Assembly (NCBI GenBank): GCA_004123355.1
Contig: SCHM01000001.1
Location: 7,822,193-7,886,192 of the forward strand
Length of the DNA: 64,000 nt
Direction: 5' to 3'
Origin: Amphirosellinia nigrospora
Lineage: Eukaryota; Ascomycota; Sordariomycetes; Xylariales; Xylariaceae
The translations under genes were made by a program, and so were the position numbers. Below the pieces are notes generated by a model. The model ran no database searches and was not told where the DNA came from. It worked only from the letters and a program-made list of their open reading frames with translations. Each line of letters begins with the position of its first letter. Position 1 is the first letter of the stretch. Shown here piece after piece: positions 1 to 64,000 of this stretch.

Positions 1-3000
1 TTTATACGATTTTTGTTTAAAATTATAGCTAAATTATTATTTTATACTAAAATAGTTTATATAACGGTTATATTAATTATTAAAATATTTTATTTAATTA
101 ATATTATATAATATTAAGTTTTTAAAGCAACGTTTATAGCGTTTATATATAACGATCGTATAATATTTATTATTTTTACTATATATATTTAAGTTTAAAA
201 GAAAAAAAAAAAAAAAAAAAATTATACGTATTATTTTCGGGGTATAAATTTTAATTATTATTTTTGCTATAATTTTCTAACTTTTTTACTATTTATATAT
301 AATATTTGTTTTTTTAAATATTTATATATATATTATTTTTATATATATTTAGCCGCTATTTATTATATAAATATATTTTTTATAATTTTTTATAAATATT
401 TTAATTTATATAAATAGCTTGTTATAAAAACTAAAGTTTTTAATACTTAGTTTAATATATGTTTAATAAATATATTAGCTAAATTATTTTTTATTATTAT
501 TTATTATATTTTAAAAATTTTTTTTTTTATATAATTTTTAAAAAAATATAATATTTATTATTAATTTTTTTTTTAAATTATTTTTAATTTAACTAAATAA
601 TTATATAATAATTTAAAATCTAAATATAAAATAATTAATATTAAAAATAAATTAAATACTTTTATAACTTTTTAAAATATTATATAAAAAAAAAATATTA
701 TTAAACTATTAACTATATTATATAATTTATAGCTAAAATATTTCGTATAATTTTTTTATATTTATTTAAATTTTAATATATAATATTATTTTCGATTTTA
801 AAATTTAAATTTATTATTTTTTATATAAGCTTTAATTATAAATATAATAATAAATTTAAATTATAAAGTTATATTTATATTATTATAAATAATTTATTTA
901 TAAAATAAAAAGCTTTATATAATAAAAATTAAAAAATAAATATAAACTTTTTCGATAGGTTATTTTTTTTATTATTTAATTTATTTATTTAATATTTAAT
1001 TATATAATTATAGCTTAATAATTAAGCTATAATAATAAATCGTATATAGTTTTAAATTATATATTTATAATATATATTTTTTTAATTTATTAAAAAATAT
1101 AAGCTTAAGTAAATTTTTTTATATAAAAGTTAATTTTAGCTAAATTTTTAGCTTAATTTTTTAAATTATTATAATATTTTATTTATATAAAAAAATTTTT
1201 TTATTATTAAACTTAAATAAATATTTAAAAAATAAAGTTTTTTTAACTTTATATAAAGTTTATTTATTTAAATTTTTTTTTTTCGCGTAACGAAAAATTT
1301 AATATAATAAAACTTAACGTATTATTTATTTATATTTTAATTATTTTAAAAATATTTAAATTATTATATATAATTAATAAATATAAATTATATATAAATA
1401 TTTATATTTTAAGTTTTTTTAATAATATTAATAATATATTTTAAACTAATATAGTTTAAATTTAGCTAAACTATATAAAAATTATATAATATATAAATAG
1501 TTTTTAAAAAAATTTTTTTTTAGTTTTAAAAAAAATAAATAATATAATATTATATAATTTATTTTTTAATTAAATATAAACTTAAATATATTTTAAGCTT
1601 ATATAAAACTTTAAAATTTTATATAAAAATAAAACTAAATATTAAATTAACTATTAATTTATTTATTAAATCGTTAATAATTAAATTAAAATAATTTTTT
1701 TTTAATATTTTATATTTTTATATAATAAATTTAAACTTTTATATAGTTTTATATAGTTTTTTTTTTAATTTTATATATAAATAAAACTTAAAATATATTT
1801 TTTTTAAAATATTTAAATTATATAATAAATTTAAAAACGTTTATATAATAAGTTTATTAATTTTTATTATTTAATTTTTTAAATAGTTTATTAAAAATTA
1901 TAATAATTTTATTTATATATAGTTTAATTATTAATTTAAAAGTTTATTTTTTTTTATTAAAAACTATAATATTTAATATATATATAATAAATATTTTAAA
2001 TATTATATATAATAAAGCTAAGTTTTTTTTTTTAGTTAATTATATTTTTTTTTAATATTATTAATTATATAAATTATATATTATTTTAGTTTAAATTATT
2101 TGCTTAAATATTTTATATAATAATATAGTTTAATTTATATATATTAAAAATATATTAGTTTATTAATCGAAGCTATAATTATATTTAATTTTTCGATTAT
2201 TTTAATTTTATATAGTTTTTTTTATTTTATTTTTTTTTTATATTAAAATTTTATTTTAAAAAAAAAATATAAATATATATATAAAATAATTTATTTTATT
2301 CGTTAATTATATAACTAATTTTAATTTTTATATAGTTTTTATATAATATTTTTATTATTTTTAAATAGCTATTATTTTTTATTAATAAAAAAAAAAATAA
2401 AAAAAACTTTTTATTATATATAAAAAAACTTTAAAAATAAAAAAATTAATATAAAACTATTAAGTTTAATAATATTATTTAATATTTTTATTATTTATAA
2501 AATTAATTTATTATTTATATATATATCGATTTTTCCTAAAAATATTATATATATTTAAATAGTTATATATTTATTTTATTTTATTATTATTTAATATATT
2601 TTAATAAATATTTTATAGTATTATATATTAATTATTTTTATATATTTTTTAAATTTATCCGATAAAAAGTTTATTTTAAAATTATATATAATATTATTAA
2701 AAAGTTTTAATAAATATTAATTTAATATTTATATAATATTTTTTATATATTTTAATAAATATTAATTTTAAAAAAATTACCGCTTAAAATAATATAGCGG
2801 CGTTAATAATATATATATACGTTTTAATTATTTATTTATATAATATTTATAATTATTTTATAATTAAATTTATAATTATTTTTAATTATAAATTTAAATT
2901 ATTATAAAGCTTTATTATATATTTAGTAATAATAATAAAATTCTAGATTTTTTTAAAATAAATTATTTAATTTTATATTTTATATAAAAAACATTTTATA

Positions 3001-5940
3001 ATTTTTTATATAAAAATATTTAAATCGTTTATATAAATATATATTTAATTTTTATAAAATAGCTAGTTATTTCGTATAAACTAATATTAAAAAATAAATA
3101 GCTTTATTTATATATAATAAAAATATTATTTTATTTTTTATATAATAAATTTTTATATTATTAAAATATATTTTTAAATAGTTTATATTTTTTAAAAAAA
3201 AAAAATAAAATAAAAATATTTAAAATATAAAATATTATATAATTAATTTAATTATTAATTTTTATTATATTAACTAAAATTATTATATAGTTTTTATTAA
3301 AGTTTATTTTAGCTATTTTAAAAGTTTAAATAATTTAGCTTTTAAGTTTTTTTATATATAAGCTTTTATTTATAGTTTTTTTATAATAAAAAATTTTAAA
3401 GCTTTTATATTTTAAATAATATTTTAATATTTTATAATATTAATTATTAAATATAAACAAATTAAATAATTAGTTTATAATTATTAACTAAATATTTTTT
3501 TATTATAATATATAAATATATTATTTATAATATATATATAATTTTTATTTTATATATTTAAATTTTTTTTTTTTTTTATTATATATATTAAATAGTTTTA
3601 TATTTAATTAAATAAATTAAAAATTTTTAAAAGTTAATTTATTTTCGAATATTATTTTATACGTATTAAAATTATTAATTTTTCGCGCAAGATTTTTTTA
3701 AAAATAAATTAATTAATTAATATTTTTTTTTTAATAAATAAAATACTTTTATTTATATATAAGTTTTTTAAAAAAATATTTATATAATTTTAATTAATAT
3801 ATTATTTTTAAAAATTTTTAAAATATTATATAATATTTTATATCGTATAAAATAATAATTAATTTAGTTATACTATTAATCTATATAATATAAATTTTTA
3901 TTTTTATATAAAATTAAATTATTAGGTTTTTTTAACTTAAAAATATAAACAAAAATCTAAAAAAAAATTTTATATATAAGTTTTTAAAAAATAAATATTA
4001 TTTTAAATTCTAGAATATTTTTATATATATATAATAATATTTAAATAAATTTTTTTAAATATTTTATTTTAAATGTTTTTTAAACTTTAAATAGCTTATT
4101 AATTATAATTTTTAATATTTTATTAAAAATAGGTTTTTTTTTATTTATATATTTATATAAAAATAATATTAGTTTAATTGGTTTAATATTAGTTATAATT
4201 ATAATTATATAAATATATTATAATATTATATTTTTTTTTTATATATTAAAGCTAATATAATATATATAATAATTTTTAATAATTAGTTAATATTATAAAA
4301 ATATAATATAAAACTAATTTTTTATAATTTCGAATTTATAATAATAATCGACGAACTATTATATTTTATTATAAAATAAATTATATAGCTTTTTAAAATA
4401 ATTTTTTTTTTTTACTAAATTTTTAAAAAAATTTAATATTTTATAAATAAAATAGCTTTATTTTAAATATTATATATAAAAAAAATCTAAATTTTAAATA
4501 AAAATATTTTATTTAATATTATATTAATAAATAAATTATTTTAAAGTTTAAAAAAAATTTTAAAAAACTAAATATTTATTATATATTAAAAATATAATAA
4601 TTTTTTGCTTATATAAAAATAAATTATTAATTAAAATAAATAATAAATAACGTTTAATAATTATAAAAAGTTTTTAAAATTTTATTTTTAATATTTTATT
4701 TTTATAATATTTATTATTTAAAATTAAAAGTTAGCTTTTAGTTATATATAAAGTTATTTTATAGCTATTTTTTTATTTATTTTTTATTTTTTTTTTATTT
4801 ATTTTTTATTTAAAAAAAAAAATCGTAAAATTATTTTATTGTATAAAAAAACTTTATTAATTTTAAAATTATTAATTAATATAAAAATATAAATTATTTA
4901 AAATAGTTATATAAAAATTTAAAATCTATACGTTAAAATATATTTATTTTTTATAATTTATATAATATAGTTTTTTTTAATTATTTATAAGTTTTAATTT
5001 AAAACGTTTTTTATATAAAAACGTTATAAATTTTTTTAATAATTTAATATCGATTTTATTAAATATTTTAAGTTTTATTATTTTAAAGTTTTTATTAATA
5101 TTTTTAAAAATTTTTTACGTTATATAAAATATAATTATATTTTATATATAAATATACTATTTATATTAATTTATTTATAATAATTATTTTAAAGTTTATA
5201 AAATATTTTTATATATAGAAATTAATAGTTTTTTATAAAACTTAAAATATACTAGTTTTTTAAGCGATTTTTTCGGCTATATTATTATATAAAATATTAA
5301 TTAAAAAATAAAAAATTATTTTAGCTATTTTTTAAAAATATAATATTTTATATATTTATTTATATTAACTATTATATAATTAATTATTATTTTTTATTAT
5401 TTTAAAAATTATAAATAAAAAAATTATTAAATTATATTATAAATTTTTAATAATTTATATAATAATTAAAAAATAATATAATTATACGTTATTAATTAAA
5501 CTTTTATATAAAAATAATATTAAAATATATTAAAATAATTAATTTTTTTTTATTATATAATATTAAAAAAACTAAAATAATATAAAAAATAGCTTATATA
5601 ACTAAATTTAAATTTTATTTTATTTTTATTAATTATATTTTTTAGCTAAAAATATTAATTAGTATTAAATAACTAAAAAATAAATATATATAATAATAAA
5701 TAAAATAAATATTAATATATATTAATTTATTTTTTTTAATTATTTATACAAAAACTAGGCTTTCGTACAGAAAATTTTTTATACGAAAAAAATTCTACTA
5801 TAGCATACTATATAACTAAATCGGGCAATATACTAGCTTAACTTTATCGTATAAACAATTAATATTATAATTAATAATTAACTATTATACGTAGTTAATT
5901 ATATATTAACTCTATATATAAATAATACTAATTATAAATA
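1..5940 (+). repeat. Left arm of large inverted repeat (degraded element, family unknown)
   Basis: This stretch is the reverse complement, with many point differences and small indels, of 9,062-14,917. Anchors seen by eye: the C/G-bearing word at 237-248 pairs with 14,669-14,680; the site near 2,525 pairs with one near 12,430; 5,736-5,749 pairs with 9,251-9,264. The sum of paired positions drifts only from 14,917 to about 15,000, so the arms are colinear. The left arm runs off the window edge, so the unit is at least 5.9 kb. It is a fossil copy of a mobile element; no coding capacity is left to assign a family. Confidence 0.85.
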
Positions 5941-8900
5941 ACTATTTTAATTTAGTTTTAAATTATTTATTAACGTTATATTTTTTTAGCTAATATTATT
6001 TAAAATATTATATAAACTATATATAAAATATTTATAAAATATATAAAATTATAAGTTTTTAATAAGTTTATATTATATAGCTATATATTATTTAAATAAT
6101 TTTAACTATAAAAAAGCTAGGAAACTTATACTTAAAATATTTTAAAAGCTTTTTCGATAATTTTTTTTTAGCTTTTTTTTTTCCGTTTAAAAGCTTATTA
6201 TATAAGTAAAAATAATTTAAAATTAATTTTTTCGTTTTTAGTCCAAAATTAATAATAAGTTTTTTTATATTATAATTATTGTTTTTATTATTATATATAT
6301 TATTATAATTAATAGCTAATATTTTTTATAATTTATTTTTTAAACTTTTAGATTTTTTAAATATTTCGGTAATTTTTTTTACTAATAAAAATATTTAAAT
6401 TATTTTATTATATTTATTTTTTAAGCTAAATAGCTAATTTAATCTATTATATACTTTAAAATAGTTAAAAAAATTTTAATAAATTTTATAAAAAAGCATA
6501 CTATATATTTTTTAAAAACTTTTTTATATAATTTAATATATTATATAAGTATATAATATTTTATTTTTTTTATAAAATTTTATTTATTTTTATATTTTTT
6601 ACTTTAGTTATAAAAACTTTTAAAAATTTTAAGCTTAAATATTTATTTTAAATATTATAGCTGCTTAAAATTTTATTTTAGTTTTAATAAATCTTTTAAT
6701 AATTATTATAAACGTTTTTAGATATTTTTATAAATAGTTTATATAAAATTAATCTATATATATTTATAAAATATTTTAAAAATAAAAAAAATTAATTATA
6801 AACGTTTTAATTAAATAAAATTTAATAAAATTATATTAAATAAAACTAAATTATATTTTTAAACTAACTAAATAATTAAGTTATTTTTTTTTAGTTTATA
6901 TTTAAACGTATAATTAAATTCTAAATATTATATTTTAGCTTTTATAAGCGCGTTTTAAAAATAATATTTATATAAACTTTTTTATAAATATTATATTATT
7001 TAAAATTAAATCTGTTTTTTATTTTTATTTTTAATTAAAAAATTCGTTTAATAATCTTTATTTTTTTTTAAAAATAAAAAACTAAACGTTTTTATATTAT
7101 TATTTCGTTATTTTTTGCTTTAATAATAATTTTAGCTTAAATAAATTGTTATTATTAAATATAAATCGTTTTATAATTATTAATAAATATTATTAATAAA
7201 ACATATAATATTTATAAATATATTAAAAAAATACCTAGGGCTTAATTAAATATAATAAATTAATAATAACATATTATATTATTTAGCTATTTATTTTACT
7301 TTAATTAAATTATTTTGTTTTATTAGGACGTTTTAATTATTTTAATAATTTATTTATATATATTGTTAAATTAAATATATATTTATTGTTTTTTAATACT
7401 TTTAACCCGATTTAATAAAAAAATCTTAAATAATTAACGATTAGTTTATTAGTTATAAATATATTATAAAATTTATAGCTATTTAATAACTATAAATATA
7501 TTTTATTTATTAGTTTTTTATAAATATATAATATTTTTTATATATTTAGCTTAATAAAAGCAATTATTATTTTAATTATATTATTTATATTTTGTTTTTA
7601 AAAATAATAGCATAAACATTAGCTTTTTTTAGCTTTAAATATATTATTATATAAATAATAAAAATCTTATTTTAGTTTTTAAATAATATAATCGAAGTTT
7701 TAAACGTTTTAGCTTTAATAACTTAATATATTAATTAGTTATTTATAAAATTATTAATTAATTATATTATAAAAATTTTTTAATAAAAAATACGTTAAAT
7801 ATATTAAAATTTTTATTATTTGCTTATTAATATATAATTTTTAATCTTTAATTTATTTATAGTATTAATACTACTATTTATAGCTTTTTTAATATTACTT
7901 TATAATTTTATAAAAATTAATATATATAATTAATTTAATAAAATAAAATTGTTCGTAGTATATAATTAAGTTTAAAATATTAAATATTTTTTTACGTTAA
8001 TTTTTATCGATATTTCGAAATAAAAAAATAATATTTATTAATTTAGTTAAATATTATATTATATTTATTATTATAATAATAAATATTAAAGCGTACTTAA
8101 AATTTTATTATTTAATTAATAAATTATTTTAATTTTTATTTTATAAGTTTAGTTAGCTTATAATAAATAGTTTTTTCGGTTAGTTTATATTGCTTGCTAG
8201 CTTATTTTATTTAATTAAATTTATAAATAAATTTAATAAACGTTTTGTTTTAAGTTTATAATTTTTTTTCTATAAAAAGTTTTAGTTTATTTTAAAATAA
8301 AGTTTATTTTAAAAGCGTTAAAATTTATTACGTTTTAAAATTTTATATTTTTACGTATATTTAAAGCTTAATAATTATATTAGCTAGTTTTATTAAAGAT
8401 TATATTTTTTAGAATAGTTAATAAGCTTTTTAATATAATAAATAGCTTATTAGTAAATTAATATATATATACGTATAAAATTAAAAAAAGCTTATAAATA
8501 AGCTTAAGTATTTAGTTTAATATTAATATATATATTTAACTAGTTAAGTTAAAAAATTTAAAAAAAATAAAATTACTATTAGTTTTAAAAAAATTATTAT
8601 ATTTTAAAATACGGTTTTATAATAAACCGGGCTATAATTATAATATTAGCGTACTTTTATAGCTTAATAAAAAAATTAAACTAATGCGTATATAAATAAA
8701 TACTAAAATAGTTTTAAAAGATCTAATAAATTAAGTTTAACTATAAAATTTAGTTTATAGTTTTATATTATATATATATACGTATATAAAATATAGTTAA
8801 CTTACTTAAGCTAATAAAGCTTATTAAACCTGTTTATAAGCTTAAGTATACCCGAGCTTACTAATACGTTCTATATGCTTTATTTTTATTTAAGCAAGCT

Positions 8901-9061
8901 AGCTAAGCTAGCGTATTCTGGTTTTATTTAAGTAAGCTAGCAAGGCTGGCGTGCTTAGGTTAAAGTAAGGCTACTTTATTACATAAAGGCTATAATAATA
9001 TTTTAAATATATAATAATATTTTTTATATTATATATATTTAAATATATTATATAAATATTA
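5941..9061. repeat. Spacer between inverted arms, AT-rich and less uniformly degraded
   Basis: About 3.1 kb separates the inner ends of the two arms. It shows the same AT-rich, RIP-like composition but keeps more C and G toward its right end (about 8,600-8,990). It has no obvious counterpart elsewhere in the window. It could be older inserted DNA or a different degraded element. No gene is visible. Confidence 0.6.
8885..8959. repeat. Two-copy 38-bp tandem repeat
   Basis: Two adjacent units begin TTTATTTAAG at 8,885 and 8,923. Both continue with a CAAGCTAGC- or TAAGCTAGC-type word and a GCG/GGCGTG segment and end in GG. They differ at several positions. This is one of the few G/C-containing islands of the AT-rich block. 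Confidence 0.7.
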
Positions 9062-12000
9062 TATATTAATTATAATATTATTTATATACGAAGTTAATAT
9101 ATAATATAACTATATATATAGCTAATTATTAATTATAATATTAGCTGTTTATATAATAAAATTAGGCTAATATGTTTGCCTAATTCGGTTATACGGTATA
9201 TATAGCAAAATTTTTTTATATAAAAATTTTTTATATAAAGCTTAGCTTTCGTATAAATAATTAAATAAAAATCGATATAATATATAATATTTATTTATTT
9301 ATTATTACGTTAATAATTATACTTTTTAGCTATTTAATACTAATTAATATTTTTAGCTAAAATATAAATTAATAAAAATAAAATAAAATTTAAACTTAAT
9401 TATATAAGCTACGTTTTATATTATATTTTAGTTTTTTTAATATTATATTAATAAAAAAAAATTAATTATTTTAATATTTTAATATTATATTTTTATAAAA
9501 GTTTAATTAATAGCGCGTAATTATATTATTTTTTAATTATTATTATATAAACTATATAAAAGTTCGTAATATAATTAATAATTTTTTTGTTATAATATTT
9601 TCGAATATAATAAAAATAATAATTAATTATATAGCTAATATAAATAAACGTATAAAATACTATATTTTTAAAAAATAGTTAAAATAATTTTTATTTTTTT
9701 AGCTAATATTTTATATAATATAACTAAAAAAATCGCTTAAAAAACTAATATATTTTAAGTTTTATATAAAAAACTATTAACTTTTATACGTATAAAAATA
9801 TTTTATAAAACTTTAAAATAATTATAAAAAATTAATATATAAATAATATATATATATAAAATATAATTATTTTATATAATTTAAAAAATTTTAAAAAATA
9901 TTAGCAAAAACTTTAAAGTAATAAAACCTAAAATTTAATAAATTAATATTTAAATTATTAAAAAATTTATAACGTTTTTATATAAAAAACGTTTTAAATT
10001 AAAACTTATAAAACGGTTAAAAAAAAACTATATTATATAATTTATAAAAAATAAATATATTTTAACGTATAAATTTTAAATCTTATATAACTATTTTAAA
10101 TAATATTTATATTTTTACGCTAAATTAATAACTTTAAATTAATAAAGTTTTTTATATAATAAAGTAATTTATAATTTTTTTTTTTAAATAAAAAAATAAA
10201 TAAAAAAAAAATAAAAAAATAAACAAAAAATAGCTATAAAATAACCTATATATAACTAAAAGCTAGTTTTTTAATTTTAAATAATAAAATATTATATAAA
10301 AATAAAATATTAAAAGCAAAGTTTTAAAAACTTTTATAATTATTAAACGTTATTTATTATTTTTTAATTAATAATTTATTTTTTTATAAATAAAAATATT
10401 ATATTTTAATATACGATAAAATATTTAGTTTTTTAAAATTTTTTTTAAACTTTAAAATAATTTATTTATATATAATATTAAATAAAAAACTTTTATTTAA
10501 AATCTAGATTTTTTTTACGTATAATATTTAAAACGGAGCTATTTTATTTATAAAATATTAAATTTTTTTAAAAACTTAGCAAAAAAAAAAAACTATTCTA
10601 AAAACTATACGATTTATTTTATAATAAAATAATAATTCGTTAATTATTATTAAAAGCTTAAAATTATAAAAATTAATTTATATTATATTTTTATAATTAT
10701 TAATTAATAAAATTATTATATATTTATATTAGTTTTAATTATAATAATAAAAAAAATATAATTATAAATTTATATTTTAATATAATTATAACTATAATTA
10801 ATATTAAATAATTAAACTATATTATTTTATATAAATATATAAATAAAAAAAAACTTATTTTTATATAAAATATTAAAATTTAATTAATAAACTATTTAAA
10901 GCTTAAAAATATTTAAAGTAAAATATTTAAAAAAATTTATTTAAATATAATTATTATACGCGTATATAAAATATTTTAAAATTTAAAATAATATTTATTT
11001 TTTAAAACTTATATATAAAATTTTTTTTAAACTTTTATTTATATTTTTAAGTTAAAAAAAACCTAATAATTTAATTATATAAAAAAAAAAAACTTTTATT
11101 ATATAAATTAATATATAATTAAATTAACTATTATTTATATAATATAAAAATATTATAATATTTTAAAAATTTTTAAAAATAATATATTAACTAAAATTAT
11201 ATAAAATTATTTTTTAAAAATTTACGTATAAATAAAAATGCTTTTTTGCTAAAAAAAAAAATATTAATTAATTAATTATATTTTTTAAAAAAGTTTTATA
11301 TAAAAAATTAATATTTTAATATATATAAATAATATTTAAAAATAAATTAATTTCTAAAGAATTTTTAATTTATTTAATTAATATAAAAACTATTTAAATA
11401 TATATAATAAAAAAAAAAAAAAATTCGGATATATAAAATAAAAACGTTATATAATATATTATAAATAATATATTTATATTATATAATAAAAAAAATATTT
11501 AATTAATAATTATAAACTAATTATTTAATTTATTTATATTTAATAATTAATATATAAAATATTAAAATATTATTTAAAATATAAAAATTTCGAAATTTTT
11601 TATTATAAAAAAACTATAAAAAAATTACGTATAAAAAAACTTAAAAGTAAAATTTTTAAACTTTTAAAATAACTAAAGTAAACTTTAATAAAATATATAA
11701 TATTTTAATTAATATAATAAAAATTAATAATTAAATTAACTATATAAATTTTATATTTTAAATATTTTTATTTATTTTTATTTTTTTTAAAAATATAAAC
11801 TATTTAAAATATATTTCGATAATATAAAAAATATTATCGTATAAAAAAAAAAATAATATTTTATTATATATAATAAGCTATTTATTTTTTAATATTAGCC
11901 CGTATAAAATAGCTAGCTATTTTATAAAAATTAAGCTACGTTATTTATATAAACAATTTAAATATTTTATATAAAAATTATATAAAATATTATATTATAA

Positions 12001-14917
12001 AATATAAATCGAACAATTTATTTTAAAAAAAATTTAAAAATTATTATTATTATTAAATTATAATAAAGCTTTATAACAATTTAAATTTATAATTAAAATA
12101 ATTATAAATTTAATTATAAAATAATTATAAATATTATATAAAATAATATTAAAATATTATATATTATTAACGTATATATTATTTAAATAAATTCTTTTAA
12201 AATTAATATTTATATAAAATATAAAAATATTATATAAATATTAAATTAATATTTAAAAACTTTTAATAATATTATATATAATTTTAAAATAAATTTTTTA
12301 TCGGATAAATTTAAAAATATATAAAAATAATAATAATAATAAAATATTTATTAAATATATTAAATAATAAACAAAATAAAATAAATATATAAGCTATTTA
12401 AACGTATATATATATTTTTAAAAAAAATCGATATATATATAAATAATAATTAATTTTATAAATAATAATAAAATATTAAATAATATTATTAAATTTAATA
12501 GTTTATATTAATTTTTTTATTTTAAAGTTTATTTTTTATAAAAAAAATCTTTTTATTTTTTTTATTATATAAAAAATAATAAATTTAAAAAATAATAAAA
12601 ATATTATATAAAAATATAAAATTAAAATTAATTACACGATTAACGAATAAATAAACTATTTTATATAATATATTTATATTTTTTTTTAAAATAAAATTTA
12701 ATATAAAAAAAAAAATAAATAAAAAAACTATATAAAATTAAAACAATCGAAAAATTAAATATAATTATAGCTTCGATTAATAAATAATATATTTTAATAT
12801 AATAAATTAAACTTATTATTAAAAAAATATTTAAATAAATAATTTAAACTAAAATTATATAATTTATATAGCTAATAATTATTAAAAAAAAAATTATAAA
12901 AAAAAAAAAATTTAGCTTTATTATTATATAACGTTTAAATATATTTATTATATAATATTTAAATATTATAGATTTTTTAATAAAAAAAAAAAATAAGTTT
13001 TTAAATTAAAATTAAGCTATATATAAATAAAATTATTATAACTTTTAATAAACTGTTTAAAAAATTAAATATAATAAAAATTAATAAACTTATTATATAA
13101 AACGTTTTTAAATTTATTATATATAATTTAAATATTTATAAAAAAATATATTTTTAAATTTTGCTTTATATAAAAAATTAAAAAAAAACTATAAAGCTAT
13201 ATAAAAATTTAAATTTATTATATAAAATATAATATCGAAAAAAATATTATTTTAATTTAATTATTAACGATTTAATAAATAAATTAATAGCTAATTTAAT
13301 ATTTAGTTTTATTTATATAAAATTTTAAAGTTTTATATAAGCTTAAAAATATTATTTAAATTTATATTTAATTAAAAATAAACTATTATATAATATTTAT
13401 ATTTATTTATTTTTAAAACTAAAAAAAATATTCTTTAAAAATTATTTTATATATTATATAATTTTATATAGTTTAACCGAATTTAAACTATATTAGTTTA
13501 AAATATATTATTATATATTAAAAAAACTTAAAATATAAATATTTATATATAATTTATATTTATTATATATAATTTTAAATATTTTTAAAATAATTAAAAT
13601 ATAAACGGATAATATATTAAGCTTTATTACGTTAAATTTTTTATCGCGCGAAAAAAAAAACTTAAATAAATAAAACTTCGTATAAAACTTAAAAAGATTT
13701 TATTTTTAAATATTTATTCGAATTTAATAACGGAAAAATTTTTTATACGAACAAAATATTAAATAATTTAAAAAAGCTAAACTAAAAATTTAACTAAAAT
13801 TAACTTTTATAAAAAAATTTGTTTAAACTTATATTTTTTAATAAGCTAAAAAAATATATTTAATAATATATTAATTTAAAGCTATATATAATTTTACTAT
13901 TATAAAAATTATTAAGTTATAATTATATAATATTAAATATTAAACAAACGGATTAAATAATAAAAAAATAATTTATCGAAAAGCTTATATTTTTTTTTTT
14001 AATTTTTATTATATAAAGCTTTTTATTTTTATAACAATTATTCATAAATAATATAAATATAACTTTATAGTTTAAATTTATTATTATATTTATAATTAAA
14101 CTTATACGAAAAATATAAAACTTAAACTTTAAAATCGAAAATAATATTATATATTAAATTCGAATAAATATAAAAAAGTTATATAAAATATTTTAGCTAA
14201 TAAATATATAATAATTAATAGTTTTAATAATATTATTATTTTATATAATATTTTAAAAAATTATAAATATTTAATTTATTTTAATATTTAATTTTATATT
14301 TAAATTTTAAATTATATATAATTGTTTAGTTAAACTAAAAAACTTAAAAAAAAATTAATAATAATATTATATTTTTTTAAAAGTTATATAAAAAAAAAAA
14401 TCTTTAAAATATAATAAATTAATAATAAAAACATTTAACTAATATATTTATTAAACGTACTAAATTAAATATTAAAAATTCTAGTTTTTATAAATAAGCT
14501 ATTTATATAAATTAAAACATTTATTAAAAAACTATAAAATACGCTTATATAATAAATAGCAATTAAATATATATAAAAGCAATATATTATATATAAATAT
14601 TTAAAAAAATAAATATTATATATAAATAATAAAAAAGTTAAAAAATTATAATAAAAATAATAATTAAAATTTATACCCCGAAAATAATACGTATAATTAA
14701 TCCTTTATTTTTTTTTTTTTCTTTTAAACTTAAACTATATATAATAAAAATAACAAATACTATATAATCGCTATATATAAGCGCTACAAGCGCTATTTTA
14801 AAAACTTAGCATTATATAATAATTAAATAATATTTTAATAATATATAATTACTATATAAACTATTTTAATATAAATAATAATTTAGCTATAATTTTAAAC
14901 GAAAATTATATAAAATA
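9062..14917 (-). repeat. Right arm of large inverted repeat (degraded element, family unknown)
   Basis: Inverted counterpart of 1-5,940. Its inner end (9,062-9,290) carries a recognisable terminal segment shared with the left arm (about 5,710-5,940) and with a third isolated copy at 15,913-16,205. The first window bases pair with about 14,900-14,917; whether the right arm continues past 14,917 cannot be told, because its partner would lie outside the window. Both arms are uniformly AT-converted, as expected if the two copies triggered RIP on each other. Confidence 0.85.
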
Positions 14918-15912
14918 TTTTCTTAATATATAAATTTCGTTTATATATCGGCGAAAATAATAATTAATAATACTTAAAAATAATATTATATAAAAAGCAA
15001 AATAATTATATTTTTTTATTTATTATAATAAAACAAATTAGCTAAAATATATACTAAAAATTATTCGTATAAAATAAATAAATAAAAATATACGTACGTT
15101 TATATATAACGCTATATAAAAGCTTTATAAATTTAATTTTAATAAAAAAACTATAAACTTTAATAGTATTATTATTTTTAAGCGTATAAAGTTTTAAAAC
15201 TATATAATACCGCTAAAAAAAAAGCATAAAGCGCAGGCAAAAAACCCAATAAAATTAGCAAATCTTGCAGCAGCTATTATTAATAATAATAGTAATTTTA
15301 CCTTAATTGCTTATTAATATAATATTTAAAAAACTTAGAAACTTTATATACGATAATAATAATAGCAATAAGCAATAATACTACTGCTATACTACTAGTA
15401 TTACTAGTACTATATTAATATTACTATTAAATTACGCTTATTATATAATTATTAAACTTAATATTATATAAGTTTATAAAATTAATTAAAACATACGTAT
15501 AAAATATATTATATATATAATATATATAATTATATAAATATAAGTATACGCGCGTAAAAAAACAAAAAAAAAAAAAAACAAAAACAATATAAAATAATTT
15601 AATTTATATAATAGTAGCAAACATAAAAATAACGTATTATTTAATCCTTTAAAATATTTAAATAAATTAAACAAAAAATTACGTATATATAATATAAAAT
15701 TAGCTTTTTTATTTATATTTATTAACCCTTTTTTTTACGTATAATTATATAAGCACTAAGCACTTTAAAAAAAAACAGCATTTAATATATTATCGGGCGC
15801 TTTTTATCTATATATTTATTATCCGATATATTTAATATTTTTTTACGTTTAAATTTTCTATATTAAAAAAAATAATCGTATAAAAATACGCTATAATTAA
15901 AAAAAAAAACTA

Positions 15913-16205
15913 GTATTATAATTATAATATTATTTATATATAAAATTAATATATTAATATTTAATTATATATAATAATAATTATTATATAATATTAGCTA
16001 TTTATATAATAAAATCGGGCTAGTATATCCGCCCGATTCGGTCGTGCAGTATATTATAGCAGAATTTTTTTCGTATAAAAAAATTCTCTGTACGAAAGCC
16101 TAGCTTTCGTACAAAGTTAGATAAAATAGATCGATATAATATATAAGTATTTATTTACCTATTATTATATACGATATTGTACCCCTAGCTACCTAACAAT
16201 ATATT
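15913..16205 (+). repeat. Isolated third copy of the repeat's terminal segment
   Basis: About 290 bp match, in the same orientation, the inner end of the right arm (9,062-9,340) and, inverted, that of the left arm. The match covers the flank TATTAGCTATTTATATAATA, the A/T hairpin region and the CTAGCTTTCGTA word. This copy keeps more G/C than the other two, so it is less mutated. Near 16,100 it holds a short palindrome in which GTACGAAAG and CTTTCGTAC face each other across CCTAG. A solitary terminal repeat or a truncated copy would both fit; the family is not identifiable. Confidence 0.7.
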
Positions 16206-17580
16206 ATAATTATTATAGTTACTATAATATTATTAAATTTTAATATATATAGCAATATAATAGTTATTAGTAAATATATAATATAAAATTTATATTAATT
16301 TTTTTATTATTAGAAATTTTTTTATACTTATTAGTATACTTAATATTTTTTTTATATTTTCGACTTTATATAAATATTAAATAAATATAAATATCGGTTT
16401 CGAGAATTTTAAAATAGCGGCGATTTTTTTACTATTATAAAATAAAGGCGTTATTTATTTTAGGCTTATATTATTAAATATATAAATATTTGCTTAAAAG
16501 CTTAAAAACCTAATTTAATTTTATACTAATAATATATAAATAGTTAATTAGAATAATATAATTATATGCTTATAAATAATAGCTAATATTTTATTTTTAA
16601 ATTTATTAAGTTATATTTTATATATTTTATTAATATAATAAATAAGTTTAATTTCGTTAAAAACTATAATTATAAAACGTTTTTTATATAAATAAATTTT
16701 TAAAACCTTTTTCTAATAATAACTTTTTTATTTTTAATAAATTAACTTTTAAAAAAAAAAAAAATATCGAAAATAATAATAGTAATAAAAATAATAAAAA
16801 TAATATAGCAATTAAATATTATTTTAAAAACTTCGAAAGTTTTAAAAACTTTAAAAGCTTTAAAAGCTTTAAGATTAATAATAAGCAAATAAAAAAAATA
16901 TTTTTAACCTTAAAAGTTATTTATATGTTAGCTATATATAAATATTTGTTTTTTAAAAAGTTTTTTAATTTTAATAAATATAAAATTAACTTTTAATTTT
17001 TTTTTTTTATAATAGTTTATTTAATAACTATAGCTTATATAAACTATTATTATTATTTTATTATTATTAATATTATTTTTATTTTCGGTAGCTTTTATAG
17101 CTTGTTTTTATTTTTCGGAAATATATATAAAATATCTTGATTTTTTCGTTAGTAAAATCGTTAAAACGTATAATTGTAGTAGCAAACTTATTATTTAGTT
17201 TATGCGATAAAAAATAGCTCGGCTAACTTTTTTTTATAAATTAATTAATTTGGATAATTAAATAAGCTAAATAATAATTTAGCAATAAAAGCAATAAAAA
17301 TAGCAATAAATAAACTATTATAATTAATAATATAAATACTTTTAGTAATAATTATAAAAGTTCTATATAATTTTTTAATATTATAAAAATAATATATTTT
17401 GCTATATTATTTATTAAATTTAATAATAATTTAGCGGCTTTATAGCTTTTAGTATATTAGGCCTATTTTTTAAAGCTTTTTTAAGCATTTTTACGCTTTA
17501 AAACACTAAAAATGCTATTTTTAATATAAAAATAGGTTTTAACTAATGTTATTTAAGTTTATAGATAAAAAAATGCTATT

Positions 17581-18017
17581 ATCGGTGTGTTTCCTAAAAT
17601 GACACACACACCACAGAAAGTGTGGGTGGGGCGACATTTCGATTCAGAACTAGTGTACTCCCGTCCTAGAGGCCAATCACCTAAGTTAATTCACTATAGG
17701 GAATCGAGTCGAAGTAAAACGTATCTTTGCTCTAACTTCTATTCAGCTTCTTGTCCGTTATGCACAACCATTCTATGTGGTGTCTCGCCTTATCGCGTGG
17801 TAACGTGGCGGCATCCGCGCTTACATACGTTCGCGTTTACCTGCCCAACTTATATTACCAGCCAATATTTTTTATCTTTGTGTAACCCACCTAATCTGTC
17901 ACAATTTCCGCACCACCGCTGTAGACGCGTTTTCATAATGAAGGGGTTTGTACTTTTGCCATGCTTGTAGCTGACCCTACATACGACGTTGAATCCTTGC
18001 TTCTCATAGTCTAGACT
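17581..18017. other. Transition DNA, no gene recognised
   Basis: First mixed-composition DNA after the AT-rich block. An open frame at 17,587-17,970 (+, 127 codons) shows no recognisable motif and has the composition of a chance frame. I see nothing else in it. Confidence 0.5.
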
Positions 18018-19328
18018 TCAAGCATTGCTCGTGTCTTGTGAGGCTTGAGCGTCGTAAACATCATTCGTCACCGATGCTGGGTAGTGCACATCCCCAGCAC
18101 GCAAACCGATTCCACCACTGAATGCTCAGCAGAGTCTCATCCAAGGTAGCATCGAACTCTCCAACTTCTTATCTCTCAAGCACCTTGCACACTCGTCCGC
18201 TTCCAGAACAACCGTGACCCCAGCCATCCGGTTCTCGTCCTGGGGGATCGGGCAGTCTACTACCTCGACATGACCCCACTGTCTTTCTTGATGATGCGAT
18301 ACTGCTTGGGCGGAAGCTGGGCCCAGCACCTGTATCTCGCCTTCCGATCCTTGTATCCTGATTGGTGGGCCGGCTGTAAAGTCGTAGTCCACGCCAGAAT
18401 GGATACGGAAAGCAGTCATGCCAATGCCCATACTCTTGTGCTTAGGAAACTGCAGCACGAAACTCGCCATCTCATCCACACCAGTATCGTATTTATTCAC
18501 CGCGGCTGTGATAGTCGGTGGTTCTTTCGGAGTCTCAGGCTGCAAGTGATAGAGGATTTGCATAATCCATGCAAGAGCGTAGACACCAAGATCTAGCATC
18601 GCACCACCAGCCAGGTCGGGGTTAGCAATCGGTGTGTGTCATCCCTATCAGTTTGCCATGGTGCATCTCCCCGAGAGAGTTATCGGCTATCAGTTGATCA
18701 GTCAAGCCAAGAGATAGGAGCCGAGCAGTATGGGGCGCTTGGAGGGGGACTAGACGCGAAGCTTGTCGGCTGGTAGGCACTCACCGGTTACACGATATAT
18801 CTCCAATAGCACCGACGAGACTAATCTTTGCACTTTTGCACTGAGTGGAAAGAAGCGGTCCATACAGCCTCCATGAGGAATAACTTCTTGTCTCGTGCTT
18901 TGCTAATAAGCTGCTTTGCTTGCGAGGACGTGACGGTGAGCGATTTCTCGCACAGCACGGCTTTCCCGGCACCCGTGCCATCATAACGTTACTAAAGTGG
19001 TACTTTGAGGCGTAGCCAATAGACGATATCGACGGCCGGTCAAGGGCTAGCTCTGCGTACGTGCCGTAGGCTCGCACACCGGGTGGTGCTTTCACTTATC
19101 ACAAAGTCTCGGGTTTGCGTATGCCCGAGGACGAGGCCACAGCACAGAGCTGGTGTCTTACATCGTGGACGTCGCGTATTGCGGGATCGGTGAGGAGATC
19201 CTTGACGAACCCTGGGCCTTTTGTTAGTTTCGCTATAATGTAGATCTACACGTTCGGGGAGACATACTTTCTGCCACGTGGCCGGTGGCGATGATACCCA
19301 TTTTTACGATGTAGGTGTTTCGAATCAT
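18018..19328 (-). CDS. Gfo/Idh/MocA-family NAD(P)-dependent dehydrogenase (dihydrodiol/D-xylose dehydrogenase type), frame disrupted
   Basis: A cytosolic sugar- or diol-type oxidoreductase with an N-terminal Rossmann fold. Reading from 19,328, the start region gives an MIRNTYIVK leader followed by the nucleotide-binding GIIATG motif. An intron with a GTATGT donor and ACTAAC branch point follows, then KDLLTDPA and RAYGTYAELAL. The family signatures YHFSNVMMA and LMEAVWT come next, then a second intron (GTGAGT donor near 18,783), and finally NPDLAGGAMLDLGVYAL and KYDTGVDEM near 18,500-18,630. The pieces lie in different frames. Several breaks look like one base missing from a homopolymer, for example GGGG to GGG at the first motif and three such losses before the RAYGTY segment. 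It lies at the repeat edge of the cluster and is codirectional with the glycosyltransferase. A sugar-nucleotide or polyol role beside a UGT is plausible but inferred. It could also be a true pseudogene. Confidence 0.8.
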
Positions 19329-19966
19329 GGCAGTGTCTTGAACAGGAGAATGAGAGTTGGACGAGCTGACATTGCAAAGAGTGACATAGAGGCCGATTTA
19401 AAGGGCGACTGCGCTCTGCCTAGCTGGGCGTCATGGCATATGTGGCACCCCCACAGGACGATATACCCTAGGGAATCGAGATGGTTGCTCCGATAGGTAC
19501 ATTGCCTAAAGCAGGGTTAATACTAATCTGTATCTATTTTTCAAAATAGGCCTGAAAGGAGCCAGCATACTCGTCCTAGACATTTCATGTTCTCGCTTTA
19601 CTTACATATCCTATTTCCGTACCTAGTCAATATACTGTCGACCTATCAAGCGCTGGGGCTCTAGAGCTTGTACAAGATTTCCCCTTCGCCGGTTGAGATT
19701 TGATATCCGACATTTACTGCCACGGGTTTAATTGGGTTTTAAGAGAGAATCGGAGTTCCTTGTGTATTCTAGGTATGTATAAGTGAGATAAGCGAAAGTT
19801 GAATCTATGAGGATTGTGGTGATTTGTGACGTTTCACCGTTTGGGTAATATGAAGTCTGCTCAAATTTCATTAGGGGTCCAGGGCAACATCATTTGGAAA
19901 CATCGTTTGGAAACTTCAATTCTACTCCCAGATACGGAACAAGGAAACCTGATCAAACCCGCCGTG
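19329..19966. other. Intergenic, dehydrogenase upstream / UGT 3' side
   Basis: About 640 bp of ordinary composition. It should hold the promoter of the minus-strand dehydrogenase and the terminator of the UGT. No motif or further gene stands out. Confidence 0.5.
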
Positions 19967-21620
19967 CTAAGAGTATAGCCAACTAACTGTATAAGCTATG
20001 ACAGCCGCAATTCCAAGAAAAATTAGCGCCTCGTCCATGTTTGATGCTTTCAACTTTGATATACGCATATCCGCAGTCTGCAAATGCATAGGAGCCAGCT
20101 CCTTGCCTCGTGACAACCCTTTTAGAGATCCCCCTGAGATCCAGCACGCGGCTGGTGTTCGAATCTAAGCTCCCAGTCGTACATATGCCCCTCGATGAGA
20201 TCTGCGGCCGAGTGTTTCGCCTGCAGGAGGCATGAGCAATTCGCTGCATGCGAAGCGTGTTGCGCGCGAAATCGTCATTCTCGTCTTGGATGATCATGCC
20301 GATCTTCTCAGCCACCTCGTCAGCGGTGAAGTTGTGCTTCTCATCGAGAGGGCCACGCCGGCCCTCTGGAGACGCATCACGCGGGCAGCTGGTCGCCATA
20401 GATGCCATGCAGAGCTGCGGGACTCCGTGATACAGTGACTCGTTCGCCGAGGACGGCCCAACGTGTGTAAAGAAGAGCTTGATCGACTCGTGGTCCAACA
20501 TCGCCCTCTGCGGCGCGTTCTCTACGAAGCCAGGACTCGTGTTTATTGCGGATCAGCTGCGCCACGGCATCTGGGAGATGATGGTGTTTTCGAAAGGCGC
20601 GAATTGTTTCTTGGCGACTTCTCTGATGGCGAAGACTACGCCATCGATGTGCCCTGCTTCCATGGAGGAGGCCAGACCCTGGAGGATCTTTTCTAGTACG
20701 ACAGCGCCAAGAATCACATGGGTGCCTAGCGCTAGGTACACCACCGACTTCTTGTCTTGAAGGAAGGAAGACTGGGATGTATCTAGTTGCCTCCACTCGT
20801 CGGACAAATGGGACCTGCGACCATCATCAAGGGTGGAAGGTCTTTCGGCACCTCCGATCCAAAGAATGAATTGATCAGGACAACATGGTCCGGCTTAGGC
20901 TTCGTCGATGGCATGGTCTTGACGCCGACGTGCTGGCGCATCTTCCTGACCCAGAAATAATAGTCTATAAGGTTTGGGGCATCCCGTAAGATGTGTGACT
21001 GCTCAAACAGGCGGTCATATAAACTGCCGTCCTCGTTTGTGAGACAACGCACCTGGGCGCCCACGAGGCCCGGAATCCACGGTTGCGGTGCCATAAGCCA
21101 GGGCATTTGTGGCCACATCTCGGCCAAGGGAAACTGTATTCGCGAGCAATGTCCTTGGTGCCTCTACTTGAAAGTCCGAGAAGATATAGTCTGGAGGGTC
21201 ATTCTCGACTAGTTCTTTGAGACGCTGGTATGTCTCTGTCCAGAAGGAGTCGTAGAACTTCTTGCAGTTCCAATAGTCACCCGAGCCCGGGCGGATCTGT
21301 TGTCCCAGCGACTCAGTCGGATGTACAATTCCTCGTCCTCTTGGGCTGTAATCGCTCTGCCAATTATATGCGTCTTTGACACAAATGGATAGTTTTTGGC
21401 GAGGTTTTCCCGACCACTCAAGGTCGCGAATTCGATGACATGACCTCGGTCTGCCAAAACTCTGCAAACCTCGAATATGGGGGCTAGCGCAACTTCGTTA
21501 GTTTGATGGCAACTAAGACCGAAGTGATCGAGAGATTATAGTTACCCACCAGAGTTTGTTGAGCCACCAACAGTGACGATGACGAGTATCCTGCGACTCG
21601 GAAACGTCAAGCTGAGACAT
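19967..21620 (-). CDS. UDP-glycosyltransferase (fungal UGT), frame disrupted
   Basis: A family 1 (GT-B) glycosyltransferase that would move a sugar from a UDP-sugar to a small lipophilic acceptor. From the 5' end I see an N-terminal beta strand ILVIVTVGGSTNS, an intron of about 50 bp (ACTAAC branch point) near 21,500-21,550, and VLADRGHVIEFATL. LAEMWPQMPWLM-like and VPKDLPPLM segments follow, then KSVVYLALGTHVIL near 20,700. The C-terminal donor-sugar signature is FFTHVGPSSANESLYHGVP near 20,440-20,490, with its His, Glu and GVP present. The C terminus from about 20,040 to the stop at 19,967 is hydrophobic and reads as a single membrane helix. The reading frame changes at least four times. 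The start is uncertain because the only nearby ATG (21,618-21,620) is out of frame with the first strand. With the PKS it points to a glycosylated polyketide; this is inferred. Confidence 0.85.
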
Positions 21621-22668
21621 TGTCACGGTGCCGTAGGAATTATACTGCTACTTGCAGCGCTGGATTCTCGATCAAATAAAATTGGGGTGGAAAGCCTGGT
21701 ATGATGTGAGCCTTGTGGTCAAGACAAAGAATAAGAGCATGAGAAAAGCACGCAAAGGCGGGCACTTACAAGCTGTGCACATGCCTACAGGAGTGGGAAG
21801 AGCGGGGAGTTGAAGTTCTCTGCAAAGAAAAGTATAGTATACCCATGAAATACTATAAGCATTCATGTTACTATTCGAGCAAAGATATCTCTTACTTAGC
21901 TAAGCAACAGTCCCCGATGTTCTTTTGTCTTGAGCTTTCGCCGGGTAAGCATATGCCACTTTCTCCCATGGATGAGAGGGTGTGCTAATGCAACATAATT
22001 GCCCAGCCTCAGAAGCCGGCAATAGACCGGCTGAAAGAAATAAGACGTGTTGGGTGTGGGTAGACTAAAGCGCGTGCTATGTCATGAAGCCAACCTCGAA
22101 CAAGTTACATCTAACAAGACCAACCTCCTGCCGAGTTCACCGCGCAAACTATCACCTTGGACGAGAGGCAAACCTAGTGCATGCCGCGCTATGCGGATTC
22201 TATACAAACATAGCACTTGAAAAGGCGGGGGCCTTTTGTTGGCAGCATGGCTAGATATCACACCTTGCGGCAATAGTGCCATTAACAATTAAAATACCCG
22301 GTGGTGGCGAGCACGTTTTTATGAAAATGGAAACCTTTGCCGGCGAAGCTCGATTTTGAATACGTTGTAAATTAAATTGCAGTACCTAGAATTAAATTGG
22401 CGTGGTGTACCTAACCCCCCTCGCCCCTTTTGCCTGCTAGATCCTACCCCAGTAGTGATTATTAAGCATAAAAGTTAAAAGTCTCAATTAAACTGACCTA
22501 TAATGAGGTAAACTTGCGCTAAAAATACGGTTACTTAGTTACAAAGTTTAGACAAGATTTTCTGTTCGCCTTATCAGAGCAGTAATATTTATTGAAAAAG
22601 GTATTCATAGTAATGAGCCGTTGCTGGATAGCCACCCCTAGATCGCAACCATCTTGTTTATACAACGC
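21621..22668. other. Intergenic between UGT start and P450 3' end
   Basis: About 1 kb. Short open frames here (for example 21,672-21,866 and 22,082-22,288, minus) show no recognisable motif. It presumably contains the UGT promoter. No repeat or RNA gene is seen. Confidence 0.5.
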
Positions 22669-24505
22669 TCAATCGTACGTAACACTGCTCGGTACCCTGA
22701 TAGCCCGTTCGCGCCCTAGAGGACTGTTCAATGCGTTCGGAATAAGCTCGAACTTGAAATTGAAAATAACCAATGTCAAGATCAATCGTAGCTCCTGTAC
22801 AGCAAGAAGCTTCCCTAAATTCGGAATTTCGTCATCAGATCATTGATTTTTGATAAATCGTAAACGTAGGACTAATCACTGATGAAGGGAGAAATACACA
22901 CCAAAGCATGCTCGAGGTCCACTGCTGAAGGCCAGCTTCGGCAATGCATTCGAGACAAAATTGCCCTTCTCATCAAGCCACCTCTCGGGCGAGAACTCAT
23001 CTAAATTCTCATGCCAGACCGAGCGAGTGGCTGATTTAGTCTCTTGGGACTTGGCGCTGCGAATTGTCTCGTCAATCTCAAACGGCGGCTCGGCGACATA
23101 TATACACATTATGTGAGCGCCCTTGGGAATTTTGTAGCCTAGCACATGAGTGTCAACTGTGGCAACTCGTACTAGCCGCGGCACAATATGCCCAACGCGC
23201 CTGATTTCTTCCAGACACCCTTCCAGATATATGGGTCGTCAGTATTTGCTCAGCAGAGGGCGGATTTGATGGTGAACAGTGAGGAAACGCCTCATATAGG
23301 GCTGCACGAAGCTTTTCCTGGGCGAGCTGGTTGTTTGTAAGCAGCTTTGCAGCCCAGGAGAGAGTTGTTGCCGTAGTGTCGTGCCCTAACAGGTAAGAGA
23401 GATGGAGTGTCAGACCGTACTTAGTTCAAGAAGCTTGTGTCGTCTTGCTTACCACTATCAAGAACATAAAAAGCTCATCGTGAATCTCCTGTATCGTGGG
23501 TTGCTTGTTGTCCATGATGGCTTTCTTATTAATGATGGCTTTCTTATTAATGATGGACTTTCTCTCCTTAGAACATAATCCATTGCGCATGTGTCGGCGC
23601 TCTTGGATATGGCTTCCTCGTCGAGGCCTGCAAAGCGTGATCGAGCCGAGGTGATGAGATCGTCCACAATGCGGCACTTCACGGCCCAGTGCTTTCTGAA
23701 CTCTGGCATATTACGGAGAAGCCAATGATGAAGTCTCGGCATTGGGAGGTTAGAGTCTTCCCAATGCTGTCATTAAAATGTTTCATCGCACGGTATAGCT
23801 CTCCGCGCGGCACAACAGGAATATAGGCAACATCATCTTGAGACTCTGGCTGGTGAGCGAACTCCGCACCGTTCTTTATGCCGGTCGTCTCGTTCGTAAC
23901 ACCGTTTAACCTCGATCCTAGTAGTGATGCCCATATAGCGTCCAAGGTGACTAGCTCGAAGTCTTCCGCGATGGGAAACGGGCGGCCACCTGCAATGGCG
24001 CTCTTCGTCTTGAGAAGTTCGACGAGGGATAAAGTAGCTTCATATACTCGTGGCGCAGCGACACGTCGAAGAAAGTCAGGCTTCATGACATCCATCCAGA
24101 GCCGTCTCTGGGCTCTGTATTCAGGTGTCGTGAACTTGATGATACTTGAGCTCGGCACGAAAGGCTCCAAGAAACCGATCGTGACGGAGCGCGATCAAAC
24201 TCCTTGGTGCGATTGGACATGATATCCTCAACTTCGCGAACATCATCTATGATAATGAACGGTCTAGTGAAGGCCGGAGAAAAACCTGAACCACAGGGGA
24301 ACCAAGCTTGTGACATTGTGCGAAGACGAACTTGGCCGGCGCCTTTGTTTTCTTTGAGGCTTTGGCCAGATCTGGAAGATCTCCCATTAGACGCCTCGCA
24401 GAGTGTTTGTTGTAGGGAATACCCGGATAGGGACGAGGTAGGCATATTGGCAAACCCAGAGACAGAGTATAATGAACCAACGAGTGCAAGATAGAATGTT
24501 GCCAT
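22669..24505 (-). CDS. Cytochrome P450 monooxygenase, frame disrupted
   Basis: A heme-thiolate monooxygenase, probably anchored in the ER by its N terminus (MATFYLALVGSLY then a PRPYPGIPYN proline hinge). Motifs in order are: PFVPSSSIIKFTTPEYRAQR (helix C region); GHDTTATTLSW of helix I near 23,380, carrying the conserved acid-Thr pair; LEEIRRVG with the K-helix ExxR near 23,190; FSPERW; and the heme loop FSSGPRACFG with its Cys codon at 22,916-22,918. An intron follows the heme loop, and a last exon reads LAVQELRLILTL to a stop at 22,669-22,671. Family length of about 500 residues fits. The frame changes several times, and an 18-bp in-frame tandem duplication lies at 23,516-23,551. It is divergent from the PKS and shares its 1.8 kb promoter, so a tailoring oxidation of the polyketide is likely. 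Confidence 0.9.
23516..23551. repeat. 18-bp tandem duplication inside the P450
   Basis: Two perfect copies of GATGGCTTTCTTATTAAT followed by a partial third. The length keeps the reading frame and doubles the hexapeptide SLIRKP on the minus strand. It lies between the helix C and helix I segments of the P450, probably in a surface loop. Confidence 0.85.
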
Positions 24506-26302
24506 TATGCCCCCTTCTTAGTTTGATTTTGCAATGAGTATGTTATCGAGGGCTAGATTTGAAGACTGTGCAAGACACGAGAGTTTAATTTGATTTAAAA
24601 TGGAAAACAAGCTTGCATCTAGGATGTGTTGTTTTTCTTTTTGTTTTCGTCTTCAACGAAACAATGTCCTATCCTAGGCTGCGGTTCTAATTTCAGCTAG
24701 TAGTCAATTATGCTTAGAAATGTTACAAAAGATTTTATTAAAACGGGTATTTACTTCTAATTTGAAAAGATTCTTATTATAATAAAAACTTAAATTCTAC
24801 TTTAATTTAAAAAATTTACCTTTTAATTAGTCGTAAGGATTTGGACGGGCGAGTTAAAGTACAGATATGACCTTTTGCGATTGAAGCTCAAAATTAGGTG
24901 AAAACACCTGATAAGAGGGTTGAAAGTACCTCTACCTGGTCAGCCCCCGCCCCATCCCCCTATTGCTCACCTTCCCGTGGGGCATGGGGACCTCATCGAA
25001 TACTCTTAGCGCACGATTTGGTTGCCGCCCGAAGCGCAGAGATATCTTTAAAGCAACCTTATCTAGATCCTTGCAAACCAATTATATCCTGTTAGGAGCC
25101 TCGTGCAGCCTCGTGGCTTTAATACGTGGTTATCAAAAGGTGCCATCGTAGACCGTAGCCACTTACAGGGCCGAAACTATCCTCATGTGGGGGAGTTTCG
25201 GGGAATAAGGCTTCTTTTAACAACCTCAGCCGATCTCCGGAGATCGGTAAATGGTCGGCGTGGAATTTGTGCTCCTACTAGTAAAGAATTTTAAGTATGA
25301 GATTTTCTATGTCTACTTACTGAAAGGGGGTTATTGAGTGATCATTAGACAATTTTCTACTTGAAATATGGTAGTCTTGTGTTTAACAGTAGTCTTTCTT
25401 TCCTAGTAATTATCTTCCTAAATTGTGTATCTTGCCGGAGGCGCCCAAGTAAATAGGCAATTGGGCTCATGACCACAATCTCGATGCTGGAAGCCTAATC
25501 AAGACGTGAGCCGACAGCCATGATCGTCATGGTCCCTTGACCGGTTTTAGCACTCACTTATCACGTCGCCGACTGACTCAAATGATGGCTATCTGGTTTT
25601 TTGCTATCGAGTCCCTCGCCCCGTGGGGGGATTCGTAACAAACAAGTCCTTGTGTTGCAACCAGAGATGCCGTGCAACAAGGAGCTGAGAATATGGCAGT
25701 TGACTCAAAAGGCCTGCGCAGTGTATGTGGCGTCGCTAGTGATTATGAACATGCCTCTATTCACACATATTCGGAGGAGATGCTACAAAAGGCATAATGT
25801 TGCCACGTTGGCCTGATGTGTATCGCAGGTGATATATCTCGTGATCGGTTCCATTAGGAAGCCTCCTTAGTCGAGCTCAAGTCTCAACTACATTGTGAAG
25901 ACAAAGTTACAAAGACTTGAGATATCAATATTAGAGTCTAATATCAGAGCGTAGCAATGACGACTGGGGAAATGTAAGTATTATCAGTAGAATACTTTTC
26001 GAATTAATCTCTTATCTGCCGCTTTGGGCAATGAACACAGTTTCGCTGTACTGTGTTCATCAAAGATGAACTGAACCTCATCATTCTTCTTATTATTTAA
26101 GCTCGACGAGAATCACTGTCTCGATGACGCTTGCTCGTTTCTTTAGAATCATGCTTATACTATTAACGGTAGGCATAACTGACTGAGCTCGAGATTCAGT
26201 AATCCTTTTTGGCATCATCGACTGGTGGCAGTTCCATGTGGTACTGCCTCTTCCTTTGCTCTGACATACTTATCATATCACACCGCATAACATAGCATCA
26301 CG
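24506..26302. promoter_or_regulatory. Bidirectional P450/PKS promoter region
   Basis: A 1.8 kb intergenic stretch between two divergent cluster genes. It contains an AT-rich patch at about 24,710-24,830 resembling the degraded repeat DNA, the 18-bp palindrome at 25,230-25,247, and short open frames with no recognisable product. Divergent transcription from a shared region is common in fungal metabolite clusters, and this is the best candidate for the cluster's control region. Confidence 0.6.
25230..25247. promoter_or_regulatory. Perfect 18-bp palindrome, CCG-N12-CGG
   Basis: CCGATCTCCGGAGATCGG is its own reverse complement. Inverted CCG...CGG triplets at fixed spacing are the classic target form of fungal Zn(II)2Cys6 regulators. 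It lies about 1.06 kb upstream of the PKS start and 0.73 kb upstream of the P450 start. Function is inferred; no such regulator gene is visible in the window. Confidence 0.45.
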
Positions 26303-29300
26303 ATGGAGAGCTCCTATTCCGAGGACATTGCTGTCGTTGGCCTCGGTCTCCGCTTCCCGGGAGACGCCACCGACCCGGAGTCCTTCTATAACCTGCTTCG
26401 TCAGGGCAAATCTGCGCTGGTGAGACGCCAGCTGACAGATATAACCTCGATTCTTTTTACCATCCTGATCAAGAACGTCTTGGCGCCGTAAGTAACAGAT
26501 ATTGCTAGCTACAAGTGATCTATCTAGGTTATGAGAGGCGGATACTGATTTTGGAGAGGGTGGCACTCTACCCTTTTATTGTACTATCTTCTATAGCACA
26601 AGGCTGTTCTTCAGCACTACTCGCTACAAATATCACATTGCTTCTATATTCAACCAATTCCACAGATAAGTGCTGACTGAAACCAGGTGAACGTACGACA
26701 TGCACACTATCTGAAAGATGATATATCAGCTTTCGATGCCGCATTCTTCTCCATCACACCAAATGAGGCCGTATACATGGATCCTCAACAGCGAGGGCTT
26801 CTGGAGACTGTCTATCATGCTCTGGAAAATGGTAAGTCTCTAGGCCCTTTAAATTGCCCCTATAATATGATTAGTCAGTTATTGTTGATATATCTCATAA
26901 GCTGGCATACCCTCGACAAGGCGATGGGTCTCGGACTTCGGTACACATTGGTTGCTTCACTCGCGAATACGACAGTATCTTGTGCCGTGACCCAGAAATC
27001 GACCTGAAATACATCGCTACCGGAACTGGCACGCGCTGCTGTCCAACAGGCTGAGTTGGTTCTATGATTTTCGCGCCCTAGCTTGACGTTAGACTCGGCT
27101 TGTTCCAGTAGTCTCAATGCCGTTCATCTTGGTTGCCAAGTCTCAAGTCCGGCGAGTCAATATGGTGAGTTAAAGGATCTCACATTACATGCAAATTTGG
27201 GTCGACGTGCTGACTGAGATGATTGGGCCGTTGTTGGTGGCTGCAATCTCTTTTATAACCCGGACACCATGATTCCACTGACGAGTCTTGGGTTCCTTTC
27301 ACCAGATGGAAAGTGTCACACCTTTGACAGCAGCGCCAACGGCTACTCGAGAGTGAAGGCTTCGCATAGTTATTTTGAAGCGAGTATCAGATGCTGTCCG
27401 TGACGGCGACGTGATTAGAGCTGTCGTCCGCGCTACATCGTCCAATCAAACGGAAAGTCGCCCGGAATCACGCAACCTACCCGCCGGGGCCAGGTTGCTC
27501 TGATCCGTGAGGCATACGAGAAATCGGGTCTGGATCCTGGGGTGACACGATACTTTGAGGCGCATGGGACTGCACCGCCATGGGTGACCCAATTGAAGCC
27601 AGCGCCATAAGCGATGTCTTCACACCCTTCAGGACATCAGACGAGCCCATGTATGTAGGCGCGCTGAAGAGCAACATCGACACCTCGAAGTGCGGCTGGT
27701 ATCGCCGGCTTCATTAAGGCTATATTCGTGCTCGAAGGTGGCATTATTCCTAAGAACCTGTGGTTCAAGGAGGTGAATCCTAAGATCCCGGCCGACAAGT
27801 GGCACATCAAATTCCCAGTAATGGCGACAGCGTGGCCGCAGGAGGGGCTACGAAGAGCGTCGATCAACTCCTTCGGCTACGGTGGTAGTAACGCCCACGT
27901 CATCCTCGACGATGCCTATTTTTACTTACGTGGCCGCAAGCTGAATGGACACCATAAAACCGAGCTGAAGCCGAAGGTGGCTTTGGCCATATCGGAGGCC
28001 CCAGGCAGAACGGCATCGATTGTCATGAAGCAAATGGTATAAGTGGCCACATGGCCAACGGAGTAAATGGCCATATCGACAAACAAGAAATGAACAGGGT
28101 CTTCGTCTTCTCGTCAAAAGACGAAGAAGGTATTAAGCGCATCACCGAGTCGTATTATGGGTTCATCGAGAGACAAGCACTTATCATCAAAAGCCAGGGC
28201 GAGGATCCTTACCTCGGCGATTTGAGCTACACTCTTCATTATAACCGGAGCCACTTCCAATGGCGATACAGCGTTTGGCGAAGGACGTAAACACCCTCAA
28301 AACTGCACTGACTGCTTCTCCAGTCGCGGTGCGCTCTGGGTCTACCGGCAGACTCGCACTTGTCTTCACTGGCCAAGGAGCTCAATGGCCGGCCATGGGT
28401 CGCGACCTCATCCGATTCCCTGTGTTCATGGGTAGCGTACGCCATGCTGATCAGTATTTGGAAAAGCTTGGTTCCCCCTTTTCGTTTCTGGGGGAATTAG
28501 CCCCGAGCCAAAAATCTGTGGTTAATGAAGCCGCATACAGCCAGCCGATGTGCACTGTTCTACAAGTCGCCTTGGTCGAGTTACTGCAGAGTTGGGGTAT
28601 AGAAGTTGGAGCCGTAGTTGGTCATTCTTCCGGAGAGATCGTTGCTGCGTTCGCTGCCGGGCCATCTCGCGCCAGAGCGCCTGGAGAATTGCCTACTACC
28701 GCGGTAAGCTTTCTTCAGAGCTGAAGTGTGACGGCGCTATGTTGGCGGCTGCCTTGTCTTCACAGGCTGCTAGGGACTACATTGAAAAGGTTGACTTAAG
28801 CGACGGAGAACTCTTGACTATTGCTTGTCACAACAGTCCCAAGAGCGTAACGATTAGCGGAACTACAGACAGTGTCGAAATACTTCAAGCCCTCCTAGAC
28901 AAAGATTCCATCTTTAATCGGAGACTCAAGGTCACAATCCCATATCATTCCACTTATATGAACAAAATAGCGGATTCGTATCGGCGGCTAGTTGGCGATG
29001 TGGAAGCTCGAGACGGCGGCCAAGATTTTCCTGTTGCGCCTGTCTATTACTCGTCTCTGACAGGTGACGTCGTACCGCTGCAGGCGCTCCAGTCGCAGAA
29101 TACTGGTCAATAACTTGGTCTCGACGGTAAAATTCTCGGAAGCAGTATCGAAGATGCTTAGCAGCCATTCAAAGAGAGGCAAGGGTTGAAAGCTACGCAC
29201 CCGATAACTCCCGTGTCAGAGCTATTAGAGATCGGTCCTCATTCTGCGCTACAGGGACCTCTTCGAGAAATTATGGAGAAGATTCCAGGCGTCAAAGATG

Positions 29301-32300
29301 TCTCCTATAAGGCTATCATCAAGAGGAAGTTCAACGGAGTAGAAACCGCCTTGGAAGCTGCTGGGTGGCTCTGGAGTCGTGGACAAGCCATCGACATACA
29401 TACTGTTAACACTGCCAAGGGCACCCCTGCTCCCAGCATGCTGACAGACCTCCCGCCCTATCCATTCAACCATTCAAAGACGTTCTGGAAAGAGAGTCGT
29501 CTGAGCAAGGGATATCGATTCCGCCAAAGCCCCAGACTTGAGCTGCTTGGTGCCCCAGTGCCAGACTGGAAAAGTCCAACGCCATCTGGCGAAACTGGAT
29601 TCGTCTCAGTGAGAACCCCTGGATTAGAGACCATAGAATTACCGGCAGTCTTCTCTATCCAGGTGCTGTATTAGTCATGGCGATTGAAGCGAGCAAGCAG
29701 TTGCTCAAGCCGAAGAAAGTCCTCAGGGCTTTCGAATGAAGAGTCGTATTCCAGGTCGCACTGCGCATCCCGACGAGCACGGACGGCATCGAAACAAGCT
29801 TCCAGATCCGGCCGTACTTGGATGTTGGCAAGCACCTCATCGTCATGGAACGAGTTCTTACTCTCTAGCCACGATGGTGAAGATGGAACCACTGCCGTGT
29901 TGATTCAGCCAGAATATCAAACTCCATAATCCTATCGACGACGGAAATGAAGAGCGCCTAACCTCGCAACAGTACATAAAAGCGTTTAAAGAGGCAGAAG
30001 CCTCCTGTAAAGAAACTGTCTCTTCAAAGCAACTATATGAGCTTCTTCGTACCACTGGCTTTGACTTTGGAGAACTTTCCAACCCTTTCAAGGTCTCCAT
30101 TGACGACCATCAAGGGGCAGTCGCCACGATCAAGGCCCCGAACATTGCGGACAAGATGCCACACGGCTATGTCCAACCCCACTTGATCCATCCCACGACT
30201 CTGGATGGTGTTATACAATCGGTCATCGTTGCTTTGACCCGTGGTGGGCGCAAGGCTCGCGACGCCATGGTGCCGACTGGCATCCAAAGCCTCTGGATCT
30301 CTGCGACTCGAGACGACAGCTTTGGCGAACTCCGTGTATCCGCCAAGGCAGAAAGACTAGGTCTCCGCCAATCGACCGCTTCCGTCGCAGCAAGACACTC
30401 GGGCTTGGACAAGCCAGCGCTCATTATCGAAGGCCTGGTATCGACGGCCATCTCGGGCCGCCAGGAAGACCAATCAAATACTCGTGGCGCACATCACCAT
30501 CTGAGCTTCAACATAGACTGGAAACCAGACGTGACCTTCTTCAGCCAGGAATCCCTCGGGAAAGTCTTCCCTTCGTTGGAAGAACGCGCCGATGAAGACC
30601 CGACCGAGCTGATCGCAGACGTCGAGGCCATTTGCTACATATATCTACGCCGCTACTTCAAGCTCGGCGCCAAAGGCAAAGTGACGGCGACAAGACCTTG
30701 GTATAAGCAATATATTGCGTGGGCAGAACATCAGCTTGCCCGGCACAACCGCGGAGAACTTTTTCACGATGCCAATAACAACTGGGATAGGATATCCGAG
30801 GACGAAGAAGCCTTCCGCAAGCTTGAGGCCAAGCTGGAAAACAGTAGCCCAGAAGCCAAGATGAGCGTGATCGTCGGACGGGCTCTCCCTCAGATCTTGG
30901 CAGGCGAGGCCGACCCTCTCGAGATCTTCTTCCGAGATTCCGTGATGGAGAACGTGTACCGACACGGCACCGGTGCCGAGATCTGCTACTCTTATCTCTC
31001 CAGTTACATCGACTCGCTCGCCCACAAGCACAGCGATCTCGTCATTCTCGAAGTAGGCGCTGGTACGGGTGGTGCTACAAAGCCTATCCTCGAGACACTG
31101 ACTCGCCACGGTGACGAAGAGGTCGGGGCTGGTCGTTTTGAGAGATACGACTTCACCGATATCTCGCCCTCTTTCTTCGAGACAGCCAAGGAGACATTCA
31201 AGACGACGGCCGGCCGGATGCGGTTCAAGACCCTCAACATCGAGAATGACCCGCAAGAGCAAGACTTCGAGCCTGACCAGTACGATATCATTATCGCTGG
31301 GAATGTCGTCCACGCGACGAAGAATATTGATCACACCCTAAAGAACCTACGGAACCTACTAAAGCCCGGCGGCAAGCTAATCCTCCATGAGCTTACAAAT
31401 CCGGCGATGGTCCGAACTGGTTTCGGCTTTGGCCTACTCCCGGTTGGTGGTTATCTGAGGAATCACATCGTGCATGGGGGCCGTTGCTATCGTCGACTGG
31501 TTGGGAAACTCATCTAAAGCGTAGCGGTTACACTGGTGTGGATCTCTGCTTCGAAGACTACCCTGATGAGCCCAATAAGTTGAACAGCATCATCGTTTCA
31601 ACTCGCGAAGCGCCCGTTCCGCAACCCGCCCGCTGTCATCGGTCATCATGGTCATTGATGGAGAGTCAGACTTCCAGCGTTCTGTGGCTGCAGACATTCG
31701 TAGTGGTGTCCTTGCATTGGGTCACAACAGTGTGATGTCGTCGAGATACACCAGATAAGCGACGTCGACCTGGCTCAGAAGATATGCATTATTCTCGTCG
31801 AAGTCGAAGGCGCGAGTCTTTTATTAGATATCGACGAAGCTAAACTTAAGGCTCTGAAGAAGATGACTTCCGCCCCAGAATCTCTTGTATGGCTAACCCT
31901 TGGAGGCGGTCCGGCATCGCAGTATCCCAACAGCGAGGTGGTGACTGGCCTCGCCAGAGTTATCAGGCAGGAGAATCCAACGATCAATATTCTGACCATT
32001 GCCATCGAAAAGATCCGTAGTGCAGCTGCAGTCGCGGAGCCACCATCCGCGTCATTAATTCAGCTTGGACAAAGGGCAGAGACGTGAGCGATAACGCTTT
32101 CTGGGAGTCTGATGGTGTCATTCACGTTAGTCGTCTAGTAGAAGCGAGCTACATGAACGATGCCATCGCACGCAAGACCACGCCACCTATCGCACAACCT
32201 CAAGCATTCGGTAGTGATCCCGACCGTGCTTTGAAGCTGGTTATCGCGTCTCCGGGTCTCCTCGACAGCCTTCAGTTTGTCAGTGACCCTGTATACGATC

Positions 32301-34461
32301 AGCCACTCCCCGAAGGCTACGTCGAGTGGAAAGTTGAGGCTGCTGGCCTTAACTTCCTCGACATAATGATTGCTCTCGGCCAGGTCATCGGTAACGATCT
32401 AGGGGTCGAGGGTGCGGGCGTTGTCACTCGCACCGGTCCGAACTCGAAATTCAAAAGGGGCGACCGTGTCTGTGGCATCTCTGCCGGTACTTTCAGCACA
32501 TACGCCAGGGTTGCCGAGACGAATCTCGCTAAAATCCCAGACAGTCTATCGTTCAGGGTTGCAGCAGGACTGACTGTTGTGTTCGTAACAGCATACTGCG
32601 CCCTCTACAACATTGCAGACATTCAAGAAGGCGAGTCTGTCTTGATTCATGCTGCTGCTGGAGGTGTGGGCCAAGCATGCATCCAACTTGCCAAACATCG
32701 AGGGGCAGAGATCTATGCCACAATCGGGTCTCTTGAAAAGCGTGACTTGCTCATCAACAACTACAATATTCCCTGACCATATTTTCTCGAGCAGAGATCT
32801 TGTGTTCGCCCAGAGCATCAAGCGGATGACAGGAGGTCGTGGCGTCGATGTTGCCGTCAACTCGCTCTCTGGCGATGCCCTGAGGGCTACTTGGGACTGC
32901 ATCGCGCCGTTTGGACGTTTCGTAGAAGTAGGCAAGGTGGACATCTACTCGTCAGCCCGGCTTAACATGGAGAAATTTAAGAATAATGTCAGCTTCGAGT
33001 TCGTAGATATCAGCTACCTCGCCAAGAACAAGGGCAAGAAGTTCGCAGCAATAATGGACGATTTGATGAGCTTGGTGAACGGCGGCCACATCGGAGAACT
33101 CCACCCTACCCAGGCATTTACTTTCGGAGACATACACGAGGCATTCCGCTATATGCAGAGTGGCGCGCACTCAGGCAAGATCATCATGGAGCCGCATATC
33201 GATGACATTGTCCCCGTGGTTCCGAAAGCGGATAATACCTACGTATTCGACGAAAATGCATCATCGTAATATCCGGTGGTCTTGGCGGCCTGGGCCGATC
33301 TATTGCAAGATGGATGGCGAGGAGAGGCGCTAAGAATTTAATTCTGTTGTCGCGATCTGGCAATACGAAGTCGTCGTCGAGAGTACTCGTTAGAGAGCTA
33401 GAGGCAAAGGGGTGATTGTGGCCACGCCTCAGTGCGACGTATCTGACGTCGAGTCGTTAAAATCTGCTCTCGAAGATTGCTCGAAGAAGGGAATGCCCCT
33501 GTCAGAGGCTGTATCCAAGGATCCATGGTCTTGAAGGTCTGTCACCATGAACACACCCTCTCCAACTTGGACATTATGTATGACCAAAGAACTAACTCTA
33601 CTCATAGGATGGACTTTTCGAAAACATGTCACTAGAAAGCTATTACGCCGCCATCAAACCTAAGGTGCAAGGCTCCTGGAATCTGCACAATACCTGCCAC
33701 ACGACATGGACTTCTTCATTCTCCTGTCCTCTATCGCGACGATTCTCGGCAACCGTGGTCAGTCAAACTACAATATTGGCAATTCGTTCCAGGACGCGCT
33801 GGCAAGGTACCGGGTTCTTAACGGCCAGAAGGGAACGGCGCTAGACCTGGGCATGATTCTGTCGGTCGGGTACGTTGCCGAGACGGACTCTGACCTAGTC
33901 AACCACCTGCGCGACGTCGGCGTCGAGCCCATCCGCGAAGAGGAGTTCCACGCCGTGCTGGACGAACTATGCAACCCATCGCTCGGGCCGCAGTCGTTCG
34001 CGAAGGCGCAGATCACGCTAGGACTGCAGATGCCGGAGACGCGCATGGCAACCGGCGCCGAGGAGCCCGGGTGGATGCGTGACCCTCTCTTTCAGCACCT
34101 TCACCGCATCCGGACACTCGAGGGCACGGCTGACTCAGACGGCAAGAATATCAACTATGGCCTTCTCCTGGCCGGCTCGGACGGCTTCGACACGGCCGTC
34201 GAAATCGTCTACGGCGCGCTGGTCGAGAAGCTCGTCAAAGCCTTGAACATTTCGCCGTCCGACGTTGATCCCTCGAAGCCGCTGCACGCGCTCGGCGTGG
34301 ATTCCCTCGTGGCTGTCGAATTGCGAACTTGGATGCTTAAGCACTTCGACGCCGACGTCGCAGTGTTTGATTTAATGGAAGTGCCTTCCATTCAGGCTCT
34401 TGCTGCGTTGATTGCTTCAAGGAGCAGCTTCGTCGCTCAGGAGAGGACGAAAAGTGAGTAA
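26303..34461 (+). CDS. Highly reducing type I polyketide synthase (KS-AT-DH-MT-ER-KR-ACP), frame disrupted
   Basis: An iterative multidomain synthase of about 8.2 kb, the normal size for the family. KS starts at [13 protein letters not shown]; its Cys codon is 27,101-27,103 (DSACSSSL) and the EAHGT His codon is 27,563-27,565, with introns at about 26,490-26,686 and 26,832-26,900. AT has [12 protein letters not shown] and GHSSGE (Ser codon 28,626-28,628). DH has HxxxGxxxxP with its His codon at 29,632-29,634 and the LDGVIQ Asp codon at 30,204-30,206. C-MeT shows LEVGAGTGG at about 31,050. ER has [10 protein letters not shown] near 32,650. KR has [14 protein letters not shown] near 33,275 and a Ser/Tyr/Asn catalytic set near 33,720-33,790. 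ACP has GVDSL with the carrier Ser codon at 34,303-34,305. All signature residues are present, but frames change many times, most densely in KS and AT; the DH-MT stretch 30,156-31,517 is open throughout. There is no thioesterase, reductase or transferase release domain, as usual for this class. Confidence 0.95.
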
Positions 34462-36310
34462 GAGAGTGAGGTCTCAGTACCAAGACTTAAGCCGAAGCAC
34501 CATGACCCGCCCCACCGTAACAAGTTTAGCGCCACAGAGACTCATTCGCTCCCAATTTGAACGCAAGGAAATATTATTGAGGTAGGAAAAAAGCCTAATT
34601 ATAACAACTGTCTTATCTCTTTGGATAGCTTCTAAAGCCAGTATTATTATGTTTTATTATTCCTTAATAATGTATGTAACTAAAACTTATAATGGATAAA
34701 TAATTGCTAAATTACATCCTGAGCCAGAGACATAAGCACCCTAGACCAATTCAATGTATAATACACAATACTCGAAACTTGTGTCATTAGGTTATATATC
34801 TATTTATACAGCCGCGCGCTTCGTAACGTCTACAAGTAGCCGAATGACCAGCAGATTCGAGTTGAGGGGAACTGTGACAAGGGCTTGCACTCAAGTGCTT
34901 GGAATTTGGAGTTCAATTCAGCTAATAATCTCTTGGGGGTCTCTAGGGGCTCTGGTTTCCTAATTCTGACTTCAGTGTAGCCTCGCCTATGCCCTCAATT
35001 TATAGACGAATTCCTAGGACTTCTGCCTCCTCGTGCTCCTGTGGCTAAGTCCGTGTGACATCAAACAACAACCTACCATAACCATACCCAGCATCTTGTA
35101 AGTAACATTCAAACTCTCTAGTTCTGTTCCGATCATTCGAAGTCCGCAAGCCTTCGGCGATGGCAAGAAAAGTAACAGATTCGATTAATTAACCGGATAG
35201 TCAGTAGTCTAAGCGCGCTGGCGCGATGTTAACCCATGATCTATGGCCAACGATAGATAACACGAAGGCTTCCGTGAATACGGTCCAATGAAACGTATAT
35301 ATCACGCGAAGTCAGCTTTAGATAGTAAAGCAGCATCGTTGTCGCTGACGGGGAGGATTGTCACGTCTCTATTACTACCCTCCAATTTGAACCAACTTGC
35401 TTTCACAATTGGTCTCGCGGGGTGGCACAGCGACGTCTAGGTGCAACCCCTCATTGATGTTACATGCGAAGGAATGGGAAGAGCCGAGATAGTTTGCTTC
35501 TTGCCTTGGGGAAATATATACGTGGCGTCGAGGCCAGTTTCAGCGCCAAGATAAATTTACTTCTTGTTCAACGTACCCGTACTGGTCCAGAGATTCATTC
35601 GGCGACGTCTGAATTTAGCAACAAGTTGCCGCATTATCATTTTGCCATATGATCAGAGTGAAATGGAGGTTTAGGCTCTGAGGGTCGAGGAATACTAGAG
35701 TCGATTGAAGTTTGGTGTACACAATAGCATCCCATCATCTTACTTTTTGCGACGAGTATCACAATGTCTTAAAGTTCGTGCACCATATAAACTATAATGG
35801 CCTCATATTGGCATTTCCTGTAGCTTACTAAAGAAAAGATATTACCGAGCTACAGTACACTAACTTTTTCTTCAAATTGCCGCACAAAAAACCTTGTCTT
35901 ACTAAGTGTACGTAGCGTCGAGATTATCCTTTGTTTGGCCTGTATAATTCCAAAGAGATGAGTAGAATGTATGGTTTTCTAGCGGTTGATCCTTCCCTAT
36001 TGATCTCGATCACCCGACCGGGACCCGGCCACCGCCCGGCTTGCTGCCGTAATTTACTAGGATATGTAGCCGCATTCTAAATGCTCCTTGCAAGTAGGCA
36101 AAATACCGATGTTTATATTGTCCTTGAATTATAATGAGCCCTCAACTTGTCACTTTCCTAGCAGAGTGCTTGATATCTTAGCACTGAGAGGTATATTATC
36201 CATTGTATACGCGCACGCTTTGAATGTAGCAGTGTTGTAGTGGTTTATATGTATCGGAAAGTAAGACAGCGATGCAATTATGCAGACTAGCTTGCCTAGG
36301 ATTACATTGC
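34462..36310. other. Intergenic between PKS and inverted-repeat element
   Basis: About 1.85 kb with no recognisable gene on either strand; short open frames at 34,754-34,963 and 35,464-35,652 look like chance. Just after the PKS stop (34,560-34,720) an AT-rich stretch probably holds the 3' UTR and poly(A) signals. Confidence 0.5.
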
Positions 36311-36765
36311 CCTGCAGGCAGGTCTGATTTACGCAGCTGAAGTTTTACTATCTAACTCTGAAACTAGCCGTATTTGGCAGCCAACTTGGCTGGAAATCTA
36401 CAAAAACAGTCCACCCTGCCCGCGTAGTTAGAACGAACGAATAATTAACTTAATAATTAAATCAAGTAAAATTTTAAAAATTAAATCTAGAACGTAGTTA
36501 TTTTTTATATTTTTGGACATATTATATAATTTAAAACTAAACGATAAAGTTTACTACGCGATAATAACAATAGAATATAGAATCATACGTTAATATTTAC
36601 ATCAACGCGACCGTCCATATTAGATCTAACCTTGGCTTCTGCGATTACACAATAACCAATTATTTCTCATGATCAATTGATATAGTGGAGCAAACTACTA
36701 GATAGGGCTAGTTTCAGAGTTAGATAGTAGAACTTCAGCTGCGTAAATCTGACTTGCCCTGCAGG
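36311..36765. mobile_element. Non-autonomous inverted-repeat (MITE-like) element, 455 bp
   Basis: About 58 bp at 36,311-36,369 recur as the reverse complement at 36,707-36,765. The shared core includes GATTTACGCAGCTGAAGTT and CTATCTAACTCTGAAACTAG, with only a few differences. The 12-mer TTGCCCTGCAGG occurs as a direct repeat at 36,307-36,318 and 36,754-36,765. It may be a target-site duplication or part of the palindromic end CCTGCAGG. The interior has an AT-rich, RIP-like core (36,430-36,600) and no coding potential. It resembles a small internally deleted DNA transposon; the superfamily is not determined. It ends about 280 bp before the transporter start. Confidence 0.8.
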
Positions 36766-37042
36766 AGGGTAGTTTGACACTTACCAGAGTAGGATAAGCA
36801 TCGGTCCCTAGTTAGCACGCCATTTACGGCTAAAAAGTCGTGTAGCGTTGCCAAGAAATATTCGAGCATTAACGTCTTATAAAGTTTGGCCAGCCGGAAT
36901 CGCCCATGTGCCAATAGCGTGGTTTATGATGTGAGCTCGCGTCGCGTTGTGGGAGCTGTTTCCTCTCTACATAATTGTAGCTATCCTCACAACCGGTAGA
37001 GCGACCACCAGTGACATTTGGTTCAGTCTCTCGCTCGTAATA

Positions 37043-39081
37043 ATGGCGAGCCCAATCACGGACGAGAAGCCGCATTTGCGGGAGGAGCAATTACGCGGCC
37101 CTACCATCGAGGAGATCGCAGCAGGCTTGGATAAAGACACCGTCATACCGACAGATTCTGTTGATATCACCTATGCTCGCAAGGCTGCTGTGCTAAACCG
37201 GGCTATCAAAGATATTGGCATGGGAAGGTATCAATGGCAGCTCTTTGTTGTTATTGGTTTTGGCTGGGCTAGCGATAACCTCTGGCCCGTTGTCACCTCA
37301 CTCATCTTTGTAAGTGCTCTCGATGGCATAGTTGATTTCCATTTCTCCCTACAGTGTCATCATCTTTCTAATACGACCTGATAGACCCCTATCAAATCCG
37401 AGTTTCACCCTTCTAAGCCACCGCTATTGAACTTGGCCCAGAACCTTGGTCTACTTGCCGGTGCTGTTTTCTGGGGATTCGGCTGCGACGTCTTTGGTCG
37501 CCGCTGGGCATTTAACCTGACGCTGGGTTTGACGGCCGTATGGGGACTAATCGCCGCCAGCAGTCCCAACTTTGCTGCCATAGGGGTCTTTGATGCCCTA
37601 TGGAGCTTCGGAGTGGGTGGCAATCTACCGGTCGACTCTGCTATATTCCTGGAGTTCCTCCCTTCTTCACACCAGTATCTATTAACGGTTCTATCGGTCG
37701 ACTGGGCCTTGGCTCAAGTCGTAGCTAATCTCATTGCTTGGGGACTGCTAAGCAACTTCACTTGCGATGTTACCGATACTCATTGTACACGGGAGAAGAA
37801 TTTTGGATGGCGTTATTTCATGATCACAGTTGGTGGCCTGACTCTGATCATGTTTGCTATCCGATTTCTGGCCTTTAAAATTTACGAAAGCCCGAAATTC
37901 CTCATGGGTAAAGGAAAGGACGAGGAGGCTGTTCGCGTCGTCCATGAAGTCGCCCGACGAAACAACACAGAGTCTTGGTTGACCATCGATCACCTCAAGG
38001 CCTGCGAGCCCGAGGGTTATGAACAGCGCATCACAGCTAGCGACGCCGTCAAGCGCAAGTTGGAATCTGTTAACCTAACTCATATTCGCTCTCTCTTTGC
38101 AACCAAGAAGCTTGCGTATAGCACGGGAGCCCTTATGTTGGTGTGGGCATTGTAAGTCCAACATACCATTCCTTGGTCGTTATTGTCAGTAGGAGCAGGC
38201 GATTTTCAATTTTTTGAACCGTCTCATATAATTAACTCAAGAACATGAGTGTTTATGAGAGCAAGGCTACATAGCGCCCGCTCCTTGTTTTATCGTAGCA
38301 TACTCGAACGTCTCAAAATTTAGAGTGTCAGCTAACGAAACGCTTCCAGGATTGGGCTGGCCTTCCCGCTCTACCATGCCTATCTTCCATATCTGCAGGC
38401 CATCCGTGGCGCTCATTTTGGTGACGGATCAACGTACCTCACATACAGAAATAATCTGATCCTCGCTGTGAGTCTAACCGGCGTCAATTACTCCTGATCA
38501 CGTCCATACGGCGGAAAACCCACCGTTATTATTACTAGAAAGCCCAGGGTCGAGGATTTACCTAAGAAGATGCTAACATGATTGTTTAACAGGTGTTGGG
38601 CGTCCCAGGCGCCTTAGTCGGAGCAGGACTGGCTGAATTGCCAAGGATTGGCCGAAAGGGGGCCCTGGCGATTAGTACGATTCTGACCGGAGTATTCTTG
38701 TTCGGTAGTACCACGGCAACAAATTCAGCAGCTTTACTCGGTTGGAATTCTGCCTACTCATTCACATCAAATATTAGTAAGTAATTCTCCTCCTTTCTCA
38801 TCCTGGGGTGAATGAGGCCTTTGGTTATTGACTCGAAATTCGCAGTGTACGCCGTGCTATATGCCTTCACGCCAGAAGTATTCCCAACTCAGGACAGAGG
38901 AACTGGAAATGCTTTAACGGCTAGCTCGAATCGCATTTTCGGCATCTTTGCTCCCATCATCGCAATTTACGGAGATCTTACGACCGAAATACCGGTTTAT
39001 ATCAGCGGCGCTCTATTTATCGCGGCCGGTGTCATCGCCCTAACCCTACCGTTTGAGTCGAGAGGAAAAGCAAGTTTATAA
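37043..39081 (+). CDS. MFS transporter, sugar/SV2-like (5 exons, intact)
   Basis: A 12-helix major facilitator that would move a sugar, organic acid or metabolite across the plasma membrane. Exons 37,043-37,309, 37,385-38,151, 38,350-38,467, 38,593-38,776 and 38,846-39,081 sum to 1,572 nt, giving 523 residues with every splice phase consistent. Donors are GTAAGT or GTGAGT and all acceptors are AG. Landmarks are a soluble N terminus (MASPITDEKPHL), GFGWASDNLWPVV, the A-motif-like CDVFGRRWAFNL, IFLEFLPSSHQYLL, the mid-loop ESPKFLMGKG, TPEVFPTQDRGTGNALTAS, and a C-terminal LPFESRGKAS. Intron 2 is long for a fungus (198 bp). It is the only multi-exon gene in the window without a single frame break. 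Between the PKS and the FAD monooxygenase it may export the product, or take up its sugar. The start at 37,043 gives the conserved N terminus; an upstream in-frame ATG at 36,947 is less likely. Confidence 0.92.
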
Positions 39082-39701
39082 TCATGTACTAACTTTCTAC
39101 CATACGGCAACAAAGAAGGGGGGCTGTTGAAAGTGTTTGATATACATTTCAAAAAATTATCGTTAATGTGGTGAATAAACCACCCTAATACCCCATCTCG
39201 TCAGCGTTTCGATTGTTCTATCAGCGCACAACCAACCCATACACCCCAATGCACATCAATCTTGTATTATAGACAAAAGGGGTGTTTTCCAGACCAACCC
39301 CATTGATCCAGGTGCTTCTACCTGTCAGGGCTTAGCCCACTTCGCAATACAGACACCAGTTTGCGTTCGTTTATTGCTTCGTTCCGACCACGCCGCGACC
39401 ACGCCTTACATAGATTCTAAACTAATCGAGTCAGCCAATATCAATGCTGGATCGAGACGGCGATTATAAGCACAGGTCAAGGCATGCACATGTCTTCCTG
39501 ATAGTTATAAGGCTGTATGTGAAGTTGGGGCAACACATTCCTGGTTGCAATCCGAAGGTCAAATCATCTACGCTTCTAAAACCAAGATCGTACATAGGAA
39601 TATCCTGATAAATATAGTCACCGTCCATCCGGCTTATCTTCACGCATACTGATCCCACCCAGCCAAGACAGCGCGCAGAGTCGGTTGCTTAATACCGGCT
39701 T
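39082..39701. other. Intergenic, convergent MFS and FAD monooxygenase 3' ends
   Basis: About 620 bp. A 64-codon open frame at 39,464-39,658 (-) has protein-like composition but no motif I recognise. Otherwise I see only the two expected 3' UTRs. Confidence 0.45.
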
Positions 39702-41188
39702 CTACGCCTTATGGTAATGCTGGGCGAAGTCGTAACGCACAGCAAACGCCATTAAAGCCATCTTTTTCTGAGTCTCGGGATCATTTCGGCTCTTACAAGC
39801 TTGCAAGACAGGGTCCCTCTCCAGCAATGTGTCCGGTCGCTATCCGAGACGCGACGGAAATTATCACTCGACACCGGATTGATCACGTCTTCCACTTCTC
39901 GATGCGCTTCTCGCTATAGAGATCCAGTATCGACTCATCGGCCTTGCCATCCCAGATCCCGGCCAGACAGTCGTAAAGCCCGCCGACATTCAACGAAACC
40001 TCCGGTGATGCCCATGCCACCCCATGGGTTGCACAGATGCGCTGCATCGGCGGCGAGCAGGATTCGGCCGACTCGGAACGACGGTGCACAACGCTGATGC
40101 ATCCTGTACGGCGACATCATCACCATCTTGTATTCGTCTGGCTTGGGTGCCCCGGTAACATCATTTCGTATTTCCACGCCTGGCGTGCCTTCATCTCATC
40201 CCATGTCAAGCCAGGGCTCTCACCGTACGTCACCCGATAAAGGCCATCAGGGGTAATTCTGGCAGCCATCTACATAGGCGATCCAACATCAGATATGAGT
40301 GTACAGATCTATTTTTTTAATGGTAAAACTTACGTAGAAGTGCTCTGGATGCAATGTGAAACTCGAATCTTTCCAGCCAAACTTGGTGAAGTCGTAATAG
40401 ACCTGGAGCGTGATGTCAACAATGTGCCGCTTTTCAACCCCTTCTCCTCAACCACCCCTCTCGCTACCACAAACGCTTCGACGCGAAGCTCGGTGCGAAG
40501 TCAGGTCTTAACTTACGTTCGTGGCAACGATTTGTCTCTCCCACGTAAAGCCGGGGAAATCATCTCCAAATAGCGATTTCCGCACTTGACTCGTTGCGCC
40601 ATCACATCCAACGACGTAATCACCATAAAACTTCTCGTCACCTTCCGGCATCTCAACGTCAATCCACGCCTGTGTCTCATCCTGACCAGTCCTATAACTT
40701 TGTGTTTCCAGTGTATCTTGCCGTTATATTTCGTCAGAAACTCCTCGAGCATGAGCTCATCCAGTTGGTCCAGGACAAGACATGCCATGCGTAGATCCTC
40801 GCCATCCACGTCGGCCATCGATGAGCCGTCCATGCCCGTGATCACGGAATGGTCCTCCCACCGCCGCCAACTTACTGATGTCGGGCTCATGCCCCGACGT
40901 CGGATCTCATCTATGATGCCGGCACGCCGCAACTCCGGGACAGCAGGAGATCCGTAGATAGCGGCACGCGGTTGCTTGTCTAGTTCATGAGATGCCTCGA
41001 AGATCTCAACAGGAATCCCATGTCTGGACAGAAGGAGTGCTAGGAGTAGGCCTGATGGGCCAGCGCCGACAATAAGGACCTATGCAGACCATTAGCAGCT
41101 GTCGTTATAAGCCGTCATCGCCTGCTAACAATAAGAACCCCTATTTATCCGCTGACTTCAATCTTACCTTATTAAATGGATGCTCCAT
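39702..41188 (-). CDS. FAD-dependent monooxygenase (PHBH/UbiH-like), frame disrupted
   Basis: A flavoprotein hydroxylase acting on aromatic or polyketide rings with NAD(P)H and O2. Exon 1 is seven codons (MEHPFNK, 41,168-41,188), followed by an intron at 41,080-41,167. The next exon opens with the FAD-binding [17 protein letters not shown], then an acidic residue ending the second strand (EIFEASHEL). The DG motif reads GCDGATS near 40,600. A further intron starts with GTAAG after IVATN near 40,510. The third flavin motif near 40,035-40,060 reads [15 protein letters not shown], with Ala where GD is usual. The C terminus runs to a stop at 39,702-39,704 and gives a [10 protein letters not shown] end. 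Length fits the family (about 430 residues). Several frame changes are present. It is convergent with the transporter. A ring or chain oxidation of the polyketide is inferred. Confidence 0.88.
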
Positions 41189-41763
41189 GATAACTTTGAG
41201 TTTATAGTTCGAAGTAGTCTCAAAGAAGATGGAAGAGAAGGAGAAACTTTTCTTTTTCCCTTCGGTGATAACAGAACTTCCTGCATGGCCCGGTTAATTG
41301 AAACGCATTGGTAAGGGAGCAGTCGCTGGATATTCCGCGGGCCCGGATCTATACTGCCATGCCTCCACTGCCGAAGCACACGAACACAGCCGAAACACTT
41401 CCCCGCAGTGGTGGTTCAAAGTTGGGGGAAACCCACACAGTAACTGGGTAGCCACGAGGGACTTCCGTCACGTAGGCTTTCGTTTGCATTGTGATTCCAG
41501 GATCTGCCGGTTGAATCTTAGCTAGCACCCTCGCCTCTTCACTTATCACCATCGTACCATATAGACCCTCGGTTCTCCGAAGCGGACAACGCCGACTACA
41601 AAGGAGGCTACTAAAACAGCTGCGCCCTTGTACTTATATTTAGAGAAGAGTTAGATATTCGGTGTTCTATTCGCATAGTCACTACTTCCACTGTCAATAA
41701 AGACCCGGGGAAACACTCCAAGCTAGTGCTGTAACAATTATAGAGAGGATCCCGGCTGTGTGA
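41189..41763. other. Intergenic between FAD monooxygenase start and MDR stop
   Basis: About 575 bp. An open frame at 41,349-41,552 (-, 67 codons) is not recognisable. The stretch should contain the promoter of the monooxygenase and the 3' UTR of the reductase. Confidence 0.45.
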
Positions 41764-43118
41764 CTATTGGACTTTAACAACAACCTTTCCGAAATGGCCA
41801 CCACCAAATAGATACTGTAGTGCCTCATCCGCCTTGTCAAATTCAAACGTGCGATCAATAACAGGCTGAATCTGTTCCTTCTCATACAGACGCAGCGCCT
41901 CTTCGAGGCGGTCCTTCGGGCCATTATGAATGCCCTTCAACGTCACATTGCGGCCGATCGCAAGAGCATTGACGTCGATGGGCTCGCCAGCTCCGTGCTC
42001 TTTGTTCGATAGATATCCGATGGCGCTGATGAGCCCGCCGAACGCCACACACTGAAACGATTTTCTCAGCGTCTGCACGCCGCCGCATTCAAATATCACG
42101 TCTACGCCGCGGCCGTTGGTAAGTTCGAGAGCCACCTCTTGCCAATTGGGCTCTTTCTTGTAGTTATAGTGTAGTCAGCCCCGAGCTTCTTCGCGCGCTC
42201 TAGTTTTGCATCCGATGACGATGTGATGATTGCTGTGTGGAGATCTGCGTTAGATTCTGGCACTTTAGATGCGTTACATGCTCATATGAACGGCCACAGT
42301 AATGAAAAACGGGATGGGGAGCGGAACGAGGAAGTAAACGAAATGAAGTGATAACCTACTCGTGAGTCCCAACTTCTTCGCAATTTGTAACCCCGCGATC
42401 GCTACCCCGCCAGTTCCTTGAAGCAGCACGATCTTATCCTTACCCTGAAGCGGCTGACCAAGCGGCTGGAATGAATTGATGCCCATCCACGCCGTGGCGG
42501 TTGCGATAGGCAGGCAAGCAGCCTCCTCGTCCGTGAGGTACTGCGGCACTTTAACGAGGCCGTAGGTAGGGAAGACACGGTATTGCGTGAGACAACCATC
42601 CAGAGGTGATCCCAAACCGGAAGCCTATCTCGACAATCTGGAGTTAGTCAGAAATATTGCGGTTTCTATCACCTGCCAAAAAGTAGACGATCTTTTAACA
42701 ACTCTCGTCCCCAAGGGGTCCGGATTACTAACAATGTGTTTCTCGAGGAACTGGCCCGTCAAGTGAGTCTGAGAGAAGATAGGCATAACGCGATCGCCTT
42801 CTTTGAACCCCGAGTCGGTCGCTCCCCGTCCAAGTTTCACGACCGTACCGCAACAGTCAGACGTTGGCACAATTTCAGTCCCTTTATCGACACCTCCATG
42901 ATATTCGTAGACACCCATGCACACTAAGGTCTTTGTTATTATATTCCCTGCTTCTCACACGGATATAGTCATGCGGACTTACCCTCAGTATCCCGGAAAT
43001 TTAATGATACAGTGTTGATCTTGACCAGCACCTCGCCCTCTTTCAATTCAGACGGCTCGGGCACATCTACCAGCTTGAGCTTGTTTAAGCCACTTTGATT
43101 GGTCACCCATTGCTTCAT
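41764..43118 (-). CDS. Medium-chain dehydrogenase/reductase (zinc-type ADH-like / quinone reductase), one frame break
   Basis: An NAD(P)H-dependent oxidoreductase of the MDR superfamily. Exons on the minus strand are 42,983-43,118, 42,733-42,923, 42,360-42,624 and 41,764-42,232, with GTAAGT, GTTAGT and GTAGGT donors and a GACTAAC branch point in intron 2. Phases agree throughout, and the total is 1,061 nt, one base short of 353 codons plus stop. Landmarks are a GroES-like start (MKQWVTNQSG, VLVKINTVSLNFRDTE), SDCCGTVVKLG, the NAD(P) motif LLQGTGGVAIAGLQIA, GRGVDVIFECGG and the C-terminal GGGHFGKVVVKVQ. The single break lies at about 42,165 in the ADYT...NYKKEPNW stretch. It ends the cluster on this side. 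The PKS has its own ER domain with an intact cofactor motif, so a trans-acting enoyl reductase is not needed; a tailoring reductase is more likely. Confidence 0.9.
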
Positions 43119-43734
43119 CGTCTCGTCTTTTAATAGAAACGTAGGCAGATATACTTCCTTTGCGGTAGTGAAAAGATAAGAGACGCGAAGTAAAATTCAG
43201 AGTGTAAACACAAACGGCTAGGGCCAGTCAAATGTTATGGCATTGAAGTCAAGGCGACTTTATCTTTATATAAGAGGGGTAGATAGCCGAGTGGAGTGAG
43301 TTGGTAATTGGTGGGTGGAAAGATGTTACGACCTTCTATCCATCACGTCATAGCAACGCATATCTTGAATATGTCGTTAACCTAACCCTCTGACTGGATA
43401 TATAATTTCATTTGTTGCCCGGAAAATGATCTATCCTCAGTCATAGGTACTCTCAAAGCGACTCGAAAAATGAGAATTGCTCCATCTAGGATGATATACA
43501 AAAAGTGCAATTGTACATATTTGTTGTCGTAAATCATGAGTTGGCCTCTTGATGGCCATGCGTGTATACAAAAAATGCTATCGAATGCGTTTTGTACATC
43601 TATGTCAAAATAGGCCTGAATGGGTATAACTTTACCAAGTCAGACCCCCTCGTATGTCAACAAAGACTGAGCTGTTTTATACCATTGGCGCCGGCATCCC
43701 ATGCTGATCGATATATGCAAATTTGGTCATGTCT
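43119..43734. other. Intergenic, cluster edge
   Basis: About 615 bp holding the MDR promoter and the 3' side of the F-box/LRR gene. No recognisable feature is seen; the frame at 43,562-43,951 (+) is antisense to the LRR gene's end. Confidence 0.5.
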
Positions 43735-46599
43735 TCATCGTAGCTCACCAGGTCCCTTTTCCACAACAAATGCAACCGGACGCCTCGCGCGCCGATTACG
43801 CGCGCCGCTCGGGGGTAGAATGCTCATGTTTTTCATATCCAAGCCTGCTACGCGGGGACTCCTTTCATCGTATCCCCATCGTGTGACCCCGCCGCCGTTA
43901 ACCCAGCTCTCAAGATTGCGGCACTGGCTAATATCGGTCCAGGCCAATTGACCACAGCCCTCAAGAACACTTTCAACTCCAGAGGCAGTTACTCGTACAC
44001 ATCCCCTCACACTCAGCCGCTCAAGGTCGTTTAAATGAAGAGCAATACAAGCGAGACTATTGTCGCTTACTGCGCTACCACAGAAAGCCATCTTGAGTTC
44101 CCGCAGGTGCGGTAGCCCAAGGGCGACCACTTCCGTAGCGGTATCTGACAATGCGCAACAAAAAGACAGGTCAAGATGAGTGAGTGCTTTAGCGGCATTA
44201 ACGAGAGCCACAATAGCGTTGTCGGAAAGATAGGTGCAATCGGCAAGGCACAAGTGAGATAAGTTTACAAAGCGGAAAGGCGCCCATGATTGAAATCCAG
44301 CGTCTGTGATTGATGTACAGCGCGTAGGGAAAGTGATTGGAGACGGTGTGATGCATGAGCGGCCATGTGAGCCATAGAACGATCCGTGATATGCTTGCAG
44401 TACGAGAGATTTTCTTAAGCTTGGGGCAGCCGATAACGGTTCCTGGAGGCGGTAATGTTACTGTTTGCGTCTGCTGCCGTTGACCTCTGACACCCTTAGC
44501 TGAGCTTGCGATGACAACTTGCTTTTGCGGAGGATGGTCGGAACAACCCATCCCACCACACGAGCCAGTAGATTATCGCCCACCTTGCGACAGTTGCTCC
44601 AGTCGACCTCCTCCAAACTCTTAGCATGGTCACTCATTTCAAGAATCTGATTTGCCGAAACCTCCCAAACGGATTTCATCCTCCATATCTTGACGTTTTT
44701 ACCACAGAGCTTCCAAAATGACGAAAACCCCTCATCCGTTATATGAAAGCAGTTGCTCACGTCAACTGAGATCGGCCTATGGCCAAGGAAAGGTGCTAGC
44801 CGATTAACTAAGATATCATCAGTGACCCAACGATTGTAAGGGGATAAGTCCACGTGATGGCCCAATTCAGGCGAATTCGACAGCACTTTAAGCCAATAGG
44901 TAGATAGTCGTCTGAAGCGAAATAAGTCGACGGCATTTAGATATTGAAATATAGTTGTCAGCATGTCGTCGGGAAGCGGCGTTTTTTGTTTTCCTGGGCC
45001 GTCAAAATCCGATGGTCTATCCAATAGCCGTGCCCTCTTCGTAGGCCCTTCAAAGTCGGGGGACGACATAGCCGGCATAGTGAGCTTTATCGACGTGGCC
45101 GTATCGATCATGCGCGGGCGCGCACCATTCACAGTCGGGGTACTGGGCGAATCATTTGGCGGCGTTGGTGGAGCTAGAGATGCTCGCCGTCGATTTCTCA
45201 TATTCTCCATATCGACGCTGAGATAAGGGTCAGGGTCTTTCGGTATCAGCTGTTCCGACTCGCCTTTGATAGGGGAGGCAGGTTTCGAGGGCGTTGTGAA
45301 GATAACCTGAGGAGCCACCCGCATTGAAGTTGCTGGGATGCTGTCTCCTGTTGCGTTCTCGGCGTCGGCCATCTCAACATCTTCGGTATCATCTTTTCTA
45401 ATTCGGTTCCTGGCCGTCTCTTCGACTTGCTCCCTGAGACTACTAGGACACCGTTTCCATAGCTCATCAAGAGCTTCACCAGTAATCATCAAGCACTCGA
45501 CGACAGTAATAGACCTAACCGTTGCGGTTCGTTTTTGAGAAAGACCAAGGCTAGCGACCTCGCCAAAATATTGACCCTGTCTCAGCCGTGGTCTAATTAG
45601 AGATGATCTTTTTGCTCTTTTTTGTGTCTGACCTTCTGGTGCTTCATGTATCACCTCTGCTTCGCCACGCACTATAAAGTAGATCTCGTTTCCTAACGTC
45701 CCCTGATGGATTATGTCTGTAAATGGGAATATGTCTTCGGTTGGCACTCATCCCAGAAAATGAAGGATATCAGGCGGTAGTGTGGAAAAAAGAGGAAGCT
45801 CCTTGAGGGTCTGTCTTACACTCACTAGACCACTACCAAGAGCGCTCCCCGCAGTTAGATCTTCGAGGGCGCCTGGGCTAGGAGACTTTCTCTTCTTAGT
45901 ATTTATCACGCCCCCATCCCTAAAAACACCTTCATCGCCAGTCGCGACTTCGCCGGGTGCAGCTTCTCGCGCGTGATTTTGGCGATGCTCAGGTTTAAGT
46001 ACACGACCGCTTTCCTGGCGCTTCTTAACGGTGACCGCCAATCGTTCGTGGGCCTCGTGACGAATAGCTTTGTCCATATCGGGAAATTTAGGAAGCTCAA
46101 TCTGAAGGTCTTCTTTCTTCAAGACAAGCAAAAGACATTTTGAACGGGCGATAATTGTAGCCGTTCGAGGCATATTCATAAGAACGCCGATTTCGCCGAA
46201 AAAGGACCCAGGTTTGAGCTCGGCATATATAGCTTCCCCGTCTCGAGAAGTCACAGCGACCACGCCACGGACAAGCCAGTACATAGCTTTCGCCTCGTCT
46301 CCCTCTGTCAGAATAAGGTCGTGGGCCGAGTGAACTTGCGGTCTTAAATACTTTCCAATCGCTATTAAGAAATCGTCGGAAGCGGACATAAAGAGCGGGA
46401 ACGATCTCATGCGATCAACTAAATCCAGCGGCATATCTGGGAAAGTCGATGCTGTGAGAGGGGAGGGGCGTACCGGCCGTGCCGGGTTTGTCTCAACATT
46501 AAAAGACCTAATCAAGGATGCTGAGTCTGGTAGCTGGCCATTCGCTGGATGGTGTGCCAGGGCCCTATAGGGCGATGGGGGAGTTCTTGCGCGCCTCAT
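43735..46599 (-). CDS. Cyclic-nucleotide-binding / F-box / LRR protein, frame disrupted
   Basis: A long soluble protein (about 950 residues) conserved in filamentous fungi. It begins MRRARTPPSPYR; an in-frame ATG at 46,659 is an alternative. The first cNMP-binding fold has LTEGDEAKAMYWLV and the phosphate-binding cassette FFGEIGVLMNMPRTATI. A charged linker (NTKKRKSPSP) follows, then a second cNMP fold (GNEIYFIVRGEAEV, YFGEVASLGLSQKRTATV). After a Ser/Pro-rich linker comes an F-box (LPDDMLTTIFQYLNAVDLFRFRRLS without its last residue) and then repeated cysteine-type LRRs (CFHITDEGF, CTYLSDNAIVALV, CCALSDTATEVVALGL, GCVRVTASGVESVLEGC). The F-box/LRR part suggests an SCF ubiquitin-ligase substrate adaptor, perhaps gated by cyclic nucleotides; the gating is inferred. 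An apparent TGA at 45,748-45,750 and three shifts at 44,250-44,560 coincide with shortened homopolymers or dinucleotide runs. It is ordinary core-genome content beyond the cluster. Confidence 0.88.
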
Positions 46600-48035
46600 G
46601 TTGCTTACGAGCCCCCGACAGGCGACCGACCAACCTCCGGGAATATCCAAAAAATACAACGTTTTACGATTCGATACCGATTACTCCACTAACCCGACCA
46701 GAAACGATCGACTTTTTTAATTGTTAGAGTAATAGGGCCAACGGGTACACCTCAGGCAAGCAATAGAACATGCTATACCTTAGAGTGATTTTGACGTCCC
46801 CCACAATGAATACTGGCACGCGATACGACGTTCGAGGGTTTGTCTAGTTCTAGGAGTTCATTTGGGAAGTGATAGGCTAGCAATCTGTTCGAAACAGGAC
46901 AAGAAGCTGAAGCGCTTTGGCTGACGCAGAGGATCGTCGTGAATTAATTGTGCTTTGAACTTAGAGGGATTCTCGTAGGCGAGCCGGAAACCGTTAAGGG
47001 GCAAAGAAGGACGGCACGGCGCAGAAATACGATCGCAGGAGTGGAAGGAGATGCTCATGGGCTAGATTCCAGACGGTACTCGTTCGAAAAGTAAGACTAG
47101 AAACCGACAAGCCTTGGTCAGCCATCATGCGACTATAAGTGCGGCGGCCGCGACGGCCCAAATGACTATAAATTGTGGGATAAGAGACTTACAATAACAC
47201 GACAAGTAAGAAAGCCCGGCCAGTTTTCCTCATTCGCCCCGAAACCGACAGCCCAAAGCAGAGCAAGTTGGAGTTTGTTGGTCGTAAAAGTGCCAGTCTG
47301 ATACAACCGTCGATCGCAGAGAATTGCAAACACACGACACGACACGACAGCATTCGTTTCAGAGATTTGAATTGGTGCCTTTAGGTCATAGCTTATTGGA
47401 ACGGAATTCGAAGTTCATTTAGACTGCGCCAGACCAGCCTTGAGTTCAATCGGGAACAAAGGAAGTGGCTCTGCAAATGGCAATACTATGTGGCAGGATG
47501 GTTGGAGGGAAACGATCTGATTCTATGGGGGGGTGATAATTGAGCTGTGCCCCCTCCGGGACGAAGTTGTGTTTTAAAGTATAACTAGTAAGATTTTGTG
47601 TGTTTTTTCTTTCTTTCTTTGGAGTTTATGCAGCTTGTCGCATGCACATCAGCGGTGCGGGAGGAAGGGAGCGCAAGCAGGGGGTTTGATTGAGCGGGTG
47701 CGGCGGATCTGTGCGACAACGCAGCCCAGGAAACGTATAGGTAAGGTATGATATATAGCGAACAAGGGATATGTGACGGTCAGCTGGCGATGCTAGGTGA
47801 GTTAAAAGGCCTGAGGGGAACAAGAGAATGCGAAAATGGCCATGATAATGACACAGGCGAAGCTCCCTCCCACCTCTTGTTCTGACTTTCGAAGATTAGT
47901 ATGCTGTAGGACTAAACTTTCCGTAATCAAGACCCCTAGCAGCTTGACTTGGTTGGTCAGAATTGGCGGACTGGACCTGCTGCTGTGAGCTAAAACCGTC
48001 TGAGACACGCTGGGCTGATGTAGATCATGGGTACC

Positions 48036-48069
48036 GGGGGCACTGGGGGCACTGGGGGCACTGGGGGTG
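48036..48069 (+). repeat. 9-bp G-rich tandem repeat (possible G-quadruplex)
   Basis: The unit GGGGGCACT is repeated three times and followed by a fourth run of five G. Four equal G-runs with four-base loops satisfy the usual G-quadruplex pattern. It lies about 1.4 kb upstream of the minus-strand F-box/LRR gene. Confidence 0.8.
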
Positions 48070-51000
48070 GAGAGGAACGCTTGTGATGGTACAACTACCC
48101 ATATAGATATAGGTAGGTATCTAACCTTTGACGGATTACCGTATTCCTTCTATCGTGCAATCGAGCCTAGTAGGTACGCCACCTCAATAATCCTATTGCA
48201 CATATCACTCGTGGCCAAGCTCAAATACTCTTCTGTCATAATGCAGACATCCAAAGTTGTAGCATGCAACACTCTCAGAGAGACTACCTAGGTAAGTATA
48301 TGATACAACCCATAGCGATCACATTACTGGAGGTAGCTAGATTACATCCTTCACACTACCTTTCTTTGGCCTATCATCGCCTAGCTCCTCTTTTAATAGC
48401 ATCCGGGCAACCTTCGAGGGGTAATGGGGCCCTGCCAACTAGGGTACCTCTCGTCGGCACTGAGCGAATACTATGCCCCGGCCATGTGTCGCCATGTGGG
48501 AACGCGTTTGCGTGGGGAGCAGGGAGCTTCAGCACGGAGCACAGGCTGGCTCGACAGTAATCTGACTTGCACATGCTTAGCGTATGCAGATCCGTAATGG
48601 CGTGTCGGGGTGGCTTGGACTTTTTCTGGAAGCAGAAGTGCAGTAGAACAAGGATGAGAATAGCAAAGACCTGTTGGTCGTCGCGTGCCTCAACATCAGA
48701 CTTAAGAAAGAGTGTAGAAATAAAATAGAAATTGTAAATAATTATCCAGGTGAAAGAGCCAGACTAGATCTAACAACCTTCCTAAGGCTTGTAGCTGTGC
48801 AAGTCACTTATACACGACGTCACTATGGAGTGCCACTGACGTACACGGCTGTGTGCCACCTTGGCTGAAAACATAATCGGGGACTTACTTTGTCAGTATA
48901 TTATTAGGTCTTAGCTCGGCATTCCCAACAAGCAGGCCAGCTGAGCCGGTAAGCCCTACCTTATAATACCTTTCAGATACGGTGGGATGAATCATACATA
49001 ATAATAACAATTGCGACCACATAAGTATTTCATACCTGCGACCTGACCACAGCACACCGCTGAATCAGCGCTATAGATTGTGCGCATACCACTGCATACC
49101 ACTGCATAATGTAGCAGGCAGTTCCGCCTTTTTGTATGCGGCTACCTAGGTAGTCTCACTTTATAGGTAGATTGCCGCATGGGACTTTGGGGCGAATGTG
49201 CTATTTTTGGGCAGATCTCATGAGGACAGACGTGTCTAAAACGCAACTTGTGTTAAAGGTATTTAATTTTTACCTAGTGGTCGAATTTTCTATACTCGTC
49301 ATCTGAATTAGTCATGGGGCAAAGCGTGCAATAGGAGACACCGATCAGAGGAGTCAGGTTGCAAGGACCCCCCTAACAACAACTCTGCCGTATACATGGC
49401 GCCCGCCAGAGTTGATTGCATGTACGTATGTGTTTGGTCCCTTTATCAAAACTGAGCACACACTGTGCTTCAGGTTGAACGTAGATAGCTGCTGTCTGAC
49501 ATCAAACAAAATCCGGTGGAGTTCTCCGGCTCCCCTGGAGTCACGCTCTCCTCCAATTCCTGTTTTTCTGACTGTCCACGACCTTGGTTCCAAACTTTAA
49601 AAGCCACGTGGAGTGCAAATCAATCCAATTGCAGCACATGTTTTGCCATAACATATTCCCAGCGATCTGTCTTCAAAGGGGCGAAGAAGGGGCAAATTTT
49701 TTTTTCACTTTTTACCCAAGTAGTGAGATTGAGGAAGCTTACATGGGACAAGAGTCAGGTGGAACGGCACGTAACGAACAAGACGTACATACGAATCAAT
49801 TCAACCTCCATGATCAACGTTTAGTGGGTTTACTGGATATCATTCAGTTTTGCTCACTTGAAGAGAAAGAGGAAGAAAAAGTCAATGCCTGGCAATTTAC
49901 TTGTACACTACTCTCCTTGGCGGGGTTGGTTGCCCATAATCTTAAGTACACCATGAACTATTTCATGACCCGCTTAGCTCAATGAGAGCGATTTGAGGCC
50001 CGAGCCGCCCGCGCCGTTTCTTTTTAGCTGGCTTGAATATGGCTCGAGCGTTGCCTTGCCTTGTCCAAAGCCTCGCAGGCGCGCACGACCAGAGCGCGAC
50101 CATGGCGCGTGTAATCTCGGCCTCCCCTCCCGACAGTAGCAGTCCGGGACCCCCCGTCGTTTCAAAGGTTCGAGAAGGTTTCTACGGCAAGGTACAGCAT
50201 GCGTACCCAGAGGACCCCACCATCGGCGCTCCAAATCTGGTTCGGCCAATGGGTACGTGCCCCCCTCGTACAGGGCCTGGGAGCTGCCGTCTACCCGGTT
50301 TCTACTTGAGCTGCCGGCGTGGCCGTGACCGATTTAGAACAACACAGGGGATGATAATAGGTACACGCGCTGCCTGGTTATCGCACGGTTCGCCGGACGA
50401 TCGTGCTACATGTCGGAATATAAACTCAATCTATCTACCCCAAATTCCATCGAACCTCGGGTCAGCAGAAATTGAATAATTCAGATAATAGGGGTGCCGT
50501 CCATGTCAGCCACCCTAGAGGAAGGTGAGAAAACTTCTGTGCGTCCGGAGCACCGACGCCGGGATTCCGAGGCTGTTCTAGATTGTTTCTCCAACTTCCA
50601 TCATCTCCCCTGCGTCTTTGCGTCGATCCCCTGTGTTTGAGGACCTAGTTGCAATGCCCGGGATGACGCTGATTGATGTCGGATGATAGAGCTGGAATCG
50701 GAAGGTGGGCATAGAGTTCTAACTAATACGAGTATACGGTATTGCGATACGTGTGACAGCTAAGGGAAATGATACAGGATTTCAATAACTTTCTTTCGGG
50801 GTGAGTTGCTGTTGCTACTTGACAACGTGCCCAGATACTACAGATGCTTCTGGTAAATGGCATTCACGACCACAGATAGAACATTGGGAACATCTAAATA
50901 ATATGGTCAACAACGATCTCGGACTTACGCGCCCTGCTGATTGACTGATCGTTGGGCGCATGTCTTCATAGAATCCCATTCGTAATCTAAGGGATGTATT

Positions 51001-51402
51001 AGCTTGTGCTTATGAGCTCTCGTCACTTCCTCCAAATGGGAGAGAACCTTTATCGCAGCTACCAATTGTCCTTTTCGAGTTATAATATCGTGAATCGTCA
51101 AGGATCAGCTTACAAGGTGGTTCGGACACCCTTGCCATCAGCTACATCTCCAACATGCCATACCAACGTCCTCGACCAGTTTCTTGAGCTTCATTGCTTA
51201 TCCCATTCTACGTCATCGGTAGCAGACTCCAAATATACCCATCACTCACATGCATCCTAGCCAGTGCCGATCGACGGTACAATGTATGATAGATTTGCCC
51301 GTTCGTGCTCGTCCGTTCCAAAAAAAAAAAAAAGAACATGTTGCCTTGGTATCTGTTCGCTAGATCAGCCAACCTCTGGACGGGTATAGAGCGACTATCA
51401 AG

Positions 51403-51437
51403 TAAACATACACCAAACATACACCAAACATACACCA
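51403..51437. repeat. 11-bp tandem repeat, three units
   Basis: AAACATACACC occurs three times in direct tandem, the last copy running into AGACG. It is a simple minisatellite with no visible role. Confidence 0.8.
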
Positions 51438-52276
51438 GACGAAGCGGACAACCCAAAGATTTCAGGTCAAAAGGACTCGAGCCTAACGTCCATTGCTGAT
51501 CTACTTGATGGCGCACACACTTACACTGACCGTCCGAAATATATACATATAGCATCCATGTGATTGGCGTCTAATAAACAGCATAAGTGGTCAACACATG
51601 CTAAGGAAGAGACCTAATCCGCGACTTCAAATGCCCAAGGAGGTACAAAAAATAACAACTGGTCAAATCGGCATTTAAGCACAGAGCAACTTTGTAATAG
51701 CGAGTTATGGAACAAGTAGACCATCTACTAGATGCCTATATAAACGTGACAAATCTTCAAGGGCCGTTCTTGCATCTGCTGTATATTTAGACCTAATAGT
51801 CACATCCATACACTACAGAGTAGCTACTGGATCACACAACAACCAGACGATATCTCATAGCAATCTTCGTCAAGAATTGGGCAAAATAAGGAAACGGTAG
51901 ACTTTGAAGTCCAGTTATTACTCAAGCCAAGTTATAAACCATGCACTTGAGACGAACTCCTGCACGACAGGCCTTGGCAACTAAACAGAAGGAAGAGTCT
52001 CTTCCTAGTTGTTTCTTTAAGTGTTTTAAAACTGTTGAATTTTTTCTTCCTTTTTTTATATTTAGTTACATACTAGTACAAAGGACCGAACTAACTCATT
52101 TTCGGTGGGTATGATATTCGCGGTCTCTTCAACTAAGAGAGGAGTTTATTGGTGACCGTACCAACGGTTTCCTACTCTATCAACCAGGCCCGATTTCCTT
52201 TCCATGGCGCGGTGTGCATAATGATTTGATTGATTCAGACAAAGCCTCCCCTATTCTTTCCAACGTTGCTGCTCGC

Positions 52277-53373
52277 TTACTTGCGGCGGTTTTGTTGCAG
52301 CATCAAGATCTGGACCATCCGGATGAAGATGTTGAGGAAGTCGAGTTCGAGAGAAATGCTCTCGTTGATTGGGTCCTTCTTGATGATACCCGCTCGGCCA
52401 TGCGAGCATGGTGCAGAATCTTCTGAACGTCGTAGAGAGTGAAGCGCCGAAAACGGCGAGACCACCGTACAGCCAGATGTTCTCAGTCAAAGCGAGGGTT
52501 CGGGCGGCGGTTGCGGGGATAATCAGAGGAGCAAATCCGGAAACAGCAACCAGGGCAGCACCAGCCAACAGAGGACCTCCGATATACAAGTACTTCTCTT
52601 GCTTAGCAGTGGCACCGATGAAAGATATGGAACCCATCATAGCGACGGTGTAAAGACCGGCGCGCGCAATGAGGGCACCAGGCGCGAATGCAAGCAAGGG
52701 CGCAACGAAGGCGGCTTGGGTGGCGTTGAAAGCGGTCCAGAGGGCATATTTAGGGATGTAGCTGAGATGGATAAAATTAGCACGTCGTATGAAAAGGCAC
52801 CAAGATGGAGATAGATAATCTTACTTGTCTGGATCAATGGATCGTGTTCCAATCATAGTACCGAAGCTCAGAGCTATGCCACCGATGGCAACAGCCCAAG
52901 GGTTAGTCACCATCAACCGGTAAACAAAACCACTCTGGATCATTTGTCGCGCCGTCAGGCCGATGATGCCAATACCCAAGCCGGTGTGCAGGAAGGTCGA
53001 GTTGAGATAAGATCGCTCGAAGGCAGGCATGCCGCCATCCTCGCGGGTTTCACGGTTAAAGACGACATTAAGGGCGATGACGGTACCGCCAAAGATGGCG
53101 CCACCCGTTAATAATCTCCGAACGAGTGAGCCCTGGTCTACAGCCTGCGAGGACTGCTGGTTGTACGCTCTCGACTGTGCAAATGGATTCTTGGGCGTGG
53201 CTCGCAGGGTCGAGGAAGCGATCGTGGCTCTCGATGTGAAGAAGGTGGAGGGCTTGGTGGCGGTTGGTGGAATGCTCGGATGGGAGCGGAGGCGCGAAAT
53301 GACGACTTGGCGACTGGGGCAGTCTCGCTGCAAGGCGCGCAGGTCCTTGACGAACCGTTATGGTGAATGACAT
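52277..53373 (-). CDS. Mitochondrial Bax-inhibitor-1 family protein (GHITM/TMBIM5-like), frame disrupted
   Basis: A multi-pass inner-membrane protein; relatives support cristae structure and ion exchange. Exons are 52,825-53,373 and 52,277-52,761, with a 63-bp intron (GTAAGA donor, CAG acceptor) between GTRSIDPD and YIPKYALW. The N terminus is Arg/Ser/Ala-rich, like a mitochondrial targeting sequence (MSFTITVRQG, FRASAPIRAF). The membrane part includes LLTGGAIFGGTVIALNVVF, NPWAVAIGGIALSFGTMIG, MGSISFIGATAKQEKYLYIG and ENIWLYGGLAVFG. The end reads INESISLELDFLNIF and QILMLQQNRRK. The frame changes twice near 52,400-52,450, at TTT to TT and GGGG to GGG, and again in the targeting region near 53,260-53,340. 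Without those losses the protein would match family length (about 340 residues). Confidence 0.9.
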
Positions 53374-54033
53374 TGTTTTGATTGAGGCCGACGATCCCAA
53401 ACGTGTGTGTTCGTTGCAATAAGGAAAACTTAAGTAGGATCAATGATGTAGTATGAGAAATTGAGATGCGGGAGCTTTCGCAATCGCAGGCTAATGACGA
53501 TGCCAGTTGGCGGCTGATGTAATCTAGAACGAATGGCCATGCACCGAGGAAATCGCTAGAACAGTGGACGGAGTTCTGTTTGCTCTTAACTCCGATGGCC
53601 CCGCCGCCCACTGCCGAGGCCTAATTTTACAGCCACCTTGATGGGTGATGGCTTCGCATTATTTGCAACTTTATACGACAGCGGGCAATAAATTGCATTC
53701 AAATATCATACATCACGTTCTCTCAAAATGGCTTTTCTTCATGATTTTCAGTGGCTATCATGTCTAGACTGAGGCGATTATATTCATGCCGATATTGAGG
53801 ACATGGCGCCCGTTTTTTACCACTTGTTCTAGACCGAATTATACCGGCCGTTGGTGCAATTGTTGAGAAGCGCCTCGATACGGCTCCCATAGGTTCAAGT
53901 GTTTGTATAGCTTCTAAACGACTGCGCCTTACAATTTCACAGAACCATATCTGTCTCTATCCCCCATATATGTGTTGGTGGGGTGCTTTTCTCGCTCATC
54001 CAAGACCGTCATTCCAGCCCAAAGGACCTAAAC
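53374..54033. other. Intergenic, GHITM promoter / msrA 3' side
   Basis: About 660 bp with no further gene. The GHITM 5' UTR and promoter lie at its left end and the msrA 3' UTR at its right. Confidence 0.5.
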
Positions 54034-54736
54034 TTACTTCTGCTCCAGTGGCTCGAACGGCCGCAGGAAATGGCTGGGGCATTCATAGCCCCAGGGATTC
54101 TTGTTCAGATACAGTTGGTGATAATCCTCAGCGTCCCACCAGGGGCCTGCAGGGACGACCTCTGTCACAATACGGCCTTTGTACCACTGGTCGTTGGCCT
54201 GCTTTGTGACCTCTTTGGCAATCTTTTCTTGCTCCTCGTTGTGAAAGTAGATCCCACTGCGGTAGTTGGTTCCAGCATCTGGGCCTTGTCTGTTCAAGGT
54301 TGTCGGGTCGTGCATCTTGTAGAAGAACTCGAGGAGTTGACGGTACGTAATTCGTGCCGGGTCGTAGTAGATCAGCAAAGCCTCATTGTCTATCGCCGTT
54401 TTTTAGTTCCGATACTTTCGCTACAATAGCTAGACTACGGCACACATGAATAACAAGAAAAAAAAGCGCTTTACTCACGTCCTGTCTTCCCTGAGCACAC
54501 CTGCTTGTAACCCGGGTTCGTGGAATCGCCACCGGTGTATCCTACACGAGTGTCATAAATACCCTTGTCGCCAAAATGCTTGCGGTACAAGTGCTCGACG
54601 CCCCAGAAGCAGCCAGCACCCACGGTGGCTTTCTCGGCGCCTCGGGAATGGCGGGGCGTGGCGAACCGCCGCCACTGCCAGTAATGCCCATAGCGGTCGA
54701 CATGGGACGGAAGAGGCGCTGAACGAACGAGGGCAT
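54034..54736 (-). CDS. msrA: Peptide methionine-S-sulfoxide reductase, one frame break
   Basis: It reduces methionine-(S)-sulfoxide in oxidised proteins, using thioredoxin. Exons are 54,479-54,736 and 54,034-54,389, with an 89-bp intron (GTGAGT donor, TAG acceptor) splitting the codon in SGKTGHNEALL. The catalytic signature GCFWG follows the conserved PEGAEKATV-type entry. Other family landmarks are [45 protein letters not shown] and EDYHQLYL. Coding length is 614 nt, one short of 204 codons plus stop, because the Gly-Ala stretch before the active site reads GAGGCGCC where GAGGGCGCC is expected. The active-site Cys therefore sits in a shifted frame. [14 protein letters not shown] could be a weak mitochondrial leader. 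A hydrophobic frame upstream (to 54,879) might extend the N terminus if another base is missing. The gene is divergent from the eL33 gene. Confidence 0.95.
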
Positions 54737-55388
54737 AGTAAATGCATCAGGAGAAATGCAAAGGCGAGGGCGAGTAGCGCCGTGCGTAAGGAAACACTAT
54801 TCTCAGTGTTGCTTGTAGAGCCAGGGGCGTATTTCTTATTCGACACCGGGACGTCGACGTTGACATGCGATATATTCAATTCGAAAGCTTATTTGATGCT
54901 AGAGAGATGCGCTACGCACGAATTTCTCAAGAAGGAATGGATGGAAAGGAGAAGGTAGGAAAGAGAAATAGAGGGATTAAGATATGTCGTTGACGTTGCG
55001 CCGCCACCACTCGGGATGAGATGGATGACAATTTCAATGGTTCATGACAAATCGTAGAATACTCAATTCGGACGCAGCTTTTGAGCCCCCGCGAAAGCTA
55101 TTCCTAGCTATTGGGCCCCACCAAAGCTCAATCACGTCAGTGTGAAACAAAGGTGCTTCTCTGCCGATTCCAAATCGCTCGGCGCTCAGGTGGAGATCTG
55201 GATACCTGCCTTTTTGGGTGTCGCATCTGCGATAATAGCATTAACGGTCTATCTTATCTTATCTTATCTTATCGTGCGCGACCCTACGCACATCCCACTT
55301 TGGCTCTTCGCGAACATGAAGCTGAGCTACGACATCGGCCTTATTGAGTATCCGAGCTGAAGCATTCCATTTACCTACAATTGACAAG
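54737..55388. promoter_or_regulatory. Bidirectional msrA / eL33 promoter
   Basis: A 650-bp spacer between divergent genes. It contains a five-fold TTATC/GATAA run (55,250-55,274) close to the eL33 start. No classical TATA box stands out. Confidence 0.55.
55250..55274. promoter_or_regulatory. Tandem GATA motifs (TATCT pentamer run)
   Basis: The plus strand reads four TATCT-type pentamers and a final TATC. On the minus strand this is five GATA cores, four of them GATAAG. Fungal GATA factors bind such sites, but a pentamer microsatellite is equally possible. It ends 115 bp before the eL33 ATG. Confidence 0.5.
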
Positions 55389-56122
55389 ATGCCTACAGAA
55401 GCTGGCCACCGACGTAAGTATATCTCTTCCAAGCTGAAATGAATAACGCCTACTAACATACTTTAAAGTTTACGTCAAGTTAGTACCCCCACGTCAATCA
55501 GTCTCTCAGCACAACCAGTGCTAGGTTGGAGTCAGTGCCGTAGGATGTGACTGATAAAATCATAATTAGAGCCCGACATCTCGGGTACAAGCAGAACAAG
55601 CATACCCAGCACCCCAACCGAAGTCTTGTAAAGATTGAGGGCGTTGATACCACCGAGGCTGCCACGTATGTGCATGTTTATATCCATCAGCTCAGGGTCC
55701 AGCTTGTTGACATTCATAGCTTCTATCTGGCAAGAAAATCGCTTTCATCCACAAGGCGCCAAGGAGACCAGTAAGTTGAATTATCACATCGCTCCAAATC
55801 CCACCATATTCGTACATGGGTAGGTTTGAGTTGATACTAACTGCTTGTCTGATAGGAGGCACTCACACGCGTGTGTAGGCTATTTGAAAATTCAATTCGC
55901 GGCATATCAAGTCAAGTCACTAACCACAGTTTTAACAGATCTGGGGCAAGGTCGTCCGGCCCCACGGTATGACCCTGACAACTTCAAGTCCAAATATCCA
56001 ATATCGCTGATCATTCGGTTTTAGGCAACTCAGGCGCTGTGCAGGCTCGCTTCTCTGTTCCTCTTCCAACCAAGTCGTTTGGTGCTAGCCTCAGGGTCTT
56101 ACTATATCCATCGTCGATTTAA
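55389..56122 (+). CDS. rpl33: 60S ribosomal protein eL33 (L33/L35Ae), 7 exons, frame disrupted
   Basis: A small basic protein of the large ribosomal subunit. Exons are 55,389-55,413, 55,469-55,478, 55,570-55,665, 55,720-55,770, 55,856 to about 55,874, 55,939-55,966 and 56,025-56,122. They encode in order [23 protein letters not shown]...[21 protein letters not shown]-like and HK...[20 protein letters not shown] and [14 protein letters not shown]...[12 protein letters not shown]. Introns 1 and 5 show ACTAAC-type branch points and AG acceptors. Total coding length is 327 nt; three more bases are needed for the expected 109 residues. Each missing base falls in a G run: CTGGGC read as CTGGC, GCGGCC as GCGCC, and one at the exon 5 donor. 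Exon 2 is only 10 nt. As an essential, usually single-copy gene it is the best internal control for sequence accuracy here. Confidence 0.95.
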
Positions 56123-59100
56123 GCAAGTAAATCGGCAGCGTCCAGTAGAAGCAGTTCGACTTGAACGATGCGTTTCTAAATCGAAACAGTTTAGGAACGT
56201 CAAGAAGAGATTATATCTCAACCGGCTACTATGCAACCCAATAGTCTTCGACTTGCGAAGTAAGCCTCGGGATTCAGCGCAACGAGAGAATCATTAGAAC
56301 CGTAAGTATACTATAGTCGGTATCACGATGAAGTCAAGCGCTTTTGAGCCTAGTCGGCCGGGTTTGGCCTTGGTGGGCATCCATGGATGTGCGTGACTGG
56401 GTACATAGCCGGAGCACTTCCTCTGCTCCAGAAGATGCCACCCAAGTCATATTGTGTCATTAGAAAGCAAGTCGAAAGCAATGATAGATAACAAATCAAA
56501 CAGCAAACATTGTGCCGCCATCTCCCCGCCCAGACTCTTAGTTCATCATTCTGATATGTTGAATGTGACACATCCAACGTCCTATAGGCCCTAATTCCGG
56601 CTATTCTACGATTTTATTATGCGACGCGTTCTTACGTGTTACTTCGTCGATCGGGCGCTAGATGTCTATATACACACAGTTGCATTCTCCTACAATTCCA
56701 ATAGGAAAGCATTAAACCCTTAGTAATGTTTTATCGTATTCGATATAATATGTATTTCCCAGTAGAGGAAAAAGCCGAGATCGGTATATGGCTGGTGCCG
56801 GTATGCTACTTTAAAGCTACGGTTTCTTTTGTTAAATGTTATTAAGATGATGAACAATACAACTTTCGGCGGCGTCGTTCACGCTACATGTTGTATCTAA
56901 AGAAAGTCAGGTACATTTAGGTGCGACAGTCTCAAATAGTGATGAATCGCTATGATATCTGTCATTTACGGACATTCCCGTGTCTCACCTAGATGTGTGT
57001 GTGGTGTGTGTTCTCACTACTAGACATATCCAAGCAGCTGGGTCCTATACCTGAGACCAGCCCGGACCTGCATGCTGGATATAGGTAATCAGACAAGTGT
57101 GAGACTCTGTGCGAAGCTTGATGATTCATCGAAACAGCTCCCTAGGAGAGAGCGAGACCATCATGGAACCTCTGACTCACTAAGAAATTATTGTATTTCG
57201 AATACGCTTCCAAGCTCCGGATGGAAGCCTTTTTACACTCATATCCTCGAGCACATGCTAACTGGCATATTCATGTTAATCGAATAGCCGACGGGTAGGT
57301 GCAGTAGATACTTGGTGGTAGTGGGGATCGCGAGGCGAAACCTGAACGGCTTATCTCACTCCTTCGGAAGGAAATATGCAACTCGTAAGCGAGGATATAT
57401 ATGCATCATGGAATGCAATATCAGCAGCACTCTTTCTCGAAATTTGTGGCGGAATAACTAATATCGAGAATAAAGTACCAGGCTTCGTTTATACTGATAT
57501 GACCATTGCTTCTTGCTGCATCACTTTCCGGGTTTGAACGGGCCGTATGCATGATCTACTAGGGAGTGGTGAGGCTGGCATGAGTCAAATCTCCGCTTCG
57601 CGCATTCACAACATTGCGTGGTACTACGGAAGTGGCCGTCATCTGGCATATCAGTTAATAGCGGAAGCTCGGCTGGTCAGCCGTGCCTTAATATTATAGA
57701 TATTGATTTTTAGCAGACCATGCACAAATCCCCATACCCATGTCTATAACCAGAAGTCTACATGGGGACTTGAAGCGCCTATTAATAGACGCAGGTCTCT
57801 TTATCCGCAGGAATTAAATATAGATGATTGAGTGGTCCAGAAACACATAAAATTGAAAGAGAGGAATGAAAGAAAAAGCAGCTGACCGATATGGACGTCT
57901 AGAATCAGAGGAGATGAGCAAATATATAACTTCGGCGCCCCCTGCAAATGAAACCGCTCGGCCCAGAGCTCGGGAGGGTCGCACGACGCCCAAGGTGTCA
58001 CTGCAGGAGTAGCTAGCGAGATGGACATTCTAGAAAACGCGATCTGTCACGTCGCACGGGGAGCCAATGAACCAAGAATAGCACCACCGGGGAGGGAGGG
58101 GAGGCAATCCAAGAGAACCTGCAGAAATTGCCTGGCCTAGAATGTGTCTTGCATGCGTTTTATGGTGGTTCCCAGAGTAAAAATCTCCGGGTTGGAAGTC
58201 ATTGGACGTTGCCTTGGGGGGCGGGCTGCAACCTGCAAAGCCAACTTGCATGCACCACCCCCTTTCACAGCTCGGGCTAGCCTATCTGCTCTTTCTCCGA
58301 TGGCAAGGTGGCGGACGGAGAGGGCCGGGGTTATAGGTGATTCACGTGGATTCGCTGGGACGACATGCGTCGATTATGATGCAAGATTCGGAGGGTAGGT
58401 AGGGGTAGCTCGGTGATGGTGTGTGGTAAGGGAGCACTTTCATCTAGGGACGACTGGGGACGTCGAGTGAGAAAACTCATATTGTCTGTATTGATGGGCG
58501 TTTGATGGTTTTTCCTACCCGAGTAATCTAGGTAGTTCTGTTTTGTCTGTCCTTCAATTCAGAGACAGGAAATGGTAATACCGCTGACCAATTTTCCCGC
58601 GCACTGCCAATTACCTAGAAAAAAAGAGCCTTAGATGAACAACAAAAAAATGGGGGGGAATCCTTTCCCCATTAACGAAGCGAAAGAGGTTTTTGGCGGG
58701 ACTATTAATACAATTAAATGACAGTGGTATTTTTCCTGAACTCCGCCCATGATGATAGAGAAAGGAGAACGCTGTGCTGTGCTGTGCTCCTCAAAACGAC
58801 AAAAATCATAAACTCATCACGAACTCAACTGTCTCGGTAGTTCTGGGTAGTAGGAGTGGGAATGGGGGAAGGCGGCGTGCTGTGACCTGCACTGGTGTTG
58901 TAGTTCCTTTCCTGAGCGACAGCTTTTTTCGAACAACTCTCCCGTTCGCATTCCTCGGGGGACCCGCTCGTGACGAGGGGTCACCGATCCTCATTCCATC
59001 TCTTCTCATCACGACGCCAAGGTGAGCCTCCGACTAGCCAAAGCTAGGGGCTCTTTGGCTCGCGATTGTAGTACTCATTCGGCGCGGGTGTCCCATCGAT

Positions 59101-62100
59101 CATGTAGTTGAAACAGATGTAGGTTGTGGTAGGGTTCCATCGGGTCCACGATGCCCAGCTAAGTGGCGAAAGGAGGGTTCGAGACCATCCCCGCCGGTGT
59201 TGCGTAGACTATCGTGACCGGGTGGTTGTACGTCTAGGCCGCCGTCTCATTTACGATCAGGGGCCGGCTCTGCGGATGGCAATACCAACAACTACCGGTG
59301 GTGTATTCCGTACCGTACCGCAGTTTCACATGTGTGCATATGCATCGTGTCGACGGGATGTCTAGAAGCAGCACAAGCTGACGTCGATGGTGTCGCCATT
59401 GGGACGAGTTGATGTGACTTTGATATAAGTGTGTGTATGCGGGCGTGTGTATGTGCCTTAGCTGTTTTCTCACATGCGTCAGAATCTAGAGCTCTACTGC
59501 GGCATCGTGGGATATATATGACCCCTCGATTTCCTGTCATACAATGGGGGGTGCTGGATTCCAGAGTGTTCGATGATCAAGGTGGCCAATACATACCTAT
59601 ACGGCTAGACCTGAAGCAGAGTGGTCTGATAGTGTGTCTTAGGACAGTTGAAACTATCTTTGCGTGGTGAGAAGTCTCTCGGTGGCAGCGGTTCGTTATG
59701 CTAATGTGTATTTTTTTTTTTTTGACGACGAGATGTGCGAATGCTGGTCTGCAGAGCAAGGCTTGGGGAGAACGGTAAAGTTGATATCGAATGTCGATCG
59801 TTCCTCTTCTCAGAAATTCGACCTTGGAGGGGGGGATTTGCTGGCATTATCATCTGCACGACTTCCGACTAGGCTCGTGGACCCTTGGGACTTTGACGGC
59901 GCTCGAGCTATGCCATTACGGTACCAGAGTACACGCTACAATGCACACTACACGAAAAAACAAGGGAAAGAGGGGACGGAGCAATACTGCCCAGTATTCG
60001 ATGTCCCTCGTGGGACATGGTGGGAGATGCCGATGCAGGCCAGCGAGTCCAGGTGCGCCCTAATGCAGCATTCAATAGTTCGACGATGGGCTGGAACTTG
60101 GGATGAGACCCTCCCCACCGCTCACTGACCTGCCCGAAGCCGCAATCGACGGGCATTTTTAGCAACTTTTAGGGACAGCGAGCGAACGGCTTCCGCTTTG
60201 GGCCAATCCTGGGTTGGGGCATTGGGTGCTTGGGTCCTTTGGGCGGGTGGTTCTATGAATAAAGTAGCTACATACCTAGTAGGTTAATGTTGAAGAATAC
60301 CCGGGTGCTGATCCCTCTCTCTCCCTTCGTCGACAGGCAACCCCCTGACAATATTCCGCCACTACAGATTACTTACATGATAATAAGCTCACTCCTACAT
60401 CCATGGTATATATATACCAGGATAGTATGTATAGTCTGTACATTGCGTACGGGCACGCGATACGTGAGTGTGGCCTGTACAGTACTTTACTTACCTACTA
60501 GCTTGCTTGGTATAGAGGTCGTGGGGTGTAAGACAAGACAAGACCATGTCGATGGATGTGGCTTAGGAAGACAGATACCTGGGACTACGCTTGACCGGAT
60601 CAGGGCAACCATTCGAACTGGCCAACGACGGCGCGACGACGTTGGTATCACGCCACCCAAGCATCAGGTCCCTTCCACGTGGACCCCGCCTATTTTCCCT
60701 AAACGGACCCTAGCGTCCAGATACCTCTCCGGCGTACCTCTCCAAGCTGCATGCCCTACTGCCAGGCTACTGTACCTATCTGCTGCAGAGTCCCCAGCGA
60801 CTATCTGGCGTGCTCACAACAGACCTATAGGGAGCATTCGACAGTGTCGGTGAACAACGCAAGGGCGAGCAACTTTAAAGCGCCTATGCACGCATCATTA
60901 AGTCTACAAGTATATCCATCCGTCTTATCGCTTATAGGTCCGTTGGTATGTTATGTTATGTACTTCTGCTACCCCAAGCGCCAGACTGGGGGCAAGAGAT
61001 ACCTACATAGTATAGTATTACGGTACTCTTCCACCGCCGCGGGTACTGCCAAGTCGCATATCATATTGTCAAATTGGCATGTGGTAGTAGGATCGATAGG
61101 ATACAGAAAAAAGTCCAGGACCCTATCTGGGGAAAAGGGGACCAAGAAACCGCTCGCTCGCTGGCTCTCTGATCGACGGACCACCTCACCTTATCCACTA
61201 TTATCAGGTTAACAAATTGAACAGCTGAGGAAGAGAACGGAATGGGACGACGGATTCAATATAATGCTTTACGATGGTTCATTACGATGCAATATTCTTG
61301 CTCACGAGGTTTCGCTTAAAGCTGCTTGAAATTAGATGGAAGCGCTGGAGAGAAAACCCATGCTTATTATCGCGCCGCGCCCCCGGCCGGCAGCGAATAT
61401 TCTCCGTCTGCACACTAATAGTCATCCAACGGTGAAAAAGGGAAAGTCGTTTTCTGCACGGATGGGGGCAGAAACAGGCGGCATTTATTGCTCACCCCAT
61501 AGGACGAAAACTCGTCGGGCTCGCTGCCGTTGAATCAGACCCGGTGCTGCATGCTCCGCCAGGTGAACCCGGATGAGCGGATACGCCTATCTGGTAGGTA
61601 GATACAAAAAGTACATTATTACTGTGAAGCGCTACCGCATACTATATTGAGACTGAAGCCTCTTCGACGTGTCGTTTGTGGGCAAGGTGTCCGTTCGTCG
61701 TTGGCACGCATATAGTACTAGCTCCCTTTCATCTTTACGCACGCAACGGCTGACGAGCGCCACCATGCGCTAGTCGATATCTACCCTCGCTACATACCAC
61801 AGAGGCGCTTCTAGCTGCGAGTAGCTGAAGCTTATACTTCTCTAATTGGGTGTGGTGCTTGAGCTTGGAAGCTCTCTACCGACGCCTGCCGGTCCCGAGC
61901 GTCTGTTAGCGTAAGTCGTTTGGGCTATTGGGATTGGGCTGACTGGGTCAGGCTGAGCGATGCCATTCTATTGTCGAAGTTATGGGCAGGGGGCTGTTTT
62001 CGATCACCCAATCCGGTGTCAACCCGTCGCTTTCCTCCAGACAGGTCCGGGGCGAGCGAGACACGTCAGATTTGCTAATGAATGTCTCAGACATATGAAG

Positions 62101-62790
62101 AGCTGAAGATCATGCCTTTTGAACGGTGAACGACTACGATTAATCATACTATAGAGCGAGAACTGCGTCGTCGATCTTCTTGTTCTGTACACATAATCCA
62201 TACCGGGAATATCACACTCCGTGCGTGGGTTTCATTTATATCTAAAATGACAGTTCTAATCGCCTACCTCTGGTAGGTCCGAATATTTTTGGTCTTTCAG
62301 GTTCAGCCGGCTTGGCACGGTCCAACTAGTTCGATCATCTGTGTGGGGATCTGGGGAGATACTGGGCAAGACACAAGGAGTTCGTCGCAAGGAACCGAAT
62401 GTAGTCTCTTGCCGAATATCCGATAGTGACTACTAATGGTGTATGCCGTAGCGTAGGCGCCACGGAACGCATAAAGGGTCCTGTCGACCCATCTGTGAAA
62501 GAGCCTCGCGATGGAATAAGTGCCAAGACATTTATATTCAATTCTCTTTAGGCTCAAGAGCGCATCATTATTGTTGATGCAAAAGATACCAGTCCCATGG
62601 TATTTTGACGAAGATGACGTACTTTTGAAGATAGCGATCACGACAACTATAAAGGGCCATGTTGCCATGCCTCTATCGTTGACGCCACGGCTCGCTGCCA
62701 TCAAGCGATTGAGGAACACACGAAGGGAGGCCGCAAGCGCCCGCCAAGACCAGTCACGACATCTGGCCAGGTACATTAAGCATTTGGACC
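56123..62790. other. 6.7 kb without a recognisable gene
   Basis: Ordinary, GC-balanced DNA with many short open frames (for example 59,664-60,128, 60,287-60,853, 60,751-61,212 on plus; 62,303-62,776 on minus; 62,520-62,864 on plus). None shows a motif I can place. A T15 run lies near 59,709-59,723. Poorly conserved, intron-rich or RNA genes cannot be excluded, especially if bases are missing. No tRNA or rRNA gene was recognised. Confidence 0.45.
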
Positions 62791-63851
62791 ATGGGGCAGC
62801 AACCCTCGCTTCCAGGGCCGCCTGGTACCAAATTTCGCGTTATTGGTGCTGGAATGTAAGTTAAATTTGCTGGATATCATATGTTAACTTGGCCAGGGAA
62901 AGACGCGTACATCCATCATGATATAGAACGCGCCCGATACGACCTTCTGGCGATATGAACGTAAGCTGACGTGGAATAGGTCGCGCACTGGTACCAAGAC
63001 ACTTAACGAGGCCTTAACGATACTTTTACAAGGGCCAGTCCATGACTCTGGCATTCAATCGCTGGTGGGCCCATGGAGCAGATCGGCGCTTGGTTCAGAT
63101 TATGACCCTTGCCCAAAAGCGCAATCTTTCTCAGACCAGAAAAAACTCGACTGGCTGCTTTCCTCCGTGCTCGACGGCTACGTCGCTACTATGGATGTGT
63201 CCGGCTGCTACGCTCACCCCGGAGATAATGCGCGTCTACCCCGACGCCATCGTTATTGCGACAACTCGAGACGAGGAGTCGTGGTGGAAGAGTATGAGCT
63301 AGTGCGTAATTCCCGGACTTATGTTCTTCCTGATTTGGTCCCTTTTGGAGCACGACGTTTCCTTTTCGGACGTGGTGATGTTTCGAAGTTTTTGATATCC
63401 TCACAATTCACGCTATAATAGCAATTGACTCCGAGTGTTGTAGTCTGAATAGCATGATGTCGACGTGGTATCTACCGCTCGCAGTGCTCTTTCTACGCAA
63501 GAGCCAGGTATACGGGCTCTGGATGTTTAGGTTTAGGGGATTATGCAAGGCGGTACCAATCGGAAAAGATCCAAGAGGATACGCTACGGAAACACGAGAG
63601 CACTTGCGTGAGACTGTGCCCCCGAAAAGCTGTTCTGGTACAATGTCAGCGAAGGGTGGGAACCGCTCTGCCGTATCCTCAATGTGCCCGTGCCAGACAT
63701 CCCGTTTCCCCATAACAACAACAAGATGGATGCGTCGAAAGTAGTCCGGGAACATGTCGTGGCGGGCGTCATGTCATGGATATTCGTGCTGTCGACGTTC
63801 GCTGTCACGGTTTGGTTCCTGAGTAGTTGGTACCAGAGGCATTTCTCTTGA
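62791..63851 (+). CDS. Sulfotransferase-like P-loop protein (Sulfotransfer_4 type) with C-terminal membrane helix, frame disrupted
   Basis: The start context is GACCATGG. Exon 1 (62,791-62,855) reads MGQQPSLPGPPGTKFRVIGAG. The codon then splits across an intron (62,856-62,979, GTAAGT donor) into MSRTGTKTLNEALT; this forms the 5'-phosphosulfate-binding loop typical of the family. Downstream are LDWLLSSVLDGYVATMDVSG, TPEIMRVYPDAIVIATTRDE and ESWWKSM near 63,215-63,300. A further exon or intron boundary follows. Then come GYATETREHLRETVPP, LFWYNVSEGWEPLCRI and VPDIPFPHNNNK near 63,575-63,725. The end, WIFVLSTFAVTVWFL then SSWYQRHFS, is a single membrane helix. Frames change at least three times; one is CCGGAA read as CCGAA near 63,625. 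Substrate is unknown. Many fungal members are uncharacterised and not all are proven sulfotransferases. Confidence 0.82.
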
Positions 63852-64000
63852 TAGATACCTAGATACCATAGAATAAAGTTTGAAAGACTGCATTGGTTTG
63901 GTCCATCATTTCCCCATTGACACTTAGTCCATGCGCTTGCGGAACATAATACCGTGAAAAAACGGCCATAAACGTGGGGTCAAAGAAGCGCACGAAGACG
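63852..64000. other. Downstream tail of window
   Basis: The last 149 bp lie after the sulfotransferase-like stop. Nothing recognisable is seen. Confidence 0.5.

Follow-up and report, generated by a model that had tools for sequence, protein, structure and literature searches.

Frame-breaking errors of the kind described here are already known. In long-read-only assemblies of Drechmeria coniospora, conserved genes are reported to be frame-broken and to be repaired by short reads, and BUSCO is reported to miss indels of this sort (PMC7500977). Most of the gene-fragmenting errors addressed by Kastor are described as false deletions that go with runs of two to eight bases, a small fraction lying elsewhere (PMC12007338), and the systematic nanopore homopolymer indels addressed by Homopolish are described as shifting frames and outlasting polishing (PMC8011154).

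The window analysed here, a stretch of 64,000 nucleotides, resembles the D. coniospora case in that conserved genes of a fungal genome are broken by small indels; there, as reported, the indels lie mostly in homopolymers and come from long reads only. The platform used for that organism is nanopore, and polishing is reported to have added more insertions than deletions, whereas deletions prevail in the present assembly (PMC7500977). The Kastor cases are likewise indels that mimic pseudogenes, with deletions in the majority and some events outside runs, but as described they concern bacterial genomes with references and reads, whereas the present genome is that of a eukaryote with neither (PMC12007338). 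Frame-shifting indel errors are shared with the Homopolish cases, for which the platform is given (PMC8011154); the long runs of the present assembly are without visible truncation.

The frame breaks of the window are interpreted as small indel errors of the consensus that extend across the whole assembly, mostly have the phase of a single lost base, and appear enriched in short homopolymers without being confined to them (probability about 0.96). In the organism itself, the sequence at almost every break site is most likely undamaged. As the cause we infer an insufficiently corrected long-read consensus: if error-prone long reads are assembled with too little short-read polishing, the consensus would drop bases, and every base dropped inside a gene would shift the frame and produce a lookalike of a pseudogene. 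Very probably there is no biological feature in the breaks, and the finding is an ordinary one that is useful as a warning.

Gene content and frame breaks of the window

The window occupies positions 7,822,193-7,886,192 of contig C1 (13.8 Mb) in an assembly of 11 contigs totalling 48.1 Mb. Its GC content is 6-9% over positions 1-16,000 and 47-52% from 20,000 onward. Blocks of ~6-15% GC, found at 1-16,000 and likewise on contig C5, are extreme for a fungus and by look may be called RIP-like.

For the Pfam search, 70 pieces were picked out of the 291 stop-free frames of at least 60 aa and searched singly, ten of them again with a looser cut-off. Eleven gene regions were recognised: a Gfo/Idh oxidoreductase, a UDP-glycosyltransferase, a cytochrome P450, a polyketide synthase, an MFS transporter, an FAD monooxygenase, a zinc dehydrogenase, a cyclic-nucleotide-binding/F-box gene, GHITM (Bax1-I), MsrA and the ribosomal protein eL33. 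A secondary-metabolite cluster spans 18126-43200 around the highly reducing polyketide synthase (domains KS, AT, DH, methyltransferase, ER, KR and ACP) and also carries the P450, FAD monooxygenase, glycosyltransferase, MFS, zinc dehydrogenase and Gfo/Idh genes. ARAGORN found no tRNA genes in the window, and its open-frame lengths were not clearly distinct from those of euchromatic stretches taken from the same assembly as controls. In the polyketide synthase and the FAD monooxygenase, a break was recorded where two pieces continuing one Pfam profile overlapped or nearly abutted with differing frames. The frame changes located were as follows.

22879..23425, minus strand: cytochrome P450, frame change (two PF00067 stretches separated by 262 nt and by 67 profile positions)
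28245..29110, plus strand: polyketide synthase acyltransferase domain, frame break (PF00698 positions 3-102 in one frame and 97-209 in another, 19 nt overlap)
32021..33266, plus strand: polyketide synthase enoylreductase domain, frame break (PF00107 positions 1-30 in one frame and 36-101 in another, 22 nt gap)
33608..34458, plus strand: polyketide synthase ketoreductase domain, frame break (PF08659 positions 94-126 in one frame and 125-178 in another, 10 nt overlap)
40511..41079, minus strand: FAD monooxygenase, frame break (PF01494 positions 4-126 in one frame and 122-174 in another, 22 nt overlap)
44461..46680, minus strand: cyclic-nucleotide-binding/F-box gene, in-frame stop and three compensating shifts (PF00027 on either side; three-frame translation)
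52251..53357, minus strand: GHITM-like (Bax1-I) gene, frame changed twice within the C-terminal third (PF01027 and three-frame translation)
54037..54746, minus strand: MsrA, upstream reading and catalytic domain in different frames (PF01625, three-frame translation)
55389..56122, plus strand: eL33 ribosomal protein gene, two frame changes in exon 55720-55770 (PF01247, exon translations)

Six of the 11 regions were shown to be broken, namely the polyketide synthase, the FAD monooxygenase, the cyclic-nucleotide-binding/F-box gene, GHITM, MsrA and eL33. The first-pass annotation had placed breaks in almost every gene; this holds for these six and was not confirmed for the other five, among them the P450 with its apparent two-base insertion near 23,230 and the dehydrogenase with its three losses in a row. 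In the looser search of ten pieces, the glycosyltransferase, mid-dehydrogenase and N-terminal P450 pieces stayed unmatched to a clear reading.

That GHITM, MsrA and eL33 are frame-broken, as the first-pass annotation had stated, was confirmed. Both GHITM changes fall in 52251-52500 on the minus strand, where raw three-frame translation uses three frames in turn, and conservation persists beyond the breaks to the conserved end and stop. The GHITM piece gave no match in a PDB search. In MsrA the upstream reading does not share the frame of the catalytic domain, and no Met precedes the GCFWG motif in the open frame of that domain. The window copy of eL33 was read as six exons, and two frame changes lie within the exon at 55720-55770, which is only 51 bases long. 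Its best matches were 7r81_h1 and 7olc_Lf, the Neurospora and Chaetomium chains; together with the short GT-AG introns and the highly reducing polyketide synthase, they point to a filamentous ascomycete as the likely source. In the cyclic-nucleotide-binding gene, three shifts within ~45 nt near 45,750 bring the reading back into frame, with a stop codon gained on the way, as judged by eye.

Decay of the cluster and its neighbours into real pseudogenes in this lineage, perhaps beside the AT-rich RIP-like block, is the foremost alternative and is very unlikely. The cluster does adjoin the 6-9% GC block, a second eL33 copy exists elsewhere in the genome, and where cluster genes are dispensable a minority of their breaks may be genuine. 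Decay would however be expected to strike a dispensable gene or one with an intact copy elsewhere, and no intact copy was found for eL33 or MsrA: the second eL33 copy, on contig C6 (1788-2634 of its extracted stretch), is likewise broken, and profile search of the assembly located MsrA once only, in its broken form. Read exon by exon, the C6 copy has three exons out of phase, one by two lost bases or one extra base, one by a lost base and one by an extra base, so that neither of the two eL33 copies reads through. The possibility raised earlier that these genes are duplicated decayed copies was thereby checked, and the artefact reading stands. Moreover, both flanks of the breaks are still conserved. 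Where both eL33 copies can be read (49 codons), differences at codon positions 1/2/3 number 13/7/30, a pattern that would be expected of copies under long constraint and with which recent decay would still be compatible.

By eye, the window eL33 diverges more than the C6 copy from an N. crassa-like sequence. It lies ~12 kb from the polyketide cluster, and it is speculation that a second eL33 might be a duplicated target conferring self-resistance.

A misreading of ordinary short introns as frame changes is highly improbable. Short GT-AG introns do occur in window genes according to the exon reading, and two of the window changes are or may be introns: the GHITM step from 52842 to 52766, near 52,800, is consistent with one, and in the P450 an intron of ~60 nt could suffice as the cause. 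In GHITM, eL33 and the cyclic-nucleotide-binding gene, however, the shifts fall within continuous conserved peptide, and base losses in tRNA and 5S genes would be left unexplained.

Conserved protein families across the assembly

Protein families were searched over the 48.1 Mb, CCT/Hsp60 and HSP70 first, with actin and class-I tRNA synthetase added after the first results. A break was counted where adjacent pieces of one locus changed frame and overlapped or lay less than 38 nt apart, which leaves no room for an intron. One of the 30 actin rows (C7:825180-825320) was nested in another match and was excluded from the adjacency count.

PF00118 (CCT/Hsp60): 10 breaks; 10 loci, 6 broken; 4,680 matched residues
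PF00012 (HSP70): 9 breaks; 11 loci, 6 broken; 4,164 matched residues
PF00022 (actin): 8 breaks; 10 loci, 5 broken; 2,924 matched residues
PF00133 (class-I tRNA synthetase): 1 break; 6 loci, 1 broken; 1,855 matched residues

In total, 28 breaks were found in 13,623 residues (40.9 kb of matched coding sequence), or 0.69 per kb. The true figure is probably higher, since short pieces fail to score and compensating shifts are invisible. Break density was uneven and notably low in the tRNA synthetase family, with one break in 1,855 residues. As consensus error would predict, the breaks were genome-wide, affecting 18 of 37 loci in all four families and on six contigs (C1, C4, C5, C6, C7 and C8). Conserved genes on other contigs thus break equally often, which argues against decay of one cluster, and all 28 changes, being overlaps or gaps below 38 nt, argue against introns.

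Indispensable genes were affected as well. CCT subunits are essential in yeast, and the CCT/Hsp60-family and eL33 genes are essential; six of the 10 CCT/Hsp60 loci and both eL33 copies were broken, which is as expected of errors in the consensus. Since CCT subunits are essential, real loss at such a scale is not credible. Both phases of frame change were seen among the 28 coding breaks, and the phase of one lost base predominated (21 of 28, p 0.013 against one half), in keeping with the excess of deletions expected of consensus error.

An ab initio model of three-base periodicity that allows for frameshift states called four deletions and no insertions in 15.5 kb of predicted coding sequence in the window, and 17 deletions and four insertions in 55.8 kb at 12 control loci. 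The deletion rates agree (0.26 per kb in the window, 0.30 per kb in the controls), in a model that discriminates poorly between coding sequence and background (0.09 nats per codon) and was run without an error-free control; these modelled rates would lend slight support to consensus error.

At ~0.69 breaks per kb, many genes would be split, truncated or labelled pseudogenes. By extrapolation over 48.1 Mb, the rate, if constant, would put the errors in the tens of thousands. Before this assembly is used to claim that genes were lost, that a cluster decayed or that a family has a certain size, its sequence needs polishing.

Base losses in tRNA and 5S rRNA genes

Untranslated genes served as a non-coding control. 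The tRNA set comprised 58 listed matches, with 63 of 1,644 candidates scored, and is biased to well-formed copies; 47 of the 58 fell into 13 clusters, and the 11 singletons were left out. Among the matches listed, the Val, Ala, Met, Thr, Lys and Glu families (26 copies) showed six deletions, no substitutions and no insertions. In the Glu family there is one full-length copy only, and the polarity of the change rests on length. Two more deletions were found in the Ile and Asn families, which vary more; an Asn pair whose two members have G runs of unequal length was excluded as ambiguous in polarity. The tRNA count among the matches listed was therefore eight deletions and no insertions. Five of the eight lie in runs of at least two bases, and three of these five in runs three or four bases long. 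Of the rest, two removed a single base that is not part of a run and one removed two bases from a CG repeat. A few of the tRNA copies could be true pseudogenes.

For 5S rRNA, all 33 listed matches were compared (47 of 2,127 candidates scored). Events were counted in 17 main-type copies, picked by eye at five or fewer substitutions from the consensus, with the 16 divergent copies set aside. These 17 copies carried 10 deletion events and no insertions: six at a C5 run, two in a G4 run, one in a C3 run and one a two-base loss in a CG repeat. Some of the 5S differences may reflect true variation, chiefly those in the run of five C. The 5S genes are dispersed over contigs C1, C4, C5, C6, C7, C9 and C10 and are of several sequence types, some strongly divergent.

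Consensus error was expected to reach non-coding sequence, and to do so mainly by deletion; indeed, losses without gains were found in both gene classes (8 vs 0 in tRNA, 10 vs 0 in main-type 5S). Base losses in tRNA and 5S genes argue against translational recoding and against ordinary pseudogene decay. Decay, and RIP most of all, should add substitutions alongside indels, whereas the 26 tRNA copies of six families have six deletions and no substitution.

Real frame changes that the cell corrects, by genome-wide ribosomal frameshifting or by insertional RNA editing, have a smaller chance still of explaining the breaks. Such correction would square broken essential genes with a living organism, and the breaks are indeed flanked by conserved sequence. 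Recoding would however be confined to translated sequence and run in a single direction. Because tRNA and 5S rRNA are untranslated, ribosomal frameshifting cannot account for their losses; both phases occur among the coding breaks, and no common site was noticed at them by eye. One tRNA has copies both with and without the base, which speaks against obligatory editing. The narrowest version, in which the bases are truly missing from nuclear DNA and are restored by insertional editing of mRNA, tRNA and 5S rRNA, is the least probable of all, and we know of no precedent for it in the fungal nucleus.

Taken with the breaks in conserved single-copy genes on six contigs, the tRNA and 5S losses uphold the choice of consensus error over gene decay made in the first-pass annotation. 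To regard the breaks as a feature of this window was too narrow, given 18 broken loci of 37 on six contigs. Its statement that nearly all changes are deletions fits the 21 of 28 coding breaks with the phase of one lost base and the RNA copies counted, where insertions are lacking, and must allow for a coding site with the phase of an extra base. Its description of one-base homopolymer losses agrees with the excess seen in runs of at least three among the RNA events, and goes too far in that only six of 12 RNA events lie there and two-base losses exist.

Those six of 12 tRNA and 5S events compare with 14-18% of bases in runs of at least three (p 0.003-0.013), in a test that took in all tRNA events and the 5S events other than the six in the run of five C. 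For tRNA only and runs of at least two, the excess was not significant (5 of 8 vs 45% of bases, p 0.48). Across the assembly, neither truncation of long runs nor gross compression was seen in the run lengths, whose distribution declines smoothly, with A and T runs of up to 26 in AT-rich DNA. The assembly holds 860 overlapping matches to 14 G (both strands); among the first of them, which were those listed, consecutive matches make up an apparent G run of 37 bases at C1:2729791-2729827.
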